Source: Terebella lapidaria
Lineage: Eukaryota; Annelida; Polychaeta; Terebellida; Terebellidae
NCBI GenBank assembly: GCA_949152475.1
Contig: OX424561.1
Location: forward strand, 8,122,001 to 8,186,000
Length of the DNA: 64,000 bases
Reading direction: 5' to 3'
Shown: positions 1 through 64,000 of the stretch, in pieces
Layout of the letters: every line of letters starts with the position of its first letter
How positions within the stretch are numbered: position 1 is the first letter of the stretch
The notes under the pieces: model-generated
The model's database searches: none
The model's input: the letters and a program-made list of their open reading frames with translations, nothing else
Told to the model about the DNA's origin: nothing
Position numbers and translations under genes: made by a program

Positions 1-705
1 TCAACGTGAATGACAAGTCAGATGACTTGATTTGCCTGCATAATACTTATGCTGAGAGCCATTAACATTAGTTTTGTCGTTTGTCAATGGCACTTTACCA
101 TGTAAATGTAATATTGACACCTGCTCACATAGGTGTATAGGATGTTCAGATTCAACAAGAAAGAGCAACTTATACACATTTTGCATTCAGTGTTAATGAT
201 GTTTCCAAGCACACAAATAACGACATTGCAATTTCACCAAGACGCTCACCAAATAATAATGAAATAATGATTATGAATAATGAAAACTGTACTATAACTA
301 GTATTTACCAAGTAGTTGATGGATATTTTGTATTGTCAGATTTATATAAGGCATTGTTATTTGATGAGTGCATGTCAATGTCATGTAAAGAATCTATAAT
401 GTATGTTTCACGATTTTGCTATCATTGAAATCATTTTTTTTATGCCAACCGCAAATCTAAGATATAAATTGTTTGGAATAACACAAAACTCGACCAACCA
501 TTTACAGCCAAAAAAACTATAGCAGGGTCATCAGTTGCAGAGAGTGTGTGAAATAAGTATGTTTCAGTTGTGCATTCAATGTAATGGGCAAACAGCTGAA
601 GTGCAAAAATACAACAAAAAGAAGTTTAACTAGTTTTTGTGTATTTTATTTGAACATGAGCAAAATTGTTATAACATTAGTAACAATCATGAAAATAACA
701 GGTCA

Positions 706-1282
706 CTACACTGGTGATAATGCTGGTGTTGGCACTAGAAATGGAGACAATTGTTGGCTTAAGAAGTTCAATGCCCAAGCTGGATGAAGTGGTTGTTGGT
801 TGATCTTGGATGGAGTAGAAGAATACGGATGGTGCCTGTGTAATGAACGAGGGGAGAAACGATGCTCTTTCTGTATCCTCTGTAGACGCTTTGGATGTAT
901 TGTTCCATTAAATGTCAGAGTGTTGTTGGAACGAACACGTTTGTTTGCCATCCATTTCTTGACCTGACTGACTGTAATCCCTCCATGTTTGACAATATTT
1001 TGGACTGCAGCATCACTGGGATAAGGATGGTCAAAATTGTCCATGTACCACATCTCCATCATTTCGACAGCTTTGGGGTTTAGGTATCGCTTAGTTGTTG
1101 CTTTCGTTGATGGAGACAATTTGGTCATATTGTCGGAGTCATATCCACTGTCTTGAGAATTGTTTGATGCTGGAGCACGAGCGGAAAAATGACTGTCCAT
1201 ATTTGCAGCAAAAGTTTTAGCTTTTGTGTCATATTCCCAAGGTCTGAAGTAATGGACAGGATATTGGGTTTGCTGTTGCCAT
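706..1282 (-). CDS. TALE homeobox gene, unit 1 (N-terminal frameshift; homeodomain intact from an internal ATG)
   Basis: This copy matches the full-length protein of unit 8, but one extra T near 1251 shifts the frame after residue 10. Starting at the usual ATG (1282) gives a 17-residue peptide. The next in-frame ATG, corresponding to residue 28 (at 1200), has A at -3 and G at +4. It would give a 164-residue protein with the DSGYDS motif, the whole homeodomain and the normal tail, but without FRPW. The TATA box, initiator and poly(A) signal are kept. It is either a pseudogene or a producer of a repressor-motif-less isoform; sequence alone cannot decide. Confidence 0.7.
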
Positions 1283-2409
1283 GTTGCTGCTGAATATATT
1301 CACAATTCTGGAGTGAAGGAATGTTTTTTCAAGGAAGTATGCTTGGCATATAACTGATGGAAACTGATATGCATTCCATTTATATACCAATTGACAGTGA
1401 CATGAGCAGTTTTCAGTGTCATACATTTATATTGATGAACTTGATCCAGTCAATTGACAAGTGAGTGAATCGAATGATGACAAGTGCAATTACAGAGTGT
1501 CAATGTCAGTTGTTCTTTGAGTTTCAAATCAAGACTTTTACTCTCAAAGAAAGTACTTTGAAGTTTGATTGATCTCTGATGAAAGGCAGTTAACGGGATC
1601 AAAAGAAGAAATCAAAGATTAGCAAATTTTAGATGAAAGGTGATCTACATAATCAAAGTGAATAATGTTCCCTATTGCTTTGAAAATAAACAACACAACT
1701 TTGCAGGATCAACGTGAATGACAAGTCAGATGACTTGATTTGCCTGCATAATACTTATGCTGAGAGCCATTAACATTAGTTTTGTCGTTTGTCAATGGCA
1801 CTTTACCATGTAAATGTAATTTTGACACCTGCTCACATAGGTGTATAGGATGTTCAGATTCAACAAGAAAGAGAAAGTTATACACATTTTGCATTCAGTG
1901 GTAATGATGTTTCCAAGCAAACAAATAATGATATTGCAATTTCACCAAGACGCTCACCAATTGTAAGAAATAATGATTATGAATAATGAAAACTGTACTA
2001 TAACTAGTATTTACCAAGTAGTTGATGGATATTTTGTATTGTCAGATTTATATAGGGCATTGTTATTTGATGAGTGCATGTCAATGTCATGTAAAGAATC
2101 TATAATGTATGTTTCACGATTTTGCTATCATTGAAATCATTTTTTTATGCCAACCGCAAATCTAAGATATAACTTGTTTGGAATAACACAAAACTCGACC
2201 AACCATTTACAGCCAAAAAACTATAGCAGGGTCATCAGTTGCAGACAGTGTGTGAAATAAGTATGTTTCAGTTGTGCATTCAATGTAATGGGCAAACAGC
2301 TGAAGTGCAAAAATGCAACAAAAGGAAGAGGAACTAGATTTTGTGTATTTTATTTGAACATGAGCAAAATTGTTATAACATTAGTAACAATCATGAAAAT
2401 AACAAGTCA

Positions 2410-2986
2410 CTACACTGGTGATAACGCTGGTGTTGGCACTAGAAATGGAGACAATTGATGGCTTAAGAAGTTCAATGCCCAAGCTGGATGAAGTGGTTGT
2501 TGGTTGATCTTGGATGGAGTAGAAGAATACGGATGGTGCCTGTGTAATGAACGAGGGGAGAAACGATGCTCTTTCTGTATCCTCTGTAGACGCTTTGGAT
2601 GTATTGTTCCATTAAATGTCAGAGTGTTGTTGGAACGAACACGTTTGTTTGCCATCCATTTCTTGACCTGACTGACTGTAATCCCTCCATGTTTGACAAT
2701 ATTTTGGACTGCAGCATCACTGGGATAAGGATGGTCAAAATTGTCCATGTACCACATCTCCATCATTTCGACAGCTTTGGGGTTTAGGTATCGCTTAGTT
2801 GTTGCTTTCGTTGATGGAGACAATTTGGTCATATTGTCGGAGTCATATCCACTGTCTTGAGAATTGTTTGATGCTGGAGCACGAGCGGAAAAATGACTGT
2901 CCATATTTGCAGCAAAAGTTTTAGCTTTTGTGTCATATTCCCAAGGTCTGAAGTAATGGACAGGATATTGGGTTTGCTGTTGCCAT
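2410..2986 (-). CDS. TALE homeobox gene, unit 2 (same N-terminal frameshift as unit 1)
   Basis: It carries the same single-base insertion as unit 1, so the two units descend from one mutated copy by duplication or conversion. The usual ATG is at 2986 and yields a short peptide. The internal ATG at 2904 opens 164 codons covering the degron-like motif, the homeodomain and the tail. Compared with unit 1 the tail has His in place of Gln at the position equivalent to residue 176. Confidence 0.7.
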
Positions 2987-4113
2987 GTTGCTGCTGAATA
3001 TATTCACAATTCTGGAGTGAAGGAATGTTTTTTCAAGGAAGTATGCTTGGCATATAACTGATGGAAACTGATATGCATTCCATTTATATACCAATTGACA
3101 GTGACATGAGCAGTTTTCAGTGTCATACATTTATATTGATGAACTTGATCCAGTCAATTGACAAGTGAGTGAATCGAATGATGACAAGTGCAATTACAGA
3201 GTGTCAATGTCAGTTGTTCTTTGAGTTTCAAATCAAGACTTTTACTCTCAAAGAAAGTACTTTGAAGTTTGATTGATCTCTGATGAAAGGCAGTTAACGG
3301 GATCAAAAGAAGAAATCAAAGATTAGCAAATTTTAGATGAAAGGTGATCTACATAATCAAAGTGAATAATGTTCCCTATTGCTTTGAAAATAAACAACAC
3401 AACTTTGCAGGATCAACGTGAATGACAAGTCAGATGACTTGATTTGCCTGCATAATACTTATGCTGAGAGCCATTAACATTAGTTTTGTCGTTTGTCAAT
3501 GGCACTTTACCATGTAAATGTAATTTTGACACCTGCTCACATAGGTGTATAGGATGTTCAGATTCAACAAGAAAGAGAAAGTTATACACATTTTGCATTC
3601 AGTGGTAATGATGTTTCCAAGCAAACAAATAATGATATTGCAATTTCACCAAGACGCTCACCAATTGTAAGAAATAATGATTATGAATAATGAAAACTGT
3701 ACTATAACTAGTATTTACCAAGTAGTTGATGGATAGTTTGTATTGTCAGATTTATATAGGGCATTGTTATTTGATGAGTGCATGTCAATGTCATGTAAAG
3801 AATCTATAATGTATGTTTCACGATTTTGCTATCATTGAAATCATTTTTTTATGCCAACCGCAAATCTAAGATATAACTTGTTTGGAATAACACAAAACTC
3901 GACCAACCATTTACAGCCAAAAAACTATAGCAGGGTCATCAGTTGCAGACAGTGTGTGAAATAAGTATGTTTCAGTTGTGCATTCAATGTAATGGGCAAA
4001 CAGCTGAAGTGCAAAAATGCAACAAAAGGAAGAGGAACTAGATTTTGTGTATTTTATTTGAACATGAGCAAAATTGTTATAACATTAGTAACAATCATGA
4101 AAATAACAAGTCA

Positions 4114-4689
4114 CTACACTGGTGATAACGCTGGTGTTGGCACTAGAAATGGAGACAATTGATGGCTTAAGAAGTTCAATGCCCAAGCTGGATGAAGTGG
4201 TTGTTGGTTGATCTTGGATGGAGTAGAAGAATACGGATGGTGCCTGTGTAATGAACGAGGGGAGAAACGATGCTCTTTCTGTATCCTCTGTAAACGCTTT
4301 GGAAGTATTGTTCCATTAAATGTCAGAGTGTTGTTGGAACGAACACGTTTGTTTGCCATCCATTTCTTGACCTGACTGACTGTAATCCCTCCATGTTTGA
4401 CAATATTTTGGACTGCAGCATCACTGGGATAAGGATGGTCAAAATTGTCCATGTACCACATCTCCATCATTTCGACAGCTTTGGGGTTTAGGTATCGCTT
4501 AGTTGTTGCTTTCGTTGATGGAGGCAATTTGGTCATATTGTCGGAGTCATATCCACTGTCTTGAGAATTGTTTGATGCTGGAGCACGAGCGGAGAAATGA
4601 CTGTCCATATTTGCAGCAAAAGTTTTAGCTTTTGTGTCATATTCCCAAGGTCTGAAGAATGGACAGGATATTGGGTTTGCTGTTGCCAT
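4114..4689 (-). CDS. TALE-class (SPILE-like) homeodomain protein, unit 3, full length, 191 aa
   Basis: This is an uninterrupted single-exon gene with the same layout as unit 8. The start at 4689 lies in the context AACATGG. Relative to unit 8 it has S56P (just before the homeodomain), H129L (just after it) and Q176H (tail). The homeodomain itself is unchanged. The promoter elements and AATAAA are present. The reading frame stays open upstream of the chosen ATG, but that stretch holds the TATA box and is better read as promoter. Confidence 0.88.
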   Translation of the reverse strand: MATANPISCPFFRPWEYDTKAKTFAANMDSHFSARAPASNNSQDSGYDSDNMTKLPPSTKATTKRYLNPKAVEMMEMWYMDNFDHPYPSDAAVQNIVKHGGITVSQVKKWMANKRVRSNNTLTFNGTILPKRLQRIQKEHRFSPRSLHRHHPYSSTPSKINQQPLHPAWALNFLSHQLSPFLVPTPALSPV

Positions 4690-5816
4690 GTTGCTGCTGA
4701 ATATATTCACAATTCTGGAGTGAAGGAATGTTTTTTCAAGGAAGTATGCTTGGCATATAACTGATGGAAACTGATATGCATTCCACTTATATACCAATTG
4801 ACAGTGTCATGAGCAGTTCTCAGTGTCATACATTTATATTGATGAACTTCATCCAGTCAATTGACAAGTGAGTGAATCGAATGATGACAAGTGCAATTAC
4901 AGAGTGTCAATGTCAGTTGTTCTTTGAGTTTCAAATCAAGACTTTTACTCTCAAAGAAAGTACTTTGAAGTTTGATTGATCTCTGATGAAAGGCAGTTAA
5001 CGGGATCAAAAGAAGAAATCAAAGATTAGCAAATTTTAGATGAAAGGTGACCTACATAATCAAAGTGAATAATGTTCCCTATTGCTTTGAAAATAAACAA
5101 CACAACTTTGCAGGATCAACGTGAATGACAAGTCAGATGACTTGATTTGCCTGCATAATACTTATGCTGAGAGCCATTAACATTAGTTTTGTCGTTTGTC
5201 AATGGCACTTTACCATGTAAATGTAATTTTGACACCTGCTCACATAGGTGTATAGGATGTTCAGATTCAACAAGAAAGAGCAACTTATACACATTTTGCA
5301 TTCAGTGTTAATGATGTTTCCAAGCAAACAAATAATGATATTGCAATTTCACCAAGACGCTCACCAATTGTAAGAAATAATGATTATGAATAATGAAAAC
5401 TGTACTATAACTAGTATTTACCAAGTAGTTGATGGATATTTTGTATTGTCAGATTTATATAGGGCATTGTTATTTGATGAGTGCATGTCAATGTCATGTA
5501 AAGAATCTATAATGTATGTTTCACGATTTTGCTATCATTGAAATCATTTTTTTATGCCAACCGCAAATCTAAGATATAAATTGTTTGGAATAACACAAAA
5601 CTCGACCAACCATTTACAGCCAAAAAACTATAGCAGAGTCATCAGTTGCAGACAGTGTGTGAAATAAGTATGTTTCAGTTGTGCATTCAATGTAATGGGC
5701 AAACAGCTGAAGTGCAAAAATGCAACAAAAGGAAGAGGAACTAGAGTTTGTGTATTTTATTTGAACATGAGCAAAATTGTTATAACATTAGTAACAATCA
5801 TGAAAATAACAAGTCA

Positions 5817-6392
5817 CTACACTGGTGATAATGCTGGTGTTGGCACTAGAAATGGAGACAATTGATGGCTTAAGAAGTTCAATGCCCAAGCTGGATGAAG
5901 TGGTTGTTGGTTGATCTTGGATGGAGTAGAAGAATACGGATGGTGCCTGTGTAATAAACGAAGGGAGAAACGATGCTCTTTCTGTATCCTCTGTAGACGC
6001 TTTGGATGTATTGTTCCATTAAATGTCAGAGTGTTGTTGGAACGAACACGTTTGTTTGCCATCCATTTCTTGACCTGACTGACTGTAATCCCTCCATGTT
6101 TGACAATATTTTGGACTGCAGCATCACTGGGATAAGGATGGTCAAAATTGTCCATGTACCACATCTCCATCATTTCGACAGCTTTGGGGTTTAGATATCG
6201 CTTAGTTGTTGCTTTCGTTGATGGAGACAATTTGGTCATATTGTCGGAGTCATATCCACTGTCTTGAGAATTGTTTGATGCTGGAGCACGAGCGGAGAAA
6301 TGACTGTCCATATTTGCAGCAAAAGTTTTAGCTTTTGTGTCATATTCCCAAGGTCTGAAGAATGGACAGGATATTGGGTTTGCTGTTGCCAT
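5817..6392 (-). CDS. TALE-class (SPILE-like) homeodomain protein, unit 4, full length, 191 aa
   Basis: Intact single-exon copy. Differences from unit 8 are P144L, S146L and Q176H, all in the region after the homeodomain, which tolerates change in several copies. The homeodomain and the FRPW and DSGYDS motifs are identical to unit 8. Confidence 0.88.
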   Translation of the reverse strand: MATANPISCPFFRPWEYDTKAKTFAANMDSHFSARAPASNNSQDSGYDSDNMTKLSPSTKATTKRYLNPKAVEMMEMWYMDNFDHPYPSDAAVQNIVKHGGITVSQVKKWMANKRVRSNNTLTFNGTIHPKRLQRIQKEHRFSLRLLHRHHPYSSTPSKINQQPLHPAWALNFLSHQLSPFLVPTPALSPV

Positions 6393-7544
6393 GTTGCTGC
6401 TGAATATATTCACAATTCTGGAGTGAAGGAATGTTTTTTCAAGGAAGTATGCTTGGCATATAACTGATGGAAACTGATATGCATTCCACTTATATACCAA
6501 TTGACAGTGTCATGAGCAGTTCTCAGTGTCATACATTTATATTGATGAACTTCATCCAGTCAATTGACAAGTGAGTGAATCGAATGATGACAAGTGCAAT
6601 TACAGAGTGTCAATGTCAGTTGTTCTTTGAGTTTCAAATCAAGACTTTTGCTCTCAAAGAGAGTACTTTGAAGTTTGATTGATCTCTGATGAAAGGCAGT
6701 TAATGGGATCAAAAGAAGAAATCAAAGATTAGCAAATTTTAGATGAAAGGTGATCTACATAATCAAAGTGAATAATGTTCCCTATTGCTTTGAAAATAAA
6801 CAACACAACTTTGCAGGATCAACGTCAATGACAAGTCAGATGACTTGATTTGCCTGCATAATACTTATGCTGAGAGCCATTAACATTAGTTTTGTCTTTT
6901 GTCAATGGCACTTGTAAACCATGTAAATGTAATTTTGACACCTGCTAACATAGGTGTATAGGATGTTCAGATTCAACAAGAAAGAGAAAGTTATACACAT
7001 TTTGCATTCAGTGTTAATGATGTTTCCAAGCACACAAATAACGACATTGCAATTTCACCAAGACGCTCACCAATCGTAAGAAATAATGATTATGAATAAT
7101 GAAAACTGTACTATAACTAGTATTTACCAAGTAGTTGATGGATATTTTGTATTGTCAGATTTATATAGGGCATTGTTATTTGATGAGTGCATGTCAATGT
7201 CATGTAAAGAATCTATAATGTATGTTTCAAGATTTTGCTATCATTGAAATCATTTTTTATGCCAACCGCAAATCTAAGATATAAATTGTTTGGAATAAAA
7301 CAAAACTCGACCAACCATTTACAGCCAAAAAACTATAGCAGGGTCATCAGTTGCAGACAGTGTGTGAAATAAGTATGTTTCAGTTGTGCATTCAATGTAA
7401 TGGGCAAACTGCTGAAGTGCAACAATGCAACAAAAGGAAGAAGAACTAGATTTTGTGTATTTTATTTGAACATGAGCAAAATTGTTATAACATTTATCAT
7501 GAAAATAACAGGTCACTACACTGGTGATAATGCTGGTGTTGGCA

Positions 7545-8090
7545 CTAGAAATGGAGACAATTGTTGGCTAAGAAGTTCAATGCCCAAGCTGGATGAAGTG
7601 GTTGTTGGTTGATCTTGGATGGAGTAGAAGAATAAGGATGGTGCCTGTGTAATGAACGAGGGGAGAAACGATGCTCTTTCTGTATCCTCTGTAGACGCTT
7701 TGGATGTATTGTTCCATTAAATGTCAGAGTGTTGTTGGAACGAACACGTTTGTTTGCCATCCATTTCTTGACCTGACTGACTGTAATCCCTCCGTGTTTG
7801 ACAATATTTTGGACTGCAGCATCACTGGGATAAGGATGGTTAAAATTGTCTATGTACCACATCTCCATCATTTCGACAGCTTTGGGGTTTAGGCATCGCT
7901 TAGTTGTTGCTTTCGTTGATGGAGACAATTTGGTCACATTGTCGGAGTTATATCCACTGTCTTGAGAATTGTTTGATGCTGGAGCTCGAACGGAGAAATG
8001 ACTGTCCATATTTGCAGCAAAAGTTTTAGCTTTTGTGTCATATTCCCAAGGTCTGAAGAATGGATAGGATATTGGGTTTGTTGTTGCCAT
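7545..8090 (-). pseudogene. TALE homeobox copy, unit 5: promoterless, frameshifted tail
   Basis: This is the most diverged copy in the left half. A deletion joins its leader (near 8160) to spacer sequence of the next unit, removing the TATA box, the initiator and all upstream sites. A one-base deletion near the C-terminus replaces the normal tail and gives a stop at 7545. The encoded protein from 8090 also has substitutions inside conserved stretches (for example S9Y, H85 region kept but D84N, and R65-Y66 read as R-C). The 61-codon spacer ORF of this unit also has an early stop. Decay in both frames fits a dead copy that is still held in the array. Confidence 0.8.
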
Positions 8091-8154
8091 GTTGCTGCTG
8101 AATACATTCACAATTCTGGAGTGAAGGAATGTTTTTTCCAAGAAGTATGCTTGG

Positions 8155-8165
8155 CATATATTGTT
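8155..8165. other. Deletion junction fusing units 5 and 6
   Basis: Normal leader sequence ends here at '...ggcatata' and continues as '...ttgtttggattaaaac', a spacer sequence that normally lies about 0.83 kb further on. Units 5 plus 6 together span 2580 bp (6819 to 9399) instead of about 3406. Both parent sites contain an 'atata' word (catataactg and gatataaattg), so a short-homology join is likely. Confidence 0.85.
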
Positions 8166-8396
8166 TGGATTAAAACAAAACTCGACCAACCATTTACAGC
8201 CAAAAAACTATAGCAGGGTCATCAGTTGCAGACAGTGTGTGAAATAAGTATGTTTCAGTTGTGCATTCAATGTAATGGGCAAACAGCTGAACTGCAACAA
8301 TACAACAAAAAGAAGTTTAACTAGTTTTTGTGTATTTTATTTGAACATGAGCAAAATTGTTATAACATTAGTAACAATCATGAAAATAACAGGTCA

Positions 8397-8972
8397 CTAC
8401 ACTGGTGATAATGCTGGTGTTGGCACTAGAAATGGAGACAATTGTTGGCTTAAGAAGTTCAATGCCCAAGCTGGATGAAGTGGTTGTTGGTTGATCTTGG
8501 ATGGAGTAGAAGAATACGGATGGTGCCTGTGTAATGAACGAGGGGAGAAACGATGCTCTTTCTGTATCCTCTGTAGACGCTTTGGATGTATTGTTCCATT
8601 AAATGTCAGAGTGTTGTTGGAACGAACACGTTTGTTTGCCATCCATTTCTTGACCTGACTGACTGTAATCCCTCCATGTTTGACAATATTTTGGACTGCA
8701 GCATCACTGGGATAAGGATGGTCAAAATTGTCCATGTACCACATCTCCATCATTTCGACAGCTTTGGGGTTTAGGTATCGCTTAGTTGTTGCTTTCGTTG
8801 ATGGAGACAATTTGGTCATATTGTCGGAGTCATATCCACTGTCTTGAGAATTGTTTGATGCTGGAGCACGAGCGGAGAAATGACTGTCCATATTTGCAGC
8901 AAAAGTTTTAGCTTTTGTGTCATATTCCCAAGGTCTGAAGAATGGACAGGATATTGGGTTTGCTGTTGCCAT
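8397..8972 (-). CDS. TALE-class (SPILE-like) homeodomain protein, unit 6, full length, 191 aa
   Basis: Intact copy whose protein is identical to unit 8. The base before the start differs (AAGATGG instead of AACATGG), which keeps A at -3. Its own promoter at about 9040-9400 is complete. Its 3' flank is shortened because of the unit 5/6 deletion, but its poly(A) signal is retained. Confidence 0.88.
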   Translation of the reverse strand: MATANPISCPFFRPWEYDTKAKTFAANMDSHFSARAPASNNSQDSGYDSDNMTKLSPSTKATTKRYLNPKAVEMMEMWYMDNFDHPYPSDAAVQNIVKHGGITVSQVKKWMANKRVRSNNTLTFNGTIHPKRLQRIQKEHRFSPRSLHRHHPYSSTPSKINQQPLHPAWALNFLSQQLSPFLVPTPALSPV

Positions 8973-10101
8973 TTTGCTGCTGAATATATTCACAATTCTG
9001 GAGTGAAGGAATGTTTTTTCAAGGAAGTATGCTTGGCATATAACTGATGGAAACTGATATGCATTCCATTTATATACCAATTGACAGTGACATGAGCAGT
9101 TCTCAGTGTCATACATTTATATTGATGAACTTGATCCAGTCAATTGACAAGTGAGTGAATCGAATGATGACAAGTGCAATTACAGAGTGTCAATGTCAGT
9201 TGTTCTTTGAGTTTCAAATCAAGACTTTTACTCTCAAAGAAAGTACTTTGAAGTTTGATTGATCTCTGATGAAAGGCAGTTAACGGGATCAAAAGAAGAA
9301 ATCAAAGATTAGCAAATTTTAGATGAAAGGTGATCTAAATAATCAAAGTGAATAATGTTCCCTATTGCTTTGAAAATAAACAACACAACTTAACAGGATC
9401 AACGTGAATGACAAGTCAGATGACTTGATTTGCCTGCATAATACTTATGCTGAGAGCCATTAACATTAGTTTTGTCGTTTGTCAAAGGCACTTTACCATG
9501 TAAATGTAATTTTGACACCTGCTCACATAGGTGTATAGGATGTTCAGATTCAACAAGAAAGAGCAACTTATACACATTTTGCATTCAGTGTTAATGATGT
9601 TTCCAAGCACACAAATAACGACATTGCAATTTCACCAAGACGCTCACCAAATAATAATGAAATAATGATTATGAATAATGAAAACTGTACTATAACTAGT
9701 ATTTACCAAGTAGTTGATGGATATTTTGTATTGTCAGATTTATATAAGGCACTGTTATTTGATGAGTGCATGTCAATGTCATGTAAAGAATCTATAATGT
9801 ATGTTTCACGATTTTGCTATCATTGAAATCATTTTTTTATGCCAACCGCAAATCTAAGATATAAATTGTTTGGAATAACACAAAACTCGACCAACCATTT
9901 ACAGCCAAAAAACTATAGCAGGGTCATCAGTTGCAGACAGTGTGTGAAATAAGTATGTTTCAGTTGTGCATTCAATGTAATGGGCAAACAGCTGAAGTGC
10001 AAAAATACAACAAAAAGAAGTTTAACTAGTTTTTGTGTATTTTATTTGAACATGAGCAAAATTGTTATAACATTAGTAACAATCATGAAAATAACAGGTC
10101 A

Positions 10102-10677
10102 CTACACTGGTGATAATGCTGGTGTTGGCACTAGAAATGGAGACAATTGTTGGCTTAAGAAGTTCAATGCCCAAGCTGGATGAAGTGGTTGTTGGTTGAT
10201 CTTGGATGGAGTAGAAGAATACGGATGGTGCCTGTGTAATGAACGAGGGGAGAAACGATGCTCTTTCTGTATCCTCTGTAGACGCTTTGGATGTATTGTT
10301 CCATTAAATGTCAGAGTGTTGTTGGAACGAACACGTTTGTTTGCCATCCATTTCTTGACCTGACTGACTGTAATCCCTCCATGTTTGACAATATTTTGGA
10401 CTGCAGCATCACTGGGATAAGGATGGTCAAAATTGTCCATGTACCACATCTCCATCATTTCGACAGCTTTGGGGTTTAGGTATCGCTTAGTTGTTGCTTT
10501 CGTTGATGGAGACAATTTGGTCATATTGTCGGAGTCATATCCACTGTCTTGAGAATTGTTTGATGCTGGAGCACGAGCGGAGAAATGACTGTCCATATTT
10601 GCAGCAAAAGTTTTAGCTTTTGTGTCATATTCCCAAGGTCTGAAGAATGGACAGGATATTGGGTTTGCTGTTGCCAT
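10102..10677 (-). CDS. TALE-class (SPILE-like) homeodomain protein, unit 7, full length, 191 aa
   Basis: Intact copy; the predicted protein is identical to that of unit 8. Promoter and poly(A) elements are as in unit 8. The 3' flank shares the variant 'aaaagaagtttaactagt' with units 1 and 6, whereas units 2 to 4 and 8 to 10 have 'aaaggaagaggaactaga'. Spacer markers and coding markers are therefore shuffled between units, as expected from recombination. Confidence 0.88.
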   Translation of the reverse strand: MATANPISCPFFRPWEYDTKAKTFAANMDSHFSARAPASNNSQDSGYDSDNMTKLSPSTKATTKRYLNPKAVEMMEMWYMDNFDHPYPSDAAVQNIVKHGGITVSQVKKWMANKRVRSNNTLTFNGTIHPKRLQRIQKEHRFSPRSLHRHHPYSSTPSKINQQPLHPAWALNFLSQQLSPFLVPTPALSPV

Positions 10678-11103
10678 GTTGCTGCTGAATATATTCACAA
10701 TTCTGGAGTGAAGGAATGTTTTTTCAAGGAAGTATGCTTGGCATATAACTGATGGAAACTGATATGCATTCCATTTATATACCAATTGACAGTGACATGA
10801 GCAGTTCTCAGTGTCATACATTTATATTGATGAACTTGATCCAGTCAATTGACAAGTGAGTGAATCGAATGATGACAAGTGCAATTACAGAGTGTCAATG
10901 TCAGTTGTTCTTTGAGTTTCAAATCAAGACTTTTACTCTCAAAGAAAGTACTTTGAAGTTTGATTGATCTCTGATGAAAGGCAGTTAACGGGATCAAAAG
11001 AAGAAATCAAAGATTAGCAAATTTTAGATGAAAGGTGATCTACATAATCAAAGTGAATAATGTTCCCTATTGCTTTGAAAATAAACAACACAACTTTGCA
11101 GGA

Positions 11104-11289
11104 TCAACGTGAATGACAAGTCAGATGACTTGATTTGCCTGCATAATACTTATGCTGAGAGCCATTAACATTAGTTTTGTCGTTTGTCAATGGCACTTTA
11201 CCATGTAAATGTAATTTTGACACCTGCTCACATAGGTGTATAGGATGTTCAGATTCAACAAGAAAGAGCAAGTTATACACATTTTGCAT
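11104..11289 (-). other. Conserved 61-codon ORF in the spacer (coding status unproven)
   Basis: Nearly every unit has an ORF at this place on the same strand as the homeobox gene (others at 1-186, 1709-1894, 3413-3598, 5116-5301, 9399-9584, 12807-12992, 14510-14695 and onward to 33264-33449). It begins M-Q-N-V-Y and ends C-H-S-R. Its ATG is the first one downstream of a second TATATAAA box at 11442-11449. Against it being a gene: differences among copies are mostly amino-acid changing (K/N6, L/F7, Q/L22, K/I25, G/A30, K/N38), no poly(A) signal follows it, and I recognise no domain. It may be an upstream ORF of a longer homeobox transcript. Confidence 0.3.
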
Positions 11290-11441
11290 TCAGTGTTAAT
11301 GATGTTTCCAAGCAAACAAATAATGATATTGCAATTTCACCAAGACGCTCACCAATTGTAAGAAATAATGATTATGAATAATGAAAACTGTACTATAACT
11401 AGTATTTACCAAGTAGTTGATGGATATTTTGTATTGTCAGA

Positions 11442-11449
11442 TTTATATA
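11442..11449 (-). promoter_or_regulatory. Second (distal) TATA box of the unit
   Basis: TATATAAA reads on the minus strand, the same strand as the genes, about 155 bp upstream of the 61-codon ORF. There is no ATG between it and that ORF. The same box occurs in most units (for example near 3764 and 13155). In unit 11 it has drifted to TGTATAAA. It could drive a distal transcript through the spacer; no initiator match is clear. Confidence 0.4.
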
Positions 11450-11743
11450 GGGCATTGTTATTTGATGAGTGCATGTCAATGTCATGTAAAGAATCTATAA
11501 TGTATGTTTCACGATTTTGCTATCATTGAAATCATTTTTTTATGCCAACCGCAAATCTAAGATATAAATTGTTTGGAATAACACAAAACTCGACCAACCA
11601 TTTACAGCCAAAAAACTATAGCAGGGTCATCAGTTGCAGACAGTGTGTGAAATAAGTATGTTTCAGTTGTGCATTCAATGTAATGGGCAAACAGCTGAAG
11701 TGCAAAAATGCAACAAAAGGAAGAGGAACTAGATTTTGTGTAT

Positions 11744-11749
11744 TTTATT
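11744..11749 (-). terminator. Poly(A) signal AATAAA of the unit 8 homeobox gene
   Basis: AATAAA on the minus strand lies 56 nt after the stop codon at 11805. The same signal is present in the other units at the same distance. In units 19 and 21 one base has changed, giving the weaker variant ATTAAA. Confidence 0.7.
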
Positions 11750-11804
11750 TGAACATGAGCAAAATTGTTATAACATTAGTAACAATCATGAAAATAACAG
11801 GTCA

Positions 11805-12380
11805 CTACACTGGTGATAATGCTGGTGTTGGCACTAGAAATGGAGACAATTGTTGGCTTAAGAAGTTCAATGCCCAAGCTGGATGAAGTGGTTGTTGGTT
11901 GATCTTGGATGGAGTAGAAGAATACGGATGGTGCCTGTGTAATGAACGAGGGGAGAAACGATGCTCTTTCTGTATCCTCTGTAGACGCTTTGGATGTATT
12001 GTTCCATTAAATGTCAGAGTGTTGTTGGAACGAACACGTTTGTTTGCCATCCATTTCTTGACCTGACTGACTGTAATCCCTCCATGTTTGACAATATTTT
12101 GGACTGCAGCATCACTGGGATAAGGATGGTCAAAATTGTCCATGTACCACATCTCCATCATTTCGACAGCTTTGGGGTTTAGGTATCGCTTAGTTGTTGC
12201 TTTCGTTGATGGAGACAATTTGGTCATATTGTCGGAGTCATATCCACTGTCTTGAGAATTGTTTGATGCTGGAGCACGAGCGGAGAAATGACTGTCCATA
12301 TTTGCAGCAAAAGTTTTAGCTTTTGTGTCATATTCCCAAGGTCTGAAGAATGGACAGGATATTGGGTTTGCTGTTGCCAT
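11805..12380 (-). CDS. TALE-class (SPILE-like) homeodomain protein, unit 8, full length, 191 aa (reference copy)
   Basis: A sequence-specific transcription factor of the nucleus, encoded by one exon. Residues 12-15 are FRPW, the tetrapeptide by which Drosophila Huckebein recruits Groucho. Residues 44-49 are DSGYDS, matching the beta-TrCP degron DSG-hydrophobic-x-S. The homeodomain runs from about 60 to 122 and has the three-residue TALE loop (H-P-Y-P at 85-88). Helix 3 reads GITVSQVKKW then M-A-N-K-R-V-R, close to PBX, but with Met where Phe49 is nearly universal; Asn51 (residue 113) is kept. A basic, Pro/Ser-rich tail follows to 191. The start at 12380 was chosen because it has a strong context (AACATGG) and is the first in-frame ATG after the TATA/initiator pair. 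The family call rests on the homeodomain; membership in the spiralian SPILE group is inference. Confidence 0.9.
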   Translation of the reverse strand: MATANPISCPFFRPWEYDTKAKTFAANMDSHFSARAPASNNSQDSGYDSDNMTKLSPSTKATTKRYLNPKAVEMMEMWYMDNFDHPYPSDAAVQNIVKHGGITVSQVKKWMANKRVRSNNTLTFNGTIHPKRLQRIQKEHRFSPRSLHRHHPYSSTPSKINQQPLHPAWALNFLSQQLSPFLVPTPALSPV

Positions 12381-12444
12381 GTTGCTGCTGAATATATTCA
12401 CAATTCTGGAGTGAAGGAATGTTTTTTCAAGGAAGTATGCTTGG

Positions 12445-12484
12445 CATATAACTGATGGAAACTGATATGCATTCCATTTATATA
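12445..12484 (-). promoter_or_regulatory. Core promoter of the unit 8 homeobox gene: TATA box, initiator, mini-uORF
   Basis: TATATAAA occupies 12477-12484 on the minus strand. Two TCAGTT words follow; in the second the A at 12453 lies 31 bp from the first T of the box, the standard TATA-to-initiator spacing. A six-codon uORF (ATG at 12447, stop ending at 12427) begins only 7 nt into the leader, so scanning ribosomes may skip it. The main ATG is 73 nt downstream. The arrangement is kept in all units except unit 5. Units 19 and 21 lose the uORF start. Confidence 0.75.
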
Positions 12485-12489
12485 CCAAT

Positions 12490-12606
12490 TGACAGTGACA
12501 TGAGCAGTTCTCAGTGTCATACATTTATATTGATGAACTTGATCCAGTCAATTGACAAGTGAGTGAATCGAATGATGACAAGTGCAATTACAGAGTGTCA
12601 ATGTCA
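12490..12606. promoter_or_regulatory. Cluster of seven TGACA/TGTCA cores upstream of the TATA box
   Basis: Cores lie at 12490, 12496, 12515, 12553, 12576, 12596 and 12602. By chance about 0.23 would be expected in 117 bp. TGACA(G) is the half-site bound by TALE proteins such as Meis and TGIF, so the array genes could be bound by their own products or relatives. The cluster recurs in the other units. Confidence 0.5.
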
Positions 12607-12612
12607 GTTGTT

Positions 12613-12782
12613 CTTTGAGTTTCAAATCAAGACTTTTACTCTCAAAGAAAGTACTTTGAAGTTTGATTGATCTCTGATGAAAGGCAGTTAACGGGATCAA
12701 AAGAAGAAATCAAAGATTAGCAAATTTTAGATGAAAGGTGATCTACATAATCAAAGTGAATAATGTTCCCTATTGCTTTGAA
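12613..12782. promoter_or_regulatory. Cluster of TCF/LEF-like sites, with a TGATTGAT composite site
   Basis: WWCAAAG words occur at 12654-12660, 12709-12715, 12750-12756 and 12776-12782, and the related YTCAAAG at 12613-12619 and 12641-12647. About 0.08 WWCAAAG matches would be expected by chance in this span. TGATTGAT at 12664-12671 matches the PBC/Hox composite TGATNNAT. Beta-catenin input through TCF is the suggested regulator. The two ATCAAAG sites are still present in the diverged flank of unit 21 (34851-34857 and 34892-34898). Confidence 0.5.
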
Positions 12783-13507
12783 AATAAACAACACAACTTT
12801 GCAGGATCAACGTGAATGACAAGTCAGATGACTTGATTTGCCTGCATAATACTTATGCTGAGAGCCATTAACATTAGTTTTGTCGTTTGTCAATGGCACT
12901 TTACCATGTAAATGTAATTTTGACACCTGCTCACATAGGTGTATAGGATGTTCAGATTCAACAAGAAAGAGCAAGTTATACACATTTTGCATTCAGTGTT
13001 AATGATGTTTCCAAGCAAACAAATAATGATATTGCAATTTCACCAAGACGCTCACCAATTGTAAGAAATAATGATTATGAATAATGAAAACTGTACTATA
13101 ACTAGTATTTACCAAGTAGTTGATGGATATTTTGTATTGTCAGATTTATATAGGGCATTGTTATTTGATGAGTGCATGTCAATGTCATGTAAAGAATCTA
13201 TAATGTATGTTTCACGATTTTGCTATCATTGAAATCATTTTTTTATGCCAACCGCAAATCTAAGATATAAATTGTTTGGAATAACACAAAACTCGACCAA
13301 CCATTTACAGCCAAAAAACTATAGCAGGGTCATCAGTTGCAGACAGTGTGTGAAATAAGTATGTTTCAGTTGTGCATTCAATGTAATGGGCAAACAGCTG
13401 AAGTGCAAAAATGCAACAAAAGGAAGAGGAACTAGATTTTGTGTATTTTATTTGAACATGAGCAAAATTGTTATAACATTAGTAACAATCATGAAAATAA
13501 CAAGTCA

Positions 13508-14083
13508 CTACACTGGTGATAATGCTGGTGTTGGCACTAGAAATGGAGACAATTGATGGCTTAAGAAGTTCAATGCCCAAGCTGGATGAAGTGGTTGTTG
13601 GTTGATCTTGGATGGAGTAGAAGAATACGGATGGTGCCTGTGTAATGAACGAGGGGAGAAACGATGCTCTTTCTGTATCCTCTGTAGACGCTTTGGATGT
13701 ATTGTTCCATTAAATGTCAGAGTGTTGTTGGAACGAACACGTTTGTTTGCCATCCATTTCTTGACCTGACTGACTGTAATCCCTCCATGTTTGACAATAT
13801 TTTGGACTGCAGCATCACTGGGATAAGGATGGTCAAAATTGTCCATGTACCACATCTCCATCATTTCGACAGCTTTGGGGTTTAGGTATCGCTTAGTTGT
13901 TGCTTTCGTTGATGGAGACAATTTGGTCATATTGTCGGAGTCATATCCACTGTCTTGAGAATTGTTTGATGCTGGAGCACGAGCGGAGAAATGACTGTCC
14001 ATATTTGCAGCAAAAGTTTTAGCTTTTGTGTCATATTCCCAAGGTCTGAAGAATGGACAGGATATTGGGTTTGCTGTTGCCAT
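13508..14083 (-). CDS. TALE-class (SPILE-like) homeodomain protein, unit 9, full length, 191 aa
   Basis: Intact copy; the only protein difference from unit 8 is Q176H in the tail, which it shares with units 2 to 4 and 10. Its flanking DNA is almost the same as that of unit 8. Confidence 0.88.
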   Translation of the reverse strand: MATANPISCPFFRPWEYDTKAKTFAANMDSHFSARAPASNNSQDSGYDSDNMTKLSPSTKATTKRYLNPKAVEMMEMWYMDNFDHPYPSDAAVQNIVKHGGITVSQVKKWMANKRVRSNNTLTFNGTIHPKRLQRIQKEHRFSPRSLHRHHPYSSTPSKINQQPLHPAWALNFLSHQLSPFLVPTPALSPV

Positions 14084-15210
14084 GTTGCTGCTGAATATAT
14101 TCACAATTCTGGAGTGAAGGAATGTTTTTTCAAGGAAGTATGCTTGGCATATAACTGATGGAAACTGATATGCATTCCATTTATATACCAATTGACAGTG
14201 ACATGAGCAGTTCTCAGTGTCATACATTTATATTGATGAACTTGATCCAGTCAATTGACAAGTGAGTGAATCGAATGATGACAAGTGCAATTACAGAGTG
14301 TCAATGTCAGTTGTTCTTTGAGTTTCAAATCAAGACTTTTACTCTCAAAGAAAGTACTTTGAAGTTTGATTGATCTCTGATGAAAGGCAGTTAACGGGAT
14401 CAAAAGAAGAAATCAAAGATTAGCAAATTTTAGATGAAAGGTGATCTACATAATCAAAGTGAATAATGTTCCCTATTGCTTTGAAAATAAACAACACAAC
14501 TTTGCAGGATCAACGTGAATGACAAGTCAGATGACTTGATTTGCCTGCATAATACTTATGCTGAGAGCCATTAACATTAGTTTTGTCGTTTGTCAATGGC
14601 ACTTTACCATGTAAATGTAATTTTGACACCTGCTCACATAGGTGTATAGGATGTTCAGATTCAACAAGAAAGAGCAAGTTATACACATTTTGCATTCAGT
14701 GTTAATGATGTTTCCAAGCAAACAAATAATGATATTGCAATTTCACCAAGACGCTCACCAATTGTAAGAAATAATGATTATGAATAATGAAAACTGTACT
14801 ATAACTAGTATTTACCAAGTAGTTGATGGATATTTTGTATTGTCAGATTTATATAGGGCATTGTTATTTGATGAGTGCATGTCAATGTCATGTAAAGAAT
14901 CTATAATGTATGTTTCACGATTTTGCTATCATTGAAATCATTTTTTTATGCCAACCGCAAATCTAAGATATAAATTGTTTGGAATAACACAAAACTCGAC
15001 CAACCATTTACAGCCAAAAAACTATAGCAGGGTCATCAGTTGCAGACAGTGTGTGAAATAAGTATGTTTCAGTTGTGCATTCAATGTAATGGGCAAACAG
15101 CTGAAGTGCAAAAATGCAACAAAAGGAAGAGGAACTAGATTTTGTGTATTTTATTTGAACATGAGCAAAATTGTTATAACATTAGTAACAATCATGAAAA
15201 TAACAGGTCA

Positions 15211-15786
15211 CTACACTGGTGATAATGCTGGTGTTGGCACTAGAAATGGAGACAATTGATGGCTTAAGAAGTTCAATGCCCAAGCTGGATGAAGTGGTTG
15301 ATGGTTGATCTTGGATGGAGTAGAAGAATACGGATGGTGCCTGTGTAATGAACGAGGGGAGAAACGATTCTCTTTCTGTATCCTCTGTAGACGCTTTGGA
15401 TGTATTGTTCCATTAAATGTCAGAGTGTTGTTGGAACGAACACGTTTGTTTGCCATCCATTTCTTGACCTGACTGACTGTAATCCCTCCATGTTTGACAA
15501 TATTTTGGACTGCAGCATCACTGGGATAAGGATGGTCAAAATTGTCCATGTACCACATTTCCATCATTTCGACAGCTTTGGGGTTTAGGTATCGCTTAGT
15601 TGTTGCTTTCGTTGATGGAGACAATTTGGTCATATTGTCAGAGTCATATCCACTGTCTTGAGAATTGTTTGATGCTGGAGCACGAGCGGAGAAATGACTG
15701 TCCATATTTGCTGTAAAAGTTTTAGCTTTTGTATCATATTCCCAAGGTCTGAAGAATGGACAGGATATTGGGTTTGCTGTTGCCAT
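15211..15786 (-). CDS. TALE-class (SPILE-like) homeodomain protein, unit 10, full length, 191 aa
   Basis: Intact copy and the last full-length one on the right. It has A25T, H140N, Q162H and Q176H. A25T and H140N are also the state of the truncated right-hand copies, and the 5' flank has their 'gctctcaaagagagtac' form, so this unit shows the first traces of the right-hand sequence class. Confidence 0.87.
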   Translation of the reverse strand: MATANPISCPFFRPWEYDTKAKTFTANMDSHFSARAPASNNSQDSGYDSDNMTKLSPSTKATTKRYLNPKAVEMMEMWYMDNFDHPYPSDAAVQNIVKHGGITVSQVKKWMANKRVRSNNTLTFNGTIHPKRLQRIQKENRFSPRSLHRHHPYSSTPSKINHQPLHPAWALNFLSHQLSPFLVPTPALSPV

Positions 15787-16894
15787 GTTGCTGCTGAATA
15801 TATTCACAATTCTGGAGTGAAGGAATGTTTTTTCAAGGAAGTATGCTTGGCATATAACTGATGGAAACTGATATGCATTCCATTTATATACCAATTGAAA
15901 GTGACATGAGCAGTTCTCAATGTCATACATTTATATCGATGAACTTCATCCAGTCAATTGACAAGTGAGTGAATCGAATGATGACAAGTGCAATTACAGA
16001 GTGTCAATGTCAGTTGTTCTTTGAGTTTCAAATCAAGACTTTTGCTCTCAAAGAGAGTACTTTGAAGTTTGATTGATCTCTGATGAAAGGCAGTTAATGG
16101 GATCAAAAGAAGAAATCAAAGATTAACAAATTTTAGATGAGAGGTGATCTACATAATCAAAGTGAATAATGTTCTCTATTGCTTTGAAAATAAACAGCAC
16201 AACTTTGCAGGATCAACGTGAATGACAAGTCAGATGACTTGATTTTCCTGCATAATACTTATTCTGAGGGCCATTAACATTAGTGTTGTCGTTTGTCAAT
16301 GGCACTTTACCATGTAAATGTAATATTGACACCTGCTCACATAGGTGTATAGGATGTTCAGATTCAACAAGAAAGAGCAAGTTATACACATTTTGCATTC
16401 AGTGTTAATGATGTTTCCAAGCACACAAATAACGACATTGCAATTTCACCAAGACGCTCACCAATTGTAAGAAATAATGATTATGAATAATGAAAATTGT
16501 ACTATAACTAGTATTTACCAAGTAGTTGATGGATATTTTGTATTGTCAGATTTATACAGGGCAATTTTATTTGATGAGTGCATGTCAATGTCATGTAAAG
16601 AATCTATAATGTATGTTTCAAGATTTTGCTATCATTGAAATCGTTTTTTTATGCCAACCGCAAATCTAAGATATAAATTGTTTGGATTAAAACAAAACTC
16701 GACCAACAATTTACAGCCAAAAAACTATAGCAGGGTCATCAGTTGCAGACAGTGTGTGAAAAAAGTATGTTTCAGTTGTACATTCAATGTAATGGGCAAA
16801 CAGCTGAAATGCAACAATGCAACAAAAGGGAGAGGAACTAGATTTTGTGTATTTTATTTGAACATGAGCAAAATTGTTATAACATTAGTAACAA

Positions 16895-17479
16895 TCATGA
16901 AAAATAACAGGTCACTACACTGGTGATAATGCTGGTGTTGGCACTAGAAATGGAGACAATTGTTGATTTAAGAAGTCCAATGCCCAAGCTGGATAAAGTG
17001 GTTGTTGGTTGAGTAGAAGAATACGGATGGTGTCTGTGTGATGAACGAGGGGAGAAACGATGCTCTTTCTGTATCCTCTGTAGACGCTTTGGATGTATTG
17101 TTCCATTAAATGTCAAAGTGTTGTTGGAACGAACACGTTTGTTTGCCATCCATTTCTTGACCTGACTGACTGTAGTCCCTCTGTGTTTGACAATATTTTG
17201 GACTGCAGCATCACTGGGATAAGGATGGTCAAAATTGTCCATGTACCACATCTCCATCATTTCGACAGCTTTGGGGTTTAGGTATCGCTTAGTTGTTGCT
17301 TTCGTTGATGGAGACAATTTGGTCATATTGTCGGAGTCATATCCACTGTCTTGAGAATTGTTTGATGCTGGAGCACGAGCGGAGAAATGACTGTCCATAT
17401 TTGCAGTAAAAGTTTTAGCTTTTGTATCATATTCCCAAGGTCTGAAGAATGGACAGGATATTGGATTTGCTGTTGCCAT
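16895..17479 (-). CDS. TALE homeodomain protein, unit 11, altered C-terminus (194 aa)
   Basis: An 11-bp deletion near 17010 shifts the frame after about residue 155 and gives an unrelated tail of about 40 residues that runs past the usual stop to 16895. The homeodomain is complete (the 4-bp deletion of later units is absent) but has G100R and I102T, plus L147S after it. A25T and the flanks belong to the right-hand class. This unit looks like a recombinant between the two classes. Confidence 0.72.
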   Translation of the reverse strand: MATANPISCPFFRPWEYDTKAKTFTANMDSHFSARAPASNNSQDSGYDSDNMTKLSPSTKATTKRYLNPKAVEMMEMWYMDNFDHPYPSDAAVQNIVKHRGTTVSQVKKWMANKRVRSNNTLTFNGTIHPKRLQRIQKEHRFSPRSSHRHHPYSSTQPTTTLSSLGIGLLKSTIVSISSANTSIITSVVTCYFS

Positions 17480-18817
17480 GTTGCTGCTGAATATATTCAC
17501 AATTCTGGAGTGAAGGAATGTTTTTTCAAGGAAGTATGCTTGGCATATAACTGATGGAAACTTATATGCATTCCATTTATATACCAATTGACAGTGACAT
17601 GAGCAGTTCTCAGTTTCATACATTTATATTTACGAACTTCATCCAGTCAATTGACAAGTGAGTGAATCGAATGATGACAAGTGCAATTACAGAGTGTCAA
17701 TGTCAGTTGTTCTTTGAGTTTCAAATCAAGACTTTTGCTCTCAAAGAGAGTACTTTGAAGTTTGATTGATCTCTGATGAAAGGCAGTTAATGGGATCAAA
17801 AGAAGAAATCAAAGATTAGCAAATTTTAGATGAAAGGTGATCTACATAATCAAAGTGAATAATGTTCTCTATTGCTTTGAAAATAAACAACACAACTTTG
17901 CAGGATCAACGTGAATGACAAGTCAGATGACTTGATTTTCCTGCATAATACTTATGCTGAGAGCCATTAACATTAGTTTTGTCGTTTGTCATTGGCACTT
18001 TAGCATGTAAATGTAATATTGACACCTGCTCACATAGGTGTATAGGATGTTCAGATTCAACAAGAAAGAGCAAGTTATACACATTTTGCATTCAGTGTTA
18101 ATGATGTTTCCAAGCACACAAATAACGACATTGCAATTTCACCAAGACGCTCACCAATTGTAAGAAATAATGATTATGAATAATGAAAACTGTACTATAA
18201 CTAGTATTTACCAAGTAGTTGATGGATATTTTGTACTGTCAGATTTATATAGGGCATTGTTATTTGATGAGTGCATGTCAATGTCATGTAAAGAATCTAT
18301 AATGTATGTTTCAAGATTTTGCTATCATTGAAATCGTTTTTTTTTATGCCAACTGCAAATCTAAGATATAAATTGCTTGGATTAAAACAAAACTCGACCA
18401 ACCATTTACAGCCAAAAAACTATAGCAGGGTCATCAGTTGCAGACAGTGTGTGAAATAAGTATGTTTCAGTTGTGCAATCAATGTAATGGGCAAACAGCT
18501 GAAATGCAACAATGCAACAAAAGGGAGAGGAACTAGATTTTGTGTATTTTATTTGAACATGAGCAAAATTGTTATAACATTAGTAACAATCATGAAAATA
18601 ACAGGTCACTACACTGGTGATAATGCTGGTGTTGGCACTAGAAATGGAGACAATTGTTGATTTAAGAAGTCCAATGCCCAAGCTGGATAAAGTGGTTGTT
18701 GGTTGATCTTGGATGGAGTAGAAGAATACGGATGGTGTCTGTGTGATGAACGAGGGGAGAAACGATTCTCTTTCTGTATCCTCTGTAGACGCTTTGGATG
18801 TATTGTTCCATTAAATG

Positions 18818-19180
18818 TCAGAGTGTTGTTGGAACACGTTTGTTTGCCATCCATTTCTTGACCTGACTGACTGTAATCCCTCCATGTTTGACAATATTTT
18901 GGACTGCAGCATCACTGGGATAAGGATGGTCAAAATTGTCCATGTACCACATGTCCATCATTTCGACAGCTTTGGGGTTTAGGTATCGCTTAGTTGTTGC
19001 TTTCGTTGATGGAGACAATTTGGTCATATTGTCAGAGTCATATCCACTGTCTTGAGAATTGTTTGATGCTGGAGCACGAGCGGAGAAATGACTGTCCATA
19101 TTTGCAGTAAAAGTTTTAGCTTTTGTATCATATTCCCAAGGTCTGAAGAATGGACAGGATATTGGGTTTGCTGTTGCCAT
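18818..19180 (-). CDS. TALE homeobox copy, unit 12, truncated at the end of homeodomain helix 3 (120 aa)
   Basis: A 4-bp deletion (loss of one 'gaac' from 'gaacgaac', near 18835) changes the residues after K-R-V from R-S-N-N to P-T-T-L and stop. Asn51 and Arg53 of the homeodomain remain, but basic residue 55, the end of helix 3 and the whole tail are lost, and a Pro enters the helix. FRPW and DSGYDS are intact, as is the promoter. It carries E76D in helix 1. It could encode a weak or non-binding Groucho-recruiting protein, or be non-functional. Confidence 0.75.
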   Translation of the reverse strand: MATANPISCPFFRPWEYDTKAKTFTANMDSHFSARAPASNNSQDSGYDSDNMTKLSPSTKATTKRYLNPKAVEMMDMWYMDNFDHPYPSDAAVQNIVKHGGITVSQVKKWMANKRVPTTL

Positions 19181-20543
19181 GTTGCTGCTGAATATATTCA
19201 CAATTCTGGAGTGAAGGAATGGTTTTTCAAGGCAGTATGCTTGGCATATAACTGATGGAAACTGATATGCATTCCATTTATATACCAATTGACAGTGACA
19301 TGAGCAGTTCTCAGTGTCATACATTTATATCGATGAACTTGTCATACATTTATATCGATAAACTTCATCCAGTCAATTGACAAGTGAGTGAACCGAATGA
19401 TGACAAGTGCAATTACAGAGTGTCAATGTCAGTTGTTCTTTGAGTTTCAAATCAAGACTTTTGCTCTCAAAGAGAGTACTTTGAAGTTTGATTGATCTCT
19501 GATGAAAGGCAGTTAATGGAATCAAAAGAAGAAATCAAAGATTAAAAATTTTTAGATGAAAGGTGATCTACATAATCAAAGTGAATAATGTTCTCTATTG
19601 CTTTGAAAAAAAACAACACAACTTTGCAGGATCAACGTGAATGACAAGTCAGATGACTTGATTTTCCTGCATAATACTTATGCTGAGAGCCATTAACATT
19701 AGTTTTGTCGTTTGTCAATGGCACTTTACCATGTAAATGTAATATTGACACCAGCTCACATAGGTGTATAGGATGTTCAGATTCAACAAGAAAGAGCAAG
19801 TTATACACATTTTGCATTCAGTGTTAATGATGTTTCAAAGCACACAAATAACGACATTGCAATTTCACCAAGACGCTCACCAATTGTAAGAAATAATGAT
19901 TATGAATAATGAAAACTGTACTATAACTAGTATTTACCAAGTAGTTGATGGATATTTTGTACTGTCTGATTTATATAGGGCATTGTTATTTGATGAGTGC
20001 ATGTCAATGTCATGTAAAGAATCTATAATGTATGTTTCAAGATTTTGCTATCATTGAAATCGTTTTTTTTTATGCCAACTGCAAATCTAAGATATAAATT
20101 GCTTGGATTAAAACAAAACTCGACCAACCATTTACAGCCAAAAAACTATAGCAGGGTCATCAGTTGCAGACAGTGTGTGAAATAAGTATGTTTCAGTTGT
20201 GCAATCAATGTAATGGGCAAACAGCTCAAATGCAACAATGCAACAAAAGGGAGAGGAACTAGATTTTGTGTATTTTATTTGAACATGAGCAAAATTGTTA
20301 TAACATTAGTAACAGTCATGAAAATAACAGGTCACTACACTGGTGATAATGCTGGTGTTGGCACTAGAAATGGAGACAATTGTTGATTTAAGAAGTCCAA
20401 TGCCCAAGCTGGATAAAGTGGTTGTTGGTTGATCTTGGATGGAGTAGAAGAATACGGATGGTGTCTGTGTGATGAACGAGGGGAGAAACGATTCTCTTTC
20501 TGTATCCTCTGTAGACGCTTTGGATGTATTGTTCCATTAAATG

Positions 20544-20906
20544 TCAGAGTGTTGTTGGAACACGTTTGTTTGCCATCCATTTCTTGACCTGACTGACTGT
20601 AATCCCTCTGTGTTTGACAATATTTTGGACTACAGCATCACTGGGATAAGGATGGTCAAAATTGTCCATGTACCACATCTCCATCATTTCGACAGCTTTG
20701 GGGTTTAGGTATCGCTTAGTTGTTGCTTTCATTGATGGAGACAATTTGGTCATATTGTCGGAGTCATATCCACTGTCTTGAGAATTGTTTGACGCTGGAG
20801 CACGAGCGGAGAAATGACTGTCCATATTTGCAGTAAAAGTTTTAGCTTTTGTATCATATTCCCAAGGTCTGAAGAATGGACAGGATATTGGGTTTGCTGT
20901 TGCCAT
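20544..20906 (-). CDS. TALE homeobox copy, unit 13, truncated (120 aa)
   Basis: It has the same 4-bp deletion as unit 12. Protein differences from unit 8 before the break include A25T, T59M, A92V and G100R; the last three mark the main truncated subclass. The region upstream of the TATA box has the 25-bp duplication. Confidence 0.75.
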   Translation of the reverse strand: MATANPISCPFFRPWEYDTKAKTFTANMDSHFSARAPASNNSQDSGYDSDNMTKLSPSMKATTKRYLNPKAVEMMEMWYMDNFDHPYPSDAVVQNIVKHRGITVSQVKKWMANKRVPTTL

Positions 20907-22268
20907 GTTGCTGCTGTATATATTCACAATTCTGGAGTGAAGGAATGTTTTTTCAAGGAAGTATGCTTGGCATATAACTGATGGAAACTGATATGCATTC
21001 CATTTATATACCAATTGACAGTGACATGAGCAGTCCTCAGTGTCATACATTAATATCGATGAACTTGTCATACATTTATATCGATGAACTTCATCCAGTC
21101 AATTGACAAGTGAGTGAATCGAATGATGACAAGTGCAATTACAGAGTGTCAATGTCAGTTGTTTTTTGAGTTTCAAATCAAGACTTTTGCTCTCAAAGAG
21201 AGTACTTTGAAGTTTGATTGATCTCTGGTGAAAGGCAGTTAATGGGATCAAAAGAAGAAATCAAAGATTAACAAATTTTAGATGAAAGGTGATCTACATA
21301 ATCAAAGTGAATAATGTTCTCTATTGCTTTGAAAATAAACAACACAACTTTGCAGGATCAACGTGAATGACAAGTCAGATGACTTGATTTTCCTGCATAA
21401 TACTTATTCTGAGGGCCATTAACATTAGTGTTGTCGTTTGTCAATGGCACTTTACCATGTAAATGTAATATTGACACCTGCTCACATAGGTGTATAGGAT
21501 GTTCAGATTCAACAAGAAAGAGCAAGTTATACACATTTTGCATTCAGTGTTAATGATGTTTCCAAGCACACAAATAACGACATTGCAATTTCACCAAGAC
21601 GCTCACCAATTGTAAGAAATAATGATTATGAATAATGAAAACTGTACTATAACTAGTATTTACCAAGTAGTTGATGGATATTTTGTACTGTCTGATTTAT
21701 ATAGGGCATTGTTATTTGATGAGTGCATGTTAATGTCATGTAAAGAATCTATAATGTATGTTTCAAGATTTTGCTATCATTGAAATCGTTTTTTTTATGC
21801 CAACTGCAAATCTAAGATATAAATTGCTTGGATTAAAACAAAACTCGACCAACCATTTACAGCCAAAAAACTATAGCAGGGTCATCAGTTGCAGACAGTG
21901 TGTGAAATAAGTATGTTTCAGTTGTGCAATCAATGTAATGGGCAAACAGCTCAAATGCAACAATGCAACAAAAGGGAGAGGAACTAGATTTTGTGTATTT
22001 TATTTGAACATGAGCAAAATTGTTATAACATTAGTAACAATCATGAAAATAACAGGTCACTACACTGGTGATAATGCTGGTGTTGGCACTAGAAATGGAG
22101 ACAATTGTTGATTTAAGAAGTCCAATGCCCAAGCTGGATAAAGTGGTTGTTGGTTGATCTTGGATGGAGTAGAAGAATACGGATGGTGTCTGTGTGATGA
22201 ACGAGGGGAGAAACGATTCTCTTTCTGTATCCTCTGTAGACGCTTTGGATGTATTGTTCCATTAAATG

Positions 22269-22631
22269 TCAGAGTGTTGTTGGAACACGTTTGTTTGCCA
22301 TCCATTTCTTGACCTGACTGACTGTAATCCCTCTGTGTTTGACAATATTTTGGACTACAGCATCACTGGGATAAGGATGGTCAAAATTGTCCATGTACCA
22401 CATCTCCATCATTTCGACAGCTTTGGGGTTTAGGTATCGCTTAGTTGTTGCTTTCATTGATGGAGACAATTTGGTCATATTGTCGGAGTCATATCCACTG
22501 TCTTGAGAATTGTTTGACGCTGGAGCACGAGCGGAGAAATGACTGTCCATATTTGCAGTAAAAGTTTTAGCTTTTGTATCATATTCCCAAGGTCTGAAGA
22601 ATGGACAGGATATTGGGTTTGCTGTTGCCAT
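22269..22631 (-). CDS. TALE homeobox copy, unit 14, truncated (120 aa)
   Basis: Truncated subclass with A25T, T59M, A92V and G100R and the shared 4-bp deletion. It lacks the 25-bp promoter duplication of unit 13. The upstream flank has lost a few bases ('gacgagtgaatcg'). Confidence 0.75.
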   Translation of the reverse strand: MATANPISCPFFRPWEYDTKAKTFTANMDSHFSARAPASNNSQDSGYDSDNMTKLSPSMKATTKRYLNPKAVEMMEMWYMDNFDHPYPSDAVVQNIVKHRGITVSQVKKWMANKRVPTTL

Positions 22632-23963
22632 GTTGCTGCTGAATATATTCACAATTCTGGAGTGAAGGAATGTTTTTTCAAGGAAGTATGCTTGGCATAT
22701 AACTGATGGAAACTGATATGCATTCCATTTATATACCAATTGACAGTGACATGAGCAGTTCTCAGTGTCATACATTTACATTGATGAACTTCATCCAGTC
22801 AATTGACGAGTGAATCGAATGATGACAAGTGCAATTACAGAGTGTCAATGTCAGTTGTTCTTTGAGTTTCAAATCAAGACTTGCTCTCAAAGAGAGTACT
22901 TTGAAGTTTGATTGATCTCTGATGAAAGGCAGTTAATGGAATCAAAAGAAGAAATCAAAGATTAAAAATTTTTAGATGAAAGGTGATCTACATAATCAAA
23001 GTGAATAATGTTCTCTATTGCTTTGAAAATAAACAACACAACTTTGCAGGATCAACGTGAATGACAAGTCAGATGACTTGATTTTCCTGCATAATACTTA
23101 TGCTGAGAGCCATTAACATTAGTTTTGTCGTTTGTCAATGGCACTTTACCATGTAAATGTAATATTGACACCAGCTCACATAGGTGTATAGGATGTTCAG
23201 ATTCAACAAGAAAGAGCAAGTTATACACATTTTGCATTCAGTGTTAATGATGTTTCCAAGCACACAAATAACGACATTGCAATTTCACCAAGACGCTCAC
23301 CAATTGTAAGAAATAATGATTATGAATAATGAAAACTGTACTATAACTAGTATTTACCAAGTAGTTGATGGATATTTTGTACTGTCAGATTTATATAGGG
23401 CATTGTTATTTGATGAGTGCATGTCAATGTCATGTAAAGAATCTATAATGTATGTTTCAAGATTTTGCTATCATTGAAATCGTTTTTTTTTATGCCAACT
23501 GCAAATCTAAGATATAAATTGCTTGGATTAAAACAAAACTCGACCAACCATTTACAGCCAAAAAACTATAGCAGGGTCATCAGTTGCAGACAGTGTGTGA
23601 AATAAGTATGTTTCAGTTGTGCAATCAATGTAATGGGCAAACAGCTGAAATGCAACAATGCAACAAAAGGGAGAGGAACTAGATTTTGTGTATTTTATTT
23701 GAACATGAGCAAAATTGTTATAACATTAGTAACAATCATGAAAATAACAGGTCACTACACTGGTGATAATGCTGGTGTTGGCACTAGAAATGGAGACAAT
23801 TGTTGATTTAAGAAGTCCAATGCCCAAGCTGGATAAAGTGGTTGTTGGTTGATCTTGGATGGAGTAGAAGAATACGGATGGTGTCTGTGTGATGAACGAG
23901 GGGAGAAACGATTCTCTTTCTGTATCCTCTGTAGACGCTTTGGATGTATTGTTCCATTAAATG

Positions 23964-24326
23964 TCAGAGTGTTGTTGGAACACGTTTGTTTGCCATCCAT
24001 TTCTTGACCTGACTGACTGTAATCCCTCCATGTTTGACAATATTTTGGACTGCAGCATCACTGGGATAAGGATGGTCAAAATTGTCCATGTACCACATGT
24101 CCATCATTTCGACAGCTTTGGGGTTTAGGTATCGCTTAGTTGTTGCTTTCGTTGATGGAGACAATTTGGTCATATTGTCAGAGTCATATCCACTGTCTTG
24201 AGAATTGTTTGATGCTGGAGCACGAGCGGAGAAATGACTGTCCATATTTGCAGTAAAAGTTTTAGCTTTTGTATCATATTCCCAAGGTCTGAAGAATGGA
24301 CAGGATATTGGGTTTGCTGTTGCCAT
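23964..24326 (-). CDS. TALE homeobox copy, unit 15, truncated (120 aa)
   Basis: It has the 4-bp deletion and shares E76D with unit 12. It lacks T59M, A92V and G100R, so it belongs to the older-looking truncated subclass, with helix 2 as in the full-length genes. Its upstream flank resembles unit 11 ('tttcatacatttatattta'). Confidence 0.75.
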   Translation of the reverse strand: MATANPISCPFFRPWEYDTKAKTFTANMDSHFSARAPASNNSQDSGYDSDNMTKLSPSTKATTKRYLNPKAVEMMDMWYMDNFDHPYPSDAAVQNIVKHGGITVSQVKKWMANKRVPTTL

Positions 24327-25664
24327 GTTGCTGCTGAATATATTCACAATTCTGGAGTGAAGGAATGTTTTTTCAAGGAAGTATGCTTGGCATATAACTG
24401 ATGGAAACTTATATGCATTCCATTTATATACCAATTGACAGTGACATGAGCAGTTCTCAGTTTCATACATTTATATTTATGAACTTCATCCAGTCAATTG
24501 ACAAGTGAGTGAATCGAATGATGACAAGTGCAATTACAGAGTGTCAATGTCAGTTGTTCTTTGAGTTTCAAATCAAGACTTTTGCTCTCAAAGAGAGTAC
24601 TTTGAAGTTTGATTGATCTCTGATGAAAGGCAGTTAATGGAATCAAAAGAAGAAATCAAAGATTAAAAATTTTTAGATGAAAGGTGATCTACATAATCAA
24701 AGTGAATAATGTTCTCTATTGCTTTGAAAAAAAACAACACAACTTTGCAGGATCAACGTGAATGACAAGTCAGATGACTTGATTTTCCTGCATAATACTT
24801 ATGCTGAGAGCCATTAACATTAGTTTTGTCGTTTGTCAATGGCACTTTACCATGTAAATGTAATATTGACACCAGCTCACATAGGTGTATAGGATGTTCA
24901 GATTCAACAAGAAAGAGCAAGTTATACACATTTTGCATTCAGTGTTAATGATGTTTCAAAGCACACAAATAACGACATTGCAATTTCACCAAGACGCTCA
25001 CCAATTGTAAGAAATAATGATTATGAATAATGAAAACTGTACTATAACTAGTATTTACCAAGTAGTTGATGGATATTTTGTACTGTCTGATTTATATAGG
25101 GCATTGTTATTTGATGAGTGCATGTCAATGTCATGTAAAGAATCTATAATGTATGTTTCAAGATTTTGCTATCATTGAAATCGTTTTTTTTTATGCCAAC
25201 TGCAAATCTAAGATATAAATTGCTTGGATTAAAACAAAACTCGACCAACCATTTACAGCCAAAAAACTATAGCAGGGTCATCAGTTGCAGACAGTGTGTG
25301 AAATAAGTATGTTTCAGTTGTGCAATCAATGTAATGGGCAAACAGCTCAAATGCAACAATGCAACAAAAGGGAGAGGAACTAGATTTTGTGTATTTTATT
25401 TGAACATGAGCAAAATTGTTATAACATTAGTAACAATCATGAAAATAACAGGTCACTACACTGGTGATAATGCTGGTGTTGGCACTAGAAATGGAGACAA
25501 TTGTTGATTTAAGAAGTCCAATGCCCAAGCTGGATAAAGTGGTTGTTGGTTGATCTTGGATGGAGTAGAAGAATACGGATGGTGTCTGTGTGATGAACGA
25601 GGGGAGAAACGATTCTCTTTCTGTATCCTCTGTAGACGCTTTGGATGTATTGTTCCATTAAATG

Positions 25665-26027
25665 TCAGAGTGTTGTTGGAACACGTTTGTTTGCCATCCA
25701 TTTCTTGACCTGACTGACTGTAATCCCTCTGTGTTTGACAATATTTTGGACTACAGCATCACTGGGATAAGGATGGTCAAAATTGTCCATGTACCACATC
25801 TCCATCATTTCGACAGCTTTGGGGTTTAGGTATCGCTTAGTTGTTGCTTTCATTGATGGAGACAATTTGGTCATATTGTCGGAGTCATATCCACTGTCTT
25901 GAGAATTGTTTGACGCTGGAGCACGAGCGGAGAAATGACTGTCCATATTTGCAGTAAAAGATTTAGCTTTTGTATCATATTCCCAAGGTCTGAAGAATGG
26001 ACAGGATATTGGGTTTGCTGTTGCCAT
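25665..26027 (-). CDS. TALE homeobox copy, unit 16, truncated (120 aa)
   Basis: Near-duplicate of unit 13 at an offset of 5121 bp, including the 25-bp duplication upstream of the TATA box. One private change, T23S, arose after that duplication. Confidence 0.75.
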   Translation of the reverse strand: MATANPISCPFFRPWEYDTKAKSFTANMDSHFSARAPASNNSQDSGYDSDNMTKLSPSMKATTKRYLNPKAVEMMEMWYMDNFDHPYPSDAVVQNIVKHRGITVSQVKKWMANKRVPTTL

Positions 26028-27389
26028 GTTGCTGCTGTATATATTCACAATTCTGGAGTGAAGGAATGTTTTTTCAAGGAAGTATGCTTGGCATATAACT
26101 GATGGAAACTGATATGCATTCCATTTATATACCAATTGACAGTGACATGAGCAGTCCTCAGTGTCATACATTAATATCGATGAACTTGTCATACATTTAT
26201 ATCGATGAACTTCATCCAGTCAATTGACAAGTGAGTGAATCGAATGATGACAAGTGCAATTACAGAGTGTCAATGTCAGTTGTTTTTTGAGTTTCAAATC
26301 AAGACTTTTGCTCTCAAAGAGAGTACTTTGAAGTTTGATTGATCTCTGGTGAAAGGCAGTTAATGGGATCAAAAGAAGAAATCAAAGATTAACAAATTTT
26401 AGATGAAAGGTGATCTACATAATCAAAGTGAATAATGTTCTCTATTGCTTTGAAAATAAACAACACAACTTTGCAGGATCAACGTGAATGACAAGTCAGA
26501 TGACTTGATTTTCCTGCATAATACTTATTCTGAGGGCCATTAACATTAGTGTTGTCGTTTGTCAATGGCACTTTACCATGTAAATGTAATATTGACACCT
26601 GCTCACATAGGTGTATAGGATGTTCAGATTCAACAAGAAAGAGCAAGTTATACACATTTTGCATTCAGTGTTAATGATGTTTCCAAGCACACAAATAACG
26701 ACATTGCAATTTCACCAAGACGCTCACCAATTGTAAGAAATAATGATTATGAATAATGAAAACTGTACTATAACTAGTATTTACCAAGTAGTTGATGGAT
26801 ATTTTGTACTGTCTGATTTATATAGGGCATTGTTATTTGATGAGTGCATGTCAATGTCATGTAAAGAATCTATAATGTATGTTTCAAGATTTTGCTATCA
26901 TTGAAATCGTTTTTTTTATGCCAACTGCAAATCTAAGATATAAATTGCTTGGATTAAAACAAAACTCGACCAACCATTTACAGCCAAAAAACTATAGCAG
27001 GGTCATCAGTTGCAGACAGTGTGTGAAATAAGTATGTTTCAGTTGTGCAATCAATGTAATGGGCAAACAGCTCAAATGCAACAATGCAACAAAAGGGAGA
27101 GGAACTAGATTTTGTGTATTTTATTTGAACATGAGCAAAATTGTTATAACATTAGTAACAATCATGAAAATAACAGGTCACTACACTGGTGATAATGCTG
27201 GTGTTGGCACTAGAAATGGAGACAATTGTTGATTTAAGAAGTCCAATGCCCAAGCTGGATAAAGTGGTTGTTGGTTGATCTTGGATGGAGTAGAAGAATA
27301 CGGATGGTGTCTGTGTGATGAACGAGGGGAGAAACGATTCTCTTTCTGTATCCTCTGTAGACGCTTTGGATGTATTGTTCCATTAAATG

Positions 27390-27752
27390 TCAGAGTGTTG
27401 TTGGAACACGTTTGTTTGCCATCCATTTCTTGACCTGACTGACTGTAATCCCTCTGTGTTTGACAATATTTTGGACTACAGCATCACTGGGATAAGGATG
27501 GTCAAAATTGTCCATGTACCACATCTCCATCATTTCGACAGCTTTGGGGTTTAGGTATCGCTTAGTTGTTGCTTTCATTGATGGAGACAATTTGGTCATA
27601 TTGTCGGAGTCATATCCACTGTCTTGAGAATTGTTTGACGCTGGAGCACGAGCGGAGAAATGACTGTCCATATTTGCAGTAAAAGTTTTAGCTTTTGTAT
27701 CATATTCCCAAGGTCTGAAGAATGGACAGGATATTGGGTTTGCTGTTGCCAT
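27390..27752 (-). CDS. TALE homeobox copy, unit 17, truncated (120 aa)
   Basis: Near-duplicate of unit 14 at an offset of 5121 bp, with A25T, T59M, A92V and G100R and the 4-bp deletion. Core promoter and AATAAA are intact. Confidence 0.75.
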   Translation of the reverse strand: MATANPISCPFFRPWEYDTKAKTFTANMDSHFSARAPASNNSQDSGYDSDNMTKLSPSMKATTKRYLNPKAVEMMEMWYMDNFDHPYPSDAVVQNIVKHRGITVSQVKKWMANKRVPTTL

Positions 27753-29089
27753 GTTGCTGCTGAATATATTCACAATTCTGGAGTGAAGGAATGTTTTTTC
27801 AAGGAAGTATGCTTGGCATATAACTGATGGAAACTGATATGCATTCCATTTATATACCAATTGACAGTGACATGAGCAGTCCTCAGTGTCATACATTTAT
27901 ATTGATGAACTTCATCCAGTCAATTGACAAGTGAGTGAATCGAATGATGACAAGTGCAATTACAGAGTGTCAATGTCAGTTGTTCTTTGAGTTTCAAATC
28001 AAGACTTTTGCTCTCAAAGAGAGTACTTTGAAGTTTGATTGATCTCTGATGAAAGGCAGTTAATGGAATCAAAAGAAGAAATCAAAGATTAAAAATTTTT
28101 AGATGAAAGGTGATCTACATAATCAAAGTGAATAATGTTCTCTATTGCTTTGAAAATAAACAACACAACTTTGCAGGATCAACGTGAATGACAAGTCAGA
28201 TGACTTGATTTTCCTGCATAATACTTATGCTGAGAGCCATTAACATTAGTTTTGTCGTTTGTCAATGGCACTTTACCATGTAAATGTAATATTGACACCA
28301 GCTCACATAGGTGTATAGGATGTTCAGATTCAACAAGAAAGAGCAAGTTATACACATTTTGCATTCAGTGTTAATGATGTTTCCAAGCACACAAATAACG
28401 ACATTGCAATTTCACCAAGACGCTCACCAATTGTAAGAAATAATGATTATGAATAATGAAAACTGTACTATAACTAGTATTTACCAAGTAGTTGATGGAT
28501 ATTTTGTATTGTCAGATTTATATAGGACATTGTTATTTGATGAGTGCATGTCAATGTCATGTAAAGAATCTATAATGTATGTTTCAAGATTTTGCTATCA
28601 TTGAAATCGTTTTTTTTATGCCAACTGCAAATCTAAGATATAAATTGCTTGGATTAAAACAAAACTCGACCAACCATTTACAGCCAAAAAACTATAGCAG
28701 GGTCATCAGTTGCAGACAGTGTGTGAAATAAGTATGTTTCAGTTGTGCAATCAATGTAATGGGCAAACAGCTGAAATGCAACAATGCAACAAAAGGGAGA
28801 GGAACTAGATTTTGTGTATTTTATTTGAACATGAGCAAAATTGTTATAACATTAGTAACAATCATGAAAATAACAGGTCACTACACTGGTGATAATGCTG
28901 GTGTTGGCACTAGAAATGGAGACAATTGTTGATTTAAGAAGTCCAATGCCCAAGCTGGATAAAGTGGTTGTTGGTTGATCTTGGATGGAGTAGAAGAATA
29001 CGGATGGTGTCTGTGTGATGAACGAGGGGAGAAACGATTCTCTTTCTGTATCCTCTGTAGACGCTTTGGATGTATTGTTCCATTAAATG

Positions 29090-29452
29090 TCAGAGTGTTG
29101 TTGGAACACGTTTGTTTGCCATCCATTTCTTGACCTGACTGACTGTAATCCCTCTGTGTTTGACAATATTTTGGACTACAGCATCACTGGGATAAGGATG
29201 GTCAAAATTGTCCATGTACCACATCTCCATCATTTCGACAGCTTTGGGGTTTAGGTATCGCTTAGTTGTTGCTTTCATTGATGGAGACAATTTGGTCATA
29301 TTGTCGGAGTCATATCCACTGTCTTGAGAATTGTTTGACGCTGGAGCACGAGCGGAGAAATGACTGTCCATATTTGCAGTAAAAGTTTTAGCTTTTGTAT
29401 CATATTCCCAAGGTCTGAAGAATGGACAGGATATTGGGTTTGCTGTTGCCAT
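29090..29452 (-). CDS. TALE homeobox copy, unit 18, truncated (120 aa)
   Basis: Truncated subclass with T59M, A92V, G100R and the 4-bp deletion. A change in the leader ('aacttatgg' for 'aactgatgg') puts a stop in the frame upstream of the chosen ATG and also alters the initiator (TCAGTT to TAAGTT). The stop supports translation beginning at the ATG at 29452 and not further upstream. Confidence 0.72.
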   Translation of the reverse strand: MATANPISCPFFRPWEYDTKAKTFTANMDSHFSARAPASNNSQDSGYDSDNMTKLSPSMKATTKRYLNPKAVEMMEMWYMDNFDHPYPSDAVVQNIVKHRGITVSQVKKWMANKRVPTTL

Positions 29453-30581
29453 GTTGCTGCTGAATATATTCACAATTCTGGAGTGAAGGAATGTTTTTTC
29501 AAGGAAGTATGCTTGGCATATAACTTATGGAAACTGATATGCATTCCATTTATATACCAATTGACAGTGACATGAGCAGTCCTCAGTGTCATACATTTAT
29601 ATTGATGAACTTCATCCAGTCAATTGACAAGTGAGTGAATCGAATGATGACAAGTGCAATTACAGAGTGTCAATGTCAGTTGTTCTTTGAGTTTCAAATC
29701 AAGACTTTTGCTCTCAAAGAGAGTACTTTGAAGTTTGATTGATCTCTGATGAAAGGCAGTTAATGGAATCAAAAGAAGAAATCAAAGATTAAAAATTTTT
29801 AGATGAAAGGTGATCTACATAATCAAAGTGAATAATGTTCTCTATTGCTTTGAAAATAAACAACACAACTTTGCAGGATCAACGTGAATGACAAGTCAGA
29901 TGACTTGATTTTCCTGCATAATACTTATGCTGAGAGCCATTAACATTAGTTTTGTCGTTTGTCAATGGCACTTTACCATGTAAATGTAATATTGACACCA
30001 GCTCACATAGGTGTATAGGATGTTCAGATTCAACAAGAAAGAGCAAGTTATACACATTTTGCATTCAGTGTTAATGATGTTTCCAAGCACACAAATAACG
30101 ACATTGCAATTTCACCAAGACGCTCACCAATTGTAAGAAATAATGATTATGAATAATGAAAACTGTACTATAACTAGTATTTACCAAGTAGTTGATGGAT
30201 ATTTTGTATTGTCAGATTTATATAGGGCATTTTTATTTGATGAGTGCATGTCAATGTCATGTAAAGAATCTATAATGTATGTTTCAAGATTTTGCTATCA
30301 TTGAAATCGTTTTTTTTTATGCCAACTGCAAATCTAAGATATAAATTGCTGGGATTAAAACAAAACTCGACCAACCATTTACAGCCAAAAAACTATAGCA
30401 GGGTCATCAGTTGCAGACAGTGTGTGAAATAAGTATGTTTCAGTTGTGCATTCAATGTAATGGGCAAACAGCTGAAATGCAACAATGCAACAAAAGGAAG
30501 AGGAACTAGATTTTGTGTATTTTAATTGAACATGAGCAAAATTGTTATAACATTAGTAACAATCATGAAAATAACAGGTCA

Positions 30582-31137
30582 CTACACTGGTGATAATGCT
30601 GGTGTTGGCACTAGAAATGGAGACAATTGTTGATTTAAGAAGTCCAATGCCCAAGCTGGATAAAGTGGTTGTTGGTTGATCTTGGATGGAGTAGAAGAAT
30701 ACGGATGGTGTCTGTGTAATGAACGAGGGGAGAAACGATGCTCTTTCTGTATCCTCTGTAGACGCTTTGGATGTATTGTTCCATTAAATGTCAAAGTGTT
30801 GTTGGAACGAACACGTTTGTTTGCCATCCATTTCTTGACCTGACTGACTGTAATCCCTCCGTGTTTGACAATATTTTGGACTGCAGCATCACTGGGATAA
30901 GGTGGTCAAAATTGTCCATGTAATACATCTCAATCATAGGTATCGCTTAGTTGTTGCTTTCGTTGATGGAGACAATTTGGTCATATTGTCGGAGTCATAT
31001 CCACTGTCTTGGGAATTGTTTGATGTTGTAGCACGAGCGGAGAAATGACTGTCCATATTTGGAGCAAAAATTTCAGCTTTTGTGTCATATTCCCAAGGTC
31101 TGAAGAATGGACAGGATATTGGATTTGCTGTTGCCAT
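30582..31137 (-). pseudogene. TALE homeobox pseudogene, unit 19 (broken inside the homeodomain)
   Basis: The start and the first about 65 codons are readable. A deletion of about 20 bp near 30938 and a one-base loss near 30903 then disrupt homeodomain helices 1 and 2. The sequence coding for helix 3 and the tail is still present in another frame without the 4-bp deletion of its neighbours. D-to-E and A-to-P type changes before the homeodomain are in excess, as expected for relaxed constraint. The poly(A) signal is ATTAAA. Confidence 0.85.
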
Positions 31138-32474
31138 GTTGCTGCTGAATATGTTCACAATTCTGAAGTGAAGGAATGTCTTTTCAAGGAAGTGTGCTTG
31201 GTATACAACTGATGGAAACTGATATGCATTCCATTTATATACCAATTGACAGTGACATGAGCAGTTCTCAGTGTCATACATTTATATTGATGAACTTCAT
31301 CCAGTCAATTGACAAGTGAGTGAATCGAATGATGATAAGTGCAATTACAGAGTGTCAATGTCAGTTGTTCTTTGAGTTTCAAATCAAGACTTTTGCTCTC
31401 AAAGAGAGTACTTTGAAGTTTGATTGATCTCTGATGAAAGGCAGTTAATGGAATCAAAAGAAGAAATCAAAGATTAAAAATTTTTAGATGAAAGGTGATC
31501 TACATAATCAAAGTGAATAATGTTCTCTATTGCTTTGAAAATAAACAACACAACTTTGCAGGATCAACGTGAATGACAAGTCAGATGACTTGATTTTCCT
31601 GCATAATACTTATGCTGAGAGCCATTAACATTAGTTTTGTCGTTTGTCAATGGCACTTTACCATGTAAATGTAATATTGACACCAGCTCACATAGGTGTA
31701 TAGGATGTTCAGATTCAACAAGAAAGAGCAAGTTATACACATTTTGCATTCAGTGTTAATGATGTTTCCAAGCACACAAATAACGACATTGCAATTTCAC
31801 CAAGACGCTCACCAATTGTAAGAAATAATGATTATGAATAATGAAAACTGTACTATAACTAGTATTTACCAAGTAGTTGATGGATATTTTGTATTGTCAG
31901 ATTTATATAGGACATTGTTATTTGATGAGTGCATGTCAATGTCATGTAAAGAATCTATAATGTATGTTTCAAGATTTTGCTATCATTGAAATCGTTTTTT
32001 TTATGCCAACTGCAAATCTAAGATATAAATTGCTTGGATTAAAACAAAACTCGACCAACCATTTACAGCCAAAAAACTATAGCAGGGTCATCAGTTGCAG
32101 ACAGTGTGTGAAATAAGTATGTTTCAGTTGTGCAATCAATGTAATGGGCAAACAGCTCAAATGCAACAATGCAACAAAAGGGAGAGGAACTAGATTTTGT
32201 GTATTTTATTTGAACATGAGCAAAATTGTTATAACATTAGTAACAATCATGAAAATAACAGGTCACTACACTGGTGATAATGCTGGTGTTGGCACTAGAA
32301 ATGGAGACAATTGTTGATTTAAGAAGTCCAATGCCCAAGCTGGATAAAGTGGTTGTTGGTTGATCTTGGATGGAGTAGAAGAATACGGATGGTGTCTGTG
32401 TGATGAACGAGGGGAGAAACGATTCTCTTTCTGTATCCTCTGTAGACGCTTTGGATGTATTGTTCCATTAAATG

Positions 32475-32837
32475 TCAGAGTGTTGTTGGAACACGTTTGT
32501 TTGCCATCCATTTCTTGACCTGACTGACTGTAATCCCTCTGTGTTTGACAATATTTTGGACTACAGCATCACTGGGATAAGGATGGTCAAAATTGTCCAT
32601 GTACCACATCTCCATCATTTCGACAGCTTTGGGGTTTAGGTATCGCTTAGTTGTTGCTTTCATTGATGGAGACAATTTGGTCATATTGTCGGAGTCATAT
32701 CCACTGTCTTGAGAATTGTTTGACGCTGGAGCACGAGCGGAGAAATGACTGTCCATATTTGCAGTAAAAGTTTTAGCTTTTGTATCATATTCCCAAGGTC
32801 TGAAGAATGGACAGGATATTGGGTTTGCTGTTGCCAT
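32475..32837 (-). CDS. TALE homeobox copy, unit 20, truncated (120 aa)
   Basis: Copy of unit 18 at an offset of 3385 bp, with the same 4-bp deletion, the same T59M, A92V and G100R, and the same leader stop. A nearby difference ('cagctcaaatg' for 'cagctgaaatg') separates the two. Confidence 0.72.
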   Translation of the reverse strand: MATANPISCPFFRPWEYDTKAKTFTANMDSHFSARAPASNNSQDSGYDSDNMTKLSPSMKATTKRYLNPKAVEMMEMWYMDNFDHPYPSDAVVQNIVKHRGITVSQVKKWMANKRVPTTL

Positions 32838-33966
32838 GTTGCTGCTGAATATATTCACAATTCTGGAGTGAAGGAATGTTTTTTCAAGGAAGTATGCTTG
32901 GCATATAACTTATGGAAACTGATATGCATTCCATTTATATACCAATTGACAGTGACATGAGCAGTCCTCAGTGTCATACATTTATATTGATGAACTTCAT
33001 CCAGTCAATTGACAAGTGAGTGAATCGAATGATGACAAGTGCAATTACAGAGTGTCAATGTCAGTTGTTCTTTGAGTTTCAAATCAAGACTTTTGCTCTC
33101 AAAGAGAGTACTTTGAAGTTTGATTGATCTCTGATGAAAGGCAGTTAATGGAATCAAAAGAAGAAATCAAAGATTAAAAATTTTTAGATGAAAGGTGATC
33201 TACATAATCAAAGTGAATAATGTTCTCTATTGCTTTGAAAATAGACAACACAACTTTGCAGGATCAACGTGAATGACAAGTCAGATGACTTGATTTTCCT
33301 GCATAATACTTATGCTGAGAGCCATTAACATTAGTTTTGTCGTTTGTCAATGGCACTTTACCATGTAAATGTAATATTGACACCAGCTCACATAGGTGTA
33401 TAGGATGTTCAGATTCAACAAGAAAGAGCAAGTTATACACATTTTGCATTCAGTGTTAATGATGTTTCCAAGCACACAAATAACGACATTGCAATTTCAC
33501 CAAGACGCTCACCAATTGTAAGAAATAATGATTATGAATAATGAAAACTGTACTATAACTAGTATTTACCAAGTAGTTGATGGATATTTTGTATTGTCAG
33601 ATTTATATAGGGCATTTTTATTTGATGAGTGCATGTCAATGTCATGTAAAGAATCTATAATGTATGTTTCAAGATTTTGCTATCATTGAAATCGTTTTTT
33701 TTTATGCCAACTGCAAATCTAAGATATAAATTGCTGGGATTAAAACAAAACTCGACCAACCATTTACAGCCAAAAAACTATAGCAGGGTCATCAGTTGCA
33801 GACAGTGTGTGAAATAAGTATGTTTCAGTTGTGCATTCAATGTAATGGGCAAACAGCTGAAATGCAACAATGCAACAAAAGGAAGAGGAACTAGATTTTG
33901 TGTATTTTAATTGAACATGAGCAAAATTGTTATAACATTAGTAACAATCATGAAAATAACAGGTCA

Positions 33967-34522
33967 CTACACTGGTGATAATGCTGGTGTTGGCACTAGA
34001 AATGGAGACAATTGTTGATTTAAGAAGTCCAATGCCCAAGCTGGATAAAGTGGTTGTTGGTTGATCTTGGATGGAGTAGAAGAATACGGATGGTGTCTGT
34101 GTAATGAACGAGGGGAGAAACGATGCTCTTTCTGTATCCTCTGTAGACGCTTTGGATGTATTGTTCCATTAAATGTCAAAGTGTTGTTGGAACGAACACG
34201 TTTGTTTGCCATCCATTTCTTGACCTGACTGACTGTAATCCCTCCGTGTTTGACAATATTTTGGACTGCAGCATCACTGGGATAAGGTGGTCAAAATTGT
34301 CCATGTAATACATCTCAATCATAGGTATCGCTTAGTTGTTGCTTTCGTTGATGGAGACAATTTGGTCATATTGTCGGAGTCATATCCACTGTCTTGGGAA
34401 TTGTTTGATGTTGTAGCACGAGCGGAGAAATGACTGTCCATATTTGGAGCAAAAATTTCAGCTTTTGTGTCATATTCCCAAGGTCTGAAGAATGGACAGG
34501 ATATTGGATTTGCTGTTGCCAT
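33967..34522 (-). pseudogene. TALE homeobox pseudogene, unit 21 (copy of unit 19)
   Basis: It carries the same two homeodomain deletions and the same substitutions as unit 19, so it was dead before it was duplicated. Its upstream flank crosses the array edge near 34810, beyond which the sequence is clearly diverged, although both ATCAAAG sites remain. Confidence 0.85.
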
Positions 34523-34810
34523 GTTGCTGCTGAATATGTTCACAATTCTGAAGTGAAGGAATGTCTTTTCAAGGAAGTGTGCTTGGTATACAACTGATGG
34601 AAACTGATATGCATTCCATTTATATACCAATTGACAGTGACATGAGCAGTTCTCAGTGTCATACATTTATATTGATGAACTTCATCCAGTCAATTGACAA
34701 GTGAGTGAATCGAATGATGATAAGTGCAATTACAGAGTGTCAATGTCAGTTGTTCTTTGAGTTTCAAATCAAGACTTTTGCTCTCAAAGAGAGTACTTTG
34801 AAGTTTGATC

Positions 34811-35771
34811 GAACTCTGATGAAAGACAGTTAATGGGATCAAGAGAAGAAATCAAAGATTAGCAAAGTTTAGATGAAAGGTGGTCTACATAATCAAAGTG
34901 AATAATGTTTTCTGTTGCTTTGAAAATAGACAACACCATTTCGCAGAAGAAATTTGAATGACACGTCAGATGACTTGATTTTCCTGCAGAAATACTTATG
35001 CTGAGAGCCATTAACTTTAGTTTTGTCTTTTGTCAATGGCACTTTGGCATGCAAATGTAATATTGACACCTGATCACATACGTGTATAGGATGTTTAATC
35101 AGAAAGAGCAAGTTTGGACATTTTGCCTTCAGTGTTAATGATATTTGTTTCCAAGCACACGAAAAACGACATTGGAATTCCTGTTCAAAGGGACACTTAC
35201 TAATAGCATGAAATAATGATTGTGGATAATGGGAGTTCTACCATAATTAGTAGTTCCCAAATGTATGGCTGATATTCTGTATTGTCAGATTCATAGATTG
35301 TCGTTATTTCACGAGTGTTCTTCAATGTCATGCAAATCCATAATGCATGTTTCAAGGTCTTTGCCAGCAATGAAAGCCCTACCGAGCGTTTGCAGTAACA
35401 CAACTACTGGTGTCATCAAGGGCAGACAGTGTGTGAAATATACTATATGTTTAAGCTGTGCACTCAATGTAATGAACAAACAGCTGAACAAAGAACATAC
35501 TGAATCAATTTAGAAATCCGGAATGAACCCTGGGCAATAGGTGACAAACTAAAGAGGAACTTCACTTTCAGCATTTTATTTGAATAAGGGTAAAAACTGT
35601 TAGAACATTAGTAGCTATAAATGCAACTATGAATAATAGGTCACGACATTATCACACTGGATTTGGCACTAAAAACGGAGAAAATTGTGGGCGTAAGTTC
35701 AATGCCCAAGCTGGATGAAGTGGTTGTTGGGTGATCTTGGAGAGCAGAAAAATATGGATGATGTCTGTGTG
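34811..35771 (-). repeat. Diverged, truncated terminal unit of the array
   Basis: Spacer sequence like that of the array continues, but with many substitutions and small indels (for example 'caacaccatttcgcagaagaaatttgaatgacacg' in place of the unit-start region, read in short words). The unit stops within the 3' end of a homeobox copy near 35771 and has no homeodomain. It is older than the inner units and has escaped homogenisation, as expected at the end of an array. Confidence 0.85.
35640..35771 (-). pseudogene. Remnant of a homeobox copy: C-terminal tail only
   Basis: The stretch 'gttcaatgcccaagctgg' and its surroundings match the sequence coding for the tail (A-W-A-L region) of the array genes. 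Homology ends just before the homeodomain would begin. Confidence 0.7.
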
Positions 35772-35786
35772 TTATAACTTATCCAC

Positions 35787-35829
35787 TTTTTACTCATGTT
35801 CAAACACAAGGTCCTCTTCCTTTTGTTGG
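35787..35829 (+). repeat. Inverted fragment of the array's 3' flank
   Basis: 'tactcatgttcaaa' and 'gtcctcttccttttgttg' are reverse complements of words that lie just downstream of each homeobox stop codon in the array ('tttgaacatgagc' and 'caacaaaaggaagagg'). They occur in the matching order with a short gap removed. A small inversion or foldback event happened at the array edge. Confidence 0.65.
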
Positions 35830-35911
35830 TTACATATTACAACGCGGCCTGGTCAATATCAAGGATTTGTCCATAACATCAAATGAGAACAACAAACAGG
35901 AGTTCCAGAAT

Positions 35912-35917
35912 TTTATT
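35912..35917 (-). terminator. Candidate poly(A) signal of PPP4R4
   Basis: AATAAA on the minus strand (TTTATT on the plus strand) is the only good signal found between the last coding exon and the array. It would give a 3' UTR of about 2.4 kb. Confidence 0.35.
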
Positions 35918-38325
35918 CAAAACATTGTTCGCCTCACTCACATCATCACATTCACTCATTTTTTTTCTCAACTGGAGTTGTGGAATTACAGATTAGACAT
36001 GGAAAATATTATTCATCAACAATTTTGCATCATCAACAATTAGGATAATATTATATTCAATATTTCTGAGAGAATCAACAACTTTGCTATTCCAATAAAC
36101 TCTATGTGGTTGTGGCATTGCTGCTATCAAATACAAAAGAGGTACAACATCTTCTGAAGCTGCAAAGACAAGTACACAATCATGCAAATTTCTAGCATAT
36201 CTAATTCATAGTAAATTAATTTCACTATCACTATATTTCGGTACATATATCTTTTGAATGACAAAGCTTCTAAAACTGCACCGCGAATCGTCTCTGTTAA
36301 ATGGCAGTCAACATTGGCGGAGGACACAGAATGTGCTAATCATGCGATTGATTTTTCACTTTCCAAAAGAAACATTGGTTATGTACAAACACTCCAATAT
36401 GCACATGCAACCACATACAAGTATATACAAAACAGAACATTTTGTTCATAAATAGTTTAGCTTGTACAAAACATGAATATTTACAATTCAATTGCAAAAC
36501 AGTCTGGACGGATTCAATTCCACTTTGTGATACAACAGTTTTGATTATACGCTACACAACAGAACTGTCAATAAATACATCATATTTCAGTCAGATTCCT
36601 ATCAACAACAGACCACAAAACATAACTATTGGTCCAGTCTGCTACCAGAATGCCACTTGCATATATGAGCTAGAATATCCAACAGCAAACCTGCACACAG
36701 TCACCTACTTATGAATGGAATTCTGACAATGGAATGATCCAGAATTTACTTCCCAAGTTTCTCAATGTCTTACAAAGTGCATATTTACCTTGACGAAGGT
36801 GTACAATGACGACAAGCATTCGCTTTGTTCCATCAGTACTGAGAAATCATAGCTAAAACAACAGATATTGTCCGGCAAGGTATCACAGAGACACTGTGAC
36901 AGTTTGCACCAAAAGTGGCATCAATGAATGATCCTACTGGACAGCTGCCATTGCTGTTAGATGCCATACTTGTAGTTTAGCACACAATCAATATGTCCTG
37001 GTGGAGTATTTAACAGTTTTGAAAAGTTACATAACTATCGAATATTTACAGTAAATACATAGTGGAACACATATTACTGGAAACACCTAGAAAACAACAG
37101 ATCCATTGCTACAGAGGCAGAAAATATGACACACTTACATAACACACGTCTAGCAATTGTCGTCATGAAGAAATTTTATGCGATAAAGTTTGGCCACAGT
37201 TCAGCATGAAGTCAGTTTTTTCCTACAAAAGGCACAATTCACATAAAGGCTGCATATTTTTTTGTTTACCCCTATAACATTGACAACAGTCAATAGAACA
37301 CTTAACTCTTTCAGCAGGCACTAAGTAAGGCAAAGCTCTATATCAGCGATCTTTTAGATTCAGCAACTACACTCCATCGCAAGTGCTTCAGGTATTCACT
37401 CAACACATTCAGAAACAATTGCTCAAAGACGATTGCTCAGTTATCATATCTATGAAGCATTGGTCAAGCACAACAAAAGCATGTGTGATGAAAACCCAGT
37501 CAAAAACCGTTGCATGCAACAAAGGGCATCCACAGAAAGAAAGAACATAATACTGTACAGCAGTTTAGACAAGTTTGTAGAATAATACTGATTGAGAAAC
37601 ATCATTCTGATCCCCTGGTCTTAACAGCAGCTCTTCTAAACAGTATGATTACCATGATCATCCCATGGATTCCATCCTTACATGTATAGATACCAAACCC
37701 ATCAGTGGCTACCTTACTGTAGTAGAGGCTGAGAAACAGTGGGGAAAAAAATACTGACATCACAAATGAAATTGTAGAAAAGTTTGCATACTACACAAAA
37801 ACAATTCACACATCAGGCTATACGACAGCGAGAAAGATATCATTTACGTCCTTCCAGTTGTTAGTCATAAATACATACTCGATAATAAACAATACAAACA
37901 GTTACTGGACCACACCCAAACAAAGTCCCAAACAATTGATTCGTTGCATTGCGTATTGATATCGAGTTACGACGATGGCGAGTTGATTGGTCGGTTGGAG
38001 GGATGACTGATAGTACACTAGTACAGCGGAATGTGAAGGGGGCTGAACCGGCCACGCTAGTTGATGGAAGATCATCTCTGTGAGTCTCGGTCACTCAACA
38101 GCATGCCCGTTACTATTTTCTCCTAGAAAATTAAATAAACTGTATTGGTCAATGAAAATATGGATCCGAGTATTGCTGTTAATTTGCTGTTAATATTGCT
38201 GTTAATAATGTATTTATAGGATTTGAAATTCATTTCAATTGAATGACACTGAGCATACAATGTATGCTAATGCCAGAAACAGAGAAACCAAAAGGAGCCC
38301 TGAATAGTTAAAGGCAGATATGAGC
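35918..38325 (-). other. Probable long 3' UTR / non-coding region of PPP4R4
   Basis: No supported coding exon lies here apart from one alternative. If the donor at 38332 is used instead of the stop at 38326, an acceptor-like CACAG before 38077 would open a frame of about 70 codons in the right phase (starting R-D-D-L-P-S-T-S). The acceptor is weak, so the simple stop is preferred. No repeats of note were seen. Confidence 0.4.
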
Positions 38326-40187
38326 TCAGTACCTGGACGAGACTCCAGTGCCGTTACTGGTCAAGCTGCCTGTGCTGAGTTTTCTCTGAGGTGCTGATGT
38401 CTTCCGTGTCACGTCTGAAACAAACCAAAAAGAGCAATATATAGCCCAGTACTGCTGGTTGCATGATGAAGGAGGAAGCACTCAACACATCTCCCTGACA
38501 GGGATCAGATTTCATGGATTTTACTGGAAGGGAAAGTGAGTAAATTTCGCTAATTTCGCGACTTTTATGCAACTTGTGCAATACTTAATCATGTATATTA
38601 TGGCTATGTCACAATTTGTCTACAGCCAGCACAACATAGCACAGCATGTAGAGGATTTGCGAGGATGACCATACCTGCGCCGAGTGAGTTGAGAGGGATG
38701 GATGATCGTCTGCCCCTGGAGGAGCCCAGGGAACTGGCTGATGAGCTGCTGGATCCTGCTGAGTTTTTCCTGTGGACAACAACAGTATGGCTGTGGTGAA
38801 CAACACTGCTGGCAAGCCACAGAGGAAATCATATTTTCACTCAATGAGTTCCAATGTTTTCGAGATGTTTATTTCTCATCACCATTTATTTCTCAACAAA
38901 TTGAGATTATTGAAAGTTGATTCCAAAAACCATCAAGATTTTCCCATTTTAGGGTTTAACAGTATGAAGATGGTGTCTTTGATACATGACTGCCATGGTT
39001 ACCATACCTGCTGGCGGTTGCAGAGCTTGCACTCCCAGGAGCTGTCCGAGACCTTCCTGTGACCGAGTCCATGGAGTCTTTACTGCTGGGGGGCTTGCCC
39101 TTGTTCATACCCGCTGGATAGAGTCAAATCAAAATTAACAGTTTATTTGATTCCACAGAAAGGAAGTTTGCACGATGAAGATAAAAGCAAGAAAACTGAT
39201 ATTGGTAAACACGTCAAAGAAATGTCTTCAGATGAATAACTTATATTTTGCGGTAGGTTATTCGAAGTACCGGTAGTATTGCAACATATTTATTTGCATA
39301 AATCAAGCAAAAGACAAGCCATTTACATGTGCTCATGTAATGTTTGGCATATTTACAACAGAACAGAACAGAGCATGCAATCAGTTTCAAGAATGGGACA
39401 GTGGTTGAGACATATCAAGCTCAATACACAAGCACACCAGTATGGTTATACTTGTGTGTGTGGACACAAGTCTTCAGTATTGCTGGATTGATGTATCGAA
39501 CATTGGGTACAGCATCAACAAAATTGCATACAAAATCACTACTGTTCACATTCAGTGGAAAAAAAGGAAAAATGTAAAACAATGGATTGACGGATAGATG
39601 GATTGAGGTAAAACAATGGACTGACACAGGATGTAATGTAGTACGATAATTTCTCATGGGTTGGTGTGGGTGAGACAGATTAAGGGTAGGTTGACAATAG
39701 TTTGCATATATCTAACATTATCATAATGACTCGGGTGAGGGAAGGACATGCTATGACCCTTGATTAATACATTATTGCGGAACGTTATTAAAATGATGTA
39801 CTATGTTTCATTGTATTCGCATTTACATTGATGTCTTAATTACATGTATTTATCCACATGTATCATTATTCATTAATTTTGTAGACATTATACATCCACT
39901 ATGTAGATATTTTATAATACACTAACTTAGGTACAATATTTACTAATTTATTCTATGTTGATTTGGATGTTAAACACTACATGTACAAAGTATATCATCT
40001 TCTGTATAGGGTCTACATGTACCTGCTGGATAACCACACTCACTGTTGAAACTGGTTGAGCGTTTGACGGCCTTACTGTGCACGGAAGTTGACGAGTTGC
40101 CACTGAAAGAACTGCTACGTTCTGCTCGGGAACTAGACCCCGACAAAACTTTCTCCCTTGTGATGAGTGTTGTCGAGGTTTTAGAGC
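38326..40187 (-). CDS. PPP4R4: PPP4R4 C-terminal Ser-rich tail exons
   Basis: Exons 40023-40187, 39008-39113, 38675-38769 and 38326-38414 encode a disordered basic, Ser-rich tail. K-R-S-T-S-F-N near 40060 matches the human R-S-Q-S-F-N site, and K-P-P-S-S-K-D-S matches human P-K-S-S-G-S-K-D. The exon 38675-38769 was read in the frame fixed by splice phase. It contains R-R-S-S-I-P-L-N, an SxIP motif of the kind that binds EB proteins. The last exon ends V-S-S-R-Y-stop. Confidence 0.7.
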
Positions 40188-43100
40188 CTTCATCATGTTG
40201 AAATGTGACATCATGTTTGTCATATAGTTGAGTTGGGTTCATGTGACACATTTGTCAAGGGTTGTCAAAGGTTTAGGAGTGAAAAAGTTTGTGGGAAAGG
40301 CCAGAAGACGTAGTGGGAAAGAAAGCAGAGACGAGAAAGATATGTGATAGTTTTGTTTCGCACGAACAATATATATTAAGTGCATATGAAAAACAGCTGT
40401 GTACGATAAAATCACACGTTAATTTTCTACACACAAACATGCATCAGCTATTCAAATTGATGACTATATCTACAACGCTGATACACGTATACTGTGAAAC
40501 GCTACAGCAAGTGTGAAAAGCAAACCTACTGACACTACACTTCAGACAGCATAATGCACTTCAAACTCTCACAAAGTTTAACAAAGACACCACAATACAG
40601 TATCTATGCCTATCCTACCTCGCTTAGGCGCAGGAATTTTACTGCCCGGCCCATCTTTTTTGCCCTCCTTTTTTTTCTCGGCCTTGGCTGCTCGCTGTTC
40701 CTCCTCCTTACGGTCTTGCTCTTCCTGTGATGATTAAAAAGGGATGTTTACAATTTTCCTTTCACATTGTGGAAGAATGGTTCGGTATTCATCGTGCAAG
40801 ATCAAGAATATAGCAAGTAGCATAAACTGTTTCAATGTGTTCTGTCAGACACCGACCAGGTCAAGCAGCCGTTTTTCCTCCTCCGCCTTTCGTTTGTCAT
40901 CCAAATCCTCGTTCACTGCCACTGGCTTCGTGATCTGCAAACATTAAGATGTTTATATCAAGCAGCAATTCAATTTTGTAACTGGACGCTTTCATACATT
41001 ACGACTGCATAATACCTGACACGCTGACAACTGACCAATCCCAAATCCAGTTTGTCCGAGTATTTTTAGGTCATTTTCAACGTATTCTGCAAAACGTTAC
41101 TATTGGCCAAAGAGAAGTTTTCTAACGTAATTTGACTTTTTATAGTCATTTGTTACTTTTTATACATGTAGGTCAAATTAATACTCTGTAATTTGAATAC
41201 ATGTCCATTAGGACACCCTGTGAGCCACACGTACCGATTCCATCTGGACCTCGACCTTGTCCATGTCCTTGACGGCCTTGTCTATCGCCACAGTGACGTC
41301 GCGGTCCTTCTCATTGACAAGCAGACGTCGAGAGCACTGCTCCAACAGCTGCAGCAGGTTCCTGTCGCCCGGTAACTTGAGCAGCGCCTTCAGCCGCGGC
41401 AGCAGCGGACACAGACGCAGCCGCACGTTCGGCACCTTGTCCGTGGAGAGTTCTAGTACGAACTCAAAGAAGTATTCCTTGAAGAAGCAGCGTGAGTAAG
41501 TCTCCAGCACCATCTTACACACGTCAATGAACAGACTGCGGTCATGGCAGCTGCTGCTGCGACACAACTCTGGCGAAACAACATCGACATATCGTCATCT
41601 TTACGTTCATGTGATTATGCATTATATTTAAATGTCACTCGAATTTGAAATCAACTCCTCATTGTGCTTATCGGAATACATTCACAGCATACATGGGAAG
41701 TTCAGCAAATTATAGTTTCAAACAGCTTAAGATATCACATATGGTGCCACTGCGTGTTCGGCTGAAACACAGTGTACAGACTATATATATTTGCAATGTT
41801 ACCTTCAACTAATAGAGCACATATTTCCTCTCGCTGTTCTAATCGTCTGTTGTGTCGTGTCAACTTGAGGATCGTCTCAGCTGAAGCTAACTTCACTGGG
41901 AGGGCTTTCTGTTGACAACGAATATTGAAAATCCATGGCATTAATCAAAATTCTTTCAACATTCGAAGAAAGCTGAATATTAGTCTGTTGATATCAAACT
42001 AATCTTTAGATCACAAAGTTTTGAGACGTCAGAGATAAACCAAGATAAGTGTGCATGAGTGAGGCACAACACACCCCCATGTGTAGTTTTCTGAACAACA
42101 ATGGCATAAACTTGTGGTAGATCTGTTCGCTGGTGAAGCACTTGGTGAGCAGCCCAAGCTTTTGTATGAAGTCCTCCTGCAGCCGCCAGTTGTTGGAGGC
42201 AAAGATCACCCCCTCACTCGACAAGATGGCGGCTATCAGGTCATTGTATACATTGGCCTGAAAATATGCCAAAACATCTGGAATTTAGGGTGATTACCGA
42301 TATGATTTGTAGGCCTGCAAATATTGCATAGAAAGATAGCTGAAGTCACAACATGTATACTCATAGATCCACAAAATCTAACCAACATGAACATGATGGA
42401 CTTTCATACATGACGTATTTCTCACCTTGTTATCTGAGTGGGACAGATTTACTGATTTGATGAGAATTTCTAAAGACTCGGGTAAATGCGATATCAATCC
42501 TCTCAAAACCTGTTCAAATAAAAAATTCATTAAATGGGTAGATTTGCTAGAAGAACACGTCCGGGGGTTCGGGTATCTTCTTATTCTTAATTCTTCTTAA
42601 GATCAGTACATGCATATTTGTTTTTACAGAATTGGCGTAACAAGTAATTGTAAAACATGATGTTTCATGTACACTAGGTATGTTAGTACATGTATATCTC
42701 ACCTCGATTGAATCATCGTTCATCAAATTAATGAACTCGGGTAACAAAATGCTGGAGTTATTGGCGAGTAACTTGGCAACCTGGGGCAAAATACAAACAA
42801 CATAAGGTTCTGTTATCACGCAATACATGAAATCATAAAGTGATGACGTGTGCATGTCTTCGTTTTTAAAGTCATTTGGTTCAACATTAGCCTAATACCA
42901 GCTTTGCCATTCTTAATATTACTAACATTCAAGCATAACAGTGAATACTTAAGACGATTTCTATCCGAGCATACCTCGTGAAAGCCGGAGGAGACGGTCT
43001 TTCTGACACTACAGTGGGAGTCGGCACATAGACAGTGGAACGATGAGAACAGGTCACCCTTGAAGTGCCGCACCCCAGCGAACATCACCATCGCCTGTAA

Positions 43101-46100
43101 CCATGGTACACACAGGGTAAGGATAGTAGTGGATTTCCACGTGCGCAACAATGTATAATCAATCATCCAATATTTTTTCAGGAATCACTAGTATCTCCGA
43201 GGAGTGTTATCGATACATGTTGGAGCTGCAACTGATCACAGAATAGCTACAAGGAATACAATGTAGTTACCGGGAAGTTGAAGCCGGCGTTCCTCCGAGT
43301 CTCCTCGTATATGTCTGTCTCCTCAAGTACATCGTTGGGAAACAGCGGAAATGCCTGTGGCATCGAAATACATAGCGTTTTCATTTATGGTCATTTCGTA
43401 TTTACTTTGTCATGTCCAAGGAAAAAGGACAAATGTAATGGGGAACACCCACAATGTTTCTGACAGTGTTTATTCATACATGCAACAGCTTGTTATTTGA
43501 CTATAAACCGCTCACTCCAGAGCCACTCACATTGACTGTTTTGATCTGTGTGTTGTCTTGTTGCTCCTTGCTCTGTTTGGACTCGGAGGCCCCGAAACGA
43601 CAGAGTTTCTGGTAGAATTCGATGAACCACCGTCTCTGCTCCTCCGTGAGGTTCACTGCAAACATACAAACAACCCCAGTCACCATGGCAACTATATCCC
43701 TTCTAGCTATTGTAGAAAATGATATCAAATTTATCAAATGACAATAGCCGTGACAATACTTATAGCAAGCACACAACAGTGACGATAAAGTGTACTTGTA
43801 TCGTCACATAACAATTGTAGTACTTCTAAAGGTAACAAATAAGTATGACACAGTTTTAAGAGTTACCATGATTACCTGAGAGACCGTGGCAGAGTTTGCC
43901 GAGTTGCCTGGAGACCACAGGAAGAGTGGGGTCCTCCTTGCTGATGGCCTGCTGACAACACTTACACACCAGCGGCACGATTGTCTGTGTGCACGTGTCT
44001 GCAACCATGGCAACAGGGAACATTTGAAAATATCCGAGACTAAATATGAGACTAAATATGCACACAACATTTTGCAACAATATTGAGTTATAAATATATG
44101 TTCTTTAAAATTAGAAATGTTGGCTACATTTCATGAGGTTTATTCAGTTTCTATGTTATGAATACGAATTGCCACACTCTGACTGACCGTCGTCAAGGAG
44201 ACTGAGGATGTTGACGACCGTCTCTAGACCGGCCAGTCGCACAAAACTCTCCTCGTCATTGGTCAACTCCACCAGCTCCGGTAATATTGCACTTTTCGTC
44301 TGCTCCAGTCTGTAATTTATGAGACACGATCTTTTTGTTAAGTCACACTCAATATAACCAGGGTCCTATTTCAGAAAGAATCTGAATCTACTTTAGCCTA
44401 ATAAGTTTGGTATTTGGCATGGTAGATAGTAGGCTAAATCCCAACTTAGTCGACTAAAGTAGGTTCAGATTCTTTGTGGAATAGGCCCCAGTTCAATCGT
44501 ATCGGTTACCAAGGTCAGGTAGATATGATTGCATTTACACGAGTAGTTTAAAATGTCAGTATTCCATATTATGATATCTGACTGCACCATGTAATAAACA
44601 TACAACTATTAACACATGAAAAACCCACTACTGTATGAAAAGTAAGAAGTAGCTAGAAGCCTTACCCAAGGCCCCTAGCGACAGAGTCGAGTTGCCGACA
44701 CATGCAGCCTCGGACCTCATAGTCCACATCCTGACACAGGGACTGGACGACCGGCAGAATGTCCTTCTGGATACTGGGCACAAAAACAACAACAGAACGG
44801 TACGTGTAGATCTAACGTACTCACTAATGTATTCAGATGGACATAAATAATTATCACTGCACTTACTGTTACTTCCACATATTTAAGTCCACACAAACTT
44901 TGAAATTTATTATGTGCACTTAATCAATACATTACATTATAATGTAAATACTGCCATCTTCACAGGCTAAACTATTTTTAAAGTGGACTCACTGCACAGG
45001 TTATTCTAACAAAGTATATACATCAGTGTACTTACATGAAGGTATCAAACTTCGTGGCAATCTTCCCGAGTATTTTGCAGCAGCACAGACGTGAGTGGAC
45101 GGACTGAGAAAGCTGTCCTTTGGCAATAGCTAGGCTCATAATCTGGAAAATATAGAGGTAAATGTCAGCATCATTCACCAGGTGGCAACACTGAGCACAG
45201 AGTGGCTGACATGATGGGACTTGCTGCTATGGTAACAGAACACTGATAAACCTGCCTGACAAAACCCAATGGATGGCAGATGTGGTAACCAAAAAATACG
45301 AGCTGACTTCTATGCGTCATTATCACAGCTTCTCTCTGTCCCATATCAATGTTATCAACTTCTAAATGAAAACATCTACTCTGAAGAGAAAACTGCATGT
45401 TTGTTGTCTCATCTCATCATCTACAGATACATCAGGCCAGGAGAGCTCTCCAGTCCGGCCGCACGGCTCACCGCGGACCACTCGACCCCTCCCTGCCCCG
45501 TCCTATTGACACATGCGCGCTACTCCACGTGTCATACATTACAGCATTTTTGTAACTTGTCCAATATCCATGATACCCTTGCTTGCATTACATAATAGAT
45601 GGCTTCTCTGCTCTCCAGAAGCATATAAATAACGAAACGTCAACTTACAAAAAGCTCGAGCGCAGAGAAACAAACAGAACGTGATATAATCGACGGGGAT
45701 GTTATCGGCTATCGACTGGGGAGATTGCGGCATTAATATTGCATGGTTACATCTATCTCCCATAAGTAGAGGGCAGATATTCATGTTACTTGTGAAATGG
45801 GAGCCATAGAAAACTATTACAGTGGATCCTGTGTTTTAAGACCACCCAAGGGACCCCAAAAAGGTGGTCTTAAATGACAGGTGGTCTCTCATGACAGGTT
45901 CATTTACATCATAAAAGGCCACTTGGGACCAAGTGGAGCGGTCCTAAAACACAGGGTGGTCTCTCAAACCAGGTGGTCTTTAACACAGGATCCACTGTAT
46001 CATGTTATGATATCATGTTATCCCATGCACATGTTTACAAAAAATGTAACATCGGTAGAGATATGTAATCATGATAATATGCATTCTTGAATTCATGATA

Positions 46101-49100
46101 ACAAATATCAGATAATTACATGTATCTGATGTTATCTGAGTTTTTGTTTTTCAGTAAACAGTACATAGTGTTGTATACACTGAATAGATTACACTCATGA
46201 TACTTATCATATTATTATCAGCTGATTGAAAGAACTGCTGAAAAAAAAGTGAACTTACATCTTTTTTGATGACATCTTTCGGAAGAAGGTCAATGACATC
46301 AAGTAACGTGTCCATCCACGCACAGGCTACGTCTGTGGAGGAGACGACAGGGACATTCATGGTTTACATGATTTGCTGGTACTTTGAAGCTGTGTCATCC
46401 GACACATACATATATATTGAGCACACTATGTACACATGATAGACATGGCACCAGTTGTCACTGTGAATTTTGATCTCCGCTTTCTACCATGATTACGGGA
46501 ACAAGTCAGTTGACATTTGTATATGTACATGTACACAATGTACTGATGTTTTAAAGCTGTGTCATCCTACACATATAACATGACATATTTAAGCACATAG
46601 CCATATCACCAGAAGTCACCTTGGTCGCGGTTGTCGATGTTGTTGAGGATGGTCTGTAGGAAGGTCTGTGTGTAGTTCTGTAGCGGGACTTTCTCCTCCT
46701 GTAGGATCTGGAGAAAGGCGCTGCAGGCCGCCAGCTGCATGTCCGGCTGTGCCACGTGTAGCACCTCCTGGGGATGCAAAACAACCGGTTATAATTCAAA
46801 GCAATCGGTGATTATCTAATGAATGCAACTGGTATTTGAAGTGAAAACACAATAAAAGAGTTAAAGGATATCCTTTAATGTTAAGGACAGTTTCGTCAGC
46901 AGAGCAGTGACAGCAAAACATGATGAAAATTATTTTGATGTGAATATGTGATGTGGCATATTAAGTGATGTTTATCATACAATTTATTTCAGTTGATAAA
47001 TTTGAAATACTGTACAGTGTACATGTATATATCATCACCTGACCATGTGCAAATACTGTACATGTACACATATTTCTGCTTGTAGCCATTTGAAAATATT
47101 CATGTTTGTGCATGTACATGTTGTATTGGTTCATATTTTCCAATAGATATCAGGAAACTTTATACAATGTGGTACATCTGTTCACTTGATTATCTCGAAG
47201 GTGAGGAGCCATAGAAAACTGCAAACCTGGACAAAAAGTAGCAGAATCGAAAGGGAACTGTTGCAAAATTGTTGTTGATTCTGAGGAAAAGTTTGAGGTT
47301 TGACGTTGGAGGCAGAATCCCCAGATTTAGCAGAGCACTGACACGGAACTGTTCAGGGATAATGAACAACAGGAGCAGGGGGCGAGCTCTGAAAACAGAC
47401 ACCTGTGCGTAAACCGATCAATATCTCTGGCTGATTGGCAGCAGTCCCTCAGCGCCAAACGACCATGAAGGCTTTTAAGGGTTCACCAAACCCACACACA
47501 GTGCAGAGTGGTCTCTCTCCAGAGGCAACCAGCGACCAAGGTCAAAGATTTAGGAATAAAGCTACATAACTTTCTGAAGAGAGGTGTACAAAGATAATGT
47601 ATCAGCATTTGTGATTGTTCAAAATTGTATAATGACAGAAAATACATAACGAGAGATTTCTGTGTGATTTTCTGGCCCATCAAAGTAATATTTTTCGTAG
47701 ATTTTCAAATTCACAATTTTGCAAAAGATACATGTAATCAGTGGTAATCTGACTTGGATGGGTCAACGATTGATTATTAATGATCCATCATCATTACATC
47801 ACTAACATATGGTAGCAAATAGTTCTGACATATACAAGTGATCTTATAGCCCACTAGGCTTGAAGAGCATGAGGAATGATCCCGGTTTCATGCTATTATA
47901 AACTTGTACAAATATACTAGTATCATGTGTATCGGTAGCAAAAATAGCCAAGTTTTTATTGGGCTGTTCACATACCATGGACACCTGACTACCATATTGA
48001 TATTTTATTATGCGTCTTGCTATTTTTATGCAGGCATGGCCAATATATATCACTCCCCTGCAGAGCACAAGGTCAATACCCAGTACAGGCATACAGTATG
48101 ATATATTACATTTGTACCCCTGAACATTGCATGCTGTTCATGCCATTTTGGTCATTCCCCGCACTTTACCGATGCCACAATAAACACAATTACGGTCCCA
48201 TGCTGGTCATTTGGGACTGACATCACGGACATAGAGGCCACAGTTCACACTCCATAAACAAGTGCTGGATGGTGTTGTGGCTCCCTGACGGAGTGGATCA
48301 GGCTCTCCAGGTCTGTGATAACATGTGCATGCTGATATGAATTTTCAGAAACATGAACATGTACACCATGATGTATGAGCTGGTAAGTACCATGAGTACA
48401 GTTTGTACATGTCAAACACACATGTGACATCATCATTTTCATCCATCACATATCACATCTACTCTTCATCATGATCATTCTGATGACCTGGAGGTGTTGA
48501 CACCTTTATCTAGAGATCACCTCTGTTAAACAGTGATATTCTCCAGGCAATAGCCCTGGAAGTCTGGTTCTGCTGATGACCCCAGCTACAAGTACTAGTA
48601 ACTCAAGTCTACTGCGGTCAGTTGACCTCTGGAAGACCTGCTTCCTCAAACACTAGAGGAAGTAGACAGCAAAGGTCAATATTTACTGGACATGACTGAG
48701 AGCTGGGTCTATTTAAATCTAAGATGTTCTCGGTGTTTGCAAGATAAATAAGAATGTTGTCCCTGGTGTTCAGCTTTCTGTAGTAGATTTATAACTTCAG
48801 GAAATGTACATGAAAGGCAATAAATGTTTTACAGGCTCAAAATACATACATGTACATGTAGGTATATTTCAAGTATATATTGTACATGTATATCAGGAAT
48901 CTACAGAAACTGGGCACTGAATTCACAAGACATGGTACATTGTATCATGGTTGAGGAATCATCCATTATTTTTTCCATTCTAGTATTCATTTATCTGAAT
49001 AAAAAACCCAATCACTGGCCCATATCCAGACATCCTCAATCATTTCAGCAAACTAACAGCCTCTGATCCCTAATCCAGGAAGTGGCAGCACATATTCCCA

Positions 49101-51398
49101 GGGTCTGTTCTAGGAAGATTTGAAGCAGACTCCCAGACAAAGGACGACTGAGGAAGCATCCTGTCTTGATCAGGATCAGATCCCGGAAGTGACCGAAGCC
49201 TGGGGATGGAGTTGACCCATTGACTGGCTGGGACAACGCTATCACGCAGCCCCCGCTATCATGCAGTTACCCGGCCAGGTCTCAGTGAACACGTGGGCCC
49301 CAGACATCCACTAATGACTTCCACCGCCTCTCTGATCCAGGGGTACTGCCTGTGATAAACTGGGCCACTCAAGTAAAGGGGGGGGGGGGGGGGGTGCGAG
49401 GAGTTCAATCAACATGGAAACTTTCATTCATCTCTTCTAGGAACTTGTCAGAGAATGTGCTCTTGGCACACATGGCACATTGGACATGAGTAGATGAACA
49501 GTCATAATCATCTTCAACATGTTCATCTCTGGACGTTACCGCATGTAACAATTCCGAGGAACTCAATAAGGTACACACACAATCATGCTGCATTTATACA
49601 TGTATATGTGTATGTTTATTACTCACTTTGTTGAAATACGTTTACATATTAACACCAATTGATGTTCCATAATGCACAGGTACAACCATGTCGATCAAAA
49701 CATGTCTCACACAGGTGCCAATTCATCCAGGAAAATAAGTATGTCTCTATGCATTACGTCAGTCGCCCCATATAGCAACACATCAAAGGCTATTTTGTCA
49801 AGTTTTTTCTTGCAGTATTTTGCATGTTCATTGGCCTTAGAGAAAAATATGCACAAAAACAAAATTTCCAGGGTAATTACCATGGCGTGTGTACAATGGC
49901 TACCTCCGAGGCTCTGAGAGCTGAGCAGCCAGGAACAACATCAAAGACCGCTCTCTAATAACAACAAATTCTCCTCACCGTGTTTCACTGCAGTTTTTCA
50001 CTTTTTTCCTTCAATTTAGACATGTTCGTGTTGGTTAGATGTGGAAAGGTTGATTGAAATGCTTTGAATATAACATGTACCATTAAAGAAAAACTTGTCC
50101 CAACATTCGAACATTCTGCTGTGAATTTTGCATTCATAAATGACTATACACGACAAAGTGTTCTAACATAATGTACATGACAAAATGACGTGTCTGTAGC
50201 AATACATGTACATGTATGTATTTGGTATTTTTTTGTGCTGCTGGAGTTTCATTTGCTATTCTGCTCATTTTATTACAATCCCAAGTAGAACATGTAGAAA
50301 AGGAATTGGCAGCTACCTGACCCAATAGGAGCCTTCATGTAGGAGGTGATATACTGTACACTACATGTGATATAGCACAATTCAAATTGCTGAGGATGCA
50401 CCTACATAATTCTATATGGTACACATACCTGGATATACTATACTTCATTCTACATGTACATGTACCTGCATGTAGAGGGGCGGAATGCTAATAACATGCC
50501 AACAAAATTCGTAAGCACTGACAGAATTCCTAGAACTGTACTTGCAACTTTTCCATTTCACTGCTTCTGCTAAATCTATACATCATGAACATGTAATACA
50601 TGTATGCTCATTGCTGTTAGAGAGGCAGAAATGGGCTAATCATGTGCGAGTTTAAGAGTGGAAAAGTATCAACTTGTCTGTGTAAGTCACATTGTCAGAT
50701 AAGGCAGATAAAATTACGAAAAGTTTCAGGTTTTAGCTACCTACAACTCCTGCTTATTACCTGATTACCGGTACTGGTAAAGTTGGAAAAACGGCTCAAA
50801 AACCATTGGGTAGGCAATCGGGAAGATAGGACTGGGCTTATCACCAGACATATATGCATTTTATGGTAGGAAACACTCATCTCTACAGGAGAACATGTTG
50901 AACCACCCATAGCGCCCAGGGGAACAACAGGGTGTCCCAGCTACATGTAGGTGAATTTTCAACATTTCTCAGATAATACCTGCACCAAATCTACAAGTAG
51001 ACAGTACAGAAATCTTGCCATAGAATTAATCTCTGAAGGAAAAAAAATTCTTGGAAGATGTGGATGGACATTGGATCTATACTGTACTATACATGCTTAG
51101 TATGATTTTGTGCATTTGTGCTGTTTTTGTTTGCATATTTACACATGTACCTGTACATTATAGACTTATGTAACACATGTACATCAATTATGTATATATG
51201 TATGATGTATACATGGTACCAGAAATACATGAGGCCTTACTTTTGAAGGTGGATCACATCATGTAGCTGTATATGATATTGCGTGTACTAACCCTGATTT
51301 TGGGGACGACCCGCCGCATACATTCCGAGTTGCTGTCCTGTTCCAGAAGCGCAGGGAGTTGCTGGATGACGCTGATTCTCTGCACTTCCTGCCCGGAG
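38326..51398 (-). CDS. PPP4R4: PPP4R4, regulatory subunit 4 of protein phosphatase 4 (HEAT-repeat scaffold), 21 exons
   Basis: In vertebrates this cytosolic HEAT-repeat protein binds the PP4 catalytic subunit. Exons (minus strand): 51293-51398, 46620-46767, 46259-46332, 45036-45142, 44666-44773, 44188-44309, 43876-43998, 43531-43655, 43271-43354, 42975-43094, 42703-42780, 42426-42509, 42075-42257, 41803-41908, 41235-41569, 40857-40934, 40619-40724, 40023-40187, 39008-39113, 38675-38769, 38326-38414. All junctions are GT-AG and keep one frame of about 847 residues; the human protein is about 873. Similarity to human PPP4R4 is colinear throughout. The start is not in these exons: the first begins in mid-codon, so at least one exon lies upstream. 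The least certain boundaries are the acceptor at 40187, the GTCGGT donor after 40857, and the end at 38326. Confidence 0.9.
40619..41569 (-). CDS. PPP4R4: PPP4R4 C-terminal HEAT repeats and charged segment exons
   Basis: The exon 41235-41569 (the largest of the 21) holds F-F-K-E-Y-F-F, V-P-N-V-R-L-R-L-C and L-L-Q-L-L-E-Q-C, against human F-F-C-K-Y-F-F, V-A-N-V-R-M-K-L-C and L-L-Q-Q-L-E-M-C. Exons 40857-40934 and 40619-40724 encode a highly charged Lys/Glu helix (K-A-E-E-E-K-R-L-L, then E-E-Q-D-R-K-E-E-E-Q) that corresponds to the human coiled-coil-like stretch. It ends in a Lys-rich run and K-I-P-A-P-K-R. Confidence 0.88.
41803..43655 (-). CDS. PPP4R4: PPP4R4 central HEAT-repeat exons
   Basis: Eight exons (41803-41908 up to 43531-43655) match human in order: F-I-E-F-Y-Q-K-L-C, R-R-N-A-G-F-N-F-P (human R-K-N-C-A-Y-N-F-P), L-F-S-S-F-H-C-L-C, V-A-K-L-L, V-L-R-G-L-I-S-H-L-P-E, T-S-E-Q-I-Y-H-K-F and R-H-N-R-R-L-E-Q-R. 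Exons 43271, 42975, 42703, 42426 and 42075 are all whole numbers of codons in phase 0. The block is therefore built of modules that could be skipped without a frameshift. Confidence 0.9.
43876..46767 (-). CDS. PPP4R4: PPP4R4 N-terminal HEAT-repeat exons
   Basis: Six exons (46620-46767, 46259-46332, 45036-45142, 44666-44773, 44188-44309, 43876-43998) match human in order. Examples are M-Q-L-A-A-C-S-A-F-L-Q-I-L-Q (human M-Q-L-T-A-A-V-S-F-L-T-I-L-Q), C-K-I-L-G-K, S-L-C-Q-D-V-D-Y-E-V-R, I-L-P-E-L-V-E-L and Q-L-G-K-L-C-H-G-L. Splice phases chain as 1, 0, 2, 2, 1, 1 without conflict. Confidence 0.92.
44361..44489. mobile_element. Short MITE with inverted ends, in a PPP4R4 intron
   Basis: The ends are inverted copies of about 35 bp beginning GGGTCCTATTTCAGAAAG on the left; the right end read in reverse begins GGGGCCTATTCCACAAAG. 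The arms share AGAATCTGAA and CTACTTTAG, with a short loop between them. There is no coding capacity. It is a small non-autonomous DNA element; the family is not assigned. Confidence 0.65.
45820..45997. mobile_element. MITE of 178 bp flanked by TA (Tc1/mariner-like)
   Basis: The terminal inverted repeats begin CAGTGGATCCTGTGTT and run about 28 bp to 'aagaccacc'. The element is flanked by TA on both sides (45818-45819 and 45998-45999). It has no reading frame. A second copy of exactly the same length, ignoring its insertion, lies at 53523-54572. It sits in the intron between exons 45036-45142 and 46259-46332. Confidence 0.8.
46768..51292 (-). other. Large PPP4R4 intron, no gene seen
   Basis: This intron of 4.5 kb separates the exon coding for the first HEAT residues from the next. 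It contains a run of 17 G at 49378-49394, many TACATGTA-type words and no supported coding or RNA gene. Confidence 0.6.
49378..49394 (+). repeat. Homopolymer tract (G)17
   Basis: Seventeen consecutive G on the plus strand within a PPP4R4 intron. It could form a quadruplex, and its exact length is a likely sequencing error. Confidence 0.9.
51293..51398 (-). CDS. PPP4R4: First recognisable PPP4R4 exon
   Basis: It encodes S-G-Q-E-V-Q, then I-Q-Q-L-P-A-L-L-E-Q and R-R-V-V-P-K-I-R, against human S-A-G-Q-D-V-Q and L-R-R-V-L-P-K-V-R. The acceptor follows a T-rich stretch ending GACAG; the donor is GTTAGT. The exon begins with the third base of a codon, so the preceding exon must end with two extra bases. 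The exon at 56742-58699 does. Confidence 0.88.
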
Positions 51399-53522
51399 CT
51401 GTCAATACACGCAACAGAACATCTCAGCTTGACAACCTTGATAACAGCAATCATTACTAACTATTATGATCATGCTAATTAGGAAAATATTGAAGTATAC
51501 AATGCGAGCAAGCTGCTTCTACATGCATGTACTTGTAGATGATGTAAAGGAAGCCTTGTAAGAATGGTACAATACCTGTACACTACAGTACTTCAGTAGT
51601 AAAACATGCACACAGCACGTAAACAGCAAACACCCACAAAATGCATGTACACTACAATGTAGTTGCAATCTCTACATTGTACATTGTAGTCATGTGGGTT
51701 TATAAACATAGACAACACCAAAAACCCATTAGCTTATGTCTCTATCAGCAGAATTCCAATGAAATCAAATACACAATCAAACTGCATGGACAACAATCAC
51801 AATATGGGTACGTGCAAATACACCATGCAATTTAGTTTTCATCACGGATATAAAATGTACCATACAGAGGAGACTTGGCTTGTCACTATGGTTGCCATGG
51901 TTACTGTAAGGTCTTCATTATTGCAATACCTTTTAGGATATAATCATTGTAATAACTGGCCAAGCTAATTTGTTTGTAATAATCTTTCAGAAAGTTTCTA
52001 CACACACAGAAGTGCTCAGCAGGAGATATTTCATTAATTTTGCTTGTTCTGACATGTCCGACTCGGACAAACCCTGCCGTCTCTCTCTCTCCACACGTTC
52101 CACTCCATGATGACAGTAACACTTGCCAGTGAAGCCGAGTTTACATGAGTCTCCAGCACACACATTAGCACTTATTGTTTACAGAATAAACAGCAGGCTT
52201 TCTGGCACTAAGTGCCTTCACAACTGATAAAATATAATAAAGCAGAACTGTTCTTCATCAACATCTTAACCAATATAACCATAACCATGCAGGGGTGTGA
52301 CTATTAAAGGCCTGGGAATGAGACTGTTTGAATCAGGCCACTGTGGTCATCAGCATGAGCAAAGCAAGCTCTATATATGTATGCACAATGTAGAGTGGTT
52401 CAATTTCATTTGATATGGTAAAGACACATATCATCAGAAATGTATAAGTACCTGATAACGGTCTGCACATAGATAGCTCACGTACAGGGATGTATGTTTG
52501 TTGATGGTGACGCCTGATTAGCATGATCAGCAATGTACATGTATACCGGTACTAAGAGCTGAAAGGTTGTGATAGAATTGGCAATTTAAGAGAGCAATTA
52601 AATTCATTTTTGCAATTCACTTAAGTAACTTTTTGCCTACATTCTCCACATGGACAACAATGCAGTGCTCATGCTGTTGGCTGTACCAGTGATGGCACCA
52701 CACCGTGCAGGTCTGACCTTGAGGTCTGAGACAGGACTGACAGAGGCAGGTGTGACCTCTGTCTGAGGGTCTGACTTCCTGGATCAGAACACTTCCTGGA
52801 TCTGAACATTTCCTGGATTGGGGTAGGGGTGGTGGGGGTGCCTGGGGAGAGACGTGTGTCAGGCACACTTCCTGCATGTTTCTATGGCAGTGTGTCGACT
52901 CCAGAGGAAAAGGTCTTGCCATTTATTTCACTTGTAATTTTTATGATCAATGGTGATGAATTTCTCAACTCCCAAAACATGCAAAAGGGACATTGCTCAG
53001 ACAATCTACTCTGTAACCAACTTGCTTGGTTATGTGCTATACAATGTCTGCAGCTTTTACAACCTTGATCATGTGGATGTTTGTTATCATGATAAATTTT
53101 TCAGCATGACCAGGTGCTCATGCACTAAAACACTTGAAAAACCTGCAAGGCTGGATCCATATGGTGCATGATAACAGATATCAGTGTAAGTATCATTACG
53201 GTGATGATTTTCTGATGTTGCCCACATAAAGAGAGGCATCAAATATCATGAAACTGATTATAAACATGACAAATATTATTGGTGTAGAGCAGTAGGGATC
53301 CTTGGGTTTATAGAACTGTCTGATAATGAAGAAAATATCATAATTGATAAAACCTTCAACATACTTTGCAGCAGCCTGCACAATGTAAGTGTGGTATCGA
53401 TTCAATAAAAAAAATCATGATGGTGAATTTATCCTGATGTAAATGTGTAATGATGTACTCAATACCTGCTGATATTTGCAATTGTTTGAGGGTATACATG
53501 TATTCGACTTCATCTACAAGTA

Positions 53523-54572
53523 CAGTGGATCCTGTGTTAAAGACCACCTGGTTTGAGAGACCACCCTGTGTTTTAAGACTGCTACACTTTGGCCCAAGTG
53601 GCCTTTTATTATGTAAATGAACCTGTCATGAGAGACCACCTGTCATTTAAAGTCTAAGTATGGTCTCAGAAGTCATTTTTAACACACGAAAGAGGACATC
53701 GCACTGATCATTGTGGTTCTTACGGCATGTCATTATCATAATTAGCTCCAAAGTTATGAGGATTTTTATTATAATTTTTAACCAAAAATCAATGCCTAAT
53801 TAAGTATTATAATGAGCATTCATGACGTCACAACAGGAACACATGTTAATTAGCTACATGAAAGTCTTGAAATCAAATATTTGATTAAAGATATCAGTTT
53901 AATCCAATATCTTAAATGTTCAACATGAAATATAAGTAGTTTCTAGTTATCTTAATTGGTTACCATGGTAACCATTCTTTTGATAAAGCCCATAGCAACC
54001 ATGGTTGCTAGGGGCCTGTATGGCATTAATATTCTATTATGTGGCACAAGAAAGTAAAAATATCAATTATCTTCATTTATTGATCTCATACAAAGCTTTT
54101 TAAAACCAATTTTGCTTTTAGGCTGTGAATTACGCCCTTAGCAACCATGGTTGCTAGGGGCAGTATCAGAGAAATGGTTGCTATGCTTGTGTACTACTCT
54201 ACATAGGCATGGTATAAATTTATATAGCTACATCTTCCAATAATATACATTTGTGTTACCATGCAAATCAATGTCAGAATGACACTCTGAGTCACTAATT
54301 AAAATCAATATCCTGGTGTGACGTCATGAATACAAATGATCATAGCTGATGAGGCTAAATTTCACAGTGAAAATATGGTCTAAATTGCCCACAAAAAGTT
54401 TAAATTTTCGATAACTAATGAAGATAAATCGATTTTGTAAAAACCAATGTGTTTATTTCAATGTGTTCTTCAATATAAAATATAAAAATCGAAAATCTAT
54501 TTTGACTCCACTTAGACTTTAAGACCACCTTTTTGGGGTCCCTTGAATGGTCTTAAAACACAGGATCCACTG
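53523..54572. mobile_element. Second copy of the 178-bp TA-flanked MITE, split by an insertion
   Basis: The left part is 53523-53650 and the right part 54519-54572, in opposite orientation to the copy at 45820-45997. It is flanked by TA at 53521-53522 and 54573-54574. Removing the inserted 868 bp and one TTAA leaves 178 bp, the exact length of the intact copy. Confidence 0.82.
53651..54518. mobile_element. TTAA-flanked DNA element (piggyBac-like, non-autonomous), 868 bp
   Basis: The ends are inverted, AGTCTAAGTATGGTC on the left and AGTCTAAGTGGAGTC read in reverse on the right. TTAA stands on both sides (53647-53650 and 54519-54522). The host MITE has a single TTAA at this point in its intact copy, so TTAA is the target duplication, as piggyBac-type elements make. 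There is no transposase frame. Inside lie two perfect palindromes AGCAACCATGGTTGCT (53994 region and 54140-54155) and GGTTACCATGGTAACC (53959-53974). Confidence 0.75.
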
Positions 54573-56741
54573 TAGTCTACTTCATTCAGTCCATTCTCTG
54601 ACATCTGAGCATGCTGCAGCTACATAGACTCATAAAGACATTACGTAACCAATGACAGCTCAATTTCCACTCAGCTTTTATTCTCTTATGCACATGATAA
54701 ACACAATACGGAGATAGCTTCTAGTAAGAACGTAGACAGTGTGCAGAAGAAAAGACAACGAAGACAAAGGAACAGTAAGGAATCATTGGCCGGCATCAAA
54801 CAGCGCCTGCCATTTCTACTTGACATCACCAGATTTCATTTTCCCAGCAGCGATTTATTCAGTGACAGCATATTCCTTCTGAAGTTGAAGTATTTTCCAA
54901 TTACGTGGAATCAGCCTGGTTGAATACAGAGTGGTGAGGCTCCCAGAGGCTGGGAGAACGGACAGCAGGCTCGCAGAGAATGTCAGGCCCGCAGAAATCT
55001 GTCATTGAAACCATGGAAACAGCAAAAACATAGGTCAGCCCGTGTCATCGCTGCGTTGGAAAATTGATGTTACATGTGGAAGGGTTGTCTGGAGATAGAG
55101 CCAGTATTTTTGCCATCATCCAGTGTTATGAGATCCTTCAGCTTGCTGGGGAAGCTGCGCGGAGCTCAGAGGAAAAATTTATTGCTGCCCGGAATAAAAA
55201 TGCTGCAATCCACATAATCTTCAAAATTGCTTGTATTATCTGCCACTCCCCGAAACACAAGAATTATGCTACATGTATTTTGAAATCCATGCTTATCAAG
55301 CCTTTGATGACCAGGAACATAATGGGTAAATATGATATGTACTCATCCTATCATCATGATCATGCTGCATCAATATCATGAAGATATCCAATATCACAGC
55401 AGTATCAGAAGTTTTACCATGGTATTATCATGGTTATCATGATTATATCTTCATTATTCAGACTGTGACATAATTGGGGATTGACATCCTTGATAGAGAT
55501 GATAGACAGCCGCTGAACAAGAAACCTGCATAATTTCATTGCTAACATCATGGCCATGCTCAAGGGCCATTGATTCTACAGGCATTGAGTGTCATCAAGA
55601 AATTTCTTGAATTTTTACAATTTTTTCATCGACATTTAGCAGACAAGGATGATAATGAAAAAGTCTCTGGAGGCAATCAGTTGAAAATTTCTTCAAATCA
55701 AGCAGAGTTCTCTGCGGATGCCATCGGGAGCTATTCTCAGTAATTTGACAGGAAGGGCAGGCACAGAAGCGTAATGATCATTCCCGGAAGTACAGCATAT
55801 CACGCGGGTCGATGACGGGGACTTGACTGCGACAGCTCACACCGGAGAATGTCGCCGGATATGTGACGGAGAGCACGGAGCCACGACTACGGAAGTGAGA
55901 ACGCTGTGAGACCACATGGAGAAACTCGTGCTCAACTGATGCCCCTGCTCAGTCACTGTACATCTACGTCTTCTCATATAACATGACCTTTTATTCTGAT
56001 GAAAAAGTTTGGGAATTGAATGTGGAAAAGAACAGTTCGTTGGAATTTGTGAAGAGGAACAGGGAAAGAAAGTCAAAATGTCAGTCCCCAGAGTTACAGA
56101 CTGTATTGAAATTCTGGACAGTTAGCCTTAAAGGGCCAGCTAAGGAAGACCTAATTCTACATGTAATATATGTACCCGAATGTAATATGTATGGACCATA
56201 GGATAGGATCTTCAGAATGTTCCGCTCTTTCATGAACAGACTGAAGTGTTGGTCAGTGACATATATTAACTTAAATATGTATATAAATTTAAAATGGAAT
56301 TGTCGATGATTCTGTCAGCAGCAATACATAGCCAGCTGAGATCTCTCATAATGTCGGCACACCCACAGGCATCGTATATAGTAACATGCACTTTGAGCCA
56401 TGCTACATACAACATGTACATGTACATACAGGTAGTTATCTAGAGCCCAACATATTTGGTAAATGAAATGATCTTTCTCCCGTTGCTTACAGTCTTGATG
56501 TACACTGGTACATGTACAGTACAGGTACATTCATATGTGATGTTCATCCTCCAGAATGCTTGAATACAATCTACTAATGGTTTTGACAAAACAGGATTAC
56601 CAGTTGAAGCCATGCATTCTATGACATGCAGCAAACAGACATGTTCATGTCTATCAATACAACAACACTGCCATCTTGTAAATGACACAATGCAGAGCAT
56701 GCTGGTATGACACCACAAGTCGAGTTATCATAGTTACTTAC

Positions 56742-58699
56742 TCAGTGAGCCAGCCATTCTTGACGCCGGTGTCCTTCAGGTACTGGTAGTACTCGCGCAG
56801 CTGTTCCTCGCCGTACTGCTCCAGCTTGTTGACGTCCAAGGAGCGGATTGGCGGGTACTTCTCGTACACTAGGTCCGGAGGTGGAGGTCCAGGCGCGGTG
56901 GGCGACCGTCGCAGGTGTCCAAAGTCCGGGAGTGGGGCGGCCATGCCCAGGTTGGGACAGCTCTGGCTGCGAGCGAGGGCTTCTAGCTGGCTCAGGACGT
57001 AGTCGCTGGTTGTCGAGAGCTCCTTAGGGGCGGTCGCGGCGGCGGCGACGGGATCCAATGGAAGGTCACAGCTCGGGGACTCCGGTGAGCGGACTTCGTC
57101 GCAGTTCTCACAGAGTCCCTGACCGCCGAGCTCGAGGGCGTCCGGGTAAATCGCTTGGATCCCTGCAGCGAACATCGAGTCATCGCCGATGTTGTCCGTG
57201 CAGCAGAGCTCCTCCCCAGCGTTCTTAGGAATGACGTCAGTGAGTTTGGAAGACAACTCGGAATTGGACAGACTTGAGGTCATCAGGTTTTTAACGTTAT
57301 TATTGTTATGTTTTGTAAGAGAATGTTGTGGCATCCCATGGTGCATAGCATAGTGTCCATTGGACAGGACGGGGAAGCTCATGCTCATAGAAGACTTGTG
57401 CATGGCGTTCACCGGAGAATACATAGAGCTACCCTGATGGTAGGGATAGTCCGACGAAAGAAGCAACGCTGATACATTTGGAGTGGTACACTGATTCATA
57501 TTGCTGTCCTGGCTATGAAAATATCCATTCAAATCCACCGGTGTTGATGTGAAACGTTTATCCAATTCAGGATGTGTTGACCCTGGAATGCCCATGTTGT
57601 TTGGATTATACCCTGATGTGCCGTTACAGTTTGTCCAGGAGTGTCGCCGAGCATTGTCTACAGTCGCAGTGTCCACCTCAGGCTTACCCACATTGCCGTT
57701 TTGCATGTGGATCACCGCGTGACTCGTGGCCTTGCGGCCGGAGTCCTGTGTGGACAACAGGTTGTTGTTGGTGTTCTGTACAGAGGAGAACTGCTGCTTC
57801 AGCGGAACTGTTCCCACGGAGACGGGGACATGTAGCACAGAGGTTTTAGCAGTGGGTGGTACACCTGAGGTAGTGTTAGTGTTAGATCCATGAGGGGAAC
57901 TGTCCATAACTTTCCCTGGATTGGTACTGCTGCTCGCAGGTTGTAGATCCGATTTGGCACTGGATTTGATGTAATGCGACCCTGATAATCGATTTTCCTT
58001 GTTGCTGTTAGCACTGTCATCCATAGGCTGGATTTCTGAACACTTCGCGGTATCACTGAGAGGTAAACTTACACTGTGTTTGGCCTTGACCATTGCGTCA
58101 CTATCCTGTGATCCAGGTTTGTTGGTCAAAGACACAATCGGCGACCGGTTGCGAGGAATATCCGAGTATGTGCCGAGGTCCTTTCTCTGGACCATGGGAG
58201 TGGGAACTCTCTTCCCAGGCGTCTCCTCGGGAATGGATGATACTCGCTCCTTGCTCAGAGACCTCGGGCCCGTTGACTTCCCGTACTTGACGCCGGGTTT
58301 GGAAGTCCTGGCCCGGCCCACGGCGGGACTGGTCGGTGGCTTGTCGCCAGGGGATATGCTCCCTCTCGGGAGACTGCTGCGCCTTACTGCAGGACTGTTG
58401 GGCGCTGAAGAACGTTTGACCATCGGCGATCCTGGAGTCTTTTTACCTGGAAGTGGTGAGTTTGGTTTCTTGTCGGCGACCCCGTTGTGCAGTTTGTTTG
58501 CAGGTCGCGGAGCTGGCGAGGAACTGCGACTGGACGGGGCAGAGCTGGAGCTCCGTCGCCCGCCGGCTGGTCGGCCTTTGGTAGCACCACCCGGTGGGGG
58601 TTTCTGGGTTGTTGCATGTCGTTGTAGTAACGGCGTACGAACACGAGGGATTCGGGTGGCGGCAGTTTGGGAGAGGTCTTCTGCTGCAGTACTAGCCAT
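56742..58699 (-). CDS. Large Ser/Pro-rich coding exon with SxIP motifs; probable first exon of PPP4R4 or of an adjacent gene
   Basis: The exon opens at an ATG (58699) with A at -3 and G at +4, after an in-frame stop at 58733-58735. It encodes 652 residues plus two bases before a GTAAGT donor. Residues 1-190 are basic and rich in Ser and Pro, and carry TRIP (15-18), SSIP (154-157) and SDIP (179-182), the [S/T]xIP signature of EB-binding microtubule plus-end proteins. The middle is Asn/Ser-rich and looks disordered. The last 100 residues are more ordered, with L-S-Q-L-E-A-L-A-R-S-Q-S-C-P-N-L and an acidic helix L-E-Q-Y-G-E-E-Q-L-R-E-Y-Y-Q-Y-L. Without splicing it would stop after N-G-W-L-T-E. 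I do not recognise the family. The donor phase (two bases, GA) fits the acceptor of the exon at 51398, giving N-G-W-L-T-D-S-G-Q-E-V-Q. Confidence 0.75.
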
Positions 58700-61600
58700 C
58701 TTCCCTGCATGCTGTGTCTCCCTGCCAAACACTTAGTGGCAATCAGTCATCCACATAATCATGATAATGTAGGATAACCTCAGCATTGTTTGTCAATGAA
58801 AAGTTTGCCGAGCTGTCACCATCAATAATTTGATTGCCTGAGTCAGTAAACCCTCAGCACTGATCTTTCATCATCCGTCTATGGTTTCTGTCAGCCACAC
58901 CAGATCAGCAATGTTGCAAGGCAAATATTGACTCCTAAGTTCCAGTGCAAGTCAATACCGTATTGGATGAAAGTTAATTTATGTAGCGATCTGCAGCCCA
59001 CGCACAGCTCACCAAAGAGCACTTGATTAAATCCTAGCCTAGAAAAGAACAAAAAGTATTCAGCAACTTCAGCAAAGTATTTGTTTCATAGAGACGCTAT
59101 TTATTTCCGTACTCACAGACGGCCGACGTTTAGCCCTGACCTCCATCTGACTTGTCATATTTATTGTCTTGTGATCACTTCAGGCCTATGTTTGTACAAT
59201 ACAGACAGCAAAACAAACAGGAGGCTTGAAACTAAGCCATATATTTTTGCTACTTGTGCTCCTGGTAAAAAGTGTAAGCATTTGTTGGGCATTTATCAAA
59301 TCAAGCAGTGAAATACTAAGCTGTCCTCACAGCTGTGTCGTGACGAGGAACATATGGCCAATACCACTGTGTTCAATGCGTCCACAAAACAAACAAGAAA
59401 TCCAATTTAGCATCATACTGTGTTGGATCACGTGAATCAGTTATAATGGATTCATCCATCCATGCACCATGTGCACAGCACCATGGCATGTAGCATGATC
59501 AGCAATGATGATTATTTTTAAATGACTTCACTTAAAATTTGACAATACAGTCATGTAGATTCTTAATGAATCACACAGAATACCTATACATGATATGTAC
59601 AAATGTATATGGTATCTAGCAAGAAAAGTCACTGATGCAGCAAGTGCATACAGTTTAGCTACATGTATGTGAATATTTATACACACTCCTCCAAAAACAC
59701 AAATATCTTTTTGATTGCTTAATATAGTACTTTAGTTGCAGGTCTATCCAAATGTTACTACTGATCCTGCTGATAGAAGGTGCAAGTTATAAGAAAGTGT
59801 CAGCTGAGGTTAACCACAAGTCAGCCGGTCCTTGTAAATATTCCATTTTCCCAAACAATCCTCTGGCAGTGAATTCCACCATTCGGTCTGCCACATAGTA
59901 CATTGTACATACCACACATATTCCATGGTAATCCAAATACCCGGCTCCCTTTCCTTACATGTATTTGTTTGATGTTCCTTATAATTTGTCTTTTTTACAT
60001 GAAATTAAAACTATTTGCTCTTTGGTTTATCATGTTTATCAAGTACAAGTTTGAGGACAACACCAAAACAGAACCTGACATAAATATCATGAGGATATTC
60101 AAACAATGGACATTCTCAGGAATGCTCTGCCTCATTGATACATCCAACTCCAGTTTTGTACTTCCAAGTTGATGACACCGGCACACGTACTGACTGTACT
60201 CCAGGTGGCCAGTACCAGTATCTACCAGCTGTGACTACCGAGGTCACTTGCAGTGTGTTCAGTGTCCCTCCAGTGTGAAGTCTCCAGTGTCCACTGTTTG
60301 ACTGACCATGCTGACCTATTACCTCTGTCCACATGTGGTACAGATTGGACTGTTTGGTCAACAGTTATCCCAGTTATGTAGCCTGACATAACATCATTAT
60401 ATATTGCCTGTAAAAGTCAGTAACAGTCTTCGAGCTTGCTCGCTGCTCAAGTTTCCTGCTCTGAGGTGTAAATATTCCATATTGATGGAGGCAGTGCAGC
60501 ATTAATCACTGCCTGAGTTGTTGCAATCATCAAGACAGGCAGCCTCCGAGAAGAATGAATTGGATCCATGTAATTGTGTCAAGGTTAGCAGGCAGTGTGT
60601 GAGAATTACCAGACAGGGCTCCTAGAGGCTGCTCTTCAATACCAACTGCTCTGAATCAATCCAGGAACTCCCGAGTCAATCCTCATCCACTGAGAGAAGT
60701 AAACTGTCAATGCTCCATAATGGACACTCCACAAAGCTGCAGCAACATTAGACTGGTCCTTATCTAAGGACAAGCCTGCTACACTAGCTAGGAGGCCGGT
60801 TACCACGGCCACGCATGGCTCCCTGGGGCCCTCCTCCAGCCGCACTCTTGTCTCGCTAGAGAGGCTCTGAGTCATGACATCAAATCACAGTGAATCAAGC
60901 ACCAGTCAGTCACATATTTGCATTTTGGACTAGAAAATACAAATCACGTTGTAATATTCCTGGCTAAAAAAACCAACATTAACAAGGAAATGCTTATACC
61001 GATATTTGACCCAGGAGAAGAAAAACTTTTAGCATGGGCTTTTGAAGTGGGTGTCCCGTATATTCCTAGTTTGGAGTGCAGGTTTGTGTAGGTAGGCTGT
61101 GGTTTACCATGGCTGAGGACTTAGCTTGCAGCCTTATCTATGTGATCTAGGAAAGCTGGGCACCTGATAGCACCTAGGGCAAGGCTGAGGGCCTACATCT
61201 GTGTGTGTGTGGGCTTTATTGGCCTGGGGGCAGGGAGTAGATTGTATTCCAATATACCTGCAGGCTGGCACTGCAACACTAAACATCTCAACAAATGCTG
61301 CTAATGATAAGCACATGTTGTACTAAATGGAGAGTGAATGACTGGTCAGACAGGTGTAATTTCACAGCAATCTAACTTGCCCTTGGAATATCACAATACC
61401 GTTAATGATGGTGCTCAATATTGGCTGTTAACTGATACCTAGCTTTCTATGGTTGAGGTGATTTCTCTCAGGTGTAGCTAAAGCATTAACCCATCCTCAG
61501 TCCGTCTATTGTGTATGTATTACACCTCCCTAGGGCCACACACTGATATTGATAACTGCTGCCGACTCCAGACAGAAGGTTACAGAAACATCCACCGGCT

Positions 61601-62959
61601 TCAATTGTCTTCATACCACCCGGCAAAAAGGAAGAAAAATATCCAGTTTTCACCACAAATTTCCGGTGGTTCGAGCACTGACAAGAACTAGCCTTGGAGC
61701 CCCGATATACATGTATATCTGAGTGAACAAGTCTCTGCTATCATAACCTCAGTGGTGCTGATATCAATCATAGTACATATCCATAACGTCCTATATTTAA
61801 CCATAGGCGGATGTCAGGCACGTTACACGCTATAATACATGTACATGGTGATTAGCAATGTAAACCATGCATGGAAACTGAATATCCTGGTTCAAACTCC
61901 TTGTAAACATGTGACTGACATACAGAGTTACAACTGTCCTGAAAATGCTAAACCTAATGCATTGTTAATCACATGCAAATTATTTCTGAATGTGTACATA
62001 TGTACACTTATGTGTGATATATAAATACTCACAAGTACAATTTCCAATTTCATGATCTAGATTTCAATTTACATATTTGTGCATGTACATTGTACATGAC
62101 ATGTACAATTACATGTACAAACACATTGTGTTTGTCTAGATAATTACTTTTCTCCTTATGGATATACTTAATACAACGAACATAATAAATCAAGTAAATT
62201 GGCAGATAGATATTAATTTTCTTCCAAAATTTTGATTAGAATAATAAGCAACTATATTTTGAGCATACATGTAATAAGCATGATAAAGGAAACCTTCAGT
62301 ATCAGCTAAACATTTTGAACAAATTGTGGAGGAATTGGCTGTTTTTTCATCCAGATGAAAATCTAACTGTTCACACAGCTCTAATCAAAACACCGTACAC
62401 TATCAGCAGAGAACATGATAAAACCAGACGGATAAAAGCATCTTTGATCTCCCTGCATCACTGCACATTATTTATGTGTGCATAAATATATAGCACAGTT
62501 AATAGGCTAGAAACTCCATAAATAGAAAGGACTGTGCATGTTCAACCATGCGTGTCAGACAGCAAGTGTGTGTAAGGGCTTTTGACCGTAAAGTGTAATC
62601 AAGTAATCGGTTCCATAAATTTGTACAAAGGATACTATTGTTTTTTGTGCCCTTTCTAAGCAAGTAAAAGATTACTACATCAGATTCGCCATGTGCAAAT
62701 AGCACTGCAATATACTAGTAAGGTATGATAAATACTATATAATAGACCCTAGCTTTTCCTTATCAATCAAGGCATCCATACCACCAGAAATGCATGTACA
62801 TGAGAGAGACTATAACTTGATGTATTTCTGTCTTTTCTGATACTACACAAGTGCAGTATAACTTGTGATGCATGAGATACAAACCAAGAAATATAAGTTC
62901 GAGATCATATGAATTACTGCTGACCACAAAAGGTCCCCTACAGTACGAATCACACAGAA
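58700..62959. other. Upstream region with no supported gene
   Basis: This probably contains the 5' UTR and promoter of the gene starting at 58699, but no TATA box or CpG island stands out. Open frames here are short and lack recognisable domains. TACATGTA words are frequent. Confidence 0.5.
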
Positions 62960-62964
62960 GGTCA

Positions 62965-63300
62965 CTAGTATGCTAGCCTTGTTAAATGATTGGCGCGCCT
63001 TGGCTGCGCCAGTGTCCGTTTTTAGCATATTGAAATGCTAGCACATACCATGCGTATGCTCGCCTGACTGCGCCAGAAAAATGCGAGCATTATTTAGGCG
63101 CGCATCCACCGTCTGTAAGGCGCGCCCGAGTCCGTTTTGGGCATTTCACAATGCTAGCATTTTACACAATGCGCACCTCGTGTTGATGCGAGCATCGTAA
63201 AATGCTAGCCAGTTAAAGATGCGCAGCATTTCATATAATGTGCACCTCGTGTGGATGCGAGCATCGTAAAATGCTAGCCCGTTAACAGTGCGCATATGCT
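62965..63300. repeat. CpG-rich short-repeat / foldback patch
   Basis: In AT-rich surroundings this stretch has many GCGCGCC, TGCGCC and ATGCTAGC words. A direct repeat of about 43 bp ('gcacctcgtg...gctagcc') occurs at about 63173 and again at about 63242 (offset 69 bp). Inverted words such as GCGAGCAT / ATGCTCGC and TAGCAT / ATGCTA allow several hairpins. No protein frame is apparent. Confidence 0.6.
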
Positions 63301-64000
63301 ACGGGAGTAACTGTTAATCTGGTACATGTTTACTGTGAATCTCTGGTGAACATGCATTAGTCTGCGATAAAATCCATTAAAAATTCGTACGGAAAAAGTG
63401 AGTGTGAAGCGGAGAGAGGTGAATATATATCTGGAATGACAATTCTGTTTTCGTATTCATTATTATGTTATACAAATAATTTTCACTGTTTCTATAGGCT
63501 ATAGCTACATGTAATCTACATGTTTGCTTCATTTTTCTTCAGGTCGAGCTTGGTTGACGGGTTGCAAGAAAAACGACTGAGTCTTTCTGGTTGTTTTTCG
63601 TGTCCTCTAACAAGAAGATTTATTTGCTGTCCTCATCAGGATGATTGTTTGTTAATCGGGCATATATCGAGCGTGACAAAAGTTCATTGCTTGTCACTTT
63701 CTGACAAGTAATCAAATGTATTAATTTAACACTGACAGTTTATTGACTTCCTGCCAATATTCAATGGGTTAATTGCAAATTTGAAAACAGTATGTCGATT
63801 GGACGCACCGCAATACTGATGAAGACTTAATTGTTATTCGCAACAAATCAGAATTACAATCGACGCATTCAAGTCACCAAACAATTAAACACATGACAGT
63901 TACTTCAAAGATCACAAATAGTGACAACAATATTTTCTTGAAGAATTATCGTAACAGTCACAGATAGTTTACATACAAGACAAAGTATCTGGAAAAGTGG
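63301..64000. other. No feature seen
   Basis: AT-rich sequence without a convincing gene, RNA or repeat. Confidence 0.5.

What the first reader, a model, noticed from the sequence alone, without database searches (positions are those of the whole stretch)
1..34810. A macrosatellite of intronless homeobox genes in a spiralian, similar in layout to DUX4/D4Z4
At least 21 head-to-tail units of 1.7 kb each carry a single-exon TALE homeobox gene with its own TATA box, initiator and poly(A) signal. Seven copies encode nearly identical 191-residue proteins. Homeobox genes are rarely kept as homogenised tandem arrays. The best-known case is mammalian DUX4, an intronless double-homeobox gene active at genome activation. 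Spiralian-specific TALE genes (SPILE) are known to act in cleavage-stage embryos. High dosage from an array could serve a short, strong early expression pulse, an independent evolution of the DUX strategy.
Basis: partly seen in the sequence, partly recalled or inferred. Interest (0 to 1): 0.92.

Follow-up and report, generated by a model that had tools for sequence, protein, structure and literature searches.

The report
Tandem array of TALE homeobox genes
A stretch of animal DNA repeats one small homeobox (developmental control) gene about twenty times in a row, but only seven of the copies seen keep an intact reading frame; similar arrays are already known from a limpet and a chiton, so this looks like a large new example rather than a new kind of thing.

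Summary
The array is real. Window 1-35770, minus strand, holds head-to-tail 1703-bp units: 19 full-length (pairwise 96.1-99.9%), one shortened, one diverged edge unit and two fragments; it runs off the left end. Each unit carries a TALE homeobox ORF (Pfam Homeobox_KN; nearest solved structures PBX/Extradenticle). Within the window 7 of 21 units keep the 191-codon frame. Fourteen are broken, mostly by shared mutations: a 4-bp deletion cutting the homeodomain (8 units), 19-bp plus 1-bp deletions (two), a 1-bp insertion (two). A three-unit block is duplicated and a clean exchange tract links u19 and u21, so recombination spreads dead alleles as well as live ones. The seven intact copies show modest purifying selection (no amino-acid change in the homeodomain). 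The protein has the QVKK motif reported for mollusc-only TALE clade VI, fitting a SPILE-like gene; species, phylogeny and expression could not be tested. Near-identical tandem SPILE genes are published for Lottia (8) and a chiton (7), giant homeobox arrays for mammals. The DUX4 likeness holds for layout only; an early dosage pulse is untested and not favoured by the many broken units, though more intact units may lie beyond the window.

The parts
1..35770 (-). Whole tandem array, unit 1703 bp, continuing off the left end of the window
   Evidence: blastn of one unit against the window
706..33966 (-). Units u01-u20: 19 full length (96.1-99.9% pairwise) plus shortened u05
7516..8396 (-). u05, unit with about 821 bp deleted, promoter included, plus a 1-bp deletion in the ORF
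4114..4689 (-). Intact 191-codon TALE homeobox ORF, u03
5817..6392 (-). Intact 191-codon ORF, u04
8397..8972 (-). Intact 191-codon ORF, u06
10102..10677 (-). Intact 191-codon ORF, u07 (reference copy); homeodomain residues 60-122 at 10312-10500
   Evidence: homeodomain limits inferred from the PBX alignment
11805..12380 (-). Intact 191-codon ORF, u08
13508..14083 (-). Intact 191-codon ORF, u09
15211..15786 (-). Intact 191-codon ORF, u10
10750..10781 (-). Predicted core promoter of u07: TATATAA (unit position 1024) to the A of an initiator-like TCAGTT (1055), which lies 73 bp before the ATG
   Evidence: consensus match only, not evidence of use
10041..10046 (-). AATAAA poly(A) signal about 56 bp after the stop of the u07 ORF
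706..4113 (-). u01 and u02: shared 1-bp insertion stops the 191 frame after 17 codons; a 164-codon ORF from Met28 keeps the homeodomain
16915..18608 (-). u11: 11-bp deletion changes the C-terminal tail
18609..33966 (-). u12-u20: eight of these nine units (not u19) share a 4-bp deletion that ends the frame at 120 codons, inside homeodomain helix 3
18609..28880 (-). Duplicated three-unit block: u12-u13-u14 = u15-u16-u17 (99.5, 99.9, 99.8% identity)
30718..31336 (-). Exchange tract in u19 shared with u21 (approximate limits): 19 of 19 diagnostic sites and both deletions shared; 0 of 136 outside
33967..35618 (-). u21, diverged edge unit, pseudogene (19-bp and 1-bp deletions in the homeobox)
35657..35770 (-). 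Fragment of a further unit (u22): C-terminal ORF end only; right edge of the array

Best explanation
A lineage-specific, SPILE-like (mollusc-type noncanonical TALE) homeobox gene, apparently without introns, has been tandemly amplified into a macrosatellite. It evolves by unequal crossing-over and gene conversion in a birth-and-death process. Shown by sequence: the units, the duplicated three-unit block, the exchange tract and the sharing of frame-breaking alleles between units. Supported, modestly: the seven intact copies are under purifying selection, chiefly in the first 117 codons, so at least some probably still make a DNA-binding TALE protein. Inferred only: the protein acts as a cleavage-stage transcription factor like other mollusc SPILE genes, each intact copy being transcribed from its own TATA promoter, and copy number is mainly a by-product of recombination, selection needing only a few working copies.
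For: TALE homeodomain by Pfam (E = 6.8e-13), by PBX/Exd matches in the PDB and by the fold model (42 of 191 residues at pLDDT 70-90, in the homeodomain; best Foldseek match Exd, E = 6.7e-4). QVKK (residues 106-109) is the motif reported within TALE clade VI, a clade restricted to Mollusca (PMC5322547). Intact frames 7 of 21. In the seven intact copies: 8 missense, 7 silent over the frame (omega about 0.35, one-sided p = 0.043); 2 and 5 in codons 1-117 (p = 0.0075); 0 and 2 in the homeodomain; in u11-u20 the homeodomain has 7 and 2. Missense variants in the intact set are scarcer than non-coding ones (8/449 against 59/983 sites, p = 0.0002), while in u12-u20 they are not (16/449 against 28/983, p = 0.51). 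Duplicate block u12-14/u15-17, and similarity falling with distance: 98.75% at lag 1, 96.8-97.0% at lags 12-18. Exchange tract: 19 of 19 sites against 0 of 136. [quoted passage not shown] A/C- and B-clade SPILE expression starts at the 4-16-cell stages.
Against: The selection tests rest on 7 to 15 changes; the best p value (0.0075) is one of 16 overlapping tests and would not survive Bonferroni correction. Over all units missense sites are not scarcer than non-coding ones (34/449 against 90/983, p = 0.36). Without u19 the right-hand group (7 missense, 5 silent over the frame; 4 and 2 in the homeodomain) is not clearly different from the intact group. The C-terminal tail shows no constraint in the intact set (6 and 2). 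u21 against the consensus: 11 missense, 6 silent, uninformative. Conversion moves variants in blocks, so sites are not independent. No expression data, species name, homologue from another species or phylogeny. SPILE A/C genes mostly have an N-terminal PADRE region of about 87-90 residues; only 59 residues precede the homeodomain in the 191-aa frame and I had no PADRE sequence to compare.
Confidence: 0.6

Rival explanations
1. A dying or functionless satellite: the repeat unit once held a gene, but the array now persists by recombination alone and the seven intact frames are just the youngest copies.
For: 14 of 21 frames broken; dead units amplify as recently as live ones (u13/u16, u18/u20 99.9%); u08 and u09 each differ from u07 by 1 base in 1703, so their intactness needs little selection.
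Against: In the intact set missense changes are scarce against silent and non-coding ones; intact u04, u06 and u10 differ from u07 by 1.2-2.4% yet carry no frame break.
Confidence: 0.2
2. A DUX-like system: the array is kept long because high copy number gives a short, strong pulse of a genome-activating homeobox factor in the early embryo.
For: Layout resembles D4Z4 (homeobox ORF in every unit, head to tail); units have their own TATA box and poly(A) signal; related mollusc TALE genes are early-expressed (PMC5322547); the array runs off the window on the side where the intact units lie, so more intact copies may exist.
Against: In the window only 7 of 21 units (9 if the Met28 start of u01 and u02 is used) could add intact homeodomain protein. 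In human muscle long D4Z4 arrays are silenced and stable mRNA depends on a poly(A) site of the permissive haplotype (PMC12376486, PMC5849414 passages), so dosage by array length is not an established DUX4 strategy. The protein has one TALE homeodomain, not a double homeodomain.
Confidence: 0.1
3. The truncated 120-residue proteins (8 units) are themselves functional, for example as competitors that keep the protein-interaction part and lose DNA binding.
For: One truncated allele is shared by 8 units that keep the TATA box and an AATAAA or ATTAAA; the right-hand group without u19 has 6 missense and 4 silent in codons 1-117, omega about 0.43.
Against: That count is not significant (p = 0.16); the deletion looks like a slip between two copies of GTTC, an ordinary origin for a null allele; part of its spread is explained by the three-unit duplication.
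Confidence: 0.05
4. Assembly artefact: haplotypes or read errors stacked as false tandem copies.
For: The window is one assembly of unknown kind; no reads were available.
Against: Units are separable by private and shared indels, form two sub-families plus a diverged edge, and lie next to non-repeated DNA; no N in the window. A collapsed array is likelier than an inflated one (general knowledge).
Confidence: 0.05

Closest known systems
SPILE A/C-clade genes of Lottia gigantea and the chiton Acanthopleura granulata (PMC8524836)
   Same: Spiralian TALE homeobox sequences, nearly identical, in tandem (8 in Lottia) or on one scaffold (7 in the chiton), from recent lineage-specific duplication
   Different: Fewer copies, some not predicted as genes; unit layout, broken copies and conversion are not described in the sections read; orthology to the present gene untested
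Mollusc TALE clade VI of Paps et al. 2015 (PMC5322547; some members later moved to other clades in PMC6118893)
   Same: QVKK motif, TALE homeodomain
   Different: About 87-residue PADRE region expected upstream of the homeodomain; could not be shown here
Mammalian ETCHbox arrays: rabbit LEUTX, mouse Obox (PMC8208926)
   Same: Large tandem arrays of lineage-specific, embryonically expressed homeobox genes with many pseudogenes (rabbit LEUTX: 14 of 27 putatively functional, 11 putative pseudogenes)
   Different: PRD class and multi-exon (loci of single exons are listed apart); the repeated gene conversion reported there is between TPRX1 and TPRX2, not shown for the arrays in the passages read
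Human DUX4 / D4Z4 macrosatellite (PMC12376486, PMC5849414)
   Same: Head-to-tail macrosatellite with one homeobox-gene ORF per unit
   Different: 3.3-kb unit, retrogene with a double homeodomain (PRD class: recalled); in muscle the poly(A) site comes from the permissive haplotype. Here a 1.7-kb unit, one TALE homeodomain, poly(A) signal within the units

Membership tests
TALE-class homeobox | Homeodomain with three-residue loop extension and KN-type signature | tested here: met
   Pfam Homeobox_KN above its cut-off (48.7 against 24 bits); gap-free alignment to PBX1 across the PYP loop; fold model best matches Exd/PBX
SPILE (spiralian TALE), A/C clade | Falls in the SPILE clade in a homeodomain phylogeny | not testable with these tools
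   No SPILE sequences or eukaryote genomes on hand; the passages read print no sequences beyond short motifs
Mollusc TALE clade VI (part of SPILE A/C) | QVKK motif | tested here: met
   Residues 106-109 in all six copies aligned; motif from PMC5322547. One short motif, so weak on its own
SPILE (spiralian TALE), A/C clade | PADRE region upstream of the homeodomain | tested here: inconclusive
   59 residues precede the homeodomain against about 87-90 expected; no reference PADRE sequence to compare
SPILE (spiralian TALE), A/C clade | Zygotic expression in early cleavage | not testable with these tools
   No RNA data; literature on relatives only
Macrosatellite | Head-to-tail units over 1 kb, high identity, many copies | tested here: met
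   1703-bp unit, 19 full units at 96.1-99.9%
DUX4/D4Z4 | Two homeodomains in one protein | tested here: not met
   One TALE homeodomain stretch; DUX4 structures match more weakly than Exd/PBX (E 0.013 or worse)
DUX4/D4Z4 | Poly(A) site supplied by the permissive haplotype, not by each repeat unit | tested here: not met
   AATAAA inside 20 of 22 units, ATTAAA in the other two; D4Z4 facts
DUX4/D4Z4 | Cleavage-stage expression, repressed in most somatic tissues | not testable with these tools
   No expression or chromatin data. CpG observed/expected is 0.37 in the array, but the seven 4-kb flank bins range 0.32-0.79, so it is not distinctive (a last bin of 230 bases, 1.09, set aside)

The most novel reading that the evidence does not exclude
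A spiralian has independently evolved a DUX-like macrosatellite: an intronless homeobox gene array whose intact copy number sets the strength of an early embryonic transcription pulse, with a truncated sub-family, spread by recombination, acting as a built-in competitor.
Probability: 0.07. Interest if true: 0.85.

Novelty: new member of a known kind. Interest (0 to 1): 0.45.

Why it matters
It is a compact, readable case of a transcription-factor gene inside a concertedly evolving array: one can see disabling alleles being shared and block-duplicated alongside intact ones. It offers a natural test of how many working copies a developmental regulator needs, and whether array length is selected or drifts. 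If orthologous arrays exist in related species, it would show how the spiralian TALE expansion turns over so fast.

Tried and rejected
A strongly conserved proximal promoter: u21 differs from the consensus at only 1 of 218 sites upstream of the gene (unit positions 841-1058) against 24 of 240 just upstream. I first took this for constraint, but the same stretch lies in or beside the exchange tract shared with u19, so recent exchange explains it.

The 239-codon ORF seen in several units: rejected as the likely protein because its extra 48 codons run across the TATA box and predicted start site.

A parental or second homeobox gene in the flank: tblastn of the 191-aa protein over 35800-64000 found nothing convincing (best E = 1.0). 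Viral contigs: 4 stretches matched a pattern, none encodes a relative. Rfam (gathering threshold) and tRNA scans of the window: nothing.

Ancestral frame of the C-terminal tail from u22: 13 substitutions, 3, 4 and 6 at first, second and third codon positions, uninformative.

CpG depletion as a sign of array silencing: not distinctive.

Literature: in the listings (some cut: 20 of 85 papers shown, 15 of 78, 10 of 40) I saw no description of this array. The library lacks most subscription journals, the species is unknown, and Morino et al. 2017 is not held (its DOI was recalled).
Full report
What is there. A blastn of one 1703-bp unit against the window shows head-to-tail copies on the minus strand from base 1 to 35770 (right edge resolved). 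I number them u00 (1-705, cut by the window edge), u01-u20 (706-33966), u21 (33967 to about 35618, diverged) and a fragment u22 (35657-35770). Nineteen of u01-u20 are full length; u05 (7516-8396) has lost about 821 bp. The 171 pairs of full units are 96.1-99.9% identical, and similarity falls with distance along the array (98.75% for neighbours, 96.8-97.0% at 12-18 units apart).

The gene. The unit holds an ORF of 191 codons with a TALE homeodomain: Pfam Homeobox_KN, E = 6.8e-13; nearest solved structures PBX1 and Extradenticle. An AlphaFold model built on six window copies is confident only for the homeodomain (42 of 191 residues at pLDDT 70-90; mean 51.8 overall). A TATATAA lies about 30 bp before an initiator-like TCAGTT and about 100 bp before the ATG; AATAAA lies about 56 bp after the stop. 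These are consensus matches, common by chance, and do not prove use. A 239-codon ORF in several units runs back across the TATA box and is probably not the protein. No intron is needed to read the homeobox, but an upstream exon cannot be excluded.

How many copies could work. Of the 21 units u01-u21, seven keep the full frame: u03, u04, u06, u07, u08, u09, u10. The breaks are: a 1-bp insertion shared by u01 and u02 (a 164-codon ORF from Met28 remains, with the homeodomain); the large deletion and a 1-bp deletion in u05; an 11-bp deletion in u11; a 4-bp deletion shared by eight units (u12-u18, u20), which ends the protein at 120 residues inside helix 3 of the homeodomain; and a 19-bp plus 1-bp deletion shared by u19 and u21. 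By my numbering from the PBX alignment, the 4-bp deletion removes the arginine at homeodomain position 55 and the end of helix 3. The array continues beyond the left end of the window, on the side where the intact units lie, so seven is a lower bound.

How it evolves. u12-u13-u14 and u15-u16-u17 are a duplicated three-unit block (99.5, 99.9 and 99.8%). u19 shares with u21 all 19 diagnostic bases between unit positions 929 and 1567 and both deletions, and 0 of 136 diagnostic bases outside. This is non-allelic exchange with a breakpoint between positions 840 and 929; its direction cannot be told. Live and dead units have both been amplified recently (u07-u09, u13/u16 and u18/u20, all 99.9%).

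Selection. Variable sites in the seven intact units: 8 missense and 7 silent (expected silent fraction 0.237 with the transition bias of the non-coding part; one-sided p = 0.043). In codons 1-117: 2 and 5 (p = 0.0075). In the homeodomain: 0 and 2. In the C-terminal tail: 6 and 2, no constraint. Missense against non-coding sites: 8/449 against 59/983, p = 0.0002 in the intact set; 16/449 against 28/983, p = 0.51 in u12-u20; 34/449 against 90/983, p = 0.36 over u00-u20. In u11-u20: 17 missense and 7 silent over the frame, 7 and 2 in the homeodomain, partly from the u19 tract; without u19 it is 7 and 5, and 4 and 2. u00 and u05 were left out of the group tests because they are incomplete; the u00-u20 line includes both. 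The evidence for constraint is modest: few changes, 16 overlapping tests, and conversion moves variants in blocks.

What kind of gene. Paps et al. [quoted passage not shown] The present protein has QVKK at residues 106-109. This makes a mollusc SPILE-type gene likely, but I had no SPILE sequences, no eukaryote genomes and no species name, so clade membership and the PADRE region remain untested.

What is known. Phuangphong et al. describe eight nearly identical tandem homeodomain sequences in Lottia and seven on one scaffold in a chiton (PMC8524836; abstract, section 5 part 1 and section 13). Barton-Owen et al. describe the spiralian TALE genes as undergoing rapid and relatively unconstrained duplication and loss, and name human Dux among other radical homeobox expansions (PMC6118893, passages). 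Rabbit LEUTX (27 copies, 14 putatively functional) and mouse Obox (66 loci) are giant homeobox arrays (PMC8208926, passages). So the kind is known; this is a larger and regular example, and the visible spread of dead alleles is its most interesting trait.

The DUX4 comparison. Shared: macrosatellite layout and one homeobox-gene ORF per unit. Different: stable DUX4 mRNA in muscle needs a poly(A) site of the permissive haplotype, and long arrays are repressed (PMC12376486 and PMC5849414, passages); here each unit has its own signal. PMC5849414 itself says that little is known about DUX4 regulation in cleavage embryos. A dosage pulse is possible but is not favoured by 14 of 21 broken units.

Surroundings. 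The species is unknown; one search found no genome held for the window.

Noticed in passing
   Followed up: partly
window 56738-58699 (-): 653-codon ORF, rich in proline and serine, with no Pfam family at E up to 1 and no PDB match better than E = 0.14.
   Followed up: partly
window 35801-35828: A 28-bp piece of the unit's 3' region in inverted orientation just beyond the right edge of the array (86% identity, E = 0.005), which may mark a rearrangement at the edge.
   Followed up: no
window 19315-19365, 21041-21091, 26162-26212: A 25-bp tandem duplication just upstream of the TATA box in three units only (u12, u13, u16).
   Followed up: partly
window 63156-63294: 69-bp minisatellite, two copies.
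   Followed up: no
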